The notes below the pieces were generated by a model that saw only the letters and a list, made by a program, of their open reading frames with translations, was not told where the DNA came from and did not search any database. Positions 1-64,000 of a stretch of DNA of 64,000 nucleotides are shown here, piece after piece (the first letter of the stretch is position 1; every line of letters starts with the position of its first letter). The stretch is taken from NCBI GenBank assembly GCA_023653785.1, contig JAMKCH010049055.1, positions 1 to 64,000 on the forward strand, given 5' to 3'. Origin of the DNA: Ophioderma brevispina (lineage: Eukaryota > Echinodermata > Ophiuroidea > Amphilepidida > Ophiodermatidae). A program made the translations under genes and the position numbers.

Positions 1-1260
1 ATAGATGGTTTTCTATGCCCCGTCGCATCAATTAAAGCTGCCTGCCACTAAATTGCGCTGTGTTCGATAGCGAGTGGACTGATTTGATACATTGGGAAGG
101 GTTTTCTAGAGTATTTGTACTATTTTCTTATTGTGCAGAAAGCCCCATTTTATCGGCCATGTTTGTAAAGGCCTCTTGTGGTCAGCGTGAACTACTAAAG
201 CGGCTGGCATTGCCTCTTTAAAAGTTGTCGCAGGTTTTTCATAAGCTTTCTTTCCGTTCTCTACGTCTTGGCTGGTAGGGGCTCATCTAATGAGAATAAT
301 TGGCGGAACGGGGAGTAGGGCTCTTGATAAAGAGCCACGTGTTGTCGCCACGGAAATACTAGCTGGATGCATAGAAGATCCCCCAGCGCAGGGATCTATA
401 AGATTATTCAGTCTATCTGGTAATGTGTGCGTTCGGGGAGATTTGTCTTTCATGCCTAGGCTAATATTTCCCAAGACCGCTTAGATGCGGGGGGGAACAG
501 CGCCTGATCTTGAAAAGACATGCTCATAGCGGCGTTTAGAGGCGGCAGAATATATTTGGCTAGAGCTGATTATTTGTTTTCTTAAAGCGGACAAGGCCAG
601 AAGCGGGGTTCGATTGAAGCCAGCTAAAATTTTTAAAAACGAGTTTTCCACAAACAGAGGGCGCCTAAAATACAGACACTCTCCCTAGCATAATTTGCGA
701 GGAGGGACATGTTTTCTATAATTAGTATTCCGTTTATATATGCATGACTCAAATTTCGAAGTGAAAAATAAGCGGAAGAGCTCTTCAGTTTTTTTTATAT
801 TGGCTTCTATGATTATGGATGGAATTACTGGGGATCTGCAGCTAGGCTAGATGTACTCTTTTTCTATAACTTCTTCCTTAGCTTTTGTATAGACATTGCT
901 GTTTTTTAAGTGAGGTGGTGAATGTATTAAGGTTCCTGCCGCTTTTAATATAAGGCTGCTTTTCTAAGTTCAAATTAATTTTCAGCGCTTGTTCTCGATA
1001 TATTGTTTAGTTAGCCATCGAGCTATTTTCTGCTTTTTATTCTTATTAGCTTTTTTTAATGTGGTTTTTTTTTTCTAGAAGAAATTATGGTACACACAAG
1101 GAGAGAGAGAACATTTTGATATTCAAAGTTAAACACCAATTTTTTTCCTGAGAGGGGAAATTAAGCGCGTTTTGCAGACCTGAATTTTACTTATCAGTGA
1201 GGTGGTTTTTATGCAGAGAAATTTGTAAAAGTATAAAATATGTTCTTTGTGAGGTTTTTG
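1..1260. other. Unassigned left end
   Basis: No gene can be assigned with confidence. A 64-codon plus-strand frame at 290-484 begins MRIIGG, which is how the 16S rRNA methyltransferase RsmD usually starts. The rest of the frame lacks the RsmD SAM-binding and NPPY motifs even when neighbouring frames are read, so this is only a hint. The overlapping minus-strand frame at 283-474 is no better supported. From about 700 to 1,180 the sequence is T-rich on the plus strand and shows no coding signal. The 3' flank of fbpB would be the usual place for the iron importer ATPase fbpC, but no Walker A or ABC signature was found on the minus strand. Confidence 0.3.
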
Positions 1261-1264
1261 AATG

Positions 1265-2960
1265 ATAATCATAGTTGGGATAAGCCCTAAGCAAATAAGG
1301 AAAAAGACAGCTAAAGAGCGCTTGTTCTATCATTTTCATCGGAGCAAATGTAAAATATAGGTTGAAGGGTTCAAAGTTAAAAATGGCCTTAAGATAATAG
1401 TTGCGAGAGCTCATTTAAACTCTCTATACAGGATAAGAAAGCCGGAATAAGCTTTTCTGTACGGAAGGGCAAAGGTAATTTAAAAAGGTCTATATTAGGA
1501 GTAACCCATAAGCGACCGAGTATCTAAATTCATGAATTTTACTAAGACGGATCATATAGACACCTTGCGGAATAACTAGAAAACGCTAGAGGTAGTAGTA
1601 CATAAGCAAAAACGAGGGAAGAAAAACAGCCTGTTCCGCTGAGAATAAGTCCTAATATGTAGCCCCAAAATTTTTTTTCGCTTAAATCTGCTTTCCCTTA
1701 AGAAAGAAATCTATACTGGGAAAGAGAACAATATGCCTATGGCTATAATAGTGCCGGGAATAGCAGTTAGCCTAACTGAGAAGAATCTCCTTCATTATTT
1801 CGCATAAAGAGGGTTTGTGAATCCGATTCCCAAAAAGAAGAGGGACGAAGAGCAGGCCAAAGCTAGCGGCCAGAAAAAGCCAGCAACAGACTGTTGAGCA
1901 ATATAGCTTATAAAATCTTTTCAGTTACCAATTCGAAAGTGATTTAGAACGTAGTAAAGAATAAGGAAGCAGGCAGTAGAACGGCCACGGAGATAAGCGT
2001 TATAGGTAGTAAAGTATGATCACTTGCTTGAGGGCAGTTATTTTCAATAGCCGGCGGGAGGAATAAAAGCAGCCCTCTTCTGCGCATTTGGCTTGTTTTA
2101 ATCAGGCGGCTTCGCTCTAAGTAGGAAAGCAAGATAACAATGAAGAGGGCGCCACACAGCCGTTTGCGCCGCTGCCTCAAATTCCCAAATGTCGACATAA
2201 AATTATACATACCTAAGGAAAGGTGCTAACAGCAAAGTATTAACAACGCCCAAAATCATGATCGTCTCCATTAAAACAGGGATAAGCCCACAGACTATAG
2301 CCGTATGGCCATTCCGAAAAGATGTTTAAAAAGCCCCTGAATGAACTTAAGCCGAAATTTTGGCGAACCATATCAAAGATGCGAGAATTCTAAAAAAGAT
2401 TTGCTAGCGAAAAGATAATATATAGGGGTATGAGCGTAAATGAAAGTATGAAAGCAGCTCCGTAAATACTTCTAATTTCAGGAAAAGAAATAATCGCCGG
2501 GGTATGTGAAGCCGCCAGTTACGAGACAAGCTCTGCAACAACCGCTGTAATCCCATAAATCACCCATATACATAAGCCTTATATATATAGCTTAGGGAGG
2601 GACTTATACAAGGCAGCGTAGAGCCCAAGTGAAAATTTTCCGTGCTGGAAAACTGTAGCGCGTCACTAGCCCAAGCATCTTTGATCCTAAAGGGCAAGGA
2701 AATAAGCCCAAACTAAAACATGAGACCATAAAGAATTTTTAAGATAGACTGCTAGGGTACTTGAAAGGAGATGAAGGAGTAAGCTAGTGTCTGCGAAAGG
2801 ACCGGCGTAACCCGGCTCCCCGGATTTAAAGCTATATAAAAACAGCTATAAGCGGTAGGACACGAAAGCAGTATTGAAAAACACGCCTAAAGCAAGGAAA
2901 ACAGTTCGCGCGGGAGAGAAAACTATGATAGAAGCTTTGGAACCGGCTGGAAATACCTTG
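1265..2960 (-). pseudogene. fbpB: Ferric iron ABC transporter permease FbpB, frame-disrupted
   Basis: Inner-membrane permease of a ferric iron importer (FbpB/SfuB/AfuB family), which passes Fe3+ from the periplasmic protein FbpA into the cytoplasm. Read on the minus strand with frame changes, it shows the N-terminal TYSFPAR-type segment after a membrane helix, a membrane stretch near 2,400-2,500, and the family segment METI-DFG-YFAVSTF near 2,200-2,280, split between two frames. It then shows an AAAQ-like stretch, a hydrophobic LFIVILLSYLER segment and a C-terminal FEPFNL motif near 1,370. About 1.7 kb fits the usual length of 500-560 residues with two permease halves. fbpA lies directly upstream on the same strand, as in known fbp operons. 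Many small indels interrupt it. A related ThiP-type permease is the alternative, but FbpA next door favours iron. Confidence 0.78.
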
Positions 2961-3208
2961 GGGTTTGGCACTAAAGGAGCTCGGGCGAAAAAAAAATTTT
3001 ATTCCTAGATTCCTTCATCATATATTCTTGGCCTGTATTCCTGTCTGTTCATTTCTATCTGTGTCTGTGTTGTTTTTCAAGGCAATGCATCTCTTAGCTT
3101 GAAACAGTGCTTAGTATATTTTCTTGATTAGGAATAATTTTCAGAATTGGTTAAAAAAATTAAAAATGAATTCCTAGTACCCTATTCTGTTCATTATTCC
3201 CCAAGGTT

Positions 3209-4300
3209 TTAATTATCAAAACTACTTGATCGGTTATAAGGGTACGCTTTTCTAATAAAGGTATTATAGTTCATCGGAGTTCTCTTCCTTGACTCACCGA
3301 AAAAATCTTCTAGTTTTCTTTTTGTGTACTTTCTTGAGAGCGTTTCGAAGTTGGGTTCAACTCGGAAATTCGAAAAATTTTTTTTCAGCATATAGAAAAT
3401 GGCTAGGCTTAGCCGCTTTAAAAATTTTGATTTAAGCCGGATAGCGTTCTCTTGTTAGGTGCATAGGCGTGCTAAGGCAGCACCGGAGATATTGATATGT
3501 GTTGCCTCTATTTCTTGGTTACGTGCAAAAATAGGGTAAACGCTTTTTGCCCATGAAATTTGATCGGGATCCTCATTGTTAAAAAGCATTTTACCATAAT
3601 AATCTATTCCAATGGAAATATCGCAAAGACCGTCGTGAATAGCTTTGACCTGCTGCCGATCGTTTCCCTGCGGTTTGCGCGCTCCTGCTAAATTGGCTCT
3701 TTCAGTTTACGTAGCCAATTATCGGGCGTCATTCTCGCCGCGGTTGGCGAGTAATGGACGCACTAAAAGACTGATATTGTAGCGATGGTGCCAGAGCGTG
3801 TACATATTCTCCCCCGCCAGCGGATGCTGGATCGAAATATCATAGTTTTTTAACGGAGCCTGCTAGAACCCGTTTCTTAGAGGCGTAAAGAATACGCGCA
3901 CGAAGCGTTAACCCAAACCAAGATCTGCGGACTTCTATATTGCTTGGGACTATTTCGTCTAAATGCCTAGAGAGTATAGGCTCGGCTAAAATTATCACGC
4001 TCTATTTGGCGAAACCGGCCGATATCTACTGTCAAAAAAGAGGTCGGCTGAGGCCGTCTTTTCCTCCTGCTTAATCTTCTTACCAGGCGGAGTCAGCAAA
4101 GACACAACCCTAGTTTGAATGCCGGTCGTTCCTGCTCAATAATTTGTTCAGTAATGGATTGATACGGAAATGGTTGTCTATACGAGTAGATTCATACTTC
4201 ATTTAGCGATTATAAATAGCCTGATTTCCTGCTGGAAAAGAAATAAAAAAAACAGCTAAGCTTCAAAAAAAAATGATAGGATATCGCCATCATTTTTATA
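3209..4300 (-). pseudogene. fbpA: Periplasmic ferric iron-binding protein FbpA, frame-disrupted
   Basis: Periplasmic solute-binding protein that captures Fe3+ and delivers it to FbpB. On the minus strand the start near 4,293 is followed by a hydrophobic signal-like stretch (FFLKLSCFFYFFSS). Then come an IYSYRQPF segment, LTVDIGR, FGLTLRARI, an ARKPQGNDRQQVKAI block near 3,640-3,690, YYGKMLFNN near 3,580 and THINISGAAL near 3,490. These follow the family order, including the paired Tyr region that binds iron. The C-terminal frame 3,391-3,209 (MLKKNFSNFRVEPN...) fits the YPVNPNV region of the family. About 1.1 kb matches the usual 340 residues. Frames change at several points because of short indels. 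It starts the fbpA-fbpB pair. Confidence 0.85.
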
Positions 4301-4498
4301 TCTTTTATTGCTTTTTTGTGTGCTAAGAAGTTATAAAGTTGGTTCATTTTTTTTCTGTCTAAAACAATGTAGACTCTACTAGCATACAGCAACACTCCAG
4401 CGTAATTTCTGTAGGCATTGTTACGCAAAAGCCCAAGTCAGTACTCCTAATCGGGTATATTTGCTTCGTATTCACTAACCAATGCTTAATTTAAATAT

Positions 4499-4533
4499 AA
4501 TATAAATAAGACAAAAAAAGTCTTATTTATATT
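4499..4533. terminator. 14-bp perfect inverted repeat, probable terminator
   Basis: Arms at 4,499-4,512 and 4,520-4,533 pair perfectly over 14 bases around a 7-base homopolymer loop. It sits between the end of the kinase gene (about 4,720) and the start of fbpA (about 4,300), both on the minus strand, so it could end the sugar-acid transcript. The stem is entirely A/T-rich apart from one G-C pair near the loop, so its thermal strength is modest. Confidence 0.5.
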
Positions 4534-4719
4534 AAAAATGCAACCCGTTTTCTATAAGTAAAATTCCTACAAAGTAGTATAGTATGAAGTTAGCTACTGG
4601 CAACGGAAAAAATAAGCAAAAAAAGTCTATTTGCAATTTTTTTCTGAATAAAAGTGAAAAAAGCGACAGAAATAAAGGCTGTTTAGGCTAAAAATAGCTA
4701 ATTATCTATTCTATTGGAA

Positions 4720-5725
4720 CCTGGAAGAGCTTGATTTTAGAACTATTTGTTTGTTTTTGAGAAAATTTCAAGACTGCTTATCAGGCAACCCGGCGAAATC
4801 CCCATAGTAAGACATCGCAAAGCTAGCTAAAGCATTATAGCAGCTGCCAGGGCTGAGGTTATCTTGTTATCAAAGACCCGGATAGGAAGCCGGCCGCACA
4901 GGCATGACCTGGCGCCCTTGGATCAACTATCCGCTGGAATAGCGAAAGTTGGAGCGTATTTTCCGTGGTAGTCTCTGCTGTATAGGCTAGTGGCCCTAGC
5001 ATTTAATTTAATCATTGGCAGTTGAAAACTCCGTAGCGGATAAAGGAACTTTATAGCTCCCTCAAATTGCTTATGATAAAAGTATTGGATTCATCTAAAC
5101 CGCCAAAAGCAGAAAGACAGAGAATATTGCATCTGGCTGAAAATCGCTCAAACTTTCTACGGCTTTTCTTGCATCCCAAAGCTTGGCGCGGATATTTGAT
5201 ATCAAATACATTTTTACCGACGGGGGAGGGGGATATTGATTTTAAATAAAAACTTCAGCGCTTTTCAGGGCTTAGAAAACAGAATCTCCAAGGCAGAGGT
5301 TAATGCCGCTGATAAGAAAAAAGCATGCGTGCCTAAAATATGCCATAGTTCTGGGGCTAGAATCTTTCAGTTATTGGATCTAAAGGTGAGAGTTTATGTA
5401 ATAGCGAATAGGAAAAGTTATCGCGTTTCCTAAGCTTTTAAAAATATATCCCCGTGTTAGTGTTTTGGTTATTAATAGTAGTAAAAGCGGCGGGTGCACG
5501 TTTTCGACGCGGATAGCTTTTAAATAGACTATGGCCACAACCATTAACATCCCAGCCGGCTGACCCAAGATGAGCGATACCCCAATCTAGCTAAAAGCAA
5601 TGGCTAAATTAGATCAGACCCGCCAAAAGATCGGCTGAACTGTGAAAATTGAACTGCTGCTCCAGGCATTCTCCGTAATTAGCGTGAGTAAAGCCATGGT
5701 CTCGCCCATGATAACCAGGGTTCGC
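4720..5725 (-). pseudogene. kdgK: PfkB-family sugar kinase, KdgK-like, frame-disrupted
   Basis: Ribokinase-family (PfkB) kinase, best match 2-keto-3-deoxygluconate kinase, which makes KDPG from ketodeoxygluconate and ATP. On the minus strand the start reads IMGETMALLT, the family N-terminal motif. A GxxxNLAIA-like segment with the glycine-rich sugar loop follows in shifted frames near 5,580. Further on are an FDIKYPR segment like the family FDxNYRxxLW near 5,210, and a C-terminal ALASFAMSYYGDFAG stretch near 4,790-4,840 that fits the xGALAVTxxGDFEG end. About 1.0 kb fits the usual 310 residues. The GAGD catalytic motif was not located, probably because of indels. The enolase-superfamily dehydratase upstream would supply a keto-deoxy sugar acid, which supports the KdgK choice over fructokinase. 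Confidence 0.62.
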
Positions 5726-5879
5726 GCTTTCTGGGTAGTAGATCCGTTTCTGTTTTCTGGTTACTCCCCATATAGGTTTTTAGGAAATCCTTGAAAAGCG
5801 TGTTTTCTGCCGAGTATTTCTAAGCTCGTCCACCAAGCCTCTCAGCGCAGCAAAAACTAGTTTACTTATAGCCAGGCCG

Positions 5880-6600
5880 TTTTTCTTTGGAGGCTAAGTG
5901 CTGGTTTGCCCGGTAGATACCATTTTTGGTCATTCGTTTTTAAAAGATTGGTAGAAGGCAGCCTTTGGCGCACGGAGTAAATCGGCTTTCGCCCATGGAA
6001 AGTGGGGTTAGAGTTAATTCATCGTTTTTTTGTTTAAATCACTTTTTCTCTTATAAGCTCTGGCGCGATAAGCATCATCCAGCGAATGCTCGAACTTCAC
6101 TCAGGGGCATGGCCAACTCCGCCTGCTGCAGATTTTGAGTTTTCCAGTTCTTCGCTCACCAGTTTCCACCAAGAAGATTGAAGGACGATATTGCAGGCTG
6201 AATGAGCGGCGCCAAAAGCGTCAGTCAAAGATGACCTGCCCTATGCCTAAGTTTCCGCCATGACTATTGAAGAGAATAATGTTTTCAAAGCCATGATGGA
6301 GAACGGATTCTACCAATGTATAGTGTAGCGGAAAAAGGCGCTAATGCGAGAGGCGCTTAAAGTTCCCGGAAAACATAGATGATTGCTTTGAGCAACAAAT
6401 TTATTGTGGAAAGAAGAAGGACATTTGCACTATGAATTTTTTCTAACTCTAGCAGGAAATGTAGGCCGATAGCGGAATCGGTTATGTAGAGTAAGGCTGG
6501 GGACCGTGTGTCTATAGCGGCGATGTTCAGAATAACGGTGCTTTTTTTTATAATTCTGCTAAAGCGGCTATATTGAAGTTGTCCCAAATTCATTTTGTAA
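5880..6600 (-). pseudogene. Creatininase-family amidohydrolase, frame-disrupted
   Basis: Member of the creatininase family, metal-dependent amidohydrolases that open cyclic amides; some members act on sugar lactams or on FAPy in cofactor biosynthesis. On the minus strand a 78-codon frame starting at 6,593 carries STVILNIAAIDTRSP, matching VVILPVGAIEQHGPHLP, and a following TD that would bind metal. After frame changes come HGFENIILFNSHGGN near 6,230-6,290, a second metal-binding signature, then SSWWKLV and a GHAPE-SS segment near 6,080 that matches GHAGEXETS. About 720 bases fits the usual 240-260 residues. It lies between the dehydratase and the sugar kinase on the same strand, so a role in sugar-derivative catabolism is likely. 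The exact substrate cannot be read. Confidence 0.72.
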
Positions 6601-6809
6601 GAAAAGAAATCGATTTTAACTTGGGGTCTGTAACATATTTTTGTTGTCTTGTTATTTTAATTTGATATATATGGCGCCACTTATAAAAAAAAGTAGAAAA
6701 AAAACAGACAAAAAAATGTATATTGAAATATTTTATTTTGTATTGAAAATTTTATATTTACGTTATCTTATTAAGATTTATAATTCTCTGGCTGCTGATA
6801 GGAAGCGAA

Positions 6810-7860
6810 GCACCCTGACTCTAGTTTCAACACCTAAGCCCCCGAGACCGCCTTCGCCTCTTTTCCTTTGGGAAGAAAAGAATAAGGGGGGATTGAGACG
6901 AGGGCGCGTATTTTTATCGATCAGTCTTCGAAATAAGCCTGCGAAACTATCGCTGGGCCATATACAAGTTGTGCTGCAGCTGCCTGATGCGTGTACATAG
7001 CTTCCAGAATGCCAAGATCAATTTAGAGCCATTTGCCAGCAAAAAGTACCCGGCTATATGGCTTAGGGCATCTAACTCTCTGAACCCAGCTAGGCCGCCG
7101 TTGAAATGAATTTTAAGCCATCGGCGGCCGATGATAAGGACATTAATCGCATCATGCGGCCTTTGCCTTGTAAATGTAGGGGAGAGATATATGGCGGACA
7201 ATTCTTATAGAGCTGAATGAACGCAGCTATGATGGCTTGCCATCATCAAAAGGGGAAGGATCTTCCTGCAGAAAAATGTTGCCGAACTTACTCTAAAATT
7301 CATGACCAGCCGATGCGGTCTCGCCTAAGTTTTCCCAGCGTGAGTAGGATATATAATGATTCTTGCATGCCTGGTGTGCTTGCTTATTGCTTAGCCCAGT
7401 AATAATGTTATCGTCGAGCTCGGCTTTAAATTTTATAGTATCGTAGCCTTGTTGTGAACGGCAGTGGCAATCTCAGCACCCATCGGCTTTGTTTGCCTGT
7501 AACTGACCAGGGCGCTAACCTTGACTTTTTCACGCAGCGCCCCTCCCAGAAATCGGCTATACGCTTAGGCCCCAAGACATTCGCCTAGGCATCCCAGAGA
7601 GCGCTTCAAAGCCATCGTATTCTCTGAAAACCAATAGGCAGCTTGTTCACTGGCGTTTTGAAATATCTATCCCAACGGCTTTTCGCGATACTCTCAACCC
7701 AGCCCATATGGATCGCGAATAAAAGTCGCCGCTAGGCCATATTACCAATCTCTCAATTTCATCTGCAACTATTCATTGGGAAGCTTATCAAACTGGCTCT
7801 GACCAGGCCACTTGCCGCTGCTGCTGGTGAGCATATTAAAGCGGTTTAAAAATCCTGGCT
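6810..7860 (-). pseudogene. Enolase-superfamily (mandelate racemase type) sugar-acid dehydratase, frame-disrupted
   Basis: Probable MR/MLE-type member of the enolase superfamily, most likely a sugar-acid dehydratase. Minus-strand evidence is the GFEA-SALWDA-ANVLG segment near 7,570-7,615, equal to the family ALWDxxGKxLGxPxYxLLGG, followed by an FWEGR stretch in place of LLGG. The C-terminal frame 7,201-6,947 has MIGRRWLKIHFNGGLAGFRE, which fits the DvxxxDxxxxGGLTExxKIA segment ahead of the last catalytic residue. The middle is hard to follow. Length of about 1.05 kb fits 350-400 residues. Neighbouring KdgK-like kinase and creatininase-family genes suggest a sugar-acid pathway. The metal ligands were not all located, so the subfamily is open. 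Confidence 0.48.
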
Positions 7861-8223
7861 GTTGATAGTTCCATCTTTGCTGGAACTATAACTTCATTGA
7901 ACTGAAAGGAGACTTTTTTTTCATATTTCGATGATAATATTTTTCTATTAATTAACTAGTTGCTGAAATTTTTAAAATGCCTAAAAGAATATTAGTAAAA
8001 GAATATCGTAAGCGCTGAAATATGGAGCTTGGCTTAATCTATGAAACTTGTCTCAAGCTATGAAACTTGGCTGAAGCTATGAAATATTAGAGGCTGCTCA
8101 ATAACTCCTTAATTTTTCGCTGTTTCTCATAAAACCAGCATTCTGTTTATAAGTTTTTCAATGCTGCGAAGTTTGTTTTTTTTTTCTGTCTCAGAAAATA
8201 AACTTATTGCCTTCCTTTAAACA
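7861..8223. other. AT-rich spacer
   Basis: No gene recognised. It holds the short tandem repeat listed separately, and a T-run near 8,170-8,182. Confidence 0.5.
8036..8085. repeat. 19-bp tandem repeat, 2.6 copies
   Basis: Units start at 8,036, 8,055 and 8,074. The core 'aagctatgaaacttg' is shared, with one or two differences between copies. The 19-base period is not a multiple of three, and the repeat lies in an AT-rich spacer, so it is probably not coding. Confidence 0.7.
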
Positions 8224-9934
8224 TTATCCGCCTGTTGGCCTATGCGATGGCATGTTTTCGGCTTTTTTAAGTAAGGCCGAAGTTAATAACAACACTTGAC
8301 CTTGGTTAATATCTAACCGCGTGCGGCTAAATCCTTCGCTAAAGTATTGTTTTCTTGCCGCTTTTAAATCGGCAATGGGCTGCCTTCGCTCACTTGGGTT
8401 TTTCTGAATGCAGAGCAATGCGGTCTCTGAACCCCTTGCGCGCAGCTCGCTGACATTTCATGGTTCATTAATGTATTGAAGAAAAGCATTGCTTTTGCTT
8501 TCAATAGTTTTTAGATATTGCGAGGGTTTTAGCTACCCGTTTTTTTTACGCTAGCCTAGTTATCTATATCGTGTTGACCACTCATCAGCTACCCTATAAC
8601 TTCTTCGCGTAATCTTGTACGTAGGTCGATGCAGGCGCTGTTTTTATTATCTGCCCCTAAGGTGGCCCGTTGAAGCAAGCAATTGCCCGTTTCTTATCCC
8701 CCCCCCCCCCCCCCGCCCCTGTAGCCTCAGTAGCATCTTTTGCCTTTGCTTCACTAACTTTTTACACTTTGGCAAATTTCGAAGATTTCAATGATTTGAG
8801 TCTTCCAAACGCCCCTATCTAACATAGTATCCATTTCAAATCTAGGATCTAAAATGCGCGTAATGTCGAACCATACTTTCCCTCACGAATAGCGTAAGAG
8901 TTCGTCTCGGTGTTGCGATAAGTCGTCAGGAATTCACTTAAAATTTTTCCCTGAATCGTCATATCCAATCCCCCGACTACCAACCGCAGTCAATGTCCTT
9001 TAAGAGAAATTGAGTGAAAACGGCCTGTGTCCTGCATAGCAATTTTCCCTGGTCGGTGAAGCACACGCACCGGATAATCTCGCCGGGGAACATCTGCTGC
9101 ACAGATAGGCAGAACGAGGCCAGGTCTGGCCTGTTCCGTGTGCGAGGAGCAGGCAATAGTTTTTTGAGCGTAATTCAATCGATAATTTTTTCTTGAACAT
9201 AGTTGGTTTCGTGAAGGAGTTTTTTCTCTAAGCTAACTTTTAAGGTACTCGTGTTGAAGACCCAAATCAGAGAACCTTTCTGCTTTTGTTTAAATAAAGC
9301 GCCCTCAGCTTGAAGACCTCTATATCGCTTCTCTTTTTGAGCTGCTGTCCGCTGCTGCTGAAGCGCTCGTCTTCACTATGTCGGCTTCCCGTTTAGATTG
9401 GCGGTTTTCTTTTGGAATAATCATAGATTTATCGTGAAAACAGGTTTTCTAATTCTTTTTCTGCCGTTTGTTTGCTTGAAGCTGGGAACGGTGAATTTGA
9501 CTCCGATCTATCTTTTCTTGACTTAGATTTTAAGCTTCTTCTAATTTCAGAAGGAACTTCAACTTCATCTCCTGAAGTTCATGAAACCTGTATTCCTTTG
9601 TCGAGTGCTGTTTCTGAGTTCGCTCTTTTTTTGGCTTATAGCCATATTCTTCGCTTTGTCTGCTGTATTCTTCGTTTCGTCTGCTACGTTTTTTTTTGCT
9701 CGATAGTTCATTTGATTCTGAATTTAAATCGGCTGGTTTTCCTGCTTCCTCTCTGCCCATTAGGCCGTGTTTTTGAAAACTTTTTTTTGAATGACTTTTC
9801 GTTTCGCTAGCAGATGACTGTGGTCTAGTGGATCTACCAGAACTTCCGATCTTCGTTTTTGGGTTTTGAAGTGTTTCTTTTTCGGATTCAGCTGGATACT
9901 TTATTTTAAAGAGTTTTTTGATAGTTTTAAACAT
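8224..9934 (-). pseudogene. Unidentified charged protein, frame-disrupted
   Basis: I do not recognise the family. The clearest part is a 134-codon minus-strand frame at 9,530-9,934 starting MFKTIKKLFKIKYPAES. It is very rich in Lys, Glu, Ser and Gln, with no membrane segment, and looks disordered or coiled. Downstream on the same strand the coding character continues in changing frames: another Lys/Gln/Arg-rich stretch near 9,260-9,360, a more ordered part near 8,800-9,180 (for example QDTGRFHSISLK and FLTTYRNTETNSYA), a linker interrupted by the C17 tract, and a final 64-codon frame 8,224-8,418 (ADLKAARKQYF). If these parts belong to one gene it encodes about 560 residues. A secreted or host-directed protein is possible but nothing proves it. 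Confidence 0.35.
8698..8714. repeat. C17 homopolymer
   Basis: Seventeen consecutive C, then a G and four more C. It lies inside the unidentified minus-strand gene, where it would encode a Gly run. Either a slippage tract or a sequencing artefact. Confidence 0.9.
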
Positions 9935-12900
9935 GTTTTTTATATTTGAAATTGATAAAATTTAATTTGTAAGTATAGTCTTTCTAAAAAAGAAAGATAC
10001 AAAAAAGGATCTATGAATTATTAAACTACTAGGTTGTTAAGGTCTATGAACTAGCTGGAATTTCAATGATTTTGAAATGAAAAAACCTGCTGGGTAGGAA
10101 ATATTCATTGGAGATGCATTTAATGATAGTCCTTGTTTGGAATTCGATGCTTTATAATATGGCTACTTTGTAATAAAATATAAAAAAACTATAAGAAAAG
10201 CATGTTCCCTAGTATCCTCGAATGCTAATGTAATTACTAAAAGTCAATTAATATAACTTTCTGGACCTGCAGTAAATGCACGTTATTGTAGTGTTAGTAA
10301 TCAAAATTACTCACTACACTCTTTTTATACTGTATTTATCTTCAAGCTAAGGTTTTCTGCCTAAGATTGAATTAATCTAATTTTAATCTAAATTAAACTA
10401 ACCTTCTAATCTTTGAATCTTGGTTTTAGGATAAAAAACTGATATCGTTATTAGTGACTACGTTTTCGCTGACGAGAAAAATTTGCGTGGGCATTTAGTA
10501 CAATAGAGGCTTTGGAAATTTTTTCTTTTGCCAAGCCCCCGTTTCTTTAAGATGGGCGAGAGAGGCCAATTTTGCTAGGTTAAAAAAAAATAGATTCCCC
10601 CGTACTTTCAGGAAAAAATGAAAGCTTGGGGATAAAAGAAATAAGCTTCTGCAAATCTTCCTTCACGTATACACGAAACGCGAAATTTATCTATAGATAT
10701 CCCTCACCGGATAGCAATGGGCTTGGATGGCAGGGGCCTAATAGAGCGTGATAGGTTCTCTCTTGCGTTTATTTTGTGTTTCTGTCAGGGCATCTAGTGT
10801 GCCTCCAAAATTTCCATTGACTTACGGTTACGCTAACTAGCATTGCAAGGGGGCTATGAGGCTCGGCTGGTTGAGTTTTTTGACATAAAGAAAAATAGGT
10901 GATGCAATCGGCGCTTTGAATGCAGAGAGCTTTTAAGTCTTGCTGGCGAAGATAGAAGTCGCCTATGGGTAGGCCATTTTATTTTTTCTACTGAATCCTA
11001 TAGCGTCTAATGAAAGAATGCTAGAGAGATGTTTTTGCCGTAATGCTATTGAAACTGAATACCATCTTCTCATTGAAATGAACCCAGTTACCTTTTAGCT
11101 CTCTTAATAGCCTGTTGCTGGAATCTGCTGTTAGCAGATGCATCATTCGGAGGAGTCTTGACTTTGCGGCCGGTTAGGAAGACGGCCACAATACTTTTGC
11201 TTTTGATCAAGCGTATATCAAAGTTTGCTCCGCAAGGAAATTTAAGAATTTTCTCGAGGCGAGCACGTGTTTGATTGTTAAAAATGATGCTGGAATTTTC
11301 CGTTCTGGTGGCCGGATATTACAGAGTAGCGGCGTTATCCGTTAGAAATATAGAAATTTACTGTTGATGAGCAGGCAGGTGGACCATTAAAAAAAACTAT
11401 AGGAAGAATAAGGAAATTATTGGGACGTTAAAAACTCTTAGAGGTAAACGATTTCATTAGCTTTAAATTTCAATAGATCAGGGATTGCCGGCAATAGCTT
11501 AGGCCCAATTATGTGGCTGTTCGCCTTAGTAGCGTAAGTGACTGCGGGAGAGAATACGCAGCAGTAGAGTATCGTAGTTTTAAAATCAAAGATTCGCAGA
11601 TCTGGGAGAAGCTATCGCTTAGGGCGATAGCGCCAATAACAGTGCTTTAGAAAACCTGTATGCTGCCTAAAGATTCATCACGGGGTTTCATTGGACCACT
11701 GCCTGAGTATATTCCAATAGGAAATTGCCTAAAATGGCCTAATCGCTTGTGTTACTATGATGCCAGTTTGTGGATACACGCCCTTGTAGGTTGAATTTGT
11801 CATTGTAATTTTGAAGTACGTCTCTGTATAGTTATCAAAAGCGCCGCAGATAGAAAATTTCATTTGGCCTCTACAGTGCCTATATCAACGCTCGGGCGAG
11901 CTAAGCCGTTGTAGCGCTGACGGCCGTTTATATTTGGGGATAGGATTTTCAGCTCTGCCGATATTTGAACAAGGCTGTGCCGATTAGGAAACGCAGCTTT
12001 CTTGGGCGTTGATAATACTGGAAGATACTTTGCCAACTCTGTTTGAAAAAAGCGTAAAGGTACTTCCGCGTGATACTGTATATGGGGCTAAGCCGTTTAA
12101 ATTAATAATACCCAAAAGATCCGTATTTTCGGGATCCTCTCTTCCAGGAAGAATTCTAGTACTGCCTAGTCGCTGTAGAGAATCTGATAAAAGGGGCGTA
12201 GCGTTTAATATCATCGGTATCACTGTTTATAGGAGAGATTAATACAGTTCAGACTTAGGAGGGGGGGGGATAGTTTGTCATAGATGGAATTCTTTTTGAG
12301 GTTGTTTACTCATCTAGCTTCTGAAAACCTACCTAGGTCCTCAGCTAAAAGGGCATGTAATATCGGGCTGCTGCATTTTCACGATAAGATTCTCTAAAAA
12401 TCCTAATTTTGTTAATTCATCGCCTCGCAGTTTAAAAGTCTGCAGGCTTGCTGTTTTTCCTATTGTATTCTGAACTAAGGCCCAAATAGAGCTGAATAAG
12501 CCCACCCGTTCAAAATCCTCGCCGATGAACTGTCTTTTTCTATCGTACGAGAAATGTCAGAGCTCATTAGCTCCTGGCTAATACCGTGTGGCGAACTCCA
12601 AGCGCTACTGAAAACCTTCGTGCATTCTTCAAAAATTTCCTATAGCATATAAAACACTCCCCCGTTCTAAACAGATGAAGCAGGTAATCTTGTTTTTCAC
12701 CTTTTTGTCAGTAGCCGATAGCCATTGATCTCGTGGCAAACTCTGTTTTGAACAAAGATTTCAACCTTTCCTTTCGGGAAACGGCTTGTATGAAGATAGC
12801 ACGAGTTAGCGTGCAAGTGGCTAGAGAGTTAAGGCGTAAAGGCTATAATGAAGGACTTTTAACCTGGGAACAAAAAACATGAATACCTTGGTGGTATTTT
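9935..12900. other. Unassigned 3-kb stretch, probably coding on the minus strand in part
   Basis: AT-rich and non-coding in appearance from 9,950 to 10,600. From about 10,600 to 12,800 the base composition is higher in GC and minus-strand frames have ordinary protein character, for example the 79-codon frame 11,984-12,223 with PGREDPENTDLLGIINLNG and the stretch near 11,800-11,860 reading ICGAFDNYTETYFKI. The alternation of polar and hydrophobic residues there could be beta-barrel-like, but no outer-membrane signature is secure. A third piece near 12,720-12,780 reads FPKGKVEIFVQN. I could not tie any of these to a family. A G9 tract lies near 12,261-12,270. Confidence 0.35.
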
Positions 12901-13610
12901 TGGTTTCGGAAAAAATATTTTAAAAAAAACCTTTGGGGGGGTGGGGGGTAATCTATCTCGATAACTTACTTTCTGTTGATTAATTTTTTTAATCTAAGGG
13001 CAATGGGTAAATATAGAAGAAAGTTTAGAAAAAAAACTAGGGTAAAACGTAGAAAAAGTAGAAAGAAACTAAGAAAGTAGAAAGCCAAGAAAACTACTCA
13101 ATACAGAATATAAGTAATACAAGATAGACCGCTATAAACAGATAAAATTCTAATACTAGGTCTCTAATAAAGCAATCTTCTATAGAATGTTGTCAATAAC
13201 TCGTTGTAAATAGTCTTAATGATATAACGTTTTGTGCTAGGTTGCCTTCTTCCTAGGAAATTAAAAACCAGCGTATAACAATATAGTAGAATCAGTTGTG
13301 CTTAACTCCTCTCAAGAAAAAAAACGAAAGCTGTTATACAACGAAACATTGTGAAAGAAAGATAATGGAGATTGAGGCAAGATCAGGTGCAATAGGGATA
13401 AAAGGCCTAAAGATGTGAGTATTCATCGTTCGGAAATATATGAAAGATAAAAGAGGAGAATGAGGCAGCAGCTAAAACCGATTTACGTACATGGTTTAAA
13501 GCTAATAAGATAGTAATAACCGAATAATATAAACAGTAGCGAACGGAAAAACAATAAAAATTTTCCTTAGCTTTCATTGTAGATTTCTTAGAGTATCTTA
13601 CTTTTGATTT
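12900..13610. other. A-rich intergenic stretch with G tracts
   Basis: No coding signal. It contains two adjacent G tracts (about 12,935-12,947), then very A-rich sequence with a repeated aga/aaag pattern near 13,020-13,090. Nothing recognisable as an RNA gene. Confidence 0.5.
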
Positions 13611-14640
13611 ACCTTTGATTTTACTAATGGCTAGGTTTTTAGAGCGTCCTGCCGTTGCTTTAAAATACGACCTTTTTGTTGTATGTAGTTCTTTTCGCTT
13701 TATTATCAGTAGAGTTGGCCTGTATGAGCAAGTAGTACAGCTACTCAGGATCTTTCGTCTCAGAGGAGAGGGAATGGCACTCCCCCCCCCCCCTCCCCCC
13801 CTGAGAGGAAAATTTTTATATTGCCAACTTTAAAATTGCCAGTTTTTTAACCAGGAACGGATAGCACCTGGTGAAAGCTTTTTTTATATATCGTATTGAA
13901 AGCCCAAGTGATGCTGATTAATTGAAATTGAATTTGCAGAAAAGCCGTTCTAGAATTTTGTTTGCCTGATGAAAAAACCAGAAATCAGCGAATTAAAAAG
14001 GGCGAAATACTTGGTAAGCTGGTATAGTTGGAGCTGAAGTAGCTTCAGTAGCAACACTATTAAAATAATGATGATCCATTTAATCTTGCATAAAGATCGG
14101 TCTATGAAGTTAATTGTCGCAGAAACACACATGTTAGGGTGCCGATCCGCTTTTAACCTTTACAGATTGAAAACTAAAGATAGCTCTGCTGATGCCGTGT
14201 TTTATTGGGCTTGGCTGTTTTGGCTGTCTTCTTTCGCGAAAAAGGAAAACGGCAGCGGGTTTTAGCTGCTATCTGAATGCTTTTGGAAAATATTGCAAAA
14301 AATTTCGGAAATGAAAAATTTGCATGATCTGCGCTATCATGCCGATAAATCGGTCTATTTAAAAAATCTAAAACGCTGCGTAGAACAAGCTCATTAAACG
14401 TTATAGCCCTAACTTTCGCTGAAAGCAAAACAGGAACTGCCAGCTGACTTGGAGCTATGCAGGAACTAAGAAGCTTATATCATCGGAAACGCAGCTATAA
14501 GAAGTGTTTGGAAAAAAGAGCTGAAAAATTGGATTGAGCGCATAGAAAAGGTTTATGAAGCCGCAATATAAACTAGGGTCAAAAAATGTATACAGAGAGA
14601 GCGCGCGCGCGCCCCCCCCCGAGGCTTATGATTTTCATTG
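13611..14640. other. Unassigned stretch, weak plus-strand coding character
   Basis: Short plus-strand frames at 13,615-13,833 and 14,068-14,265 continue in other frames to about 14,580, with segments such as LHDLRYHADKSVYLKNLKRC and ELKNWIERIEKVYEA that look helical and charged. No family is recognised. A C-rich tract lies at about 13,781-13,801 (two C runs split by a T). Mixed simple repeats lie at about 14,594-14,620: GA repeats, then GC repeats, then a C10 run. Confidence 0.3.
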
Positions 14641-16080
14641 CTATCTTTCCTAGTATAGTCAAAAATTATGGTTAGCTTATTGCATTAAGCGTCTTTTCTA
14701 TTGAAAAGCGTCGAATTTTATGTAAATTCCGGTATACAATCTTTTTGTAAAGACCGTAGGAAAATTTGAGCCCCTCCCCACAATGTTAGAAAGAGTAAAT
14801 CAGTATTGAAGCATTAAAATAAGTCTTTTAAGTAAAAAGAAACATTTTTGACTGTAAGAAAGGAGCAAAGCGACTTTTAATAGTGGCAGGGAGTATATGG
14901 TTACCATAATGATTGTAATTTTCTGCAGTGTGTGCTTGTCTTATTTTTATCAAGATTTGAACAGGCTATATGGTATATATGAAGATTATAATAACTTTGG
15001 ATATATCTTCTATACAAGGTTGCTTAATATTATCAGTAGATTTTTGATGTTTATTATCGTAATGACTATAGTCTACATAATTATTCTGATAAAAGAAGAC
15101 TATGTCATTTGAAATTCTTGAGATATATTTGCATAATTGAGTATAGATTAAAAAGAATTTTCTTTTAAAAAACTATTCAGTGAGAACCGCAAATGTTATT
15201 ATAATTTAATAAAAGTAGACGTTGGGGGGCCTATAATAAAGTGAATTGATGTGTAAAGATGTCGCATGAGGGACATAAAATATAAAATAAAATAAAAATC
15301 TTATATTATTATTCTAAGGTTTGTAATAACTTTATAGAGTACAGTTGAAAATATGAAATATATTCTTTAGTTTCTGTGTCCGAATACCTAATACTTGTAA
15401 TTGCGTATAGGTTATTTATAAGTTCTTTTTCTCATCGCAAGGAATTCGAGAAGTTCAAAAAAACCGTTAGATATTACAGAAGAACAATTCTTCAGCGGAA
15501 ATCTTCACTGTGTTAATGCCTTTGTAGATTTTCTTTCAAGTTCCCAGGTATTCATAGGCAGCCACTGCAGATGGTTTTAAATTATAACTATTAATTAGCG
15601 CCCAAAACGATTGCATAGCCTCGAGGAGGCCTCAAACAGAAGAAAGCAACGAAGAAAGGTCTAGAAGAAAGCCTCTGGTTTGGTAGCGGGAGGAAGAGAC
15701 CGGGAATCCGCCGGAGATAGCCCAGCCAGTGGATGCGAACGCTGTGAGACAAAATTCTTGATTTCGAGACGCGTCTAGATACTCCCCCTAGGATCGCTTA
15801 TTACGCCAAACAAGAGGAAAGCATATTTACTGGCGAACCGAGGCTGTATTTTTTATTATCCCATTCCATGTGCTTATTTATGTTCATATTCATATTAAAG
15901 ATGTTCACACAATTATTTTTCTGTAGTAGGGCTTTTTTTGAAGGGCTAGCGCACGGAGTTAGAGTGAGTTAATTTTACTACTACCATGATTATGTACTAA
16001 CGAGGGCGGAGATCCTTTTTATGTCTTCACATGGGTGAACAGTGATTTGGCCCTTAGTAGTAGCATTTCATGATGTTATA
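14641..16080. other. AT-rich stretch with one short membrane-type frame and a purine-rich block
   Basis: Mostly AT-rich with no family recognised. A 71-codon plus frame at 14,897-15,112 (MVTIMIVIFCSV...) has hydrophobic segments at both ends and a purine-rich stretch ahead of its start. It could be a small membrane protein or simply an open frame in AT-rich DNA. From about 15,595 to 15,840 the GC content rises sharply in a purine-rich block without a coding frame. I compared it by eye with tmRNA, RNase P RNA, SRP RNA and tRNA signatures and found no match. Confidence 0.3.
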
Positions 16081-16089
16081 GAGCGCAGC

Positions 16090-17080
16090 GCTACCCCGGA
16101 GAAATGGGAGCTATGAAAAGAAAATGGCGGCATGATAGATTTTACGATGACAATCTTCAATACTTATTAAGGATAGATGGTATTGAAGAATAGGTATTGA
16201 ACATGTATGTATAGATATTTTATAATTATAATTGTATTTGAATAGCGGCTAGGCCTTCCTATATTATTTCATTAGTTATATATCTTGCTGTATCATAGGG
16301 GCTTGAAGCTAGGGATATTTTGGGAGAAAACTGTCAAAGCAAATATTTTTTGTGAAAAATGATATCTTTCTTGTATTGAATAAACCAAGAGGGTTTCCAG
16401 CATCGTAATCATTTCGCGCATAAGGGTTTTCGGTAGAGGATTTTATTTCTCACATGATCCAATTTTGATGGATGCCAGTCGTCGTTGCGGTATGGTACAT
16501 CGGCTGGATAAAGAGGACAAGCGGTTATGATCTGCGCCAAAGACTGAAGAGCCGTAGAAAAATTTCGAAATTTATTTAAAAAACAGAGCTATAAAAAAAA
16601 ACTATATAGCGCTTGTCGATGGTTGCTTATACGAAGCAGCTGGGAAACTAGTTGGGGAGTTGCAACGCGACCGCGCGATAAGAATAAGCAGCGGGTTCGG
16701 CTGGGCGGAGAGATTCCCATGCTGTGAATAGATCTATCAGCAGAGATCGTCTTCAGCAAGGATAAAAAATTAAAAATGAGAATAAGATAAATTAGGAGGA
16801 TTTAATATAATATAATTTCAATAATAAGACAGATGGTATCAAGGCGACAGCGGTTGATTAAGAGTAGGAAAGATATTACAAAATTCAGACATTGAAACTA
16901 TTTTAAAGCAAGCAGTCTTTAGAGCTTGCGGCGATAACGCGGCAGAACCCATCAGTTAGAGTGCAGCTTTCAGCAACGGGTTTTCCAATTATAGGGTGAA
17001 AGCTTATACAGCGAAGAATATGAAAATAATAAATGGCTTTTTTGAAGAGAAGTGGCAAGATTTGACCCTTTATTTTTAGT
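16090..17080 (+). pseudogene. RluC/RluD-family 23S rRNA pseudouridine synthase, frame-disrupted
   Basis: Pseudouridine synthase of the RluA superfamily that modifies uridines in 23S rRNA. From about 16,350 the plus strand reads DIFLVLNKPRGFPAS, the family NKPxGxxxH segment. MVHRLDKED follows near 16,490-16,515, the HRLDxxTSG active-site motif, with the TSG found in the next frame as TSGYDL. Then come KKNYIALVDG near 16,595-16,620 and KLVGELQRDRAIR. The C-terminal half has a VQLSATGFPIIG block near 16,960-17,000, equal to RVHLAxxGxPIxGD. The N-terminal S4 domain is not clear, so the start is approximate. aroE follows on the same strand. RluC and RluD cannot be separated from what is visible. 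Confidence 0.8.
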
Positions 17081-17309
17081 GGCTAAAGAAGAGGGAATTT
17101 ATGATCCATTCACCCAAAGGAGCGAGGTGTTCTTGAAATAGAATCCGCAGTTTTTAAAGTGGCTTTAGCCAACTGCGAAATAGATTGATTTATTTTTTTA
17201 GTTAAAATCATTTAAAAGGATAGCTTATACTTTGCGTGATTTTATAAGAAAAGTGTGGGAATCTTCACTATGATCTAAAGTGTAGATCTTTGCCATGATA
17301 CAATCTTTT

Positions 17310-18237
17310 TTTTGACGGTTAATTTAACTAGGGGAGTTCAGTCAATAAACAGTTATACGAAGTTGTTGGAATAGTGGCGGTCACTGTCAGCATTCTAAAG
17401 TCGCCGTTGATATTCAACAATTTGTTTCAAAAGATGAACTAGAATGCGGTATACTCGAGCTTTCCCAGGAAGAGATGCACGGGAAACTTTTTCAAGGTAT
17501 AAGATTTAGGGAATAAGTGGAGTATCTGTGTCTCCCGCATAAAATGCTATGCTGGATTTCATGGATGAACTAGATGGGGGTTGCGAAGTATTAGAGCGAT
17601 AAATACGGTGCACTTTAAAGCTGGCAAATTCTATGGCTATAATTTCGATGGAGTAGCCTGACTATTCAGGCATTTGAGAAAAAGCAAGCTGTCTGTTGAC
17701 AGTAAATTTCTGACTTTATTAGGGGCGGGTGGCAGTGCGCATGGCATTGCCCTCCAGTTTAGCTTCGTATAAAAGCAATAGATAAAGCGTTTCCTTTTTA
17801 TGGGCAGATTGATATAGCGGCCGAAATTTAGGAGAAGCTAAAAGCTTCTCGGGGGGAGAAAAATACAAAAGCTTGGTGTAGAATCAGCGGACTTTGTTTG
17901 GAAAATTTTCAAGAGACGGGACTTGCTTACGAGTTATAATAAATCGAATCTTTAGGCATGACAGATGCCTTTCGAATTAGGCCAGAGAAGAAAAAAAGGG
18001 AAAGTAATTGATGATTTTCTTTTCGAGAAAAGCGCTATTTCAAAAGAGGCTTTCTTAGGTCTTGGGAAAAAGAAAAAAGAAGATCCCCTTGCTTCTATGA
18101 TATTGTATTATACACCAAGCCAGACGAAGCTTATGACGGATCAGAGCGATATAGGCTGCGCTAGTTTAGGTGGTTTAGATATGTTTCTATTGCAAGCAGG
18201 GCCAGTTCCAAGTCTGGACTGGCATGGCTGTTCATGA
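17310..18237 (+). pseudogene. aroE: Shikimate 5-dehydrogenase AroE, frame-disrupted
   Basis: NADPH-dependent reduction of 3-dehydroshikimate to shikimate, step four of the shikimate pathway. The plus strand opens with SYTKLLGIV-VTVSILKSPLIFN, the family KLxGVxGxPVxHSxSPxxHN region, with frame slips. SVS-A and MLDFMDELDG near 17,540-17,580 match the SVTxPHKxxxxxxxDxxD region. Then come INTVHF, KFYGYNFDGV (the NTDG substrate site) and LLGAGGSAHG at 17,716-17,745, the NADP-binding loop. The 90-codon frame 17,965-18,237 ends with TPSQTKLM and GGLDMFLLQAG, the conserved C-terminal helix region. Length fits about 280 residues plus indels. murI follows within 110 bases. Confidence 0.9.
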
Positions 18238-18341
18238 ATGATATGCAGGCTCATCTGGCGAGGGACATTAAGCTAGCCTTCATCCGGATTGTTTTTTTCT
18301 AAGGCAAGCTTGCATCTTCATTTTTCATTTTAGTAGAGAGC

Positions 18342-19134
18342 ATGAGTATTCCCAGGTGTGTGTTGATTCAGGCGTAGGTGGCCTTAGGGTAGCCAAGGCT
18401 TATTTGACGCTTTTGATAACGGAATTAATCTACTTTGCGGACTCGGAGCATTTGCCATATGGAATAAACGCAAGGAAACATTATTCAGTATAGTTTAAGC
18501 AACTTTGCGCTGTTGGAAGAGCAGGGCGCCAAGCTCGATAGTTAATAGCCTGCAATACATCTACGCTTCGCTTTAGATAAGATAAAGCAAACTTTTGCAT
18601 GATAAGCGTTACGGCGTGGTGAAACACGGGGCGCGCAAAAAGCTATAGAATTCAGTGTAAAAAAGAACATAGCAGTTATCGGGACGTCTTAGAACATTGA
18701 GAGCAGATTTCTGAAAAAGAATGAAATATCTGGATGCCAATGTCAGGTCTCTGGCAAAAAGGCTTTGCCCCTTATGGTGCCAATTTATAGAGGAGGGCTT
18801 TGAAAACAAAGAGAGCCTTTGTTCTATTATCAACGGATTAAAAGGTTTTGTACAATCTGATAGATACCTGGATATTAGGCTTGCACGCATTACCCATGTT
18901 TTAAAAGATATTATAAGCAGCATGTATCCCTGGATGAAGGTCGTGGAGTCGCGGCAGCTAGCTACTGCTTTCGCTGTGGCTGCTTTATCAAAGAAAGAGC
19001 TTACATTAAGGAAAAAGAACTATGGGGGGGAAAGAGAAGAAGAGGCTAGATAGATTCGGGAGGAGCTGGAAAAAAGAAACAAAAAAGTACGGATTTATAC
19101 AAATGATGTTAATGAGGTTTTAAACGGTAAGTGA
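18342..19134 (+). pseudogene. murI: Glutamate racemase MurI, frame-disrupted
   Basis: Converts L-glutamate to D-glutamate for peptidoglycan. After the ATG at 18,342 the plus strand reads VDSGVGGLRVAKA, ELIYFADSEHLPYG and then, in a shifted frame at 18,545-18,565, IACNTST with the first catalytic cysteine. KNIAVIGT lies near 18,665-18,690. The 110-codon frame 18,721-19,053 gives RLCPLW and FIEEGFENKES. The second catalytic motif CTHYP can be read in a neighbouring frame at 18,882-18,896. The end FIYTNDVNEVLNGK stops at 19,134. Length of about 264 codons is normal. Both active-site cysteines survive despite the broken frame, which argues against a long-dead gene. Confidence 0.92.
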
Positions 19135-19384
19135 TTATTTTTTTCCGGGTTATTCTGTAGAGCAGCTTAAAATTTGTTTCTTCAGCTCAACAGGGGATTT
19201 GAATCGTATAATTTTTAGAACTCTCGGGTGTATTAAGGGTATTAGTCTTAAGACTTAAGAAATATCGGAATAAAAAGAAAAAAAAACGTGAATGATTAAA
19301 AACTTATTTGCGAATAGAAATACGGAAAAACCCTTGTTAGACTACTCAAGACAAGGATACAAAAAACTAGAAGTGGAAATGCAA

Positions 19385-20460
19385 TAAAATTTTTTTGAAA
19401 TTTTTGTTAAGATTGTCGCTAGTGACTTTGCTTGATATTGCTGTTAGCGGTAGTAAGCTAAAGGTCATGTCTGTGTATGCCCCGTCTAGCGCTTCTTCAT
19501 TGGCGGCGGATTACGTCGATGGGAGAGCCTATAGAGTAATCTATTTTACGAACGATGATATTATAACTAAACTGGATATTGAAGAAAATCTATAGATTTT
19601 CGGATGATCCTAAACTAGATAGAGAGAGACTTAGTAGCCGAAGATCTCAAAATTAATCATCTCTAAGATGATTACTGAGAAAGTTGTTTAGAGTACCAGG
19701 CTAAGTACAGGGTATAGGAGATTACCCAGCAGAAATAGACAATGAAATTAAATCGATACCACGGAGAAATAATCTGAATACGCCTAGGGATTTTTCGCTG
19801 GATTGCGCAGCAGGGGATTAGTGAGAACATTGCAGAGGCAGATTCCGCCGCGACATTATATTAGAAATTTTACGAAATATTACGCGCAGCGAATGAAATA
19901 TGGCCCCAGAAGAGGTGCTTTTGCAGCGCTACTACGAGGAAAATAAAGAGAACACCGTTAAAGTAACCGAGCCTCTGTTTTTCGATTAAGCCTTATTTTA
20001 ATGAAAAATTCCACGCAGGAGAGCATTCAAAGAGATGATTAGGAGGACAGCGAAATTAGGAAGATATCAGAAGGAAAGTAATCAACTATGAGATCCGATT
20101 TTCTTGAAGCGGTGCGTGCAGCATAGTGAAGATGAGGCATCCCGTTCTTTAAATGGAACTATTGGGTGGTTTTCTGTAAGCGATCTGCCTTAGTGCGAAT
20201 CGAAATTGAGAGTTTTCGCTTTAGAAGAGGGGGATATATCGCGAAGGAAGTTACTCTCTGCAGAGGAGGTCTTTTTTTAATCTTGTTCGTGGAAACTGTC
20301 ACGGGGGTGGGTATTTGCCTTTTGCTTAGCTTCACAGCAGATCTGAACGGCGTTTTGAAAGAAAGGCAAAAAAGCCTCTTTGAAAAAAAACGATAAAAGA
20401 TCAGTTAAAGATGCTAATATAAGGTCTAACACGGATTTATTTGATGTGCAGTTTTAGGCT
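19385..20460 (+). pseudogene. surA: SurA-like periplasmic peptidyl-prolyl isomerase, frame-disrupted
   Basis: Periplasmic folding chaperone with a parvulin (PpiC) domain, needed for outer-membrane protein assembly. The N-terminus (19,395 on) has a hydrophobic signal-like stretch, FLLRLSLVTLLDIAVSG, then VIYFTNDDIITKLDIEE near 19,545-19,590, which matches the SurA VAVVNxDxITxxxLxxR segment. The parvulin domain shows as HSEDEASRSLNGTIGWF and SVSDLP at about 20,122-20,190, then VFALEEGDISRR in another frame, equal to the family LGWFxxxxLPxxFxxALxxLxxGEISxPV. Length fits about 350 residues. It lies between murI and lepA; a lone PpiC-domain foldase is the alternative to true SurA. Confidence 0.78.
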
Positions 20461-20526
20461 AGGCCCGCCAGCTCTATAGCAGCTAAACCGCAGGGGGGGT
20501 CTAGATAAATAGCGAGAATCTTGAAA

Positions 20527-22435
20527 ATGAATAAAACAGAATTTTCGAATGAAAAAATTCGGAATTTTTTTTCAATATGCACATATAGATCATGGAAAGT
20601 CTACTTACCGTGATAGGCTTATAGAATCAACTGAGGCTGCTCCGGATAGGACTAAACAGGATTCAAATTTTAGATCGTTTGGATATAGAGAAAGAACGGG
20701 GCCCTAACCGTAAAAAAGCGCTGCTATCTCAGTAATTTACGGCATCTAAGGCGGATGCTGTGAAAAAATCCAATTACCTGCGACTCTTATCGACACGCTG
20801 TCCATGATGGATTTTATTTTAATTTCGAGGTGAAGCGTTCGCTGAATTCTTGTGAGGGAGCGCTTACTAGTGGTGGACGGAGCCAAGCTTCAAAGGCGCA
20901 AACGCTTTCTAACTTTATCTAGCTTAGAAAGTAATCTTCACATTATACCGGTTATCAATAAAATTGATCTGCCCGGCATTGAGGAGGTTCTGCGAACAAA
21001 AGAAAGCTGTATCAGGAGTTTTCAATTGAAGATGAAGAAGGTTGATTTGGTTTGTTGTTTGTTACAGTAGGCAAGAAGGCAGGGGCTTCTTTTGAATATC
21101 GAGGCTTTATTAGAGGAGAGTGATCTCCCATCCAGGCCCGCCTGATAAATCGGGTGATGGACTGCAGGCCTTGGTTTTCGATTCATTATCGACACTTTTA
21201 GGGGTCATTGTGTGTCTGTGTTCGGATTTTTTTTTTCAGGAGTATTGAACTTATGATAAGGTGAGGTTAATGGCTACAGGGAAAAGCTACGTAGTAGAGG
21301 AGCTGGGCGTGGCTGGGATTGTCCGCAAGGAAACGAATAGAATTAAGGCTGGGGAGAGGGGGGCTAGTATTCTTTCGATCAAATCCACTACCGATCTTAG
21401 AATGGGGGATACGCTTACGCATGTCGATAGAGCCTCTACTGTGCCCCTGAAGGGCTTAAGTAAGTGAAATCGATGAATCCGCTGTGTGTTTCAACCGAAA
21501 AGCGATAAAGACGCTGAATTTAAAATGAAATTAGAGAAATTAGCGCTCAACAGATGCCTCGCTTAGCTATGAGGTAGATAACTCACCGATGTTAGGTCTA
21601 GGTTTTCGCTGTGGGTTTTTAGAGGCTGCACTTGGAGATCCACGAAAGAAGAGCGGCTGAGTAAGGAATTCAATGCCGATAATATTATCACAGCCCCTCG
21701 GTGACCTATAATAAATTCTATATGAAAAATGGGGAGCCTGCAAAAGTATTACAACCAGAAAAATGCCCGCTTCCCCTCGACGGTAGCTTACATAGAGGAG
21801 CCCTTTATTAGGCGATGATAATAGTCAGCAGCTATTTGGGGAGCGAATATGGAGTTAGTTCAGCAAAAGCCGGGGGCGAGCATGGAAATTAATTATCAGT
21901 GCAGAACCGCATAGGGCCGAGTTTTTTCTTCCATTAGAAATCATCTTTGATGTTTTGATAAATTGAATCTCAACCGTGGTTATGCCTTCGTAGATAAGGA
22001 ATTCCATGATTAAGGCCTGAGGATTGTGAAGATAGATATTATAGTGAAACAAAGAAGCTGTAGATGCGCTTTCTTTATGGTTATCGCGATTTTAAAGCGC
22101 CCGCCAAAGATTATGTCATCCTAAAAAAGACTTCGCGAGAGATTCTCGGCATTATGTTTCAAATTCCACTTCAGGCGGCTATAGGGCTAAGATTATAGCC
22201 CAAGAGAAGAAAAACTATTTGGCTTTACGTAAAGATGTGGACCCGTAAATGTTACGGCGGGATTATAACTAGGAAAGCGGAAACTTTTAGAAAGCAGGGA
22301 AAGAGGGGAAAGAAAAGAATGACATCTGTTGGTAGTTGTCGATATACCGCAGAAAGAAAGCATTCCCTAAGTGTATTGAAAACCCAATGGAAAGCCCTTT
22401 CAAAAAATTTTAGCAACTATCATTTTTATCTATAG
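20527..22435 (+). pseudogene. lepA: Elongation factor 4 (LepA), frame-disrupted
   Basis: Ribosome-associated GTPase that acts on stalled or mistranslocated ribosomes. After the ATG at 20,527 the plus strand reads IRNFFSI and AHIDHGKST (the G1 loop, about 20,578-20,604), then DIEKERG, and a DTPGH-type G3 region near 20,792-20,812 that needs three indel corrections. Next come FEVKRSLNSCEGAL, IPVINKIDLPG (G4, about 20,945-20,977), ATGKSYVVEELGV (21,270 on), AGERGASILSIKS and MGDTLTH. The C-terminal LepA signature RKCYGGIITRK lies at 22,241-22,275 and RMTSVGS at 22,318. That C-terminal domain separates LepA from EF-G. About 1.9 kb equals the normal 600 residues, so nothing large is missing. Confidence 0.93.
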
Positions 22436-22439
22436 AGAT

Positions 22440-24870
22440 ATAAAACATGGTAGTATAAAAAAAGATTTTTTCTTTCAGAGTGATTTCAACTTGAAATTCT
22501 TGGAAATTTATTCTAAAACCTACACATCGCCGGGCTATTTCTAAAACGCAGCGCCTTATAATTTTAGAATTTATCTATATCTAGTGTTGAGCATGACTTA
22601 TGTATGGCTGAAGGCGAGCTATGCGCTTGGAAAGGGAGCCATTTGGGCACCCACCCCCAATAAATGATGATCTTGGATATACCTGATGATAGTGGTGAGC
22701 GCCGAGTTGGGTGCATTGAATTTGAAAACCTTTCAGAAGCATGACAAATTTTGCCGGCCTTTGATTCTTTAGCTTTCTATACCTAGGACTATTGGTGAAC
22801 AAATGCAAGGCTATGAGACTATAACGGTTCCGGCCGATGACTATAAACCGGTTTTCCTAACCCTAGATAATATATGGAAATATTATATGAATATAGTTTT
22901 TAAAAGAAGTAGCGGAGGGAAAGAAGGCAGATGGTGGATGGTGATAACAAGCCGAAGGGGAAGCCTTAGCGGAAGATGAAAGAAGTACTGAAGCACTAGT
23001 GAAGACGATGAATATTACTGAAGCACTAGTGAAGAAGAGAAAGTACTGAAGCACTAGTTGAAGAAGATTGAAGTGCTGAAGCACTAGGTGAAGAAGATGA
23101 AGTGTGAAAGCACACCGCTCCCCTCCAGTGGAGAAGCAGAAGGCATGCTGCACTCCGAACGGTGAAAAGCTCATTGATCAAATAGAAAAAAGCCAAGCTA
23201 TTTTGAGATATGGAAAGACAAGAATTTAGCGTATATCTAGAATACTGACTAAAGAGAAATACTCTGTTTGTTTGTTTAAAGGTGATTTTTTTTAAAAATT
23301 TATTGATGCTAATTTAGTGGATGCAGGAAGCTGGCGAAAAGCCTTTCAGTGCCTATACGAAAACGTGAAGATGGTCTACGCTACTTTGCCTTGGATACGA
23401 AAGAGCGAAAGAAGAAACTAATAGTAAATGAAAATATCCAAGTGTCTGAACAACCTTAGCTTGTTAGAGAGTAACTCAAAAATTAAAGGACATTATCTTG
23501 TTGTACGGAACTATTAAAGTGATGCGAGTTATGTAACGCTTATGTGTATCTTGTGAAAAGAATAAAAAATAGCAGTGGTCATTGTGGGCAACAGAAGAAT
23601 TTTCAGCATAGATATTTCTGAAGCCTAGAACAATTGCTATAGATATTAGTAGCGGCTATCAGCCAAAAACCGATTGTCAGGAATGTTGGTTTGAAGGCAA
23701 TAAGTGGAAAGCCCTGTATTAGCCTCAATAATAAAATAGTGGCAGGCTTCGGTAACCAGAAAGCAATTAGTAGCCGATTGAGTAAACTCTTATAGCGTCT
23801 GGGATAGAAACAAAAAACTTCTATCGGTAGAATCGAAAAAGCGGCTAGATAAAGATTTTATGAAATTACAAAACAGCATTCGCTTTTCAAATTTGAACTA
23901 GAGGAGACGGGAAAAGGGTGGGCGGTTAAACGTGCGAGTGAAAGATGATGTAGCGGCCATATTTATTTAATCAGTCGGGCTTTTGCTGCGGGACCAAAGC
24001 TCTTGAGCGGAGTTTGCCATTGCGGGAGGGAGATTTATTTTCTGCGTGTTGAAAATGAATTATATAAAGATTCTAAATTTCTAGTTCAAATATTCTTCCC
24101 GGGGAGGGAAACTCTTTTAAATTGTTAGGCTAGATCTATATCCAGGATTCGAGGAAAATTCTTGGTACATAGGACAGTGAGCATACTAAAAAGATTTCGC
24201 TGCCTTAGGTTTTAGTTTAGGAGCTGTTGCCTTAGTGCAGCATTTTGAAACCCTTGGACATTGCAGGATGGATAGACGGGATTATTATGTGCGGAAAAAG
24301 CAGATAGCGATGGCGAAATGAAAAGTCTAATTTTAGACTATGGAAAGGAAACTCAAGACAGTTCTAATATGCGGTAGGAAGAAGCGCGGCATTGATATCA
24401 TCTAGTTTTAATGTCCTTTGTTTTGACAATAGTATTTCACTCATTGGATGTTTTTAAAGACAGGCTAGTTGAGGCCACGATGAACATCAAAAGACTGGAA
24501 ATTTAAATACGCAATACATAGAAAAAACTTCAATTATCACCGGCCAAATGAAAGATTTGTAGAAGCAAAGAAAGAACCGGGGTGATCCATACTGGAATTG
24601 TATCCTAAAGCATGGTTCAAAGAGATTTTCAGAAGTAGGAGGAGCATCGTACCAGCTTAATTTGCAGAGGCACTTATATCAACAAAACTAAAGGAAAAGT
24701 ATTTAGATAGAATCGTAAATTATGAATGCGCATTTTTTAAAGTTTTTCCAGAAAAAAGAAGGAAAGCACTGGATAATAAGAGGCTCTGCCAGAGCAGCGT
24801 GCTTACAGGATGGAAGAGGCGTGTGGAGGCTTAAACTCCGAGCAGAATGCTGACTTAAGAGATGGCAGTC
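22440..24870. other. Unassigned 2.4-kb stretch between lepA and ftsY
   Basis: Plus-strand coding character appears in pieces, but no family is recognised. Segments include VWLKASYALGKGAIWAPTP near 22,600-22,655, VPADDYKPVFLTLDNIWKYY near 22,830-22,885, and AGSWRKAFQCLYENVKMVY near 23,321-23,380. Others are SLFKFELEETGKGWAVKR near 23,880-23,935, GFSLGAVALVQHFETLGH near 24,206-24,262 and FVEAKKEP near 24,556-24,580. Two or three ordinary genes could fit here. A 30-base tandem repeat lies inside and is listed separately. Confidence 0.3.
22985..23114. repeat. 30-bp tandem repeat, about 4.3 copies
   Basis: The core 'ctgaagcactag' recurs at about 22,988, 23,018, 23,046 and 23,076, with a partial copy near 23,104. 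Spacings are 28-30 bases. The 30-base period equals ten codons, and in one frame it gives an acidic run, Ser-Glu-Glu-Asp-Glu, so the parent was probably a ten-residue tandem repeat in a protein. Copies differ by one- and two-base indels. Confidence 0.8.
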
Positions 24871-24879
24871 CAGCCCCCT

Positions 24880-25830
24880 TCAAATAGAGTTCGAAAGCGA
24901 ATAAAAAAATTTGGAAATATTTTTTTTTAAAAGCACAGCGTATTTCGGGAGTTGAAAAAGGCGGATAAATTGACCCTGCCTTTTTTACTCAGCTAGAAGA
25001 GAAGCTCATTCAAAGCGATGCTGGTTTTAGTTTTCTAATGAGTTAATTCAGGAATTGCGCTAAGGCTGGGGCAAGAGAAAATTAGATATGTGAATAACAG
25101 CGGCTATTAGTTATTAAAAACCTACTGCAAGGCAGAGTACTCCAGAAAAAAATTTTACGTTTCCAGAGGAAAAAACTAAGACTGTATTTTTCTTTTATTG
25201 CGCCAATCAACGGCGCTCGGTTAAAACCAGCACTATCGCCAAGTAGCCTAGCGCTGGAAAAAAAGAAATACTCCAAGTGCATTTCTAGGAGCAGCGGATA
25301 CTTTTCGAGCTGTGATAGGCGCAGCAACTGCAGTATTGTTTTCTAAGAAAGTAGTGTTCCTATCATCCAAAAACACATGGGAAGTGATAGCGCTGCGGTT
25401 GTATGATAGCATTAGATCATCATTGGCTAGTCAGGCTAAATCCTCATCGGGGAAGGGACTGGTTCGCTGCTAATAGATACATCTGGGCGTCTGCGAACAA
25501 AACAGTCGCTTAGGAAAGAGTTGAACGAAAATGTTGCGGGTTTTGCTGGGGAAATCCAGGACAAACATAGAATCTATAAAGTATGTGATAACCTAGTTTG
25601 GGCCAAAACAGTTTTGCGCAGGTGAAGGTGTTTCACGATAATTTTTTTTTAAATATAGATGGTATATTTTAAGTAAAGTGGATACTAGCTCCTGTGGTTC
25701 GCGGCACGCTTTTTGCATTTCAAAAGAGCTTAAAATGCCCTTAATGTTTATTAGCTATGGCGAATCTTTAGAGGCAGCTTTCCTCTTTTTCAGCAGAAGA
25801 TTTCGTAAACGCCTTGTTTTTAAGTTAGTT
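24880..25830 (+). pseudogene. ftsY: Signal recognition particle receptor FtsY, frame-disrupted
   Basis: SRP receptor GTPase that brings ribosome-nascent chain complexes to the inner membrane. The plus strand shows an N domain reading KKADKLDPAFFTQLEEKLI and QSDAGFSF near 24,953-25,045. The G1 region is only partly legible near 25,190-25,240. Further on are AADTFRA with a following QL region near 25,297-25,330, and LLIDTSGRLRTK at about 25,466-25,500 (G3, DTAGR in the family). The C-terminal frame 25,678 on reads KVDTSSCGS, ISKELKMPLMFISYGESLE and a final F-x-DFVNALF in shifted frames. That is the typical FtsY end, with GxGE-xxDLxxF. About 950 bases fits roughly 310 residues with a short acidic domain. 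The gene is essential in bacteria, so true inactivation is unlikely. Confidence 0.88.
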
Positions 25831-26460
25831 TTTCTCAAGATAAAAGTAGGACCTTATAAAACAGTTGCTATTATGGGAGTCTATCACGGTACCTGATCGG
25901 CAGAGGAAGAGTTGCTTTTAATTCTAACTATACTGGGGGACGAGCGTTTTTTGGCCCTGAGAGTCGGTCCTCAAATTTCCAAATCTGCTCTCTGATAAAG
26001 GAGCTAGGGTTTGCTGGTGCTACCCCCCCCATTCGGCAAGATCGCCCTTTTTCCAAAGGCGATTGAGATCACTGACCATCGCTTTTTTAGAGATATAAAA
26101 ATAGCCAGAAACAGCACTTATGGGAGGCAGGCGGTATTTGCGCGTACACTGAAACAGTTGGCCCTAATAAAGATAAAACATAAGGAAAGAAAAAATAATA
26201 ATGCACTGAACAAGAATACTATTTTTTTCTTACTACTACTACTACTACTACTATTTTTTTCCTAGAGCGAAAGGTCTATTTGTTTTTTTTCGTATTTTCA
26301 TAAATCATGTTTTTGTTATCGTGTGCTTTCTCATTTTGGTTTATACGATTATAATGAAAGGAATGCTGATAATATATTAATGAAAAAACTGAGGTTAAAA
26401 GAAGAAGAGAGGCTTAGTATTTAGCATAATTTATAATTTTATATTATTTTGGAAAAAAAG
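25831..26460. other. Unassigned stretch between ftsY and the methyltransferase
   Basis: A plus-strand frame with ordinary protein character (YKTVAIMGVYHGT; LLLILTILGDERFLALRVG) runs to about 26,180 through shifts, ending with IALFPKAIEITDHRFFRDIK. The family is not recognised. From 26,180 to 26,460 the DNA is AT-rich and non-coding. Confidence 0.35.
26231..26253. repeat. (TAC)n microsatellite, about 7.5 units
   Basis: A run of tac/act triplets between two T-runs, in an AT-rich spacer. Confidence 0.85.
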
Positions 26461-26464
26461 ACTA

Positions 26465-27290
26465 TGATTGAATTGCTTCAGAAAAACGATTAGCATCAAC
26501 AAGAGCAAAGGTTTTAAAAGCAAATCAGTTGGCTACTCGGGACATTCTACGGCTGCTGAATATCATCCCCAACGAGAGCAAGCGGACTTCAAAGCTTTTC
26601 TTTCTTCTAGGTGAGATGGGGCAAAACTTGGTAGCGTTGATTTAGTTCTAAAACGGATCCCCCCCGTTCGCATCAAGTCGGAAAACTGGTTTTTCCAGTG
26701 TAAAAACGGGAGTGTGAAACGTTTCGCTATAATCATGGATTTGGAAGCTGGGACACGCTGATATTGTTTTAGATATTTAGCTGGCAGTAATTTGCAAGGC
26801 GCTTCCGCAAGGGCGGGACAGGGATTAGTCTGGTTGATATTTGGAAACTAACGCCGCTGGCAGAGGCCTCTTGAAAAAGGTGGGCTTTAAAATGCTGGGC
26901 GTTTTTATCTTTTGGCGAAGACGAACCCCGTCCCTTTGAATATGAAATCGGCTTATTTATCCCATGTCCGAGATGGCTATTGTGTTGTGTGGCGGTCAAA
27001 GGCGGAAGACCATGCTTGAACGCCTCGTACGATCGGATGGTACTATAAACTACCGCGAATAACCCGCGGCATAAAGGCAGGCGAGTTCAGAGCACCAGAA
27101 ACCTTTGGCGCTTTTTTCCAATCTTATCGAGAAGCCTAGCCAGGTTAGGTCTTGTTGTAGAATCTTTTTTAGGATCGGGACTACAATTATAGAAGCTAGA
27201 TTTGGGCAGAGACGTTTGTGCGGTTGGCGATATCAATAAGGATATGTTGCAATATCTAAAAGCGACTACCGGAATCGAATGAATAGGATA
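26465..27290 (+). pseudogene. DNA methyltransferase (N6-adenine or N4-cytosine type), frame-disrupted
   Basis: The C-terminal half is clear. Near 27,090-27,140 the plus strand reads QKPLALFSNLIEK, equal to HPTQKPxxLxxxLI, then after a frame change VVESFLGSGTTIIEA near 27,150-27,200, the SAM-binding DPFxGSGTT motif. GDINKDMLQYLKATTG near 27,225-27,275 matches the GIDINPEYxxIAxxR segment. This motif order is that of the N6_N4 methyltransferase family. The catalytic DPPY/NPPY was not found upstream, where frames are hard to follow, so the sequence specificity group is unknown. No partner endonuclease is recognised, so it is either an orphan methylase or part of a system not visible here. It converges on the large helicase gene. 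Confidence 0.62.
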
Positions 27291-27640
27291 GTTTTTTACG
27301 GAACTAGTTTTCTTCAAAAACAAATCTTCATCTATTTCTTTGACTTCAAATTTTATAACCTTTATCTTTAAAAAAATAACTCACTACAAAATGTTCGACG
27401 AAGGGATCAAACTGTGCTTATATTTTTTAACCAATTTTAAAATCTACTTTATTAGCTTCTCTTTATCTCCGAGGTATTGAGTTGGCAGAAAGTTTATTTA
27501 TTTTAATAATGTTCTTATATACTTTTAGTTATTTTGAAGACTTTTCAAAACTAACTTAATTATTTAGCTCTAATAAATTAAGATTAGCGGAAAGGAAACT
27601 TGCGGAGAGGATTGAGGTATAGTTTAAAGGTTTATTAAGG
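27291..27640. other. AT-rich spacer between convergent genes
   Basis: No coding signal. It separates the methyltransferase (plus) from the helicase (minus). A short inverted repeat at about 27,554-27,583 (cttaatt ... aattaag) is a weak terminator candidate. Confidence 0.4.
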
Positions 27641-30600
27641 TTGCTTTAGACGCGTTTCAAATGCTCTTTTAGTTTTTCAAATTCCCGAGCGCGTGTGGCA
27701 CTCCGTCTGTTGACGAGATTCGGTATATCTTCCAACCCAGATCTTCTAAGACCTGTTGCCGTGTTCCATCACGCTCCTCCCGGGCGGGGGACTTGGGGGG
27801 CCGAGTGTAGGTGGCGCCGTCACATTCCACGCCTAACAGATAGCCATATGGGTATTTAGGATGTTAATCACCCCCAGGTCATCTTGTTATCCCGATACGC
27901 CTAGCCTGACAATTAACTCTCCAACACCTATTCCCTCAGTTTTTCTTTTACCAAAATCTCAAAATCACTGTCCCGGTTCTTGGTGTGTCGTTCCTTGATC
28001 AATAAGGCCTTATATCGTAGGTTAAGAAAAGCCTCTAAAGGCTTTAAGTCCTTCGGATACTTCTTTCTGCCTTTCGTTTTACTTTGATGTCGTCTGGTTT
28101 AAGAGATGTGACAATCACCATATTTTTTCTTGGCACGAGTGAATAAGACATAGGCGTCTATGTCCATTGGCTTTGTGTTTATTATTGGTCCGAAGCGGTT
28201 GCATAACCGCTTCTATTTGGTTAATCCGTCCGTAAACGAAGAAATAAGATTAGCATCGCGTTTCGTCTCCTTGACTTTTCTTTCTAGGCTTTTATGAAGA
28301 AAGGTTCAAGTGTCTCGCTCCACTTGGTTTCGTAGTCACCTGAGTGTGGATACTCGGTAAAAACTTTATCTATTTCGAGTTCAATTAGCTTTTTCTGTTC
28401 TATATTCATGGTACAATGCCAAGGCTACGATCGGGATGTTTTTGCATAAAATTCAGCGCCTCTTTGACCACAGCCTCTGCTTCTACTATATTGGTTCCAC
28501 TTGTGTAAGTACTTTTTTCAATATATTTATTTTAATGCCTAGTCACCTTGGGTTTTTCCAGGTGATGGAAATAAGAGAAGGCGCTTTTCATAGAAATGAT
28601 GATTTGAGAAAGCAATCAAGTTTCATGCTGAGATCGATAATGACGGTCTAATTGGCGTGGTGGCCAGAACGCTGTAAGCGCCATATCCATAAGAGGCTCA
28701 CACATAGATTCTTCATCTCATCTCTTTACGCTTATTTTCGAAAGATGAGCTGGGTGAGAGTTGCTTGGGGTCACCAACAACAATAATTTGCTTAGCTCGT
28801 GCTACAGAGCCCATTGCATCTTCAGTTCGCATTTGTGAAGCTTCATCAATAATTCACAAGATCAAATTTAAATTGTCCCGGTTTAAAATATTGAGCGACC
28901 GTTAGCGGTGACATAAGAAAAACAGGGCTTGATGAGTTGAATAGACCGACCAGCGCGATCCATCAGCTTCCGGATGGGAATATGCCTTTCGTTTTTGCAA
29001 GTCTTTACGGATTAAGCATCTTCTGTTCCAGGTTGCTCTACTGACGCTGTTCTCGCCGGGAAGAGGCTTAGCCTTGTTAAGGGTTTATTGCAGAGCCTGT
29101 TTTTCTGAAGTTCCATAATTTCATTGTCTAGTTCTTTGATTCGAGTGCGAGTTTTTATCTAGGTTGCTATCTTTGCTAAATGAAGACAGAGACGGTTTGG
29201 TTTTAAAAATTTCATCGACAATAGCTTGCAAATCATGTAGTCAAAGCCTTTGAGTAAGGTTTCAAAGCTTAGCTTTTCTTTATTATAAATATCCAGCAAG
29301 TGCCTTTTATATCATGGCTACTCTCTGCAATCTTGGCGTTTAAGTTAATCCAGTCGCTTAAACTTTCTTCGTTGTTCCAAGCTTCTTTGAATAATTGATT
29401 AGATGAATATATGTATCAGAAGTATTTAGTAATTGGCTTGAAAATTGTACCAGGTCTTTTGCGTTTTTTCTGCCAGCTTTTCATTCTTTTTTAATAGCTC
29501 TTTTATTTCAGTTCTATTGCTAATGAAAGCATCCCATTTTTTGCCGAATTTTTTTCAAAAAAGAGATGCAGGCTGTCTTTTTCTAGATGATCAAGACATT
29601 TGCTTATAAAATCAGCTGTTTTCTGCAGGCTGAGAGTATTGGTGTTGACCCCTCTATAGCGATCATCTGAAAAAGACAAGCTGCCTTGATTGTTTTCAGT
29701 AGCGGCTTTGGCTTCTTTGGCTTTTTGCAAGGTGGGAGAATTCGTGGATATCTTTAGAGAAACATCTTGGAAGTCTTAATGTTTTTAAGCAGTTCCCTTA
29801 TATGGTAAGGTCGTAAGGCTTTAAAGATTTTCAAGGGTTTAGTCTTAGGAGAGATGCTATTCTTGGTATCTATAATTTTTCGCAACTTAATTAGTCTTTG
29901 AATCCTTGCTGAGAGGTATTAGGAAGTCTAGTTGCTTTTTTTCAGCCGTCAGAAGCCATGTTGAATTTCGCCGTGTGAATGGATTTTGTCGGGTTAGTCT
30001 TGGCGGATTTTCCGCCCATTGATTGATAGCATAAAAATTTTCAAAATCACTGTAAAGGCCATTAAATAATGATTCGCATATTTCCCGAAGTTCCACGCTA
30101 TCTTCAATTTTAGGCGTTTTCTTATTAGGGCAATTTCGCGTAGGGTTTTTTGAAGCTTGTTTGGCTTTGAACCGGATTTTGTGTTTCACGGCAAGAAGGT
30201 AGATTTTTTTTGCTTGGCGGTAGGAAGAAGAATACAAGAAGGAGAAAAATCCGGCCTTTCAAGGACAGCGGCATGCAAGCGTATTTCACGTAGCTTGTCC
30301 CATTATAGAGAAGTCAAAATTGTTTTCGTGTTCATCAACCAGCTTGCGAATGCTCTTTGGATGTCCAAGGCTTTTTTATTTGTCCGGTATTTTTTTTGTA
30401 AGAAATTTTTTTGTTCTAAGGGACAAATAGTCTTGAGGAATAGAAGTAACGGAATACGGCAACTGGGACGGGTATTATTTATCTAGGGTCATCTTGGCCT
30501 GGGGTTTGTTTTCATTGCTGAAGGTGACCAATTCTAAGCGGAGGAGTTTGGCGTTTCCCAGATATCTATTTTCTCTTTTATCTCGGTACTTCTTGGTTTA

Positions 30601-32690
30601 ATATTATCAGCTGACTTAGAGCATTAAAACATCAGTTGTTTAGCAGTTTTTGATTTGTTTTTTAATTTCATCTATTGAGCAATGGCTGTCGGTAGATCCA
30701 CTAGGCCTTGAACTTCTTTTTCTGAGGATTGTATTTGTGAATTTTTAAAAATCTACAAAAAGTTGGCTTCATTATACTACTGAGGTTTTATTACATTCTG
30801 ATCAAGGTCATCGCTTGTTTTATAGCTAACATTCAGTTTTTTCTAAGAAGGTCGTCAGGGCAGATCGATGGGCTCACCGTTATGGCAAAGCGTTCAGATA
30901 AGATTTTAAGCTGCTCCTATTTTTTCAAGCCAAAAAACCCTTCCAAATACTAATGTTCTCCTCAATCGCCTTCAGCTGATTAAGGACGGAAATTTTTCAA
31001 AGCGACAGGGATGATGTCCGTTATGGATTTTCTTCTACTCTTCAGTCTATTATGAGCTTGTAGTGATTCGATGTCTTCTCTATGCTTCGTAATTCTTCCT
31101 TAGTCAAACTCCGCTTGCTTAAAAGGAAGCTTTGGAATTGAGATTAGCGCAGGCCCTAAAGATCCCCGCGTTTTAGAGATTCCATATAATATTCACGAAG
31201 GTTCTTTGGTGTCCAAATTCTGAATCAGCAGATTAAGATTATTGCATGTCGTTTCTTTGGCTTTTGAATTCCATTAAGTTTTGAGGCAAGATAATCTTCC
31301 TTATCCTCTTTTGATTTGAGCTCAAGTCATTTTAAGAATTAGATTCTATAATTTCAGTTTTGCTTGTTTTGTTGGGAAGATCTAAGCAATATGGGCCAAA
31401 GCTTGGCACCGCTTAAGGTTTATTGAACAACATTCAGAGCTGCCATTTCTCTGCTGAAATAAGACAGTTTTCTTGTAGCCAGGGCATTAGCAATGATGTT
31501 GGTAATGGTCTGTGTATTTCAAGTACGGGAGGCCCTTTGATTGCCAGGTTCTTCTATTCATGACATCAACCAGAGCACTGTGTTGTGAAGCGTCAGCAGT
31601 TGTAATAAGCAAGGGAACGGTTTTTTCTACCTCTGGCGTATCAATATCATATTCCTCTGCGTGATAATTTTCAGATCGCTGCTCCCAATAGAAGTCATGC
31701 ATAATGCATGCTAGAGAGAATGATCTTCCTGGCCATTTTTCTTCGGTTAAGTCATGATAAATTAACCAGCGTTGAAACCGGACTTGCCATATGGTAATAA
31801 AACGACGAATGCGCCATTTTTCTTTTCCGGGGGCTTTTTAATGATATTATGTACCTTTCCATATAGATCTCTGGGTTATATTTCTTTTAATCAGGTTAAT
31901 TTCATCCCCAGTCATTATTAATTTTTCAGATAGAGGCAGATTGATCGCTGGTTCTTCGCCCTAGCTTGAATACTATAGCTGTACCCTCCCCCTCCTTTGG
32001 ATTGTTTTTTCTTGATTTCCAGTTGAAGTAATACTAGTGGTGGCAAAAAGGGATATATTTGAAGATTAGACTAATACCATTTCGGAGCCGAAGGCCTGCG
32101 TAGAGTGTGTTGACGCCAGATTCTTGAATGTCGGAGCGGATATGAGAATTCAGCCACTTAGTTTTCTTGACATTTCTTCCGGTTTTAGTAGGGTCTGTAG
32201 AATTTATCAAGATTGGCTTTTTATGGCCTTCTTTATCGGCAGGCAGGGGGGAGGGCATTCATAGCTTGGGTTGTGCCACGTTTTTTCGCGATTTCTGAAG
32301 GACTTAGATTCTTCTCTCCTTTATAGGCAGACATGTTAGCTGCTCACGAATTTATTGCGAAGATCTCTTTCATTTTGTTCTTATCAGAGTTTCATCATCC
32401 ATGCCTTGATGTATTCTTCTCCTCAGTTGGATTGTTCAAGTTAGCGTTAAAAGAATTTGGTGTTTCTCATCAGATGGAATTTTGTCATCTTCTGGTAATG
32501 CTTTAAATATTAGTATTTTGCTATCTAAGAAATTTTTTTTTTTTCTCGTAAAGAACATTGGGACAACTTCATCGATCAACACCGGACATGTTATGGGAGC
32601 GTTCACTGTGCTTGAATGATATAAGGCTGTTTTTTTTGCTTATATCCAGCAGATTGGATCTATACTTTTCAATCGCTTCTTTTACAGATT
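27640..32690 (-). pseudogene. Large DUF4011 superfamily I helicase with C-terminal Vsr/DUF559-like nuclease (Hhe-type), frame-disrupted
   Basis: A very large minus-strand protein, about 1,650 codons. The N-terminal DUF4011 region shows IQESGVNTLYAGL near 32,080-32,125. The motor starts near 31,600 with ITTADASQHSALVDVMN, followed across shifts by a GPPGTGKSQT Walker A near 31,500-31,545 and TITNIIA. A long coiled-coil insert spans about 29,200-31,400, with Lys/Glu-rich frames such as 29,503-29,730 (FISKCLDHLEKDSL). Motifs II-III follow as SVARAKQIIVVGDPKQLSP near 28,755-28,810. The end reads DLGVINPKYPYGYLLGV, ECDGATYHS and QQVLEDLGWKIYRI (27,700-27,890), a Vsr-like REase fold with its acidic pair. 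DUF4011-helicase-Vsr proteins are known as the single-gene Hhe anti-phage system. It sits directly 3' of tRNA-Ser. Defence is inferred from architecture. Confidence 0.82.
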
Positions 32691-32798
32691 AATTTTTTTA
32701 TCATTATTTTTCATCTGCTTTAACTTTTTTTATAAAATATTTTCTTCTACATTGATCAATAGTGTTTTTATGGTATTGCCAAACTGTTTTAGCAAAAT

Positions 32799-32887
32799 TG
32801 GCGGAGAGACTGGGATTCGAACCCAGGGTACCTCCCGGTACAAAACGGTTTTCAAGACCGCCGCAATCGACACTCTGCCATCTCTCC
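32799..32887 (-). tRNA. tRNA-Ser(UGA)
   Basis: Read on the minus strand. The acceptor stem GGAGAGA (32,881-32,887) pairs perfectly with 32,803-32,809, followed by discriminator G and an encoded CCA (32,799-32,801). The anticodon loop CTTGAAA lies at 32,850-32,856 with anticodon TGA at 32,852-32,854. A long variable arm, stem ACCGGGAGGT, marks a class II serine tRNA, and the T arm has GGTTCGAATCC. It has no visible defect. It reads UCA and probably other UCN serine codons. Confidence 0.97.
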
Positions 32888-33101
32888 AAGATGTTCTATC
32901 CTCTGGACATTTCTATCTTGTGAAAAGATAAAATGGGGTAAGATTGTATTATAAAAAAAAGCAAAAGCAGAAGATTTTTTGGTTTTTATAGCCCAAGCTT
33001 ATTTTTTACTATAACCAATAATATTAATATAATAAAAAGATGAAAGTTAAAAATTAGACTAGATTGCTTTTTGTTGAAATCATTTAACGGGGAAAAAATC
33101 A

Positions 33102-35230
<2,129 letters not shown>

Positions 35231-36055
35231 TATTCTAGAAAAATGAAGCTCTATCACGATACATACAACCTGCCAAGGAAAGCATTAGTGGTACTGAGAG
35301 AAACGCGTAGGGAAACTTCATATCTACGCCGATGAAGATGAAAAAATAGTAGCTCTAACATTCTGGAGAGAGATAGGCAGAAAAGAAAAGAGGATGAAAA
35401 ATCATTCGATGGAAGTCGAAATTTGGAAATTTCCCTCTTTCACACGAGGGACAAACAGCTATCGCAGCAGCTTGAGATTGTAGAGAAAAGAAACTGAATA
35501 AATCAGGAGTGAGAATTAGATGCCTACTTCTTAGGCAAGTCGATGAGCTTTGAAATGCCGATGAATCTGCAGGGGGGACTCTTTCAAAAAAGTTTGGGAA
35601 AACTCTTACAGTTCCTTTTGCACTAAGGTGATAAGTTTATAAAGGCTCTAGCTAGAAATAGATAAGAAACCCTGAATTTTTTTAGATCGGTTGGATCTGC
35701 TGTTGGGAAGAATCCAGTCGTATAGTTTGGTCCATGCCACAGAATACTGCCGAATAACTCTCTGTAGAGCAGAGGCGAAAAATCAGACGCAAGATGTATT
35801 TGAAGTAAAAACGAGGTCGGAAAGTTCGCCGGGGCGCAGTAATAAAAAAAGAGCTACTGAATTTCGAAAGAAAGGCTCTCTAATTTGTTTTTGACAGCTA
35901 TTTGCGCTATAATGCCATGGGTTTATCTTTGTTGTAAATACGGATCAAATAAGACCGGCGATTACAATAAAAGCTCGCACCTGACCGAGATGTATTCAAT
36001 AAGCATAGCGCTATCAAAAATAAGTGCTTGTCCTGTTTCTCTTCCACTGGGCTGC
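35231..36055. other. Unassigned stretch between convergent katG and nnr
   Basis: Some protein-like plus-strand pieces follow katG (KLYHDTYNLPRKALV near 35,243-35,290; a frame at 35,691-35,894), but no family is recognised. The plus-strand frame 35,885-36,148 overlaps the nnr end and is probably a shadow. Confidence 0.35.
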
Positions 36056-36059
36056 GGTG

Positions 36060-37840
36060 ACTTGGTATTTTGGCTGCCGGTTTTCCCAGCTTCTGTGCTT
36101 GATGTAGGGCGGCCGCCATCCACATCGCCTGAAAAGCCAACTCGCTGATGTGGGTCGAGTTTTCTTTTTGAGTGGAAATTTTCGACTTCTTTTTTTTCGA
36201 TTTCTTTTTTACGTGGCGTTGTTTAAAAGAAGGCCGCAAAGCGCCGTTTAAACCAGCGAGGATATCGCCGATCCAGCTATGCCAGCAAGGGGTTATCGCC
36301 TTGCCACAACATAAACCTGGCAGTAATGTTTGCTTATAATTGACATTGGATTTTAGGCAGATGATAGCATTAAAATCTTGGCAGCTTTCGCAGCAAGGGC
36401 AAGCAGGTTTTCCAAGATAGCTCTTCACTTTTGTTTATCAGCTTAGAGAACTCGCCGATATGCGGCTTAGGGATAATGGCTAGCCTTGCGTAGGCCTTTT
36501 CTTCTTACGAAGCGCTGGTTTTTTTTGATTATCTTTATGTAAATCAAGAGCTTCTAGATATAAGACTTAAAGATCAAAAATACCATCGCATCGCAGATGA
36601 CAATTTTTAGGCTACCGTGATCTTTGGATTTTCAGGTTGGCTTGCGGGGTAGAAAGCAAAAAAGTTTTTAGAAAGTCTATCTTTTGTAGAGATCTATATC
36701 CGCCTATGCCGGGGCCTAGTAACAAGAGTATCGTAGATAGAAAGTTTGCTTTAGAGTTTATTTCACTACTTTCTTCTCAGGCATGATGATTTGGCTATCT
36801 AATTCTTGATTGGATGCTTGAAAAATATTTTTTGACTCGAAAAACCTAACCAACCGCTAAAAACTCCTAGCTGCCGTCTTGCAGCTGAAGAGGAGCCCAC
36901 TAAATACGTTTTAGAGCCGCCAACTATAGCTACATGTCCGCGAGTTTTTTTGTAATCGGTTTTTTCAAACTTTGGTACGAAGTCGGATCTCGCGGGGTAT
37001 CAGAAAGGCAGCAGTTTCTCCCCCCGCCCTAGTAGCACTAGCCGCTTTATCTCGTTAGAAAGTCTACCGGCCTTAGCTGACATGGGCGGGAAAATGGAGG
37101 GAACGATAATGATCTTAGATATAATGTTACGGATAGGCGGGCGGAAAAGCAGTTCTTTATGCAAGGCAAAAACCAGAGGCAAACATACGCTTTAATGTAA
37201 TTTCTGCCGAAGTTCCATGCAGTTGATATCTTCCTGCAAGACCGCTGGGTATATCCAAAGAGTAGGTGAAAACTGTTATTTCTCTAGGGTGGAATCTTGT
37301 TGGAAGCTAATGACGACCGTTGCGCTTTGCTAAGCTTATTGATCGGTTAGCGAGGTAGCTAGGGTTTCCGCTAAGAACTCCTCTAGTGCCAGGTGCCTAG
37401 CGGCATCAAATGAAATCAGCTTCTTGAATATTTGCGATTTCGCTTCAGCACTCAATTTAATGCTGTAACAACAAGCTAGCCCTAGGGTTTTTACTATTGC
37501 TAGATTTGCCGATGGCTAGGGCTGCATTTCTTGCGATCGGCTTCAAAAAATAAAAGTGCTAAGTTCTTGAAGCCGGCATAATGAGCATGACTAGCCATAA
37601 CCAGGGCATCGCCGCCATTATTAGATGACCACAGAGGAACAAGCAGCTTCGGCCTGGACCTTAGCTTTACTCTCTTGCAGAAACAGCTCCCAGGCAGATC
37701 GGCCGGCATTTTCCATAAGCAGAGGCTCTGCTATTTTATATTTTCGCTGTGCTTCCCTGTCTATAACCGCCATTTCTTGAAAACTAACTATTTCTGCATG
37801 GTTTTCTTGAATGGAGACGGTAAATATTTTGGATGCTTTC
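36060..37840 (-). pseudogene. nnr: Bifunctional NAD(P)HX epimerase/dehydratase Nnr (YjeF), frame-disrupted
   Basis: Repairs hydrated NAD(P)H: the N-terminal domain epimerises NAD(P)HX and the C-terminal domain dehydrates S-NAD(P)HX using ADP. On the minus strand the N-terminal domain reads EMAVIDREAQRK and LLMENAGRSAWELF near 37,700-37,790, then NNGGDALVMASH near 37,590-37,630 (family GxGNNGGDGxVxAR). The C-terminal domain starts near 36,960 with DYKKTRGHVAIVGGSKTY, the KGxxGxVLVIGGSxxYxGA segment. It continues in the 173-codon frame 35,907-36,428: CLKSNVNYK, then WIGDILAGLNGAL (the GSGDVLAGxIGA motif) and AMWMAAALHQAQKLG. That frame is the longest in the window. Its tail past about 36,060 is probably out-of-gene read-through. 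A Lys-rich insert near 36,180-36,220 is unusual. Confidence 0.87.
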
Positions 37841-37844
37841 TGCT

Positions 37845-38080
37845 TATGTGAACTAATATTACGAACTAATCAGTAGCTGAATGTATTTAAATATTATAGA
37901 AAAAGAATATTATAAGAAAAAAGAAATAAAAGGCTTTTTTCTTTTTAATTTTATATGAAAATATAAGAAAATATACCCCCCCCCCCTTCCCCCCCCCGAA
38001 AAATAATTGAATATCCAGTGATAAAAAATAAGAATAAGAAAAATAAATTAAATTTAAAGAATTAATATAGGAAAAGAATG
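37845..38080. other. AT-rich intergenic region with C tracts
   Basis: Divergent spacer between nnr (minus) and the DUF3467 gene (plus). Two C runs separated by TT lie at about 37,977-37,997. Promoters for both genes should lie here, but no clear -35/-10 pair stands out from the AT-rich background. Confidence 0.4.
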
Positions 38081-38084
38081 GAAC

Positions 38085-38330
38085 ATGGAAGATCAGACTA
38101 AGAAAAATAACCAAGCAATGAAAAAAAAACCAATTCAACTAAATGTAAGTAGCGGGTTATGCCAGGGCCCGTTTGCAAATATTAGCATTATCAATCACGA
38201 TGCCTCAACCTTTGTATTTGATTTCGCCTATTTGCCACGGCATGGCGAAAGCTACCGTGTCACGTATTATTAGGTAAGCTAGTGAGGCGAAAAAATTTTT
38301 ATCTGGCCTAAAAGAATATGAAAAATAGAA
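38085..38330 (+). pseudogene. DUF3467 family protein, frame-disrupted near the 3' end
   Basis: Small protein of unknown function. From the ATG at 38,085 the frame reads QLNVSSGLCQGPFANISII and TFVFDFAYLPR, the DUF3467 core (YANxxxIxxTxxEFxxDFxxxxP). The frame stops at 38,271-38,273, but the next frame gives FLSGLKEYEK to about 38,330. That fits the normal family end (LxxxLxxNIxxYExxFG) and about 80-95 residues. The ANI..FVFDF core is clear. A 52-base poly-A starts straight after it. Confidence 0.75.

Positions 38331-38335
<5 letters not shown>

Positions 38336-38387
<52 letters not shown>
38336..38387. repeat. A52 homopolymer
   Basis: Fifty-two consecutive A directly after the DUF3467 gene, followed within 20 bases by a G8 run (about 38,401-38,408). 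Far longer than normal bacterial tracts. Confidence 0.95.
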
Positions 38388-38389
<2 letters not shown>

Positions 38390-38391
<2 letters not shown>

Positions 38392-38700
38392 GTGTTGTGT
38401 GGGGGGGGAATTTTTCTGGTTTTCCTTGAAAGTTATGTCTGCATTTCAAAATTGTTCAAAAAAATGAAAATAGTAATAATCACTGAATTAGAAGTAATAT
38501 ATCTATAAAAATTTATTTTTTATTATTATTTATAAGTTAACAATTTTATATTACAAAAATTTATTGTAAAAAAAATAAACTAAATAACAATGAGGCGTCT
38601 ATGCTGGAAGTGATATCTAGGAATAATTTCAAATATCAGATATATTCATGTTATTTTCTGCCAACAAAGTTCAAAATTAACAAATATAACTGGTAACTGC
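38390..38700. other. AT-rich leader upstream of paaA
   Basis: No coding signal; it contains the G-run noted above. The promoter and any PaaX operator of the paa operon would be expected here. I looked for an inverted repeat resembling a PaaX site and saw none that I trust. Confidence 0.4.
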
Positions 38701-38701
38701 T

Positions 38702-39655
38702 ATGTACAGCCAATAGGTGAAACCAAAAATCAAAAAAACTAAGCAAGCCGGACTGTTTTTCAAGAGCGAATTGATAATGGGGAGAAAAATAGAGAATACA
38801 GTTATATGCGGAGGCTACCGAAAACCTTAATTACGGCAAATCTCTCAGCATGCGCCACTCAGAGGATATCGGTAGCAGCCAGAGGGAAATTGGATTACCA
38901 GAGCCACCCGCTTACATAGAAAAACCGTTTTATTAGCGAAGGTCCAAGATGAATGCAGGTCATGGCCTTTATTGACCGTAGCACTGAAACCCCGGGGGGA
39001 CAAGCGCGAGCAGCTGGTAGAAGATCTTTTAGCAAATAAAGCGAAATTTTCCGTATTTCTAGTATCCGACATTGAAACTGGAAAGATATTGGAATGCATC
39101 GGCTGGTGGGGGATGGCGCAGCTATTATCAACCAAGTTTCCTTATGCCAAAACATCATACGCCCCATACTATAAACGATTGTAAGAATTGACAAGGAAGA
39201 AAGTGTTCATCAAAGGCAGGATTTCGAAGAGTCTATGCGCTTTGCCAGGGAATGATGAGCAGAAACAGATGGCCCAAGATTCCCTGAAAACACATGGTGG
39301 TGGCCGACCTTAATGATGTTTGGTCCGCATGATAGTGACTCGCCACATAGGGCAATCATTGCGGTGGAAGGATTAAAGGGGGAGAGTATGATGATCTCCG
39401 GAAGAAATTCGTAGAGCAAACGGTTCCCCAAGCGGAGTTTCTGGGTTTAATATCCATCCATCTAGTTTTAATAAAAAGAAGCAGGAGTATGAATTTGGGG
39501 AAAGTGACTGGGATGAATTTTATCGCGTGATTAACGGTGATGGAACGCAATCAGCGGAACGTTTGGAAGTAGAAAACTAGCCGAGGAAGAGTCTTTGTGG
39601 GTGGAAGGCGGCGGCAAAAGCTTTTGCAGAGAAGCTTAAATACAGCAAGAAATAA
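38702..39655 (+). pseudogene. paaA: Phenylacetyl-CoA epoxidase subunit PaaA, frame-disrupted
   Basis: Catalytic di-iron subunit of the multicomponent monooxygenase that epoxidises the ring of phenylacetyl-CoA. After the ATG at 38,702 (MYSQ) come FQERIDNGEKIE near 38,760-38,795, AYRKTLI in a shifted frame, and the metal-binding SQHAHSE region near 38,840-38,870 in damaged form. KVQDEAGHGL is readable near 38,942-38,970, the second ligand motif. QLVEDLLANKAKFS at 39,013-39,055, FGPHDSDSPHRA near 39,318-39,355 and YEFGESDWDEFYRVINGDG at 39,488-39,543 match family blocks in order. The stop is near 39,653. Length of 950 bases fits about 315 residues. It heads a gapless run of paa genes on one strand. 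Confidence 0.93.
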
Positions 39656-39724
39656 AAATATATTAATAAGTGTGCTCTAATAAAAATCAACATTTTTATA
39701 AGCTATTAAAAAAAGGCTCCCGCT

Positions 39725-40160
39725 ATGGATACCCAAAAAAAATCTACTATAAGTAAAGTAAACCAAAACTGGAAGTAAAAGCAAAGCCCGGTCTAAGAAA
39801 CCAAACTGAGCTAAGACTCCGCAAGAAAAAAGCACGTGGCAGTGAAAAGCGAGGGACTGCGAGGGCAAGGCGTTCCGCCAGTGGCAGAGAATATACGAGG
39901 TTTTTGTTCGCAGTAAACATGTCATTCGCATGTGGCATGTGGAAGTGTTGAGCCAGCGAAGCTAGTTAGCCTGCAGTATTGCAGAGCATCTCTGACTTGC
40001 GGCGTAGCGAGGGGCTCAGCATCTGGGTGGCAGCAGACTCTACAATAGTAGCCTCAAAGCCAAGAAACAAAGTGATTTTCAAAGCGCAAAGGAAGCAGAA
40101 AAGATTTCGCTTCCCTGCCGATTACAAAATCCAAGTGAAAAATACAAAAATATAAAGCGT
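39725..40160 (+). pseudogene. paaB: Phenylacetyl-CoA epoxidase subunit PaaB, frame-disrupted
   Basis: Small subunit of the PaaABCDE epoxidase, thought to bridge the catalytic and reductase parts. The plus strand reads EVFVRSKHVI-MWHVGS near 39,894-39,945, matching WEVFVRxKxGLxHxHVGSLHA. RGLSIWVAADSTIVAS follows near 40,005-40,055, the GVSIWVVPSxxI segment, and then FRFPADYKIPSEKY near 40,110-40,145, which fits ADKxYRHPTFYDIP. Family size is 95-120 residues. The segment ahead of WEVFVR is out of frame, so the start is uncertain. Confidence 0.82.
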
Positions 40161-40164
40161 CTAG

Positions 40165-41012
40165 CAGCCTTTATTCCTAAGATAGCCTTAAGCGAAGAAA
40201 GTATTCAAGATATCCGTGGCCTTCAGTATTTTAATCAAGTTACGGGGAGGGTTTCAGCTAGCAGAACTCTACACTGCTTCGTTAGCGATAGTCAGCTTAT
40301 TCTTCGCATCGCCTGCAAGAGCTTGCGGCAAACAGCCCCACTAGAAGAAGATTTAGGCGCTTCTTCCAATATGCCTTAGACCTCCTGGGGCAAGCGCGAT
40401 TCTATATCAGGCTATTGTATCAGCAGAGCCTGGGGGGAGTTCTGAAGCCATGGGCTAGTGAGATGAAATGTTAGTTGAAACGTGATGAACGTTTTTATTG
40501 TACCATCTCCTTGTAGAGCAGGAGATAGAGATTTGCGCCATATTATGCTAAGGCAGTATCTTTTCGATTCATTTTTTTTGAACTTTGGCGGGAGCGTAGC
40601 CACATTTCTAAATACGGTGTCTTGCAGAGATTAGCTGAAAAATTTGTAGCGAACATGAGTATCATCGAGCATAGCCAGCTGGGGGCAGAGTCTCTAGCGA
40701 ACGGATGGAGTTATGCCAGAGTAAAAACAGGTTGGCAGAATCTTGATCCCTTTATAGGCGAGCTTTTTGTAGAGGATGAAATAGATGCGTTTATGAAAGA
40801 CTCGGAAAATGGCGAACATCGCTTGTAAGATATGCAGGAGAGGTTGGCAGGATAAATATCTAAAAGCCCTTATAAAAAAAGCTGGAATAGAAATACCAGA
40901 AAAGGGCAGAGTGTATACTGGTGGCAAGCAGGGAAGGCATCAGGAGCATTTAGGTTATATTTTAAACCGATCTTCAATATATGCAGCGAATGCTACACCG
41001 GGCCAATGGTAA
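40165..41012 (+). pseudogene. paaC: Phenylacetyl-CoA epoxidase subunit PaaC, frame-disrupted
   Basis: Structural subunit that pairs with PaaA in the epoxidase core. Readable blocks are ALDLLGQARF near 40,376-40,405 and RLAEKFVANMSIIEHSQLG near 40,625-40,680, the region matching KAxKExxYHxRxSxxWxxRLG. GWQNLDPFIGELFVEDEID lies at 40,733-40,790. The C-terminal frame 40,809-41,012 reads ALIKKAGIEIPEKGRVYTGG, RHQEHLGYIL and ending TPGQW, equal to GGxxGxHTExLGxLLAEMQxxxRxxPGAxW. Length fits about 255-280 residues. It follows paaB without a gap. Confidence 0.87.
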
Positions 41013-41037
41013 AAGTAAGTAAAAGTAGGCAAAAAAA

Positions 41038-41570
41038 ATGCTACTTAGAATGATAAAACTGGCTAGCAAGTAATTGACGAGAAAATTGACAGGAAGATTG
41101 CTTCGATTTTAGCGGAGGTGGAGACCCGGAGCTGCCCTCTTTTAAGCGTTTTTGGATTTAGGCCTGATTCATAAATGATATTTGAGACGAAAACAGATGA
41201 TGGGAATCTTTTGTGAATCTTCTGACTACGACCGACGTATTCGGCTTGCCCGGCTATTTGGCTTAACAGAAGCTTGAAGAAAAGCCTTTTTAATCGTACC
41301 AGGCTACTTGCAGCTGAATTTGAAAGTTATCTTTCATCCCGCTCAATGGAGACCAGCAGATATTTCTGTGGGGACGTAGGAATTTCTGGAAAATGGGGAT
41401 AGCAACCCGCCACTGAATGCAGCTATGAGGATGGAGAGAGCATATTACCTGCCCCCTCTGCCATTTAAAGGAAACGTGCTTCTTAGTCCATATGGGATCT
41501 ACTGTCTGTAAAGCTATCTATAAGTGCAAGGCTGTGATCAGGTTTTGATTATTTCAAGTGTTTTCCCAGA
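41038..41570 (+). pseudogene. paaD: Phenylacetyl-CoA epoxidase assembly factor PaaD, frame-disrupted
   Basis: DUF59/MIP18-type protein needed to mature the epoxidase, probably through Fe-S or di-iron assembly. Readable pieces are SILAEVE (the LxxVxDPEIPxxSxxDLG region) near 41,098-41,125, a YSGCPA-like segment near 41,225-41,265 and LPAPSAI near 41,450. The end reads GSTVCKAIYKCKAVI-LFQVF near 41,492-41,560, matching the C-terminal FGSTxCKAxxxCxxCxEPFxxFK with two of its cysteines. Size fits about 165 residues. Its place between paaC and paaE supports the call strongly, since the sequence alone is badly broken. Confidence 0.75.
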
Positions 41571-41587
41571 AATTTTAAAAGAATTTA

Positions 41588-43085
41588 TGGTTAAGATTTA
41601 GATTCATATCTTAGAGAGCTAGATAGCATACGATACATGAGTGATTCACTACCTGAACTTAAGCTCTGTAGACAACTTACGAGCACCTCTGTTTTAAAAA
41701 ATTGAGTTTTCACAAATAGCCGATTCGCTTGAAAAAGCTAAGGTATTTTCTTTCATTCCGTGCAGCATATAGCTATTTTTCGCTGTTTCTGTCTCTTGGA
41801 TGGGCAGAATAATAGAATAATAAAATCAGCGTTTGCCAAGTGCAGCAATTGATGCAGAAAAAGAGAAGATGAAGGAGGAAAAGCTAGTTCGGAATTATTC
41901 TATTTGAGTAACGGTTTTTGATAAGGAATTACAAGTGGCTGTGAAGAAAGTGCCGGGGGATTGTTTTCTAGCTTCGCTAATGATGAGCTTCAGCCTGGCG
42001 ATAGCCTAGAGTTTTGCCGCCCTCTGGTTTATTCACCAACCGGCTTTTTTTCAAAGAAAAGAAGAGCTAGGATGGAGGTAGCAAGAAAAAAACTCGATTC
42101 GGCTAGCCAATGGTATCCCAAGAAATTTTTTGTCGGAAAAATCTCATTAGTAGTGTTCGCGGCTGGAAGCGGTAATAACGTCCTATTATGTCGATGATAA
42201 GACCTTTCTGGCTTATCGGTCAATCAGAAGAGCGCCTGGCGCTGTAGTTTTGTTTAAAATACGGAAATAAAAACAGTGATGATGTAGTTTAAAGAGGAAC
42301 TCACGATTTGAAAAACAACTTTATAGATAGTTTTTCGCCTCTCTTGTTTTTTTTCTCGAAGCAAGGATGTGTCGCCGCCTATATTTAAAGGGCAATTGAT
42401 AGCTGAAATTAACTCAGGTTGCCAGAGATTGGCTTTGCTCTCGCTGTATAATACAGTGGAGTATTATATCTCTGGCCCCGGTGTATGATAAGTCAATTAA
42501 GCGCGTTCTTTAGACTAAGGGATTAGCGAAAAGTGCTTAAGAAAGAGCTTTCAGTTCGCGTATTTGCGAATTCAAAAGAGTCGCTGATAAAGAAGCGATC
42601 TTGATGCCCAAGCGGCGACTAAACTAAAAAACTAAAAAATCAAAACAACGAGTAGATCTTAGTCCAGGAAATTCAGTAACTCAGCAGCTTATAACAAAAG
42701 GAGTGGGGCTGAAATTAAGGACAACGAAGGAAATGAAAGCAGGGAACTGAATATGTTGAATCGAGGGTATGAAGCTGCTGTAGATTTTTCTTTTTTTTCA
42801 AAGAACCGGATAATAGAAGTGCATAAAGCTTGGCAACCAATTCTAATTCTAGGTCCTTATTGGATTTAGCATTACAAAATTGGATTCTGCCCCATGCCTG
42901 TAGGGGGGCGTTTGCGGAACCTGCCGGGCTAAACTGATACGAGGTAAGGTTCATCAAAAAGCTGATTACGCTTTAACTGAAGCAAATGCCGAAGTCGGGG
43001 GGCAAATTTTAACTTGCCAAAGCCATCCTTTAAAGCATAACTTAGAATTGAATTTCGATTATTCCTTTAATTTAAGCTTGAAGCT
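41588..43085 (+). pseudogene. paaE: Phenylacetyl-CoA epoxidase reductase PaaE, frame-disrupted
   Basis: NADPH-dependent flavin and [2Fe-2S] reductase that feeds electrons to PaaABC. The plus strand reads KLVRNYSI (FAD-binding RxYSI) near 41,881-41,905, then LQVAVKKVPGDCFSSF near 41,931-41,975. The frame at 41,961-42,197 has DELQPGDSLEFCRP, the LxxGDxLxVxxPxGxF region. An AAGSGN segment lies near 42,160-42,178 (AAGSGITP). At the C-terminus are an AC-RGAFAEPAGLN stretch near 42,890-42,940, which holds plant-type ferredoxin cysteines, and DYALTEANAEVGGQI then LTCQSHPLKHNLELNFDY near 42,963-43,070. That is the classic PaaE end with the last Fe-S cysteine. The span of 1.5 kb is longer than the usual 1.1 kb, so some inserted sequence is likely. 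Confidence 0.85.
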
Positions 43086-43129
43086 TAAATTAAAGAACGG
43101 AATGCTGGAAGGCGAATGAAAGATGCTTC

Positions 43130-44935
43130 AAGAAAGATATTTCATGAAGCATATAGGGTCGAATTAATTCGAGATTTTAGAGAGGACTTTATGCCAAGAT
43201 TCTGACAGAAAAAGTTAATAGAAAAACAGTGCCTATCATCAGGCTAAACTGGATGAGCTTTGCCTAGCTATCCGGAAGCGAGAATACTTTTTCATATCAT
43301 AATGAAATCCCCAGCGAAAAAATATACGGCGAGGGCGTGAAACAGCAAGCTAGATGAATTGCATTGCTCTGCAACAAAAAACATTCACTTGCGTATTGAA
43401 AAGTATCTGAGGGCCGGGGACATTGAGGGGCAGTTATGAATAAAAGAGTCTTCGTATAGCACGATGCCTTCAGCATGAAATACGCTTATAAGATCCGGAA
43501 AAATTATAAAAGAAAGAGCTAAAAAAGCTATGGCGGTTGGGTAGCTGTCATTACAGCGCGGGCATTTTTAGTTTTGGAGATTTTAGAGCGGATCAATAAG
43601 AAAAGCTTTTAAGGCACATGCATAGAGGCAATGCACTGGCCAATCTTTTGTTATGGCTTTTCAGGCTGGGGGCCGCATGCTAGCGAGCGCGGAGCGGAGG
43701 CTGTGGCTTACGCCTATACGGCCTTAAAAGAATTTCAGAGGAAAGCGGGTCTTTGGACTAAGCCGCGTGGAAAAGACAAAGCCGCCTTACAGTTAAAGAA
43801 ACACTTTATCGCTAGGACCAAGGGTATGGACATAGTTAACGTGTGCTAGTTTTACCAATTGGAATTCCTATGGTGCTATTTTCGCTAATATGCTTATAGG
43901 CGCTGCTTGTTTAGTGAAAGCGCATCAGAGGCTATTCTGCCGATAGCCTTACCGTCAGCAAGCACAGGAGGTTCTTTTAGAATACGGACATGATCCGGCC
44001 TTAATAAATTTATTGTTGTTTAATGATGATACGGCGTTGCAGACATTCTTGAAACAGCCCGACTGCGCCATTGTTGATTTTAAGCTCGCAAAAGTTTTGG
44101 CGTATGGCTAGAGGCCAATTTACCGCATGCCAGTGTTTTAACGGAAAAGTCTGGTGTTGGAACTATTCTCTTCCACTCCAGCAAGAATAGAGCAGCGGCG
44201 GTGAGAAATATAGCTAGCAGTATTTGCCTTTACTCTGGGCAGATGTGCACATCGCCGAAAAACATCTTCATCCAGAGCAGAGTTCAATGAAACCGCGACG
44301 GCTATTAGCGAAGCTATAACAGGCTTAGGGGATAATGATGCAAGGCTTAGCTTTCTAGGAGTGGATGCGCTGCCAAAGAAGAGTCTTGATGTTATGGATG
44401 AAGCCGTGGCGCTAGGGAAACTGCGGTTGGCTTCAAGAACTATTGATCATCCGTATAGAAAAGGACTGAAAACTGCATACCCCGGCATTAATAGAGATCA
44501 GTTGGCGAAACGGGCTAGCGGAATACAAAGCTCGATCAAGGAGCTCCGGTTTTTGTTAGAAAAAGATTTTTTGCTCCCGTTGTTTTTCTTATTAAAACAA
44601 AGGATATAGCAGAGAGTATGAACCTAGCGCGGCTTAGCCTGCAGAAAAGTGGGGCGATAGCTATGGGCCTCTATACTGAAGACGAAAAGGTGAAGGAGGA
44701 AGTTATTCGATTTAGCCATGCAGTTGAAAGTGAATTTATCTATCAATTTAGTAGGCCGAGGCATTGCTAAATCATTCAAATTCTTCTTTCAGTGACTTCA
44801 TAAACAGCGGCGGAAAAGGTCGGCGAAGTGTTCTATTACCTCACCAGAGTTTGTTCACAGAAGAATGCGATTATCAATCTGAAAGAGCCGGCCTTAGTTG
44901 AAATTATTTCAGCTTGCCTATTAGGGCGTAAAAAA
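43130..44935 (+). pseudogene. paaN: Phenylacetate degradation aldehyde dehydrogenase-like protein PaaN, frame-disrupted
   Basis: ALDH-superfamily enzyme found in paa clusters of many bacteria, often where the PaaZ fusion is absent; it is thought to act on the semialdehyde product of ring opening. Readable in order: AIRKREYFFPYNEIPS with KIYGEGV near 43,270-43,345, and MH-TGQSFVMAFQAGGPHAS across shifts near 43,631-43,690. ERGAEAVAYAYTALKEFQRK, FTNWNSYGAIFANM (43,850-43,895), DCAIVDF, EKSGVGTILFHSS and SLYSGQMCTSPKNIF follow. The last holds the catalytic cysteine near 44,255. FFAPVVFLIKTKDIAE and GAIAMGLYTEDE come near the end. The length of about 1.8 kb fits 550-600 residues. The catalytic Cys and Glu regions both read correctly once frames are followed. 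Confidence 0.9.
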
Positions 44936-44984
44936 AGAATACATAGATGAAAACTAATGGCAGTAAAGCTTATGCTTAGAATAA

Positions 44985-45785
44985 GATGAACAAGGCAATG
45001 GCCAAAAAAAAACGATTTAAGCAGTTTCAAAAATATTCTCTGCCAAGAACCAGGCACTAGCCTTAGTTAATAGAGATAAGGCGAGAAAAAGTTAAAAATG
45101 CTTTGAATACAGAGACCCTATCGGAATAGCCGTGCCATTAGCTAGTATGAAGATCGGAGAAAAAAGTAGTCATATCCACAGGAAACAGAGGGAGATTTGC
45201 CGCCGGGAGCGGATATCAATGAACTAGCTGAGTATACCGCTGAGAGCATTCAAATGGATGAGCGAAAAAAACTCTGGGATAGAATAGCCGGTTTTTCTAA
45301 GCCGTTGATAGCGGCTATAAATGGCTACTGTTTTGGTGCTGGCTTAGAGTTGGCTCTGCGTGCTGATATTCGCTACGCTGGGGATTTCAGCGACATTTGC
45401 GCAACCGGAGATAAATTTAGGATTATGCCGGGGGCTGGTGCTGTGCAGCTTGCTTTAAGAAATATGCCTCCTAGCGTGGTGGCTGAATTTATTTTAAGCG
45501 GAAAGCGATTGTCGGCCCAGCGGGCCAAGCAAGCAGGTTTAGTTTCAGAGGTCTATCCAGCTAAGACTTTAATTTCAGAGGCAATACTTATAGCAGAGGG
45601 ATAGCGGAAAAGGAACATTTTCTGGGCCTTTAAATTTCATAAAAAAAGCGCTGCGTTTAGCTTATAAAACCGCTATCGGCAGCTTTGAAAGAAGAGCGAA
45701 CTTTATATGAAAAATTAGTCGCCTTGCCTAGAAGCTAAGGAAAATCTCGAAAATTTTCAAAAACTAAAAAAACTAATTTTGAATA
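44985..45785 (+). pseudogene. paaF: Enoyl-CoA hydratase (crotonase), PaaF-like, frame-disrupted
   Basis: Crotonase-fold hydratase, likely acting on 2,3-didehydroadipyl-CoA or an earlier ring-opened CoA ester. After VKNALNTETLSE near 45,085-45,125 the 135-codon frame 45,197-45,604 reads PPGADINELAEY, KPLIAAINGYCFGAGLELAL and FRIMPGAGAVQLAL, then AEFILSGKRLSAQRAKQAGL. These include the AGAD oxyanion-hole segment, the second oxyanion Gly in GYCFGAGLEL, and IMPGAG, whose position normally carries the catalytic Glu region. This is among the least damaged genes here. Tail frames run to about 45,780. It is the first of three crotonases in the island. The split of PaaF and PaaG roles among them is inferred from order. 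Confidence 0.86.
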
Positions 45786-45829
45786 CGAATTTAAGGAATA
45801 CTATCGCTCTAAGCAGTGGAGCGTTCATA

Positions 45830-46690
45830 CCATAAGCGTTGATTTTTGTTATGAAAAATACTTTTGATTAATTATCTCCACTCAATGATGGATGCGCGCC
45901 CGGGGTCCCTAGGATAAAGTTGAATAGGCCATAGAAGCTAGCCAGCTTTACAGAGAAGATGCATAAAGAGCTTCAAGTGGCCTTGCGCTCACGAAAAAGC
46001 TGTGCTTGAAAAGAAGTTTCTCTTTTGACCTATCACAGTCGCAGGCAGAGGGTTTTGTGCAGCCAAGATCTACGTGATAGAATGGTAAAAAAGAAAGCAA
46101 GTTAAAAAAGCCGCGCATGGCAAAGCAACGGCCGTAGACTTAGGTGCTTTGAAAAAGAATTATAATCGCTTGTTCAAGCCTTATCAATTTCCCGCAACGC
46201 CTCGCCGCTGTCAATGGTGTTGTGCCGGAGCTGGTATATCGCTGGCATTAGCTTGTGATTTGTTCTAGCGAGTAAGGAAGCCAGTTTTTTGTTTCGCCTT
46301 TTCTAAAATTGGGCTTATCCCCGATTCCGCCTGCTCGTATTTCCACTGCCTTATTTAGTAGCCTGCAGAAAGCCAGGAGCTTTGTATGCTAGGTGGAAAA
46401 ATAATCGGCAGAAGCGGTTTTGGATTTGGGGCTGATTTATCAAGATATCCGATAAAGAAGATTTTCTAGAGCCTGTCAGGATTTAGAGCACAAATTACTA
46501 GATTTGCCGTGATCGCTGGCTAGTTTTTTGGAGCCCAGAAAACCTTATTAGGAAGTCTGCATCATAGCTTTGTAAGAGCACTGGATTATGAACCGGTTTA
46601 CAGCGTTTTCGCTGCACTGGCCTGATATAAAGAAGGAGTAGCGGCTTTTTTAGCGAAAGAAAAGCGAAGTTTCGTTGATTGAGATCAGAT
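45830..46690 (+). pseudogene. paaG: Second enoyl-CoA hydratase/isomerase, PaaG-like, frame-disrupted
   Basis: Crotonase-family enzyme, most likely the ring 1,2-epoxyphenylacetyl-CoA isomerase PaaG that forms the oxepin. Plus-strand pieces: GRGFCAA-I (the FxAGxD/GxD region) near 46,040-46,070, AAVNGVVPEL near 46,206-46,235, SFLFRLF-KIGLIPDS near 46,289-46,330, and RALELCMLGGKI near 46,370-46,405. SAEAVLDLGLIYQ and DLEHKLLDLP follow near 46,407-46,510. The KIGLIPDSG-type block is characteristic of the PaaG branch, where Asp replaces the catalytic Glu. The stop region near 46,680 lies just ahead of paaH. Confidence 0.78.
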
Positions 46691-46699
46691 AAAATAGTG

Positions 46700-48410
46700 G
46701 GCTTTCAGCGTCGGTATGTAAACGGCTCTGGATCTTGGGCATAGGCATAGCGCAGTCGGCCTTAGCAGCCGGGCATAGTGTACTTCGCTACTGATCCGAG
46801 TAAATCCCTTGTTAGGAGCTTTGAAAGATATTGAAAAGGGTCTGCTTAAATTCGCTGAGAAGGGAAGAATCCAAGAGAGCGATGTACAGAAGTTGTGCCA
46901 ATCTGCAGGTTAGCCAGACAAATAAAAGAGCTCGCTTCTTTTTTTTTTTTATTGAAGTGTTTTTAGAGACAGAAACTATGCCAGTGAGCTCGAAAATTTT
47001 TCATGTGAGCTGGAAAAAATGGTTCCACCATGCTGTGTTCGGAGTTAATACCTAGGCTTTATGCAATCGGCGCTATAGCGAAGCATTTAAAATTTAAAGA
47101 TCCCAGGCTTTATCGGCATGGCATTTTTAACGCCCGCAGCATTGCAATTGAACTTAGTTGAGTAGTACAGCCGCTTAACAGCTAGCGGCTAAGGCAGCTC
47201 AGTTCAGTCTATGAACGGCTAAGGCTTGGATTACATATCCTATTTACACAGCGGATAGGCCAGGGCTTCATCGCTAACAGAGCTCTAGACCTATTACCAG
47301 AGTTCGCTTTCGCATGGCCGAGAGGCTTTGCTCTATAGCGAAATTGATACTATCGGGGCAAGATTCATGATGGGTTTTTCGCAATGGGGCGCAATTATGG
47401 AGCTTATGGATTTAATATGGCATGATGTGAATTACCCGTATCCCGGTGAATATCTATTAAATTATTTCCACAAAGATCGTTTACAGGCCCATCCTTATGC
47501 ATAGAGAGTTGCTGGAATCCGGCTTTCTAGGCAGAAAAACCGGCCGTGGTTTTTATAAATACAATAATCCGACAGAAAAATACTGCTCCACAGCAAAAAA
47601 TCACTAGGGCTGAAAAAGGAGAAGGAAGAGCCGAGCGTACCGCTGAAAACCAGAGCACTGAAATACTTTCAATAGCGCTTATTGGAAGTGTAATGACACT
47701 TTTTTATGCCAATATATCCGTATTATTAGAAGAAAATAACCTTTAAGCTCGAGTGAAGAATATGTTCATGGGATACTATATAAAACTACCGAGAGGCTTT
47801 TTTCAAAATTTATTATAAACGTAAGCGGGAATAAAATTAGCATACTTATGTCCTGCCGCGGCTGTTACATCGGAGGAAGCGGCTTTATATTCAAGAAACG
47901 TTTATTCTCATGATTAGCAGAAAACTAGGCTAAGGGGTCACTTTGTTTTTCGCTTAGCGTGATGGGCAAGGTTTGGATTATCAGAGGGATGAATTTTATG
48001 CTGACACCCTAATAATACAAAGCATGAAAATTTCCCTGCTGTAAATCAAAAAAAACAAGAAGAGACGGTTTTTGAGATATGCTTAGCCTGCTTTCTAAGA
48101 AACTTGGAAATGTGATGAGTACTATACAAGACAGCCCTGGATTAGTTAGTCTGCGCCTGCTAGCGGTGATTAAAGCAATCTGCTATTCTATGCTGGATGA
48201 CAAGGGATTACAGGCAGCTGATTTAGATGCCGCCCTTTTTTTGGGGCTACTTAACCCAAGGGGCTTTTGTCAAATTGGGCTTATTCTTTTGGCTTGCCCA
48301 TACTAAAACAAACTGTTGATAACCCTTTCAGGTATTATTATGCGCATAGATATTATCCCTGCTTTCATTACAGAAGAAATGCCAGGCGACAAGAAATAGG
48401 CTAATATAAC
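46700..48410 (+). pseudogene. paaH: 3-hydroxyacyl-CoA dehydrogenase PaaH, long form, frame-disrupted
   Basis: NAD-dependent oxidation of 3-hydroxyadipyl-CoA. The NAD-binding start reads LGIGIAQSALAAGHSV near 46,737-46,785, the GxGxMGxGIA region. FFNARSIAIEL near 47,120-47,155 matches the catalytic HFFNPxxxMxLVE block, whose His is lost in the slip. GQGFIANRALDLL near 47,260-47,300 fits GFIVNRxxxP. SGFLGRKTGRGFYKYN near 47,519-47,565 is a very clear family end for the first domain. A second C-terminal domain follows: the frame 48,079-48,306 has QDSPGLVSLRLLAVIKA and NPRGFCQIGL, matching IDxSPGLVVxRTxAMxxNEA and the NYPxGP motif. The 1.7 kb fits the 500-residue two-domain PaaH. Confidence 0.88.
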
Positions 48411-48469
48411 GCACTGACGAACAGCGTGGATAATATAGGATTAAAACAAATAGAAAGGAATACCAATCC

Positions 48470-48935
48470 AATACAGCTAAGCCCCCGGACCTTAGCAGAC
48501 AAGTTGCTTGGCAGAGTCAAGCAGACAAGCCTCAGAGCAATTGAATATTACATCAGATAAAGTTAGTGGGGGCGGCATGTGCTTCTTTCCAGGAGATACC
48601 GGACCATTGTAGCGACGCCATGGTATTTGCCCTGGCGGATATTTATACACTCTAGCGGATTTCCTTCGTCCTTGTTGCCTTTGTCTCGAATCATATAAGA
48701 TAATTGTTCGGTAGCGTATCGTGTGCATATAATATATCTGCAAGCACACACAACCTTCTACTATCTGTCGTGCGGGACTAAAGAACAATGTCTGCTGGGT
48801 TAAAGCCGGAATTTTTACGATATTATAAAATACAAAGTGTATGCCGAGGCGGCGTTAAGGTCGCTGGTTCTTGTGCTTTTTCGGGCAAGGTCCGTTTCTT
48901 AAACATAAAAAAGTAGTTGAAAGCTTAGATCGAAA
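48470..48935 (+). pseudogene. paaI: Acyl-CoA thioesterase PaaI, frame-disrupted
   Basis: Hotdog-fold thioesterase that releases trapped phenylacetyl-CoA derivatives. The plus strand reads AIEYYIR near 48,538-48,560 and the active-site block HGICPGGYLYTLAD in one frame near 48,617-48,660. Family consensus is NxHGxxHGGxxFxLAD, with the catalytic Asp at the end. Then come a Leu/Cys-rich stretch near 48,665-48,700 and VYAEAALR with LVLVLFRAR-V near 48,840-48,895, fitting ExxxxGRTGxYDVxVxxxxGxxVAxFxGxS. About 450 bases equals 150 residues. A minus-strand frame 48,492-48,788 overlaps and is a shadow. Confidence 0.75.
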
Positions 48936-49164
48936 CGGCCTTTTGCCAGGAAAAGACCTAAGAAATTAAAAGAATAATTAGAAAAAAGTTTATTAAAAAC
49001 AAATAACTTTCCTTATACAAAGATGATAGGCATATGGAACATAGCAGCAACAGACAAACCATTTAAACGCTGGAGAGATAGAGAAGTCGAAATTCTTCTA
49101 AAAAAACCTAAGAACATAAAAAGCAAATATCAAAAAACATTGAATCTTTCTGGAAGTCAAACTC

Positions 49165-50505
49165 TTTAAGAGTTCTGCTATATGGAAAAGCAAAATTTTT
49201 TGAGGCTTATAGAGTAGCCTCGCGTGATGAAATGAAGTCCCTTCAGCATAGGCGTGAACAGCGGGTCTTGCATAGGTTTATGAAAACGTCCCTTTTTATA
49301 AGAAGCATTTCGATGATCATGGAGTTCATCCGGATGATTATTTGAACTTAGAAGACATTCAAAAATTTCCATTCACAGAAAAAAAAGCATTTACGAGAAA
49401 ATTATCCTTTCGGCCTTCGCTGAGCCTATGAATAGGATATGCGAATTCATGCTCCAGCGGTACTACAGAAAGCCAACGTTGTCCGGGCTTATACTAGAAA
49501 TGAATAGGATAATTGGGCTAGCGTTGTAGCTAGGTCTATTATGCATCCGGCGGGAGGCCGGGAGATATGGTCCACGTAGCCTATGGCTACGGTCTATTCA
49601 CTGGTGATTGGCGCCCATTACGGAGCCGAGAAATTAGCCTTGCACTGTGATTCCTATGTCGGGGGGGAAACAGAAAAAAACAATTACGCTTATCCAAAGA
49701 TTTTAAGCCGGATATTATTATGGTAACGCCTCGTATATGTTGAAATATGCTAGAGAATATGAACTTATGGGTATTATAGAGCCTAGGAAATGCATCTTTG
49801 GAAAAGGGGGTTATTTTTGGTGGTGGGGCTGGATGAACCTTGGACGAACCACTTCGTAGCCACATTCAAAAGAACTAGATATAGTGCGGTAGACATCTAT
49901 GGCTTTCAGAGCTTACAGCCCCGGTGTCGCTACACGATTCTTTTTGAGAAAAGGGATCTAATGTGGGGAAGATCCTTTTTATCCATCTGAAATTATCGAT
50001 AGCGATATTGCCTAAGGTATTTTGCCTATGGGTGAAACCGGCGAGTTGATTTTCACAGCTTAACAAAAGAGGGGCTATGCTTAATTCCGCTACCGCCATA
50101 GGGATTAAGTAGCTTATCAAGCAGGGCGGGCTAGAAAGTAGGCGAAAATGAAAGAATAAAATTCTCGGTTAGAAATGACGATCTGCTTATTATAGAGGAG
50201 TGAATTGTTTTCCCAGCAACAAATAGAAGAGATATTATTTTCTTTAATGACTTATGGCCAGTATTTATCAATTAGAGATCAATACTAAAGAAAGCCTGCC
50301 GCGTCTTATTAGTCATGGTAGAATTAGCGGCTCAGGCCGGCTCGCTGCTAAAGAACTAAAGCGGCCCTAACGCAGGCTCCAGTTCAAGTTTAAGATAAAA
50401 GAATTAGTAGGTCATTTCCGTTGATCCCTACACTTTCATGTGAAAAGGGAGTATAGAACGCTCTATTGGGAAAGCGAAACGGGTTATTCAAGATAAGCGG
50501 TGCGT
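49165..50505 (+). pseudogene. paaK: Phenylacetate-CoA ligase PaaK, frame-disrupted
   Basis: AMP-forming ligase that makes phenylacetyl-CoA, the entry step of the pathway. Readable in order: SRDEMKSLQH near 49,220-49,250, FDDHGVHPDDYLNLEDIQKF then PFTEKK (49,311-49,386) and NYPFGL. A damaged SSGTTGKP region lies near 49,450-49,480, then YTRNE, DNWASVVARSI, MVHVAYGYGLFTG near 49,566-49,605 and GAHYGAEKLAL. FKPDIIMVTP near 49,700-49,730, EPWTN, AVDIYGFQ, EIIDSDIA and GETGELIFTAL (50,030-50,062) follow. LLIIRGVNCFPSN near 50,182-50,220 is the C-terminal hinge region, and GKAKRVIQDKR ends it near 50,503. All core AMP-binding motifs are present once frames are followed, and length is normal. Confidence 0.93.
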
Positions 50506-50689
50506 ATCTTTTTTGATAATTACTATTTTATTTTCTTATTTTGTTATACAAAGAAATTCGGAAGCTAGAGAGATCATAAAGAGTAGGTATAGGTGGATAT
50601 AAGAATAAAGATAGATGGAATTTGAAAGAGAAACTCCTACGAAGCGCAGTTTAGTACTTTCTTTGGAATAATAACACAAGAAAAAAGCT

Positions 50690-51215
50690 GAATTTAAATT
50701 CCGCTGATTAGGACGTATTTGGTGCTGTGGTTATACCGCGTGGCGGTATTATTTTTATCTGGCTTTCGGCACATGGTGAAATTGTTAGCGCCGTTTGGTT
50801 TTCAGATGAACCTGGTGCGCATAAGTATGTTTCGCTTAACGGAAACGAAATGGTTTCCTACCATAAAGGTCAGAAGAGAAAAAGCTAATATTATTTGAAT
50901 GAAGCCTAGGCAGAGAACTTCTATAGGGCTTATGATTACGTTTATAAACACATCTATGAGGAAGAGATATGGGGGGAGGGCTCTTTTACATATCATAATG
51001 ACTTCGGAAACTCTCGCCAAAGGATAGAAGCCTCTTTGAAACAACTGCCTTGAAGAAAGGCTTTATTAAAGATAGCAAGACCTCTATTCGCTCCGGGCAA
51101 AATCATGGGGCTTTGATGGCCATTTTGCTGAGCAGATAGTCTTCTCTACCGCCCAGTTTAAGAGATGAGAAAGATTTTACAGTTGATTGCGCCGTCGTTT
51201 ATCTCCAAAGCATGA

Positions 51216-51255
<40 letters not shown>

Positions 51256-51600
51256 ATCGATTTTTTTTTTAAACCGATAGCAGTATTAAAGGAACGGGGT
51301 TAATCTTTATGCTATTTCTCCTGTAGCCAATTAACCTCGCTTACCTTGTCTGTAATGACAGTACAGATGTTTGCTTGTTCCCGGGATAAAGCTGCGCTAG
51401 ACTTCTGACGACGGATTGGCCCAGTTCGCTCTGTAGAAATTATACAAAAACATAATCAGCCAAATGAAAGACTCCAGTCTGCTGATGAAGCTTTTTAAAG
51501 CTTGTAGATTCCGATGACGCTTTCAGGCCTAAGTCGTGTGATTTTGGCGAAGGGCGACTGACCCTCAGCCTGAAGTGGAGCTATAACGGCGTAAAGAGGG
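50690..51600 (+). pseudogene. paaX: Transcriptional repressor PaaX, frame-disrupted
   Basis: Regulator of phenylacetate genes that binds DNA through a winged helix and is released by phenylacetyl-CoA. The plus strand reads VFGAVVIPRGGIIFIWL at 50,717-50,767, the family LxGDYVxPRGGxxWLGSL. In the next frame at about 50,772-50,850 comes MVKLLAPFGFQMNLVRIS then MFRLTETKWF, matching LAPFGxxExxVRTxxxRLxxxGWL, the recognition-helix region. VRREKAN-IYYLNEA and YRAYDYVYKHIY follow, fitting GRRSYYxLTxxGxxxFxxAxxRIY. IWGEGSFTYH fits WDGxWxLV. The C-terminal part from about 51,100 is hard to follow and contains a poly-A tract. Its place inside the paa run supports the call. Confidence 0.8.
51221..51254. 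repeat. A34 homopolymer
   Basis: Thirty-four consecutive A within the apparent paaX reading region, followed shortly by a T10 run (51,261-51,270). It would be lethal to the frame if real. Confidence 0.95.
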
Positions 51601-52375
51601 TTTTAATATGGAAAAACAATTAGCGAGAAAAACGGGGGCTGTGCTGGGTTGTTGATTCAAATGCCAGAACGGCGGGAAAAATGCCCTCTCTAGTTTGCTT
51701 ATGAGGGAGCTGGCCCTTGGACTTTAGAAGGGGTAGATGGTGATGATAATTTGGCGGCTGCGGTATTAACCGGCAGTGACTCCTTTTTTTCCGCCGGAGG
51801 GATATCAAGGAAATAAAGGATATGATTTTGCAGAGCTTTAAAAGGCAAATTACATCACCGAAGCTTGGAAGTTCATTCATTGAATTTAGAAAGCCCTTTA
51901 ATAGGGGCTGTATCGGGCTATGCCTTAGGTGGTGGGCGGTGAGCTAGGCTATGCTATGTGATATACCTTCTAGCGGATGATGCGCTAAGTTCGGACAGAC
52001 GAAATCCGCATTAGGGCTTATGCCCGGAGGTGGCGGAACGCAGCGTTTAACCCGCCTTGTTGGAAAAGTCTTTAGCTATGGAAATTTGCTTAAGCGGCAG
52101 GGGTCAGCGCTGAGGAAGCCTTAAGCCATGGGCTTGTCTCAATCGGGGTTCCCCAAAGGTGAATTGATTTTGCCACGCGCTGGCTTGGGAAAAAATAGCC
52201 CGTTTCCATAAGGCCCTGTTGCGTTTGATTAAAGAGGCTATACATAAGTCCTATGAGCTTCCGCTTTTAGAGGCTTGTCAATTGGAACGCCGGATGTTTC
52301 ATGCCAGTTTAGCGCTGGCGGACTCTAAAGAAGGTAGGAAAAGCCTTTTCTAGAGAAACGAAGACCCGAAAATTC
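51600..52375 (+). pseudogene. Third enoyl-CoA hydratase (crotonase), frame-disrupted
   Basis: Another crotonase-fold hydratase. Plus-strand blocks: VDGDDNLAAAVLTGSDSFF near 51,733-51,790 with the following AGGI, at the AGADI oxyanion site. LIGAVSGYALGGG near 51,901-51,939 contains the second oxyanion glycine. ALGLMPGGGGTQRLTRLVGK is approached across shifts near 52,010-52,065, then SLAMEICLSG. KEAIHKSYELPLL is legible near 52,230-52,268, and LERRMFHASLALADSKEG near 52,280-52,335 closes the family C-terminus. Length is normal at about 255 residues. It sits after paaX and before the liv genes, so it may be a PaaF-type hydratase. Having three crotonases is common in paa islands. Confidence 0.85.
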
Positions 52376-52589
52376 AAAGGTTGCTGAGAAAAATATTTAA
52401 AGTAGTACGATAATAAACGTGAAGTAAACCTTGGAAATTATTGGAATACGAATAAAAAACAGAAGCAAAAATAGAAACACAAAAACAAAAAAATTATTTG
52501 CAAAACCAAGGAGAGGAAAATGAAAAAAAATTCACCACTCTGAATAACACACGATAATAACTGTATACGACTAAACGGAGACTCATTAA

Positions 52590-53775
52590 AGCCATTTTAT
52601 TAACTGTTTAGGCCTATTAGTATTCTCATTTATATCGTATCTTGTGGGGGCCCAAAAGATCGCGTAAAATAGGCGCTATTATCTCCGGCTTATATAACGG
52701 GACCGGCTTCTTTCTAGCGCATCCGGAGCTTAAGACTTAGAATATTATACCGATGAAATCAACAAACAGGGCGGTGTTTGTTAAGGAAGGACTGTAGAGT
52801 TGATAGCTATGATAGTCGGGCGATCCGAAGAAAGCACTGACCTTCGTGATGATTGATTAAACGAATCATTAGTCAAGATGGGGATGAAAGTGAATGTTTT
52901 AATGGCCCCGCTACTAAGGTGAATATCATTAGCCATGCCGATGAAGTGAGCAGCTGCTTTGCCTATGATATCGATAGCTGGAGCCGTGGTGGGACAGATC
53001 CCTGTTCGGCACCTATATTTTAAAAACACCGCACTGATAGAATGGTGTGCATTCAGACTGTTTAAACATTTCCAGGAACCAGGGGTTATTCCAATCTAGC
53101 CATGATATAAGGCCACTGCGTGGAATTGAGAAAATCTATGGTCAGCAATGTTTAAGCGGCTAATGAATACGGCTTCCGTGTTTGGCCGAGGAAGCCGATG
53201 AAAGGTATGGATGGCAAAGATACCGATATGTCAGCGAAAGTTGACTAAAATTAAAAATGACAGCCTCGCGCGCAAGCGGCTGAATCGGGTTTTGGTCAAG
53301 CCCTGGAATTGTTTACTAAAACTTAAGGGATTGGCGCTGCCCGTTTCCCCTGCTATCAGCACGGGCCGTAGCCTCGAAAAGCTTTATAGAGCAGACCGGA
53401 GCAGTGGCGAGGGTGTGCTACCTTGTCGGCCCGCCGCTTTGTGGTTGATAAACTTCGGCAGCATCCTTGGACAGATGTTTCACAAGACGCTATAAAATGA
53501 TACGGAAACGCCTATCCCGCAGACGATGTTTCCAGTTTTGGCGTGCTATGCTTCGATGCCTTCATTTGATAGTAGAGGCTGTATGTAAAGGCCAAACGGC
53601 TCTATAAAACGGGATGATATTCAGCGAGGCTTGAAGAAATAGAGGGTTTCGTTGGGACGGGTGGAGTTTTTAAATTATCGCGACCAGATCACTTAGGTCT
53701 AGATCCCCCGATCGATACAGTTTCCTTGTTCGCAGATAGAAAACGGAAATGGTTCTATTGTTGAATAATGATTAA
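52590..53775 (+). pseudogene. livK: Branched-chain amino acid-type ABC transporter substrate-binding protein LivK, frame-disrupted
   Basis: Periplasmic binding protein of the Leu/Ile/Val-type uptake family (type I fold). The start near 52,590 gives a hydrophobic signal stretch, then IGAIISGLYNGTGFFLA at 52,671-52,721, the family IGxxxxLTGxxAxxG site. An AVFVKEGL region and a YDD-type segment follow near 52,760-52,810. The middle is legible only in pieces. The end is clear: RLEEIEGFVGTGGVFKL near 53,622-53,675 and DHLGLDPP near 53,690-53,712, matching the family xxxFxGxxGxxxFxxxDHxG block. Length of 1.18 kb fits 380-390 residues. livH, livM, livG and livF follow in the standard order. Within a paa island these transporters often serve aromatic-acid substrates, but the ligand cannot be read. 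Confidence 0.84.
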
Positions 53776-53929
53776 CTAAGGAAAAATAATTTTAATATAG
53801 AGATCTTGAGTATGTTATATCAATTTTATTCTTTTTAATTTTTTTTCGTTTAGTAGAAGAAAGAGTAGCTATGGGAAGAATTTCTTCAACATATTGTAAT
53901 AGGGATTCTCATTAGGGGACGGTTTTTTG

Positions 53930-54755
53930 TGTTGATTAGTAGGCATTGCGTTTACAATGACTACAATTCTACTAAATCATTAACTTTGCGCAAGGTGAAT
54001 TTTGCGATGCTCTCCGGTATGATTTTCAGCGATTTTAGTGGAAGGCAGGCTTAGACCTCTGCTGGTCGCCAATTGTACATGGGAATCTGGCGGCGGTATT
54101 GTGGGGGCCGCTTTTAAAGATTGCCCACTAAGCCGGGCGAAGAACCTAAGTACGCTAAGTCTTATTATTCAAAATAGGTTTTCCTTAGCTTTCAGCGGTT
54201 AGTGATTAGTGGAAAGTGGCTTTAGTAACGAAATTAATACCTTGCCCGCTTTAGTTGGAAGTAAAAACCTTGAATTTTTTGGAGCGATTATACCATTCAG
54301 AAATTTGTTCGTCCTTGTTTTAATACTAAGTAGCGACTGCCTTGCTGTAGTTTTTACACAAAGAGAAACAAGCAAAGATAGATGGCGGTCGCTGAGAATA
54401 GCGATGGTGCTCAGGTAGTATGGCATTATCGCTATCTAAAATTTTACTTTTAATTTTTTCTCTCAGCAGAAGCCATAGATGGCTTGGCTGGGGTTGTTTT
54501 AAAGCCTAACATCAGTACTTTTGAATCGGGGATATTTATGGATTAGTAAAGGGGTTCTGTGCCTGACTATTATTCGTGTTTAGCGAACCATTCGCGGCTA
54601 TATGGGGGAATAGGTTTTAGCGCTCCCGAATCATTGGTGGCAGGGTATAATTTCCTCAGCGTATAAAGATGTTTTCGCCTTTCTGTACGTATCTTATCTG
54701 TTCATTAGGCCAGAGGGGCTTGGGTAAAAACGAGGTGGTTTATTAAAAAATAAGC
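53930..54755 (+). pseudogene. livH: ABC transporter permease LivH, frame-disrupted
   Basis: First inner-membrane permease of the Liv-type importer. The plus strand reads INFAQGEF at 53,979-54,003, the family NxAxGxF motif after the first helices. A TIGxSxLL-like stretch follows near 54,165-54,190. Membrane segments are evident at 54,290-54,350 (NLFVLVLILSSDCLAVVF). YMGGIGFSAPESLVAGY is read across a shift near 54,603-54,650, the GGLGSxxGAxxGGxxLGxxE region. The C-terminus has FVLLICILLVRPQGLxG-like content near 54,680-54,730. About 825 bases is close to the usual 290 residues. The aqueous-membrane pattern and gene order separate it from livM. Confidence 0.78.
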
Positions 54756-54829
54756 GTTGGTAATATAATTTTATATGACAGATTTTTTAAGGAATCAGCC
54801 ATCGTTGGAATTAAAAAAGGCATTTCTAT

Positions 54830-55740
54830 AGATTTGCAGTGTTTTGTTGATTCTCCCGTAATTTCAAAATAACTTCATTTCAGACTGTGTTAACTCTTTG
54901 CTGGCTCAGTGCCTTGGCTTGCTTGGGTTTGAAGTTTAGTGGCTTGGCCGGGCAGATAAGCTTGGCACATGGGGCTTTCTTTGGGATTAGGCGCCATATT
55001 CGTCTATTTTAGCTACGCGCTATGCTGTGCCACCCTGGGTTGTGTGTTTAGTTCGCCGGTCTTGATTGTCTGCTGGCATATCTGTTAACAAAACCCATAT
55101 TGAAGTTTTTTTAAGAAAAGAGTATTATGTGGCTTTGGCTACTTTGCGATAGGAGGAATAGTTATCTATTTGGTGCTTGGGGGCTGAGAAATGAAGATCT
55201 TGAACGGCGGGCCGACGGCATGAAGGTTATAGTTTCAGAGTTAGCTGGTGTAGAGTTAAAGAAGTTTTCTTTGGTATTACCTTTCGCTATTTTACTCTTT
55301 TCTTGCATGGGATGATCCAGAAGTTGCTTCCCAGCCATCGGCGAGCGCTTGAGCATGAATAAAAACGAGCATGTCTCTTTTTCATTAGGGATTAACTTCA
55401 TGAGCATTTAAAGGCCTTGTTTTTGGATTCTCAGTTTTCCTAGCCGCTTTCTCCGGGAAGTTTATATTGCATTTACGCTGGTTTTATTTCACAGACGAGG
55501 CTAGCATTTTTTAACTCTTTAGAATATCATATATTGGTTGTGTGGGCGCGTTAAGGAGTTTTACGCAAGTGTTCTGGAAGCCGCCGTCGTTGTTATTTTT
55601 CCCACAATTCTATTTTCTTTGATGAAATAAATCGCCTTATCTTAGGCGTGTTATTGTTTAATAATGATGTATGCTCCGGGGGAATGGCGGATATTTAGCC
55701 GGCTTATGCTGGGTTTCTGAAAAGTGGGATTATTAGGAAA
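54830..55740 (+). pseudogene. livM: ABC transporter permease LivM, frame-disrupted
   Basis: Second permease of the Liv-type importer. The key block is GLAGQISLAHGAFFGI at 54,943-54,990, the LivM signature GLxGQxSLGHxAFFGIGAY. A frame 55,127-55,315 then holds GLRNEDLERRADGMK and LKKFSLVLPFAILLFS, which fits the family alternation of RxNxxAAxxxGxxxxxxK with a following hydrophobic segment. FFLTLEYHILVVVWG-like content lies near 55,510-55,550. The tail near 55,690-55,735 (APGEWRIF) fits the PxGLxG end. Length of about 900 bases is normal. Confidence 0.82.
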
Positions 55741-55836
55741 AAAAAATATGAATAATTTAATGATTTATAGATTAGTGATTAAACTATTGGCAGTAAATAT
55801 TCATATATTAAAAAAGAATAAGATATTAGAGAGGCT

Positions 55837-56650
55837 ATGGATGTTTTAGTAGTAGATAAAGCTTGCAAGAGCTTGGCTGGCATTACGGCTGTGAAAAATT
55901 TTTCCATGAAAGTAAGCAGCGGCAGCCGTACAGGCTTTAATGGGCCAACGGTGCTGGGGAAAAAACCTTAGTCAATGCATTCAGGTATGTTTCCTTTGAT
56001 GAAGGATCCGTGCTTTTTACGAGCAGGATTTAACCAAAGCTCCCATTCTTGAAAGAGCTAGCTAGACTGGGCCTTAATGCGTACTTTTCAAAATTTAGAA
56101 GTCCTTGCCATCACCTTAACATTTTAGTAGAAAAGGTGCTTTTAGGGTATTATTTAAATATGGAAACTCGGTATGGCTCGCTACTGTATACAAGAAAATT
56201 GCCTGAACAGGAACTTTTTTGTATTGGAAAAGGCGAAAGTTCGTATTGGCGGAGCTGGGAATAGCAGATTTCAGCGAACGTTGTTGTGAAAAAGGAAAGT
56301 GGGCAAGGAGGTCTCTTATGGAAACGCTTAAGAAAATGGAGGATAGCGCGTTTTAGCAAGCCTCGCCCGAAAAAATGCTTATCTTAGATGAGCCAGTGGC
56401 AGGACTGAATCATAAAGAAAGCGATATATTAGCTCATGATTGAAAACCTCGCCAATCCGGCAAAGCATTCTTTTTATTGAAATATAGAAATGGTTTTATG
56501 GGCCTTAGCGCAGAAAATTACGGTTATTAAGTTTCGGCGAGAAATTGGCTGAAGGTAGCTGTTAGAAATTCGACAAAATAAAGTGTCCTCACTGCCTACT
56601 TGGGAGCCTTAAATTTCTAGCCTAGAATGAAAACAAAGATGAAAATTTCT
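55837..56650 (+). pseudogene. livG: ABC transporter ATP-binding protein LivG, frame-disrupted
   Basis: First ATPase of the Liv-type importer. From the ATG at 55,837 the frame reads MDVLVVDKACKSLAGITAVK and NFSMKVSSGS, the usual N-terminus. The Walker A region FNGPTVLGKK near 55,938-55,970 reads NGxGKT with slips. LARLGLNAYFSKF near 56,057-56,100 corresponds to the LivG hallmark ARxGxxRTFQ. A Q-loop-following LLGYY stretch lies at 56,136-56,155. EKMLILDEPVAGLNHKES near 56,370-56,425 is the Walker B and D-loop. The usual signature LSYG is damaged near 56,310-56,320. Length is normal at about 255 residues. Confidence 0.86.
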
Positions 56651-56679
56651 TAGAAATCAAATTCCCTTCCATTTAATAA

Positions 56680-57340
56680 AAAATCTAGCTTATGGAAAAA
56701 TTCTAGCTATTCAGGATATTCTCTGCAGCTTTAGAGCTGGGCAAATAATAGCCTTAATAGATCTAATGGGGCGGGAAAATCACCCTTATGCGCTTGTGTA
56801 GCGGATTGAAATCGAAGAGCTGGGCAGTAGTATTCGCTTTGCGGTGGGAAGTAGCTCACCGCTCTCGGTAGCGAGCGTGTGCACTTTGGAATGGCGCATG
56901 TTTTGGGGCGGGCTTTATTCGCGCTCTTGCTGTTTTAGATATATTCTTTTGGGTTGCCTATTTGAAAAGACGTAAAAAATCCAACACAAGTGAATCTATA
57001 ATTCAAGTGCTTCCTATTGTGAAGAAGAAAACGAAAGATATCGCCGGATCACTCTCTGGCGGTCAGCAGCAGATGGCTTGGCTTCGCTAGGGACTTAAGT
57101 GAGCCGCCATCATTGCTTCTGCCGAGCATAGCAGGGGCATTCGCCTATTGTAGTGGAAGCAGGTTTTGCAATTATAAACGAACTTCCGCGCTCTCAGAAT
57201 ATCTCTATCCTTTTAGTGGAGCCAAATGCCGTTACTGGCTTTGGCCAGTACTGTGACTATGCCTATGTTATTGATAGTGGGCGTGAAATATTCTTCAGGG
57301 CAAGGCGAAGATCTTCTAAAAATACGCAGTGAAAAATGTG
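56680..57340 (+). pseudogene. livF: ABC transporter ATP-binding protein LivF, frame-disrupted
   Basis: Second ATPase of the Liv-type importer. YGKILAIQDI-CSFRAGQIIALI near 56,691-56,756 matches YGxxxALxxVSLxVxxGExVALxG. The GxNGAGKST Walker A is visible in pieces at 56,762-56,785 (MGREN in one frame, GAGKS in another). EENERYRRITLSGGQQQM-A near 57,028-57,080 contains the ABC signature LSGGQQQM, which marks LivF rather than LivG. LLVEPNAVTGFGQYCDYAYV near 57,215-57,270 matches LLVEQNxxxALxxADRxYVLxxG. Length is about 220-235 residues as usual. It is the last gene of the plus-strand island. Confidence 0.88.
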
Positions 57341-57374
57341 TATGTTAGGTTTTTGATTCTTAAATTAATCTATA

Positions 57375-57421
57375 AAAAAATACATAAATATAATATAAAA
57401 AATATAATAGATGTATTTTTT
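57375..57421. terminator. Bidirectional terminator between livF and ackA
   Basis: Inverted repeat with arms 57,375-57,385 and 57,411-57,421, 11 paired bases. The right arm ends in a T-run on the plus strand and the left arm in a T-run on the minus strand. It lies between convergent livF (plus) and ackA (minus), where a shared terminator is expected. Confidence 0.55.
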
Positions 57422-57479
57422 AATCTAATTTCTTCTTTTTTTTTAATAATTTCTTAAGCTGATTAAGCTATCATCCATT

Positions 57480-58653
57480 CTTCATTGCTCGGGATGACAA
57501 AAACCTTAACGCGGCTTTCCCTGCTGTGCAGGCTGGCTATTCAGTTGTAAATTGCGGTTCTTCTGTGCATGATTATCCAGTTGCAACCAAGCCCATGAGC
57601 TGTTTACATAAAGTAGGGCACTGCAGGCCCGCTCGCCAAGCCGCCACTGGAAAACCCAAAACATATAGCCTCTAAAAGGCCGCAAAGTTGCGTGTATGTT
57701 GAAGGAGATAGATGAAACAACAAATCTAAAAGCACTTGACTGCTGGTGAGAAGATTTCCCGTTAAATGCCGGACATCGTTGCTTATGCCGGAGAGGCCTA
57801 ATAACCCCGATTTATATGTAGAGAAGCTGTTCTAAGAAGAAGTCATTTTCTTTTTTTTAAAAGGATAGAGCGCAGCCCACACCGGCGTATAATTGCCCCA
57901 GCCCGGCTGCCCATGACCAGGCCATCTAAGGCGGAGAAGCCCATACTGGTCTCTATAGATCGAGCCATTACGAAAGCGCAGAGAGGCTAGCGCCATTTGC
58001 ATAAGTGTGCATATGCTTTTCTTTTTTCCTAAGCGATAGCCTTTAAGTGGAGGCTTAAATTTATATTCATAGGATAAGCCATGAAAGCCAATAGTCTTAA
58101 GCCCTTTTCCGTCAATTTCTTAGGGCGAGTGGCGATGGCTTAGGGGAATGGTATATGAAAAATGCTATCGAAGCAAGCGAACTGTGCAAGGTTGGAGAAT
58201 GTTTTTTCAGGATCCTTTATAGCGCCTATATTTGCGGGCTGATGCAGGGGGCGCTAATGGAATAATTGGATCTTCCAGTTTTTTGATAACGTTGGCAATG
58301 TTACCTTTGTATGAATTGAAAAAAGATTTCCCGGCAACGCACCACCCTGTGGCAGGCAGCTGCTAGAGGAAGTTTTATATTACGTTCTACACTTTTCAAT
58401 AGATTGCTGAAAAACAAGATGCATAGCCACCAGTGTTTTTTATTTTTTCTTTGCGTGTATTGCCATGGTGAGAAATGCGGAGAAGGAAAACTGGCTTGGT
58501 TTTTTCGCTCTTAGCGGCAGAGGCAGATGTAATTAACGCAGAATGTCGCGGGCACAAATTCCAAGAAATCTCCCAGTTCTTCTTCATAAGCAGACTGGAG
58601 AGTAGAGAGGATTGCAGTTTAAGGGAGGCTCCGGCTATTTCAAAAACAGACAA
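57480..58653 (-). pseudogene. ackA: Acetate kinase AckA, frame-disrupted
   Basis: Interconverts acetate and acetyl phosphate with ATP. On the minus strand, from the ATG ending at 58,653, the protein reads MSVFEIAGASLKLQSSLL, the family LVLNxGSSSLKFxL. ACHRVVRCREIF follows near 58,320-58,360 (GHRVVHGGE) and IIPLAPPASARK near 58,250-58,280 (LAPLHNPxxL). Near 58,070-58,100 comes IGFHGLSYEYKF, the RYGFHGxSHxY block with catalytic residues. LGNGAS-type and SIYRDQYGLLRL-WPGHG stretches lie near 57,920-57,990 (SxDTxMGFTPLxGLxMGTRxG). The C-terminus reads GLGERACSALLYV and SSWAWLQLDNHAQ, matching GIGENxxxxRxxxxxxLxxLGxxLD. Length of 391 codons is normal. Confidence 0.87.
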
Positions 58654-58659
58654 CTTTAT

Positions 58660-60380
58660 AATGGATGAGCAGCATTAACCCTAGAAGTAAGTATGATTCT
58701 AGATCTAGCAACTAGAAATGATGACTTGTTCTCTTGGACTTTGGCTGAGCAGGAATGGTATTTCATAATAAGAAAAGAATATAGAATGTTTTTTTTCGCT
58801 GGGCCAGCTATGTAACCCCAAGCTGCGATATTATTAGTCTTGTGATCAATTTGCCAATATTTAGCGGCTTTTATCAAGAGTAAGCCTAAGTAGTAGGCCT
58901 AGGGCCTCTGTTTTATCGAAAAGGTAGGCTTGTTTTTGAGGCAAAGCAGGGACCAATCAATAGTTATCGTTTGGGTTAGCCTGAGCCTATTTAAATATAG
59001 ATAAATATGTCCTTATACGTATATAGATACTATAATAGAGCGTAGAGGATATAGAGGAAGGATATGGAAGTTTACGAAGCACTATTGTAATTTTAGCATT
59101 ATAATGATCCAAAGTTTAGAAATTTTCTTTGCAACGTCTAATGAAAAAAAAACGGTTTGGTGAATAGAATCTACTATAACAAAATTTAAGAGATTTGAAA
59201 TTTCCTTCTCTAGCACAGGCTGTTCCCGCGTATATTTATGACGTCGAGCGTATAACTTCCAGGCTAAAGCCTATGCCTAAGCCCCTCAATCCAGCAGGGG
59301 GCGGGAGAGGTTAGTGTTTTTTTGAGGGGGCCGATACCGGCTTTACCGGTTTACTAGGGGGGAGCTGCCCGGTTAGCAGCAATTATTAGGCGGAATTGGA
59401 GAATTCTAAGCGAAGCTGGAACGCAAAACAAGGAGAGGCACTTGCCGAGCTTGGGCCTTAGCCCAGCTCTGCCAGGAAGATTATAAGGCTGGCAGGAGAT
59501 TTAGAGATGCTAGTGAGTTTAAGCCCTTGCACTTGTCAAGGAAAAACACCCGGCTTGCCACATAAGGCGATATGAAAAGGCGGGCTACGGAAAGTAGCCA
59601 GCGCCTGCCATGACAATGATCCCGCGTATGCAAGGGCCCGGCAAGATGAATCCTAAATTAGTCTGGGGAGGAACAAAAGCGAATATTGAAAATAATATAA
59701 AACCTAACCGCCATTCCAAAAGAGTTTTCCAGAAGCCCTTTTTTTTTATAATATAGATTATTTTTTTAGGCAAAGCTAATCAGGCAACCTTTCGTCACTT
59801 GAAATATGCGATTGGACTTAGATGGCAGGATGGCCGCCCGGGAGATGGACGCGCTCTAAATGGATAGCTCTAGGCAAGCTAGAAAAACTGCTAGAGGCAA
59901 AGAGCTTTTTTGTTAGATGCGTTTGGTATAGGCGCTTTAGAACTTTTTTTTTAGATAACCCTAGTTTAAAATCAAAATTTCAAGAATCGCCTTTATTTTG
60001 CAAAGCCGGGCATAAAAACCGGGTCTAAGCTGCCAGAGCGGTTGTTTTTCTTAGAACGTGATTTCTTTGAAAAGTAGTTAGTAAGCTACCTGACTCCCCT
60101 TATCAACTTTAGAGCAGGACCGCGGGACCAGAGCCACTATTCCTTTTACAAAAGGGTTTTAGTAGAGCTTTGAAATACTGGAGAAAAAAAACAGGAAGGA
60201 TTACGTTTATCACGCTTTGGCCCAAAAGATGCTCAGCTTTTTTAAGTGGTTTGTGAGGTGGAAGGAGTTCTGCGATGGAATTCTATCTTCGTTGAAGGCG
60301 GAGCCGGGAACAATTTATTAGTTCGGCAGGCGCAACTATTTTCATCGTGTTATGGCCTATATAGCGCCGATTTTTTTTTA
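58660..60380. other. Unassigned 1.7-kb stretch
   Basis: 58,660-59,150 is AT-rich spacer with no recognisable gene. From about 59,160 to 60,360 the plus strand has ordinary protein character in changing frames, for example AVPAYIYDVERITSRLKPMP near 59,218-59,280 and RHLKYAIGLRWQDGRPGDG near 59,793-59,850. Other examples are KSFLLDAFGIGALE near 59,901-59,945 and RKDYVYHALAQKMLSFFKWF near 60,199-60,255. The alternating helices with small residues could be TPR-like, but no family is secure. Confidence 0.3.
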
Positions 60381-60570
60381 CTTACCAGAATGCATGACTA
60401 CTGGCCAAAGCGCCTCTTTTTTCCACTTAAATTTTAAAATCTAAATAACACTGGCGGGCGCCGGAAAGGGGAAAACACCCCTTGTGGAGAGAGTAAGCCT
60501 TTTATTGGCGAAGGCATCCGCTATCGGAACAGCCTTTAGAGCGGTTTAAAGAATTGAAAACTGGAAACTA
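60380..60570 (+). pseudogene. P-loop fragment, possibly LpxK N-terminus
   Basis: From about 60,450 the plus strand reads an N-TGGAGKGKTPLVERVSLLL segment, a P-loop. The GKTPLVE form after a beta strand is typical of tetraacyldisaccharide 4'-kinase LpxK (VGNxxxGGxGKTPxxxxLA), the lipid A kinase. The short stretch before it (MHDYWPKRLFFPL) could be the LpxK membrane-proximal start (PxFW). No later LpxK motif, such as the DDGLQ or PAGPLRE blocks, was found before argH. A tandem repeat follows where the middle of the protein should be. Other P-loop proteins remain possible. Confidence 0.35.
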
Positions 60571-60940
60571 TATTAATTTCAGGATACACCAGCTCGCGAA
60601 GATAAGCCGAGCGAGATCTCTCTTCTCCCCTACTTAGTTTTTTTTTTAGAAAAAGAAATGCAGAGTCTGTAGAAAGCTCTCAAAATGGAACTATTTAATT
60701 TCAGGATACCACCAGCTAAGACGCGAAGATAGCCGAGCTGAGGCTCTCTGGCTTATTCTCTTAGGGGTTTTTTTATGAAAGAAATGGCAGAGTCTGTAGA
60801 AGAGCTCTCAAAATGGAACTATATAATGTCAGGATACACCAGCTCAGCGAAGATAGCCGAGCTGAGCTCTCTGCTGCATTTTCCTACTAGTTTTTTTATG
60901 AAGAAATGGCAGAGTTCTGTAGAAACGCTCTCAAAAAGTT
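60562..60940 (+). repeat. About 120-bp tandem repeat, three copies and a partial
   Basis: Copy one runs about 60,562-60,650 (partial), copy two 60,651-60,775, copy three 60,776-60,898 and a partial fourth 60,899-60,940. Shared features in order: a caga-gtctgtaga-agctctcaaaa head, ggaactata, a tcaggatacaccagct block, gaagatagccgag, and a T-run. In copy three one frame is open through the unit (EMAESVEELSKWNYI, then GYTSSAKIAELSS). Each unit contains an inverted repeat around gaagatagcc. Copies differ mostly by single-base indels. Confidence 0.85.
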
Positions 60941-61039
60941 TTAGCAAGAGAATTTTGGCCCCCCAAAAAGTTTTTAGCAGAGAATTTTATAAGATTGTTT
61001 TATTTTTAGTGCCTTTTCACTGCAACTTATCTGCTTAAG

Positions 61040-62440
61040 CACTTTTCAGCCAATTTTATTTGTTTTCTCACCGAGTTGGCGGAAGTAGAGCCCTGCAGAT
61101 TCTTATTTTCGCAAATATGTTCTACGTGAATGCCCTTAAATACCTGTTTCAAAAAGTTTAGAAATTTCGCCAGTCGGCTAAACTAAATCTCAAAACCTGA
61201 TCCGGTTCTTCTAAATGTTGACAATAGCCGATGATATCCCATGCGCTTTTCCTAAGGGGCAGGCCTTTTTTCACGAGGTAATCGGCTGCATCGGTATCGG
61301 CAACGTAGCCTTTTTTTAAGCATTTAGGCAGGCAGCCTTATCCACTTGCATACTTGCAATAAAGAATTCAGTAATCAGTTTGCGAGCAGTGTCGCAACTG
61401 CATCGAAGAGGCCCTCTTTGTCTTCCTGCAAATCGCGATTTTGTAGGCCAATGGCACGGCCTTTCATACGGTCAGCATAGAAAGCAGGCTCCCATAGACG
61501 CGACCTGTTTTACCGCGCATCAGCTCAAGAGCATAGGGGGGATTTTTCTTGTTAGGGCATAATAGAGTTCCAGTAGCGTAGCACTCGCTTATTTTAAAAA
61601 ACTGCAGCGGCTATTATGGTAGAGAATGCTATCTTCGGCCAGCCTGATATATGCATCATAATCATAGAGCGCTGAAAGGGATGCTATAATAAAAATCTCT
61701 ATCTGAACACGGAATCCATAGCATTGGTGAGGTAGAACTCTCAAAGCCAAGTGCTAGCCCTGTTCATGTTTCAGTTATGATGGCGTAATTTAAACCCGCC
61801 CAAGGACCCTGCCAGGGGGTGTCTGTTCACACGTTTACGGAGGATCGAATAAGCGTTCTATATCTCTGTGACACCACTAAAAAAATAAGCAAGCAATAAA
61901 AACCACGCGAATAGGCGTGCTTGCTATTTGAACAAAAATGGGTGTAGCCGCGTAAAGAGAATTGCCTATGCTCCTTAGCTTTCTGCAGAAGGTTTCCAGA
62001 GTAGTAGCCTGCTGAGTAACCCCAGCTGAGAAGCTACCGAGGCGCGTACAAAAAGCCCGCATGCAGAATTCACCTGTTCATTACGGGACCGCGCTGTATG
62101 CAGGCGGCGGCCATCGGCTACAACGATTTTTCACCTGGCGCTTTCCACCAACATATGAATATGTCTAACTGCTGGTGAATGGAACTAGGTCTCGTTACTA
62201 TCCTGGCAGTATAGCGCAGAGGCCTTCGTTAGGTAGCGGCCGCTTTTCTTTGATATAATGCTGTTTTAGCCCGCATGGCTAGTGAGCTAAAGAGCCCATT
62301 ATATCAAAGCGGTATAAAATCTTTATCAAAGGGTAGGGATGAATGAAAATTTGCTGATTTCATCCGTCGTAGCTTGAAGCGTTTGACCAAAGCGCTTGGC
62401 TTGATTTTCTAGCTTTAGCTTTAGTGTTCGTATTAGTTTT
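61040..62440 (-). pseudogene. argH: Argininosuccinate lyase ArgH, frame-disrupted
   Basis: Splits argininosuccinate into arginine and fumarate, the last step of arginine synthesis. On the minus strand, YRFDIMGSLAH lies near 62,290-62,320 (YxxDIxGSxAH). DIHMLVE-type and GRRLHTARSRNEQV segments follow near 62,085-62,145, which include the HTARSRNDQV motif. The signature [19 protein letters not shown] near 61,500-61,560 corresponds to GSSxMPQKKNPDxxELxRGKxG, followed by [19 protein letters not shown] and ICRKTK. The end reads YVADTDAADYLVKKGLPLR and SAWDIIGYC near 61,210-61,300, the ATDLADYLVxKGxPFRxAHxxxG block. Length of 1.4 kb is normal. nadB diverges from it. Confidence 0.93.
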
Positions 62441-62735
62441 AGTATTAGCATAGTTTTTTTTCATGTTAATACTATAGCATAAATGTTGGAAATCAGCCTA
62501 AGGTTTGGAAAGAATTTGGAAAGAATTGGCGGGGCTTGAAAAATTAAAAAACGAAGAGAAAGAGGAGGCAAGAGAGTTCGTACAAAAAAAAATTTTCTCC
62601 TGAAAGCAAAAGCGAAGCGAAAGACACGGAAAATCGACATATATTAATATCCATACAAGATAAAGGAATTCAGAAGAGGAGAATATAGGGAAAAATATAC
62701 CTTAATGAAAGTAAATAATAGTGGGGATGAATGCC
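62441..62735. other. Divergent intergenic region argH/nadB
   Basis: AT-rich with no coding signal. It should hold promoters for both genes, but no operator-like palindrome (for example an ARG box) was convincing. Confidence 0.4.
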
Positions 62736-62739
62736 GGAT

Positions 62740-64000
62740 AACGGCTTGCTATTACCGCGGATGGAAACTGGGTCAAGGGTTGTTGGTTTTTTAGCTAAGA
62801 ATGAATCTAAGCTCGGGCTCTGCGGTCAGCTTGGGCGCAGGTGGGGATAGCTTCGCTTAAAGAAGATAGTAACGCCCGAGGGAGATTAGAGGCTGATATA
62901 AGTGCGGCTTGCCGATGGGCTGGCGCAACGAAAAAAGACTGGTGCGTTTTTTGCTCGCGAAGGGCCAAAAAAAATTTGTTGAAGAGTTTCTGATACGAAA
63001 TAATAGCGTCCTTCAAGCGAGAAAAAAGAGATTGGAGCGCCATTCCTTTGATTAACTCGTGAGGCTGCACATAGTAAAAAACGTATCTTATTTTCGGTGG
63101 GTGATTAATACGGCTTGTTAGTATAGGCGTATTCAAGCGGAATTCAAAAAAAACAGCTCGATTAAAAATCCTGCCAAGACATATAGCTTTAGATCTTATT
63201 AGGATCCCCAATAATAGCAAAGATCCAAGGGCGGTTTAGTGAAAAAACACTCAATGTATTGGAGGGAGGTATTGACGCCTTGATATGAAAACAAAAAAGG
63301 GTGATATTTTTTTTGCTGTAAATAATCTTAGATACGGGGGGTTATTGGTCCAATATAGAAGCAGACCAGTAACACTTGCTGGCAAAGCACTGGAGATGGA
63401 ATTGCCTTGGCCTTTCAGGTTGGCGCTTAGGATCATCAACATGGAATCACACAATTTCATCCTTACAGTATTGGCGCATAAGGGAAAGCCAATGTTCTAT
63501 ATCAGAGGCGCTCGGGGCGAGGGTGGAAAAGTCTCATGAAGATGGATAGAGTTTGTTAAAAGATTACGATGTAGAGCCTCGTTAGCACCAGGATATATAC
63601 AGAGCTATATTGCGAGGAGCAAATGAAAAAAACATCTGAAATCATTTTTATTTAAACATGGTAACTTTAAACCTTCGATATTTTTGCAGAAAAGATTTCC
63701 ACCCATTATAGAGGTCAATCTTTAGGATTACTATACGAAACAAGCTATTCCTATTACACCAGCTTTCAATTATGTTGTGGAGTGAATTTGACGGATATTC
63801 AGGGCCAAACCTGTTACCAAACTATTTGCTAATTGGGCGAGTGTGCTTGTACTGGTGGCTGGGGCTAACCGCTAGCTTACATCGCTTTAGAGGCCATACT
63901 TTTTGGCAGAAAGGCCTTGCATTGTTGTAGAAGAAATCATGATAAAAAGGCCTTTGAGGAATGAAAACCACATATAGATGACTGGAAGTATAAAGCAGAG
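62740..64000 (+). pseudogene. nadB: L-aspartate oxidase NadB, frame-disrupted, 3' end at window edge
   Basis: FAD enzyme that oxidises aspartate to iminoaspartate, the first step of NAD synthesis from aspartate. The plus strand reads SAWAQVGIASLKEDSNAR at 62,824-62,878 (SxxAQGGIAAxxxxDDS) and LEADISAAC. STGDGIALAFQVGA lies near 63,387-63,430 (the TGDGIAxAxRAGA FAD region) and TQFHPYSI near 63,450-63,475 (QFHPT). The next frame gives MFYIRGARGEGGK (LISEAVRGEGGxL). FLQKRFPPIIEVN lies near 63,683-63,721 (FxxxxRFPxIxxxC), and AIPITPAFNY near 63,743-63,773 is the substrate-binding PIPVxPAxHY with His lost in the slip. GECACTGGWGANRLAS follows near 63,838-63,880, the catalytic GExAxTGxHGANRLASNSLLE. 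The gene continues to or past the edge. Confidence 0.92.

Follow-up and report, generated by a model that had tools for sequence, protein, structure and literature searches.

The left 64 kb of a bacterial contig (C49000; 110,686 b), hereafter the window, lies in an assembly of eukaryotic size (2.51 Gb, 65,844 contigs) and carries genes that all appear shattered, which raises the question of whether these genes have decayed or were misread. The longest frame opened by ATG, GTG or TTG within the window has 173 aa, and no stop-free frame of 200 aa occurs in any of eleven 10-kb blocks (110,000 b of the 110,686-b contig). Searches by tblastn with E. coli proteins located lepA, ftsY, katG, paaA-H, paaK, argH and nadB, and all recognisable genes examined in the window are broken to some degree. 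E. coli MurI gave no tblastn match, and murI was recognised by its motifs and by a protein family match. The features are as follows.

1..64000, no strand assigned: left 64 kb of the contig, bacterial DNA with indel errors
18302..19050 (extent approximate), plus: murI (glutamate racemase), broken; motifs, NCBIfam match of the piece 18302-18490, weak fit
20549..22396, plus: lepA, broken; indels in 91 of 601 codons
24957..25819, plus: ftsY, broken; tblastn, fit and NCBIfam match
32799..32887, minus: tRNA-Ser (TGA), recognisable
33133..35237, plus: katG, broken; indels in 84 of 725 codons; sole KatG of the assembly
38816..39634, plus: paaA, broken; tblastn and fit
40000..43059, plus: paaB, paaC, paaD and paaE, broken; tblastn, with fits for all but paaD
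43947..44767, plus: pieces of paaN; TIGR02288 on all three pieces
45170..45604, plus: paaF, 144 aa open; indels of about 2% across the gene
45902..46673, plus: paaG, broken; substitution estimate equal to the indel estimate
47355..48383, plus: paaH, broken; tblastn and fit
49217..50506, plus: paaK, broken; tblastn and fit
51724..52335, plus: second crotonase-family gene, broken; tblastn and fit
61227..62160, minus: argH, broken; tblastn, fit and NCBIfam match
63351..63773, plus: nadB match; the gene continues past the window end

Among the stop-free pieces, NCBIfam matches were obtained for PaaN_2 (3/3), glutamate racemase (1/2), FtsY (1/2) and ArgH (1/1). KatG family matches within the assembly are confined to this contig (four places from five candidates). 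A search for a second copy of the stretch with positions 30001-40000 returned a single 33-b match on another contig, C24268 (two candidates, one scored), and positions 1-3000 matched only themselves.

The window genes are almost certainly whole bacterial genes seen through read-level indel errors that received little or no consensus correction. The first line of evidence is the spectrum of the damage, for which insertion, deletion and random substitution were estimated separately with a pair-HMM, using the closest homologues as guides for katG and lepA. No close DNA relative was found for nucleotide-level counts (a contig scan with a piece of PaaF gave 43 loci, with a best identity of 43%), so the counts were made protein-to-DNA and synonymous substitutions are invisible to them. 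Frame changes every few tens of bases, as the initial annotation had described, were confirmed at one indel-bearing codon per 26 nt in katG and one per 20 nt in lepA (54 deletion-type and 30 insertion-type codons in the former, 49 and 42 in the latter), and with E. coli guides the affected codons are nearly all 2 or 4 bases long. In-frame stops are found in 1/641 clean codons of katG and 0/510 of lepA. At the best optima, the rates per base are 0.021 for insertion, 0.033 for deletion and 0.027 for substitution in katG (lnL 917.0; a lower-scoring fit, at 915.0, places substitution at 0.012), and 0.033, 0.037 and 0.0125, respectively, in lepA. Indels exceed substitutions in 14 of the 15 usable gene fits. 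The fitting left out paaD and rplL, lnL was low (23-53) for murI, paaB, paaE and paaH, and the guide for paaZ failed to align (lnL 5.2). When substitutions were simulated at a rate of 0.01, the estimator returned 0.000 in 3/3 cases; at 0.15 it read 14-29% low.

Real pseudogenisation, in which a symbiont undergoing genome reduction has its genes broken by neutral mutation, would account by itself for the fact that all the window genes that could be recognised and were examined are broken, and paaG, the one fit with equal rates (substitution 0.059, the same as its indel estimate), also speaks for it. However, substitution-led decay was rejected, since fixing substitution at 0.12, about twice the indel rate, cost 23 lnL units in katG and 27 in lepA; forcing indels to 0.003 cost 19-47 lnL units in 6/6 genes. 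The total indel rates per base also bear on this reading, as lepA (0.070) and ftsY (0.055) are as damaged as katG (0.055) and the paa genes (paaA, 0.049; paaK, 0.060), with argH at 0.078; the values for murI (0.116) and nadB (0.090) are unreliable because their guides are distant. The claim that essential and optional genes are equally damaged thus holds roughly, but not for paaF, whose total indel rate is 0.021 per base.

The distribution of the damage over conserved and variable sites argues further against decay. Indel sites have no significant link with conservation in katG and lepA (p 0.14 and 0.27, respectively); a tendency of katG indels toward variable columns (20.8% vs 9.7%) speaks against read error but is non-significant. 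Residue changes, in contrast, shun conserved sites (p 1.7e-33 in katG and 3e-33 in lepA). The residues beneath the indels therefore carry the mark of purifying selection, and the clean codons are still conserved in the way expected where selection acts on a gene. A point against read error is that 21/234 and 7/106 invariant columns, respectively, are altered. A neutral pseudogene is expected to change conserved residues as often as variable ones and to accumulate more substitutions than indels, and neither was observed in katG or lepA; the initial annotation had proposed to count indels and substitutions against the closest homologues, and a combination that it named as refuting its reading, a substitution excess with conserved sites hit as often as variable ones, was looked for and not found. 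Its list of preserved motifs survived in large part: IRMSW (33364), IACNT (18545), CTHYP (18882), the AHIDH...GKST of LepA (20579-20605) and the NKKNP of ArgH (61539-61553, minus strand) are all in frame, but GTYR and HAPGT occur in no single frame, as would be expected if the frame changes there.

Another bacterial contig of the same assembly, C20659, is the decisive control. On it, rpoB, rplJ and rplA are flawless, but directly beside them rplK, nusG and tuf, indispensable genes, are shattered with the same type of error; the rates for tuf are 0.085 for insertion, 0.043 for deletion and 0.000 for substitution, whereas all rates are zero for rplA, rplJ and the N-terminal half of rpoB. Gene decay does not explain broken EF-Tu, L11 and NusG beside intact genes, and these share the damage seen in the window. 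On all these grounds we regard pseudogenisation as very improbable. Other bacterial contigs of the assembly likewise alternate between clean and broken stretches.

The window also holds an internal replicate and several homopolymer runs.

60555..60935, plus: tandem triplicate (unit of 123 b) that served as the internal replicate
8698..8714, plus: run of 17 C, probably read noise
38336..38387, plus: run of 52 A, probably read noise
51221..51254, plus: run of 34 A, probably read noise

The copies of the triplicate differ chiefly by indels under most, not all, scoring schemes: gap events are at least as many as substitutions in 10/12 scored pairings, but, as a point against read error, substitutions exceed gap openings under one scoring scheme and in two of three repeat self-alignments listed by blastn. 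In two other bacterial contigs of the assembly, long homopolymers fall inside broken stretches in 12 of 13 cases (p 1.5e-5, a value that is indicative because what counted as a long run and as a broken stretch was decided after a first look at the data). An old nuclear insertion, that is, bacterial DNA moved to eukaryote chromosomes and decayed there, would fit the eukaryotic size of the assembly to which the contig belongs, and its poly-A runs (34-62 b) might pass for retroelement tails. This reading of the runs was set aside because such runs track the broken stretches of those two bacterial contigs. Moreover, CpG is not depleted over the contig (0.76-1.00, vs 0.41-0.66 in one host-like contig), TG/CA shows no excess in it, GC skew is positive in 16/16 bins of the window and the spectrum is indel-led, all of which make a nuclear insertion extremely improbable; for host sequence at the contig ends, the evidence covers composition along the whole contig and the search with its first 3000 bases.

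The persistence of conserved residues across frame changes would also be expected if the frames were real and read by frequent programmed frameshifting, as in some ciliates. Against this stand the occurrence of both deletion- and insertion-type codons, with 84-91 affected codons per gene, the mutual differences by indels between the tandem copies and the alternation of clean and broken stretches in other bacterial contigs, and the chance of such a system here is negligible.

Under the favoured explanation, that of read-level errors, the genes look broken because numerous small insertions and deletions arose when the DNA was read. The contig would be ordinary bacterial chromosome, swept into the eukaryote-sized assembly and left there almost or entirely without consensus correction. 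Noisy reads of single molecules, most likely PacBio CLR, would gain or lose single bases and substitute less often, so that genes which the organism has whole would change frame at intervals of a few tens of bases. In the available part of one source, CLR reads have 9.42% insertion, 3.86% deletion and 1.27% substitution (PMC6588853); the window shares with them the dominance of indels and the scarcity of substitutions, and the tuf stretch of C20659 closely matches their rates. That single-pass profile (about 9, 4 and 1%) was seen only in tuf and not in the window, where insertion is 2-3%, well under the 9.42%, and platform and depth (one to a few reads) are therefore inferred, as are the lack of polishing over the contig and the integrity of the genes in the living cell. 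Because the 5-7% indels of katG and lepA lie below single-pass CLR, a thin, unpolished consensus is a likelier source of the contig than a raw read, so that the earlier proposal of unpolished long-read errors rather than decay is supported with its word "raw" replaced. Published CLR spectra differ between papers, and another data set had 2.9% insertion, 8.8% deletion and 5.0% substitution (PMC5964698). We found no literature on thin-coverage consensus.

Similar effects have been described elsewhere. Short indels, often at homopolymers, break frames and create false pseudogenes in long-read assemblies (PMC12007338, which cites Watson and Warr), and the frame-breaking short indels are shared with the present contig; however, the available portion of that work concerns residual errors of polished bacterial assemblies (<0.05% of the assembly), and here katG and lepA have 5-7% indels within a eukaryote-sized assembly. 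Real bacterial genes taken for pseudogenes have also been reported, and such pseudogenes could be technical artefacts (PMC11017572), the part available dealing with annotated bacterial genomes and not, as here, with an unannotated contig among eukaryotic ones.

The comparison of indels and residue changes with site conservation tells read error from decay without access to the reads, and can be used on any suspect contig with homologues. What lies beneath the noise may be whole chromosome from a bacterial lineage, as yet undescribed, that had the phenylacetate (paa) pathway and lived on the sequenced eukaryote or in its company, a tentative proposal to which we give slightly less than even chances; among the matches listed, LepA has one relative at 77% (clean codons) and then ≤48% (values lowered by X in the query), and PaaF none above 52%. 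With indel errors as its almost certain cause, the apparent gene decay should not be taken as biology, and the caution of the initial annotation that nothing be inferred about genome reduction is upheld by the indel-led spectrum, the residue conservation and the C20659 control. Where bacterial contigs are caught in eukaryote assemblies, sequence of this kind can mislead pipelines into calling pseudogenes or genome reduction.

The assembly comprises 2,514,598,782 b in 65,844 contigs, a size far beyond that of any single bacterium, and the window (bases 1-64000) belongs to its contig C49000 of 110,686 b. Bacterial genes in the window are lepA, ftsY, katG, paaA-H, paaK, argH and nadB, together with pieces of murI and paaN and one tRNA-Ser. 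CpG observed/expected is 0.81-0.99 in its 4-kb bins, and 0.41-0.66, with an excess of TG and CA, in four 2-kb bins of C11323, a contig labelled host-like from composition and absence of long frames only; GC skew is positive in 16/16 bins of the window. Among the matches listed, LepA showed 59% identity to one unnamed protein and 48% to the next, and KatG 60% at best, both figures being depressed by the X characters of the query; the best for PaaF was 52%. In clean codons (those without an indel), identity reached 77% for lepA to P0121 and 73% for katG to P0241, the closest proteins found. A 115-aa piece at 31487-31837 on the minus strand matches the DUF4011 anti-phage protein Hhe family (1.1e-15), and a large defence-type gene may, judging from this match, lie there under the noise. 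Window 30001-40000 has its sole other match, of 33 b, on contig C24268, which has 51% GC and overlapping frames, one of which we take, from its motif, to be a candidate reverse transcriptase-like frame.

The longest start-codon ORF in the window has 173 aa, and no stop-free frame of 200 aa occurs in eleven 10-kb blocks of C49000. The protein motifs cited in the initial annotation are present in the window, although that of KatG can be read in a single frame only as far as HAP. In-frame stops in clean codons numbered 1/641 (katG) and 0/510 (lepA) with the closest guides, the homologous proteins against which the broken DNA was fitted, and 0/634 and 2/537 with E. coli guides. At 45170-45604, paaF is open across 144 aa and its fit gives about 2% indels; the noise level is therefore uneven along C49000, perhaps in connection with read depth.

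Here, we used a pair-HMM that draws each encoded residue from an identity/BLOSUM62 mixture given the guide residue, turns it into a codon, and emits the letters through an insertion, deletion and substitution channel. As controls, an intact lepA piece returned substitution 0.000, insertion 0.001 and deletion 0.000; three simulated raw-like copies gave indels near the truth and substitution 0.000 where the true value was 0.01; three decay-like copies (true substitution 0.15) gave 0.106-0.129, and three equal mixtures (true 0.05) gave 0.029-0.050. With E. coli guides, katG, lepA, argH, paaA, paaK and paaG showed substitution 0.000-0.059, insertion 0.016-0.033 and deletion 0.025-0.045, and forcing indels to 0.003 cost 19-47 units of log likelihood (lnL) in 6/6 genes. 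Nine of ten further window fits were kept (paaZ, without alignment, was dropped); their substitution rates span 0.000-0.026 and their summed indel rates 0.021-0.116, with weak alignments in several. Over these 15 usable fits, substitution was below indels in 14, paaG being equal (0.059). Counted against the closest homologues, as the initial annotation had proposed, indels lead in katG and lepA: insertion was 0.021 and deletion 0.033 for katG against P0241, and 0.033 and 0.037 for lepA against P0121, with substitution at the better optimum 0.027 and 0.0125. Fixing substitution at 0.06, 0.12 and 0.20 lost 3.6, 23 and 66 lnL for katG and 6.6, 27 and 67 for lepA, losses that leave room for a modest substitution error and rule out substitution-led decay of these two genes.

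Column invariance was judged among homologues of each protein. Indels struck 25/259 codons (9.7%) at invariant columns of katG vs 10/48 (20.8%) at the most variable, and 17/123 (13.8%) vs 23/129 (17.8%) in lepA, a lean shared by both but not significant (p 0.14 for katG and 0.27 for lepA by Mann-Whitney). In clean codons, the share of changed residues rose from 21/234 (9.0%) at invariant to 33/38 (86.8%) at the most variable columns of katG (p 1.7e-33), and from 7/106 (6.6%) to 84/106 (79.2%) in lepA (p 3e-33). Since residue changes track conservation and indels have no significant link to it, two separate processes are at work in these genes, namely selected residue evolution and nearly random indels; where an invariant column carries a change, this may reflect either true divergence or a break set at the wrong place.

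Tandem repeats served as internal replicates. A 123-b unit occurs in three copies at window 60555-60935. With four scoring schemes that reward matches, substitutions between paired copies number 3-11 and gap events 10-17, gap events being at least as many as substitutions in 10/12 pairings; a scheme without match reward gave the contrary direction (13-17 vs 8-14), and blastn self-matches of the array showed 29 mismatches/20 gap openings in one and 7/13 in another. In simulations, gap events equalled or exceeded substitutions in 0/100 substitution-led, 95/100 indel-led and 31/100 equal mixtures. A second pair, outside the window (C49000 105252-105700), gives an ambiguous picture, with 14-22 substitutions against 14-21 gap events, and blastn counts 22 mismatches and 12 gap openings in it.

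Elsewhere in the assembly, bacterial contigs hold frames that stay intact for as much as 1066 aa. C4889, C64935, C19626, C65472 and C20659 have 34-37% GC and long intact frames, and are candidate Bacteroidota-like contigs when read by eye, C20659 and C4889 being putatively flavobacterial from their proteins. C20659, which otherwise has a polished look, is a mosaic, in which 200-aa open frames cover most 2-kb bins, and the stretches without such cover are:

Broken stretches of contig C20659
14,949-22,260, 7.3 kb, starting within the rpoB-rplL-rplJ-rplA-rplK-nusG-tuf cluster
38,642-41,537
47,945-50,619

Insertion, deletion and substitution are all zero in its rplA, rplJ and rpoB N-half; tuf has insertion 0.085, deletion 0.043 and substitution 0.000, with 88/394 codons struck and no in-frame stops. 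The fit of nusG is similar, and rplK has substitution 0.043 as well, with in-frame stops in 2/117 clean codons. EF-Tu is indispensable to the cell, and decay would not halt at rplA; this mosaic is the decisive control for read error over decay. C4889 is also patchy, and its lepA has 1.3% indels. C49000 (110.7 kb) has 22 homopolymer runs (at least 11 A/T or at least 8 C/G). In C20659 and C4889, 12 such runs fall within broken stretches, 40.9 kb in all, and 1 in the remaining 83.0 kb. The window's own runs of 52 A and 34 A are probably part of the same noise. Outside the window, C49000 has a pure 62-A run (80858-80919) and a pure 35-T run (92023-92057).

Published spectra give 9.42% insertion, 3.86% deletion and 1.27% substitution for real PacBio continuous long reads (CLR) of E. 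coli (PMC6588853); PMC5964698 has one CLR data set at 2.9%, 8.8% and 5.0%, and nanopore reads stand at 1.1-2.4%, 1.6-2.7% and 1.2-2.2% (PMC8486125). Because these spectra differ, PacBio CLR is a likely platform, not a proven one. The insertion rate of the window is lower than that of single-pass CLR, so that the window is most likely a consensus built from very few reads, a depth that we infer. Sequencing and assembly produced the breaks in the genes of the window, which upholds the caution of the initial annotation against inferring genome reduction from them: the window sequence says nothing about genome reduction of its bacterium.
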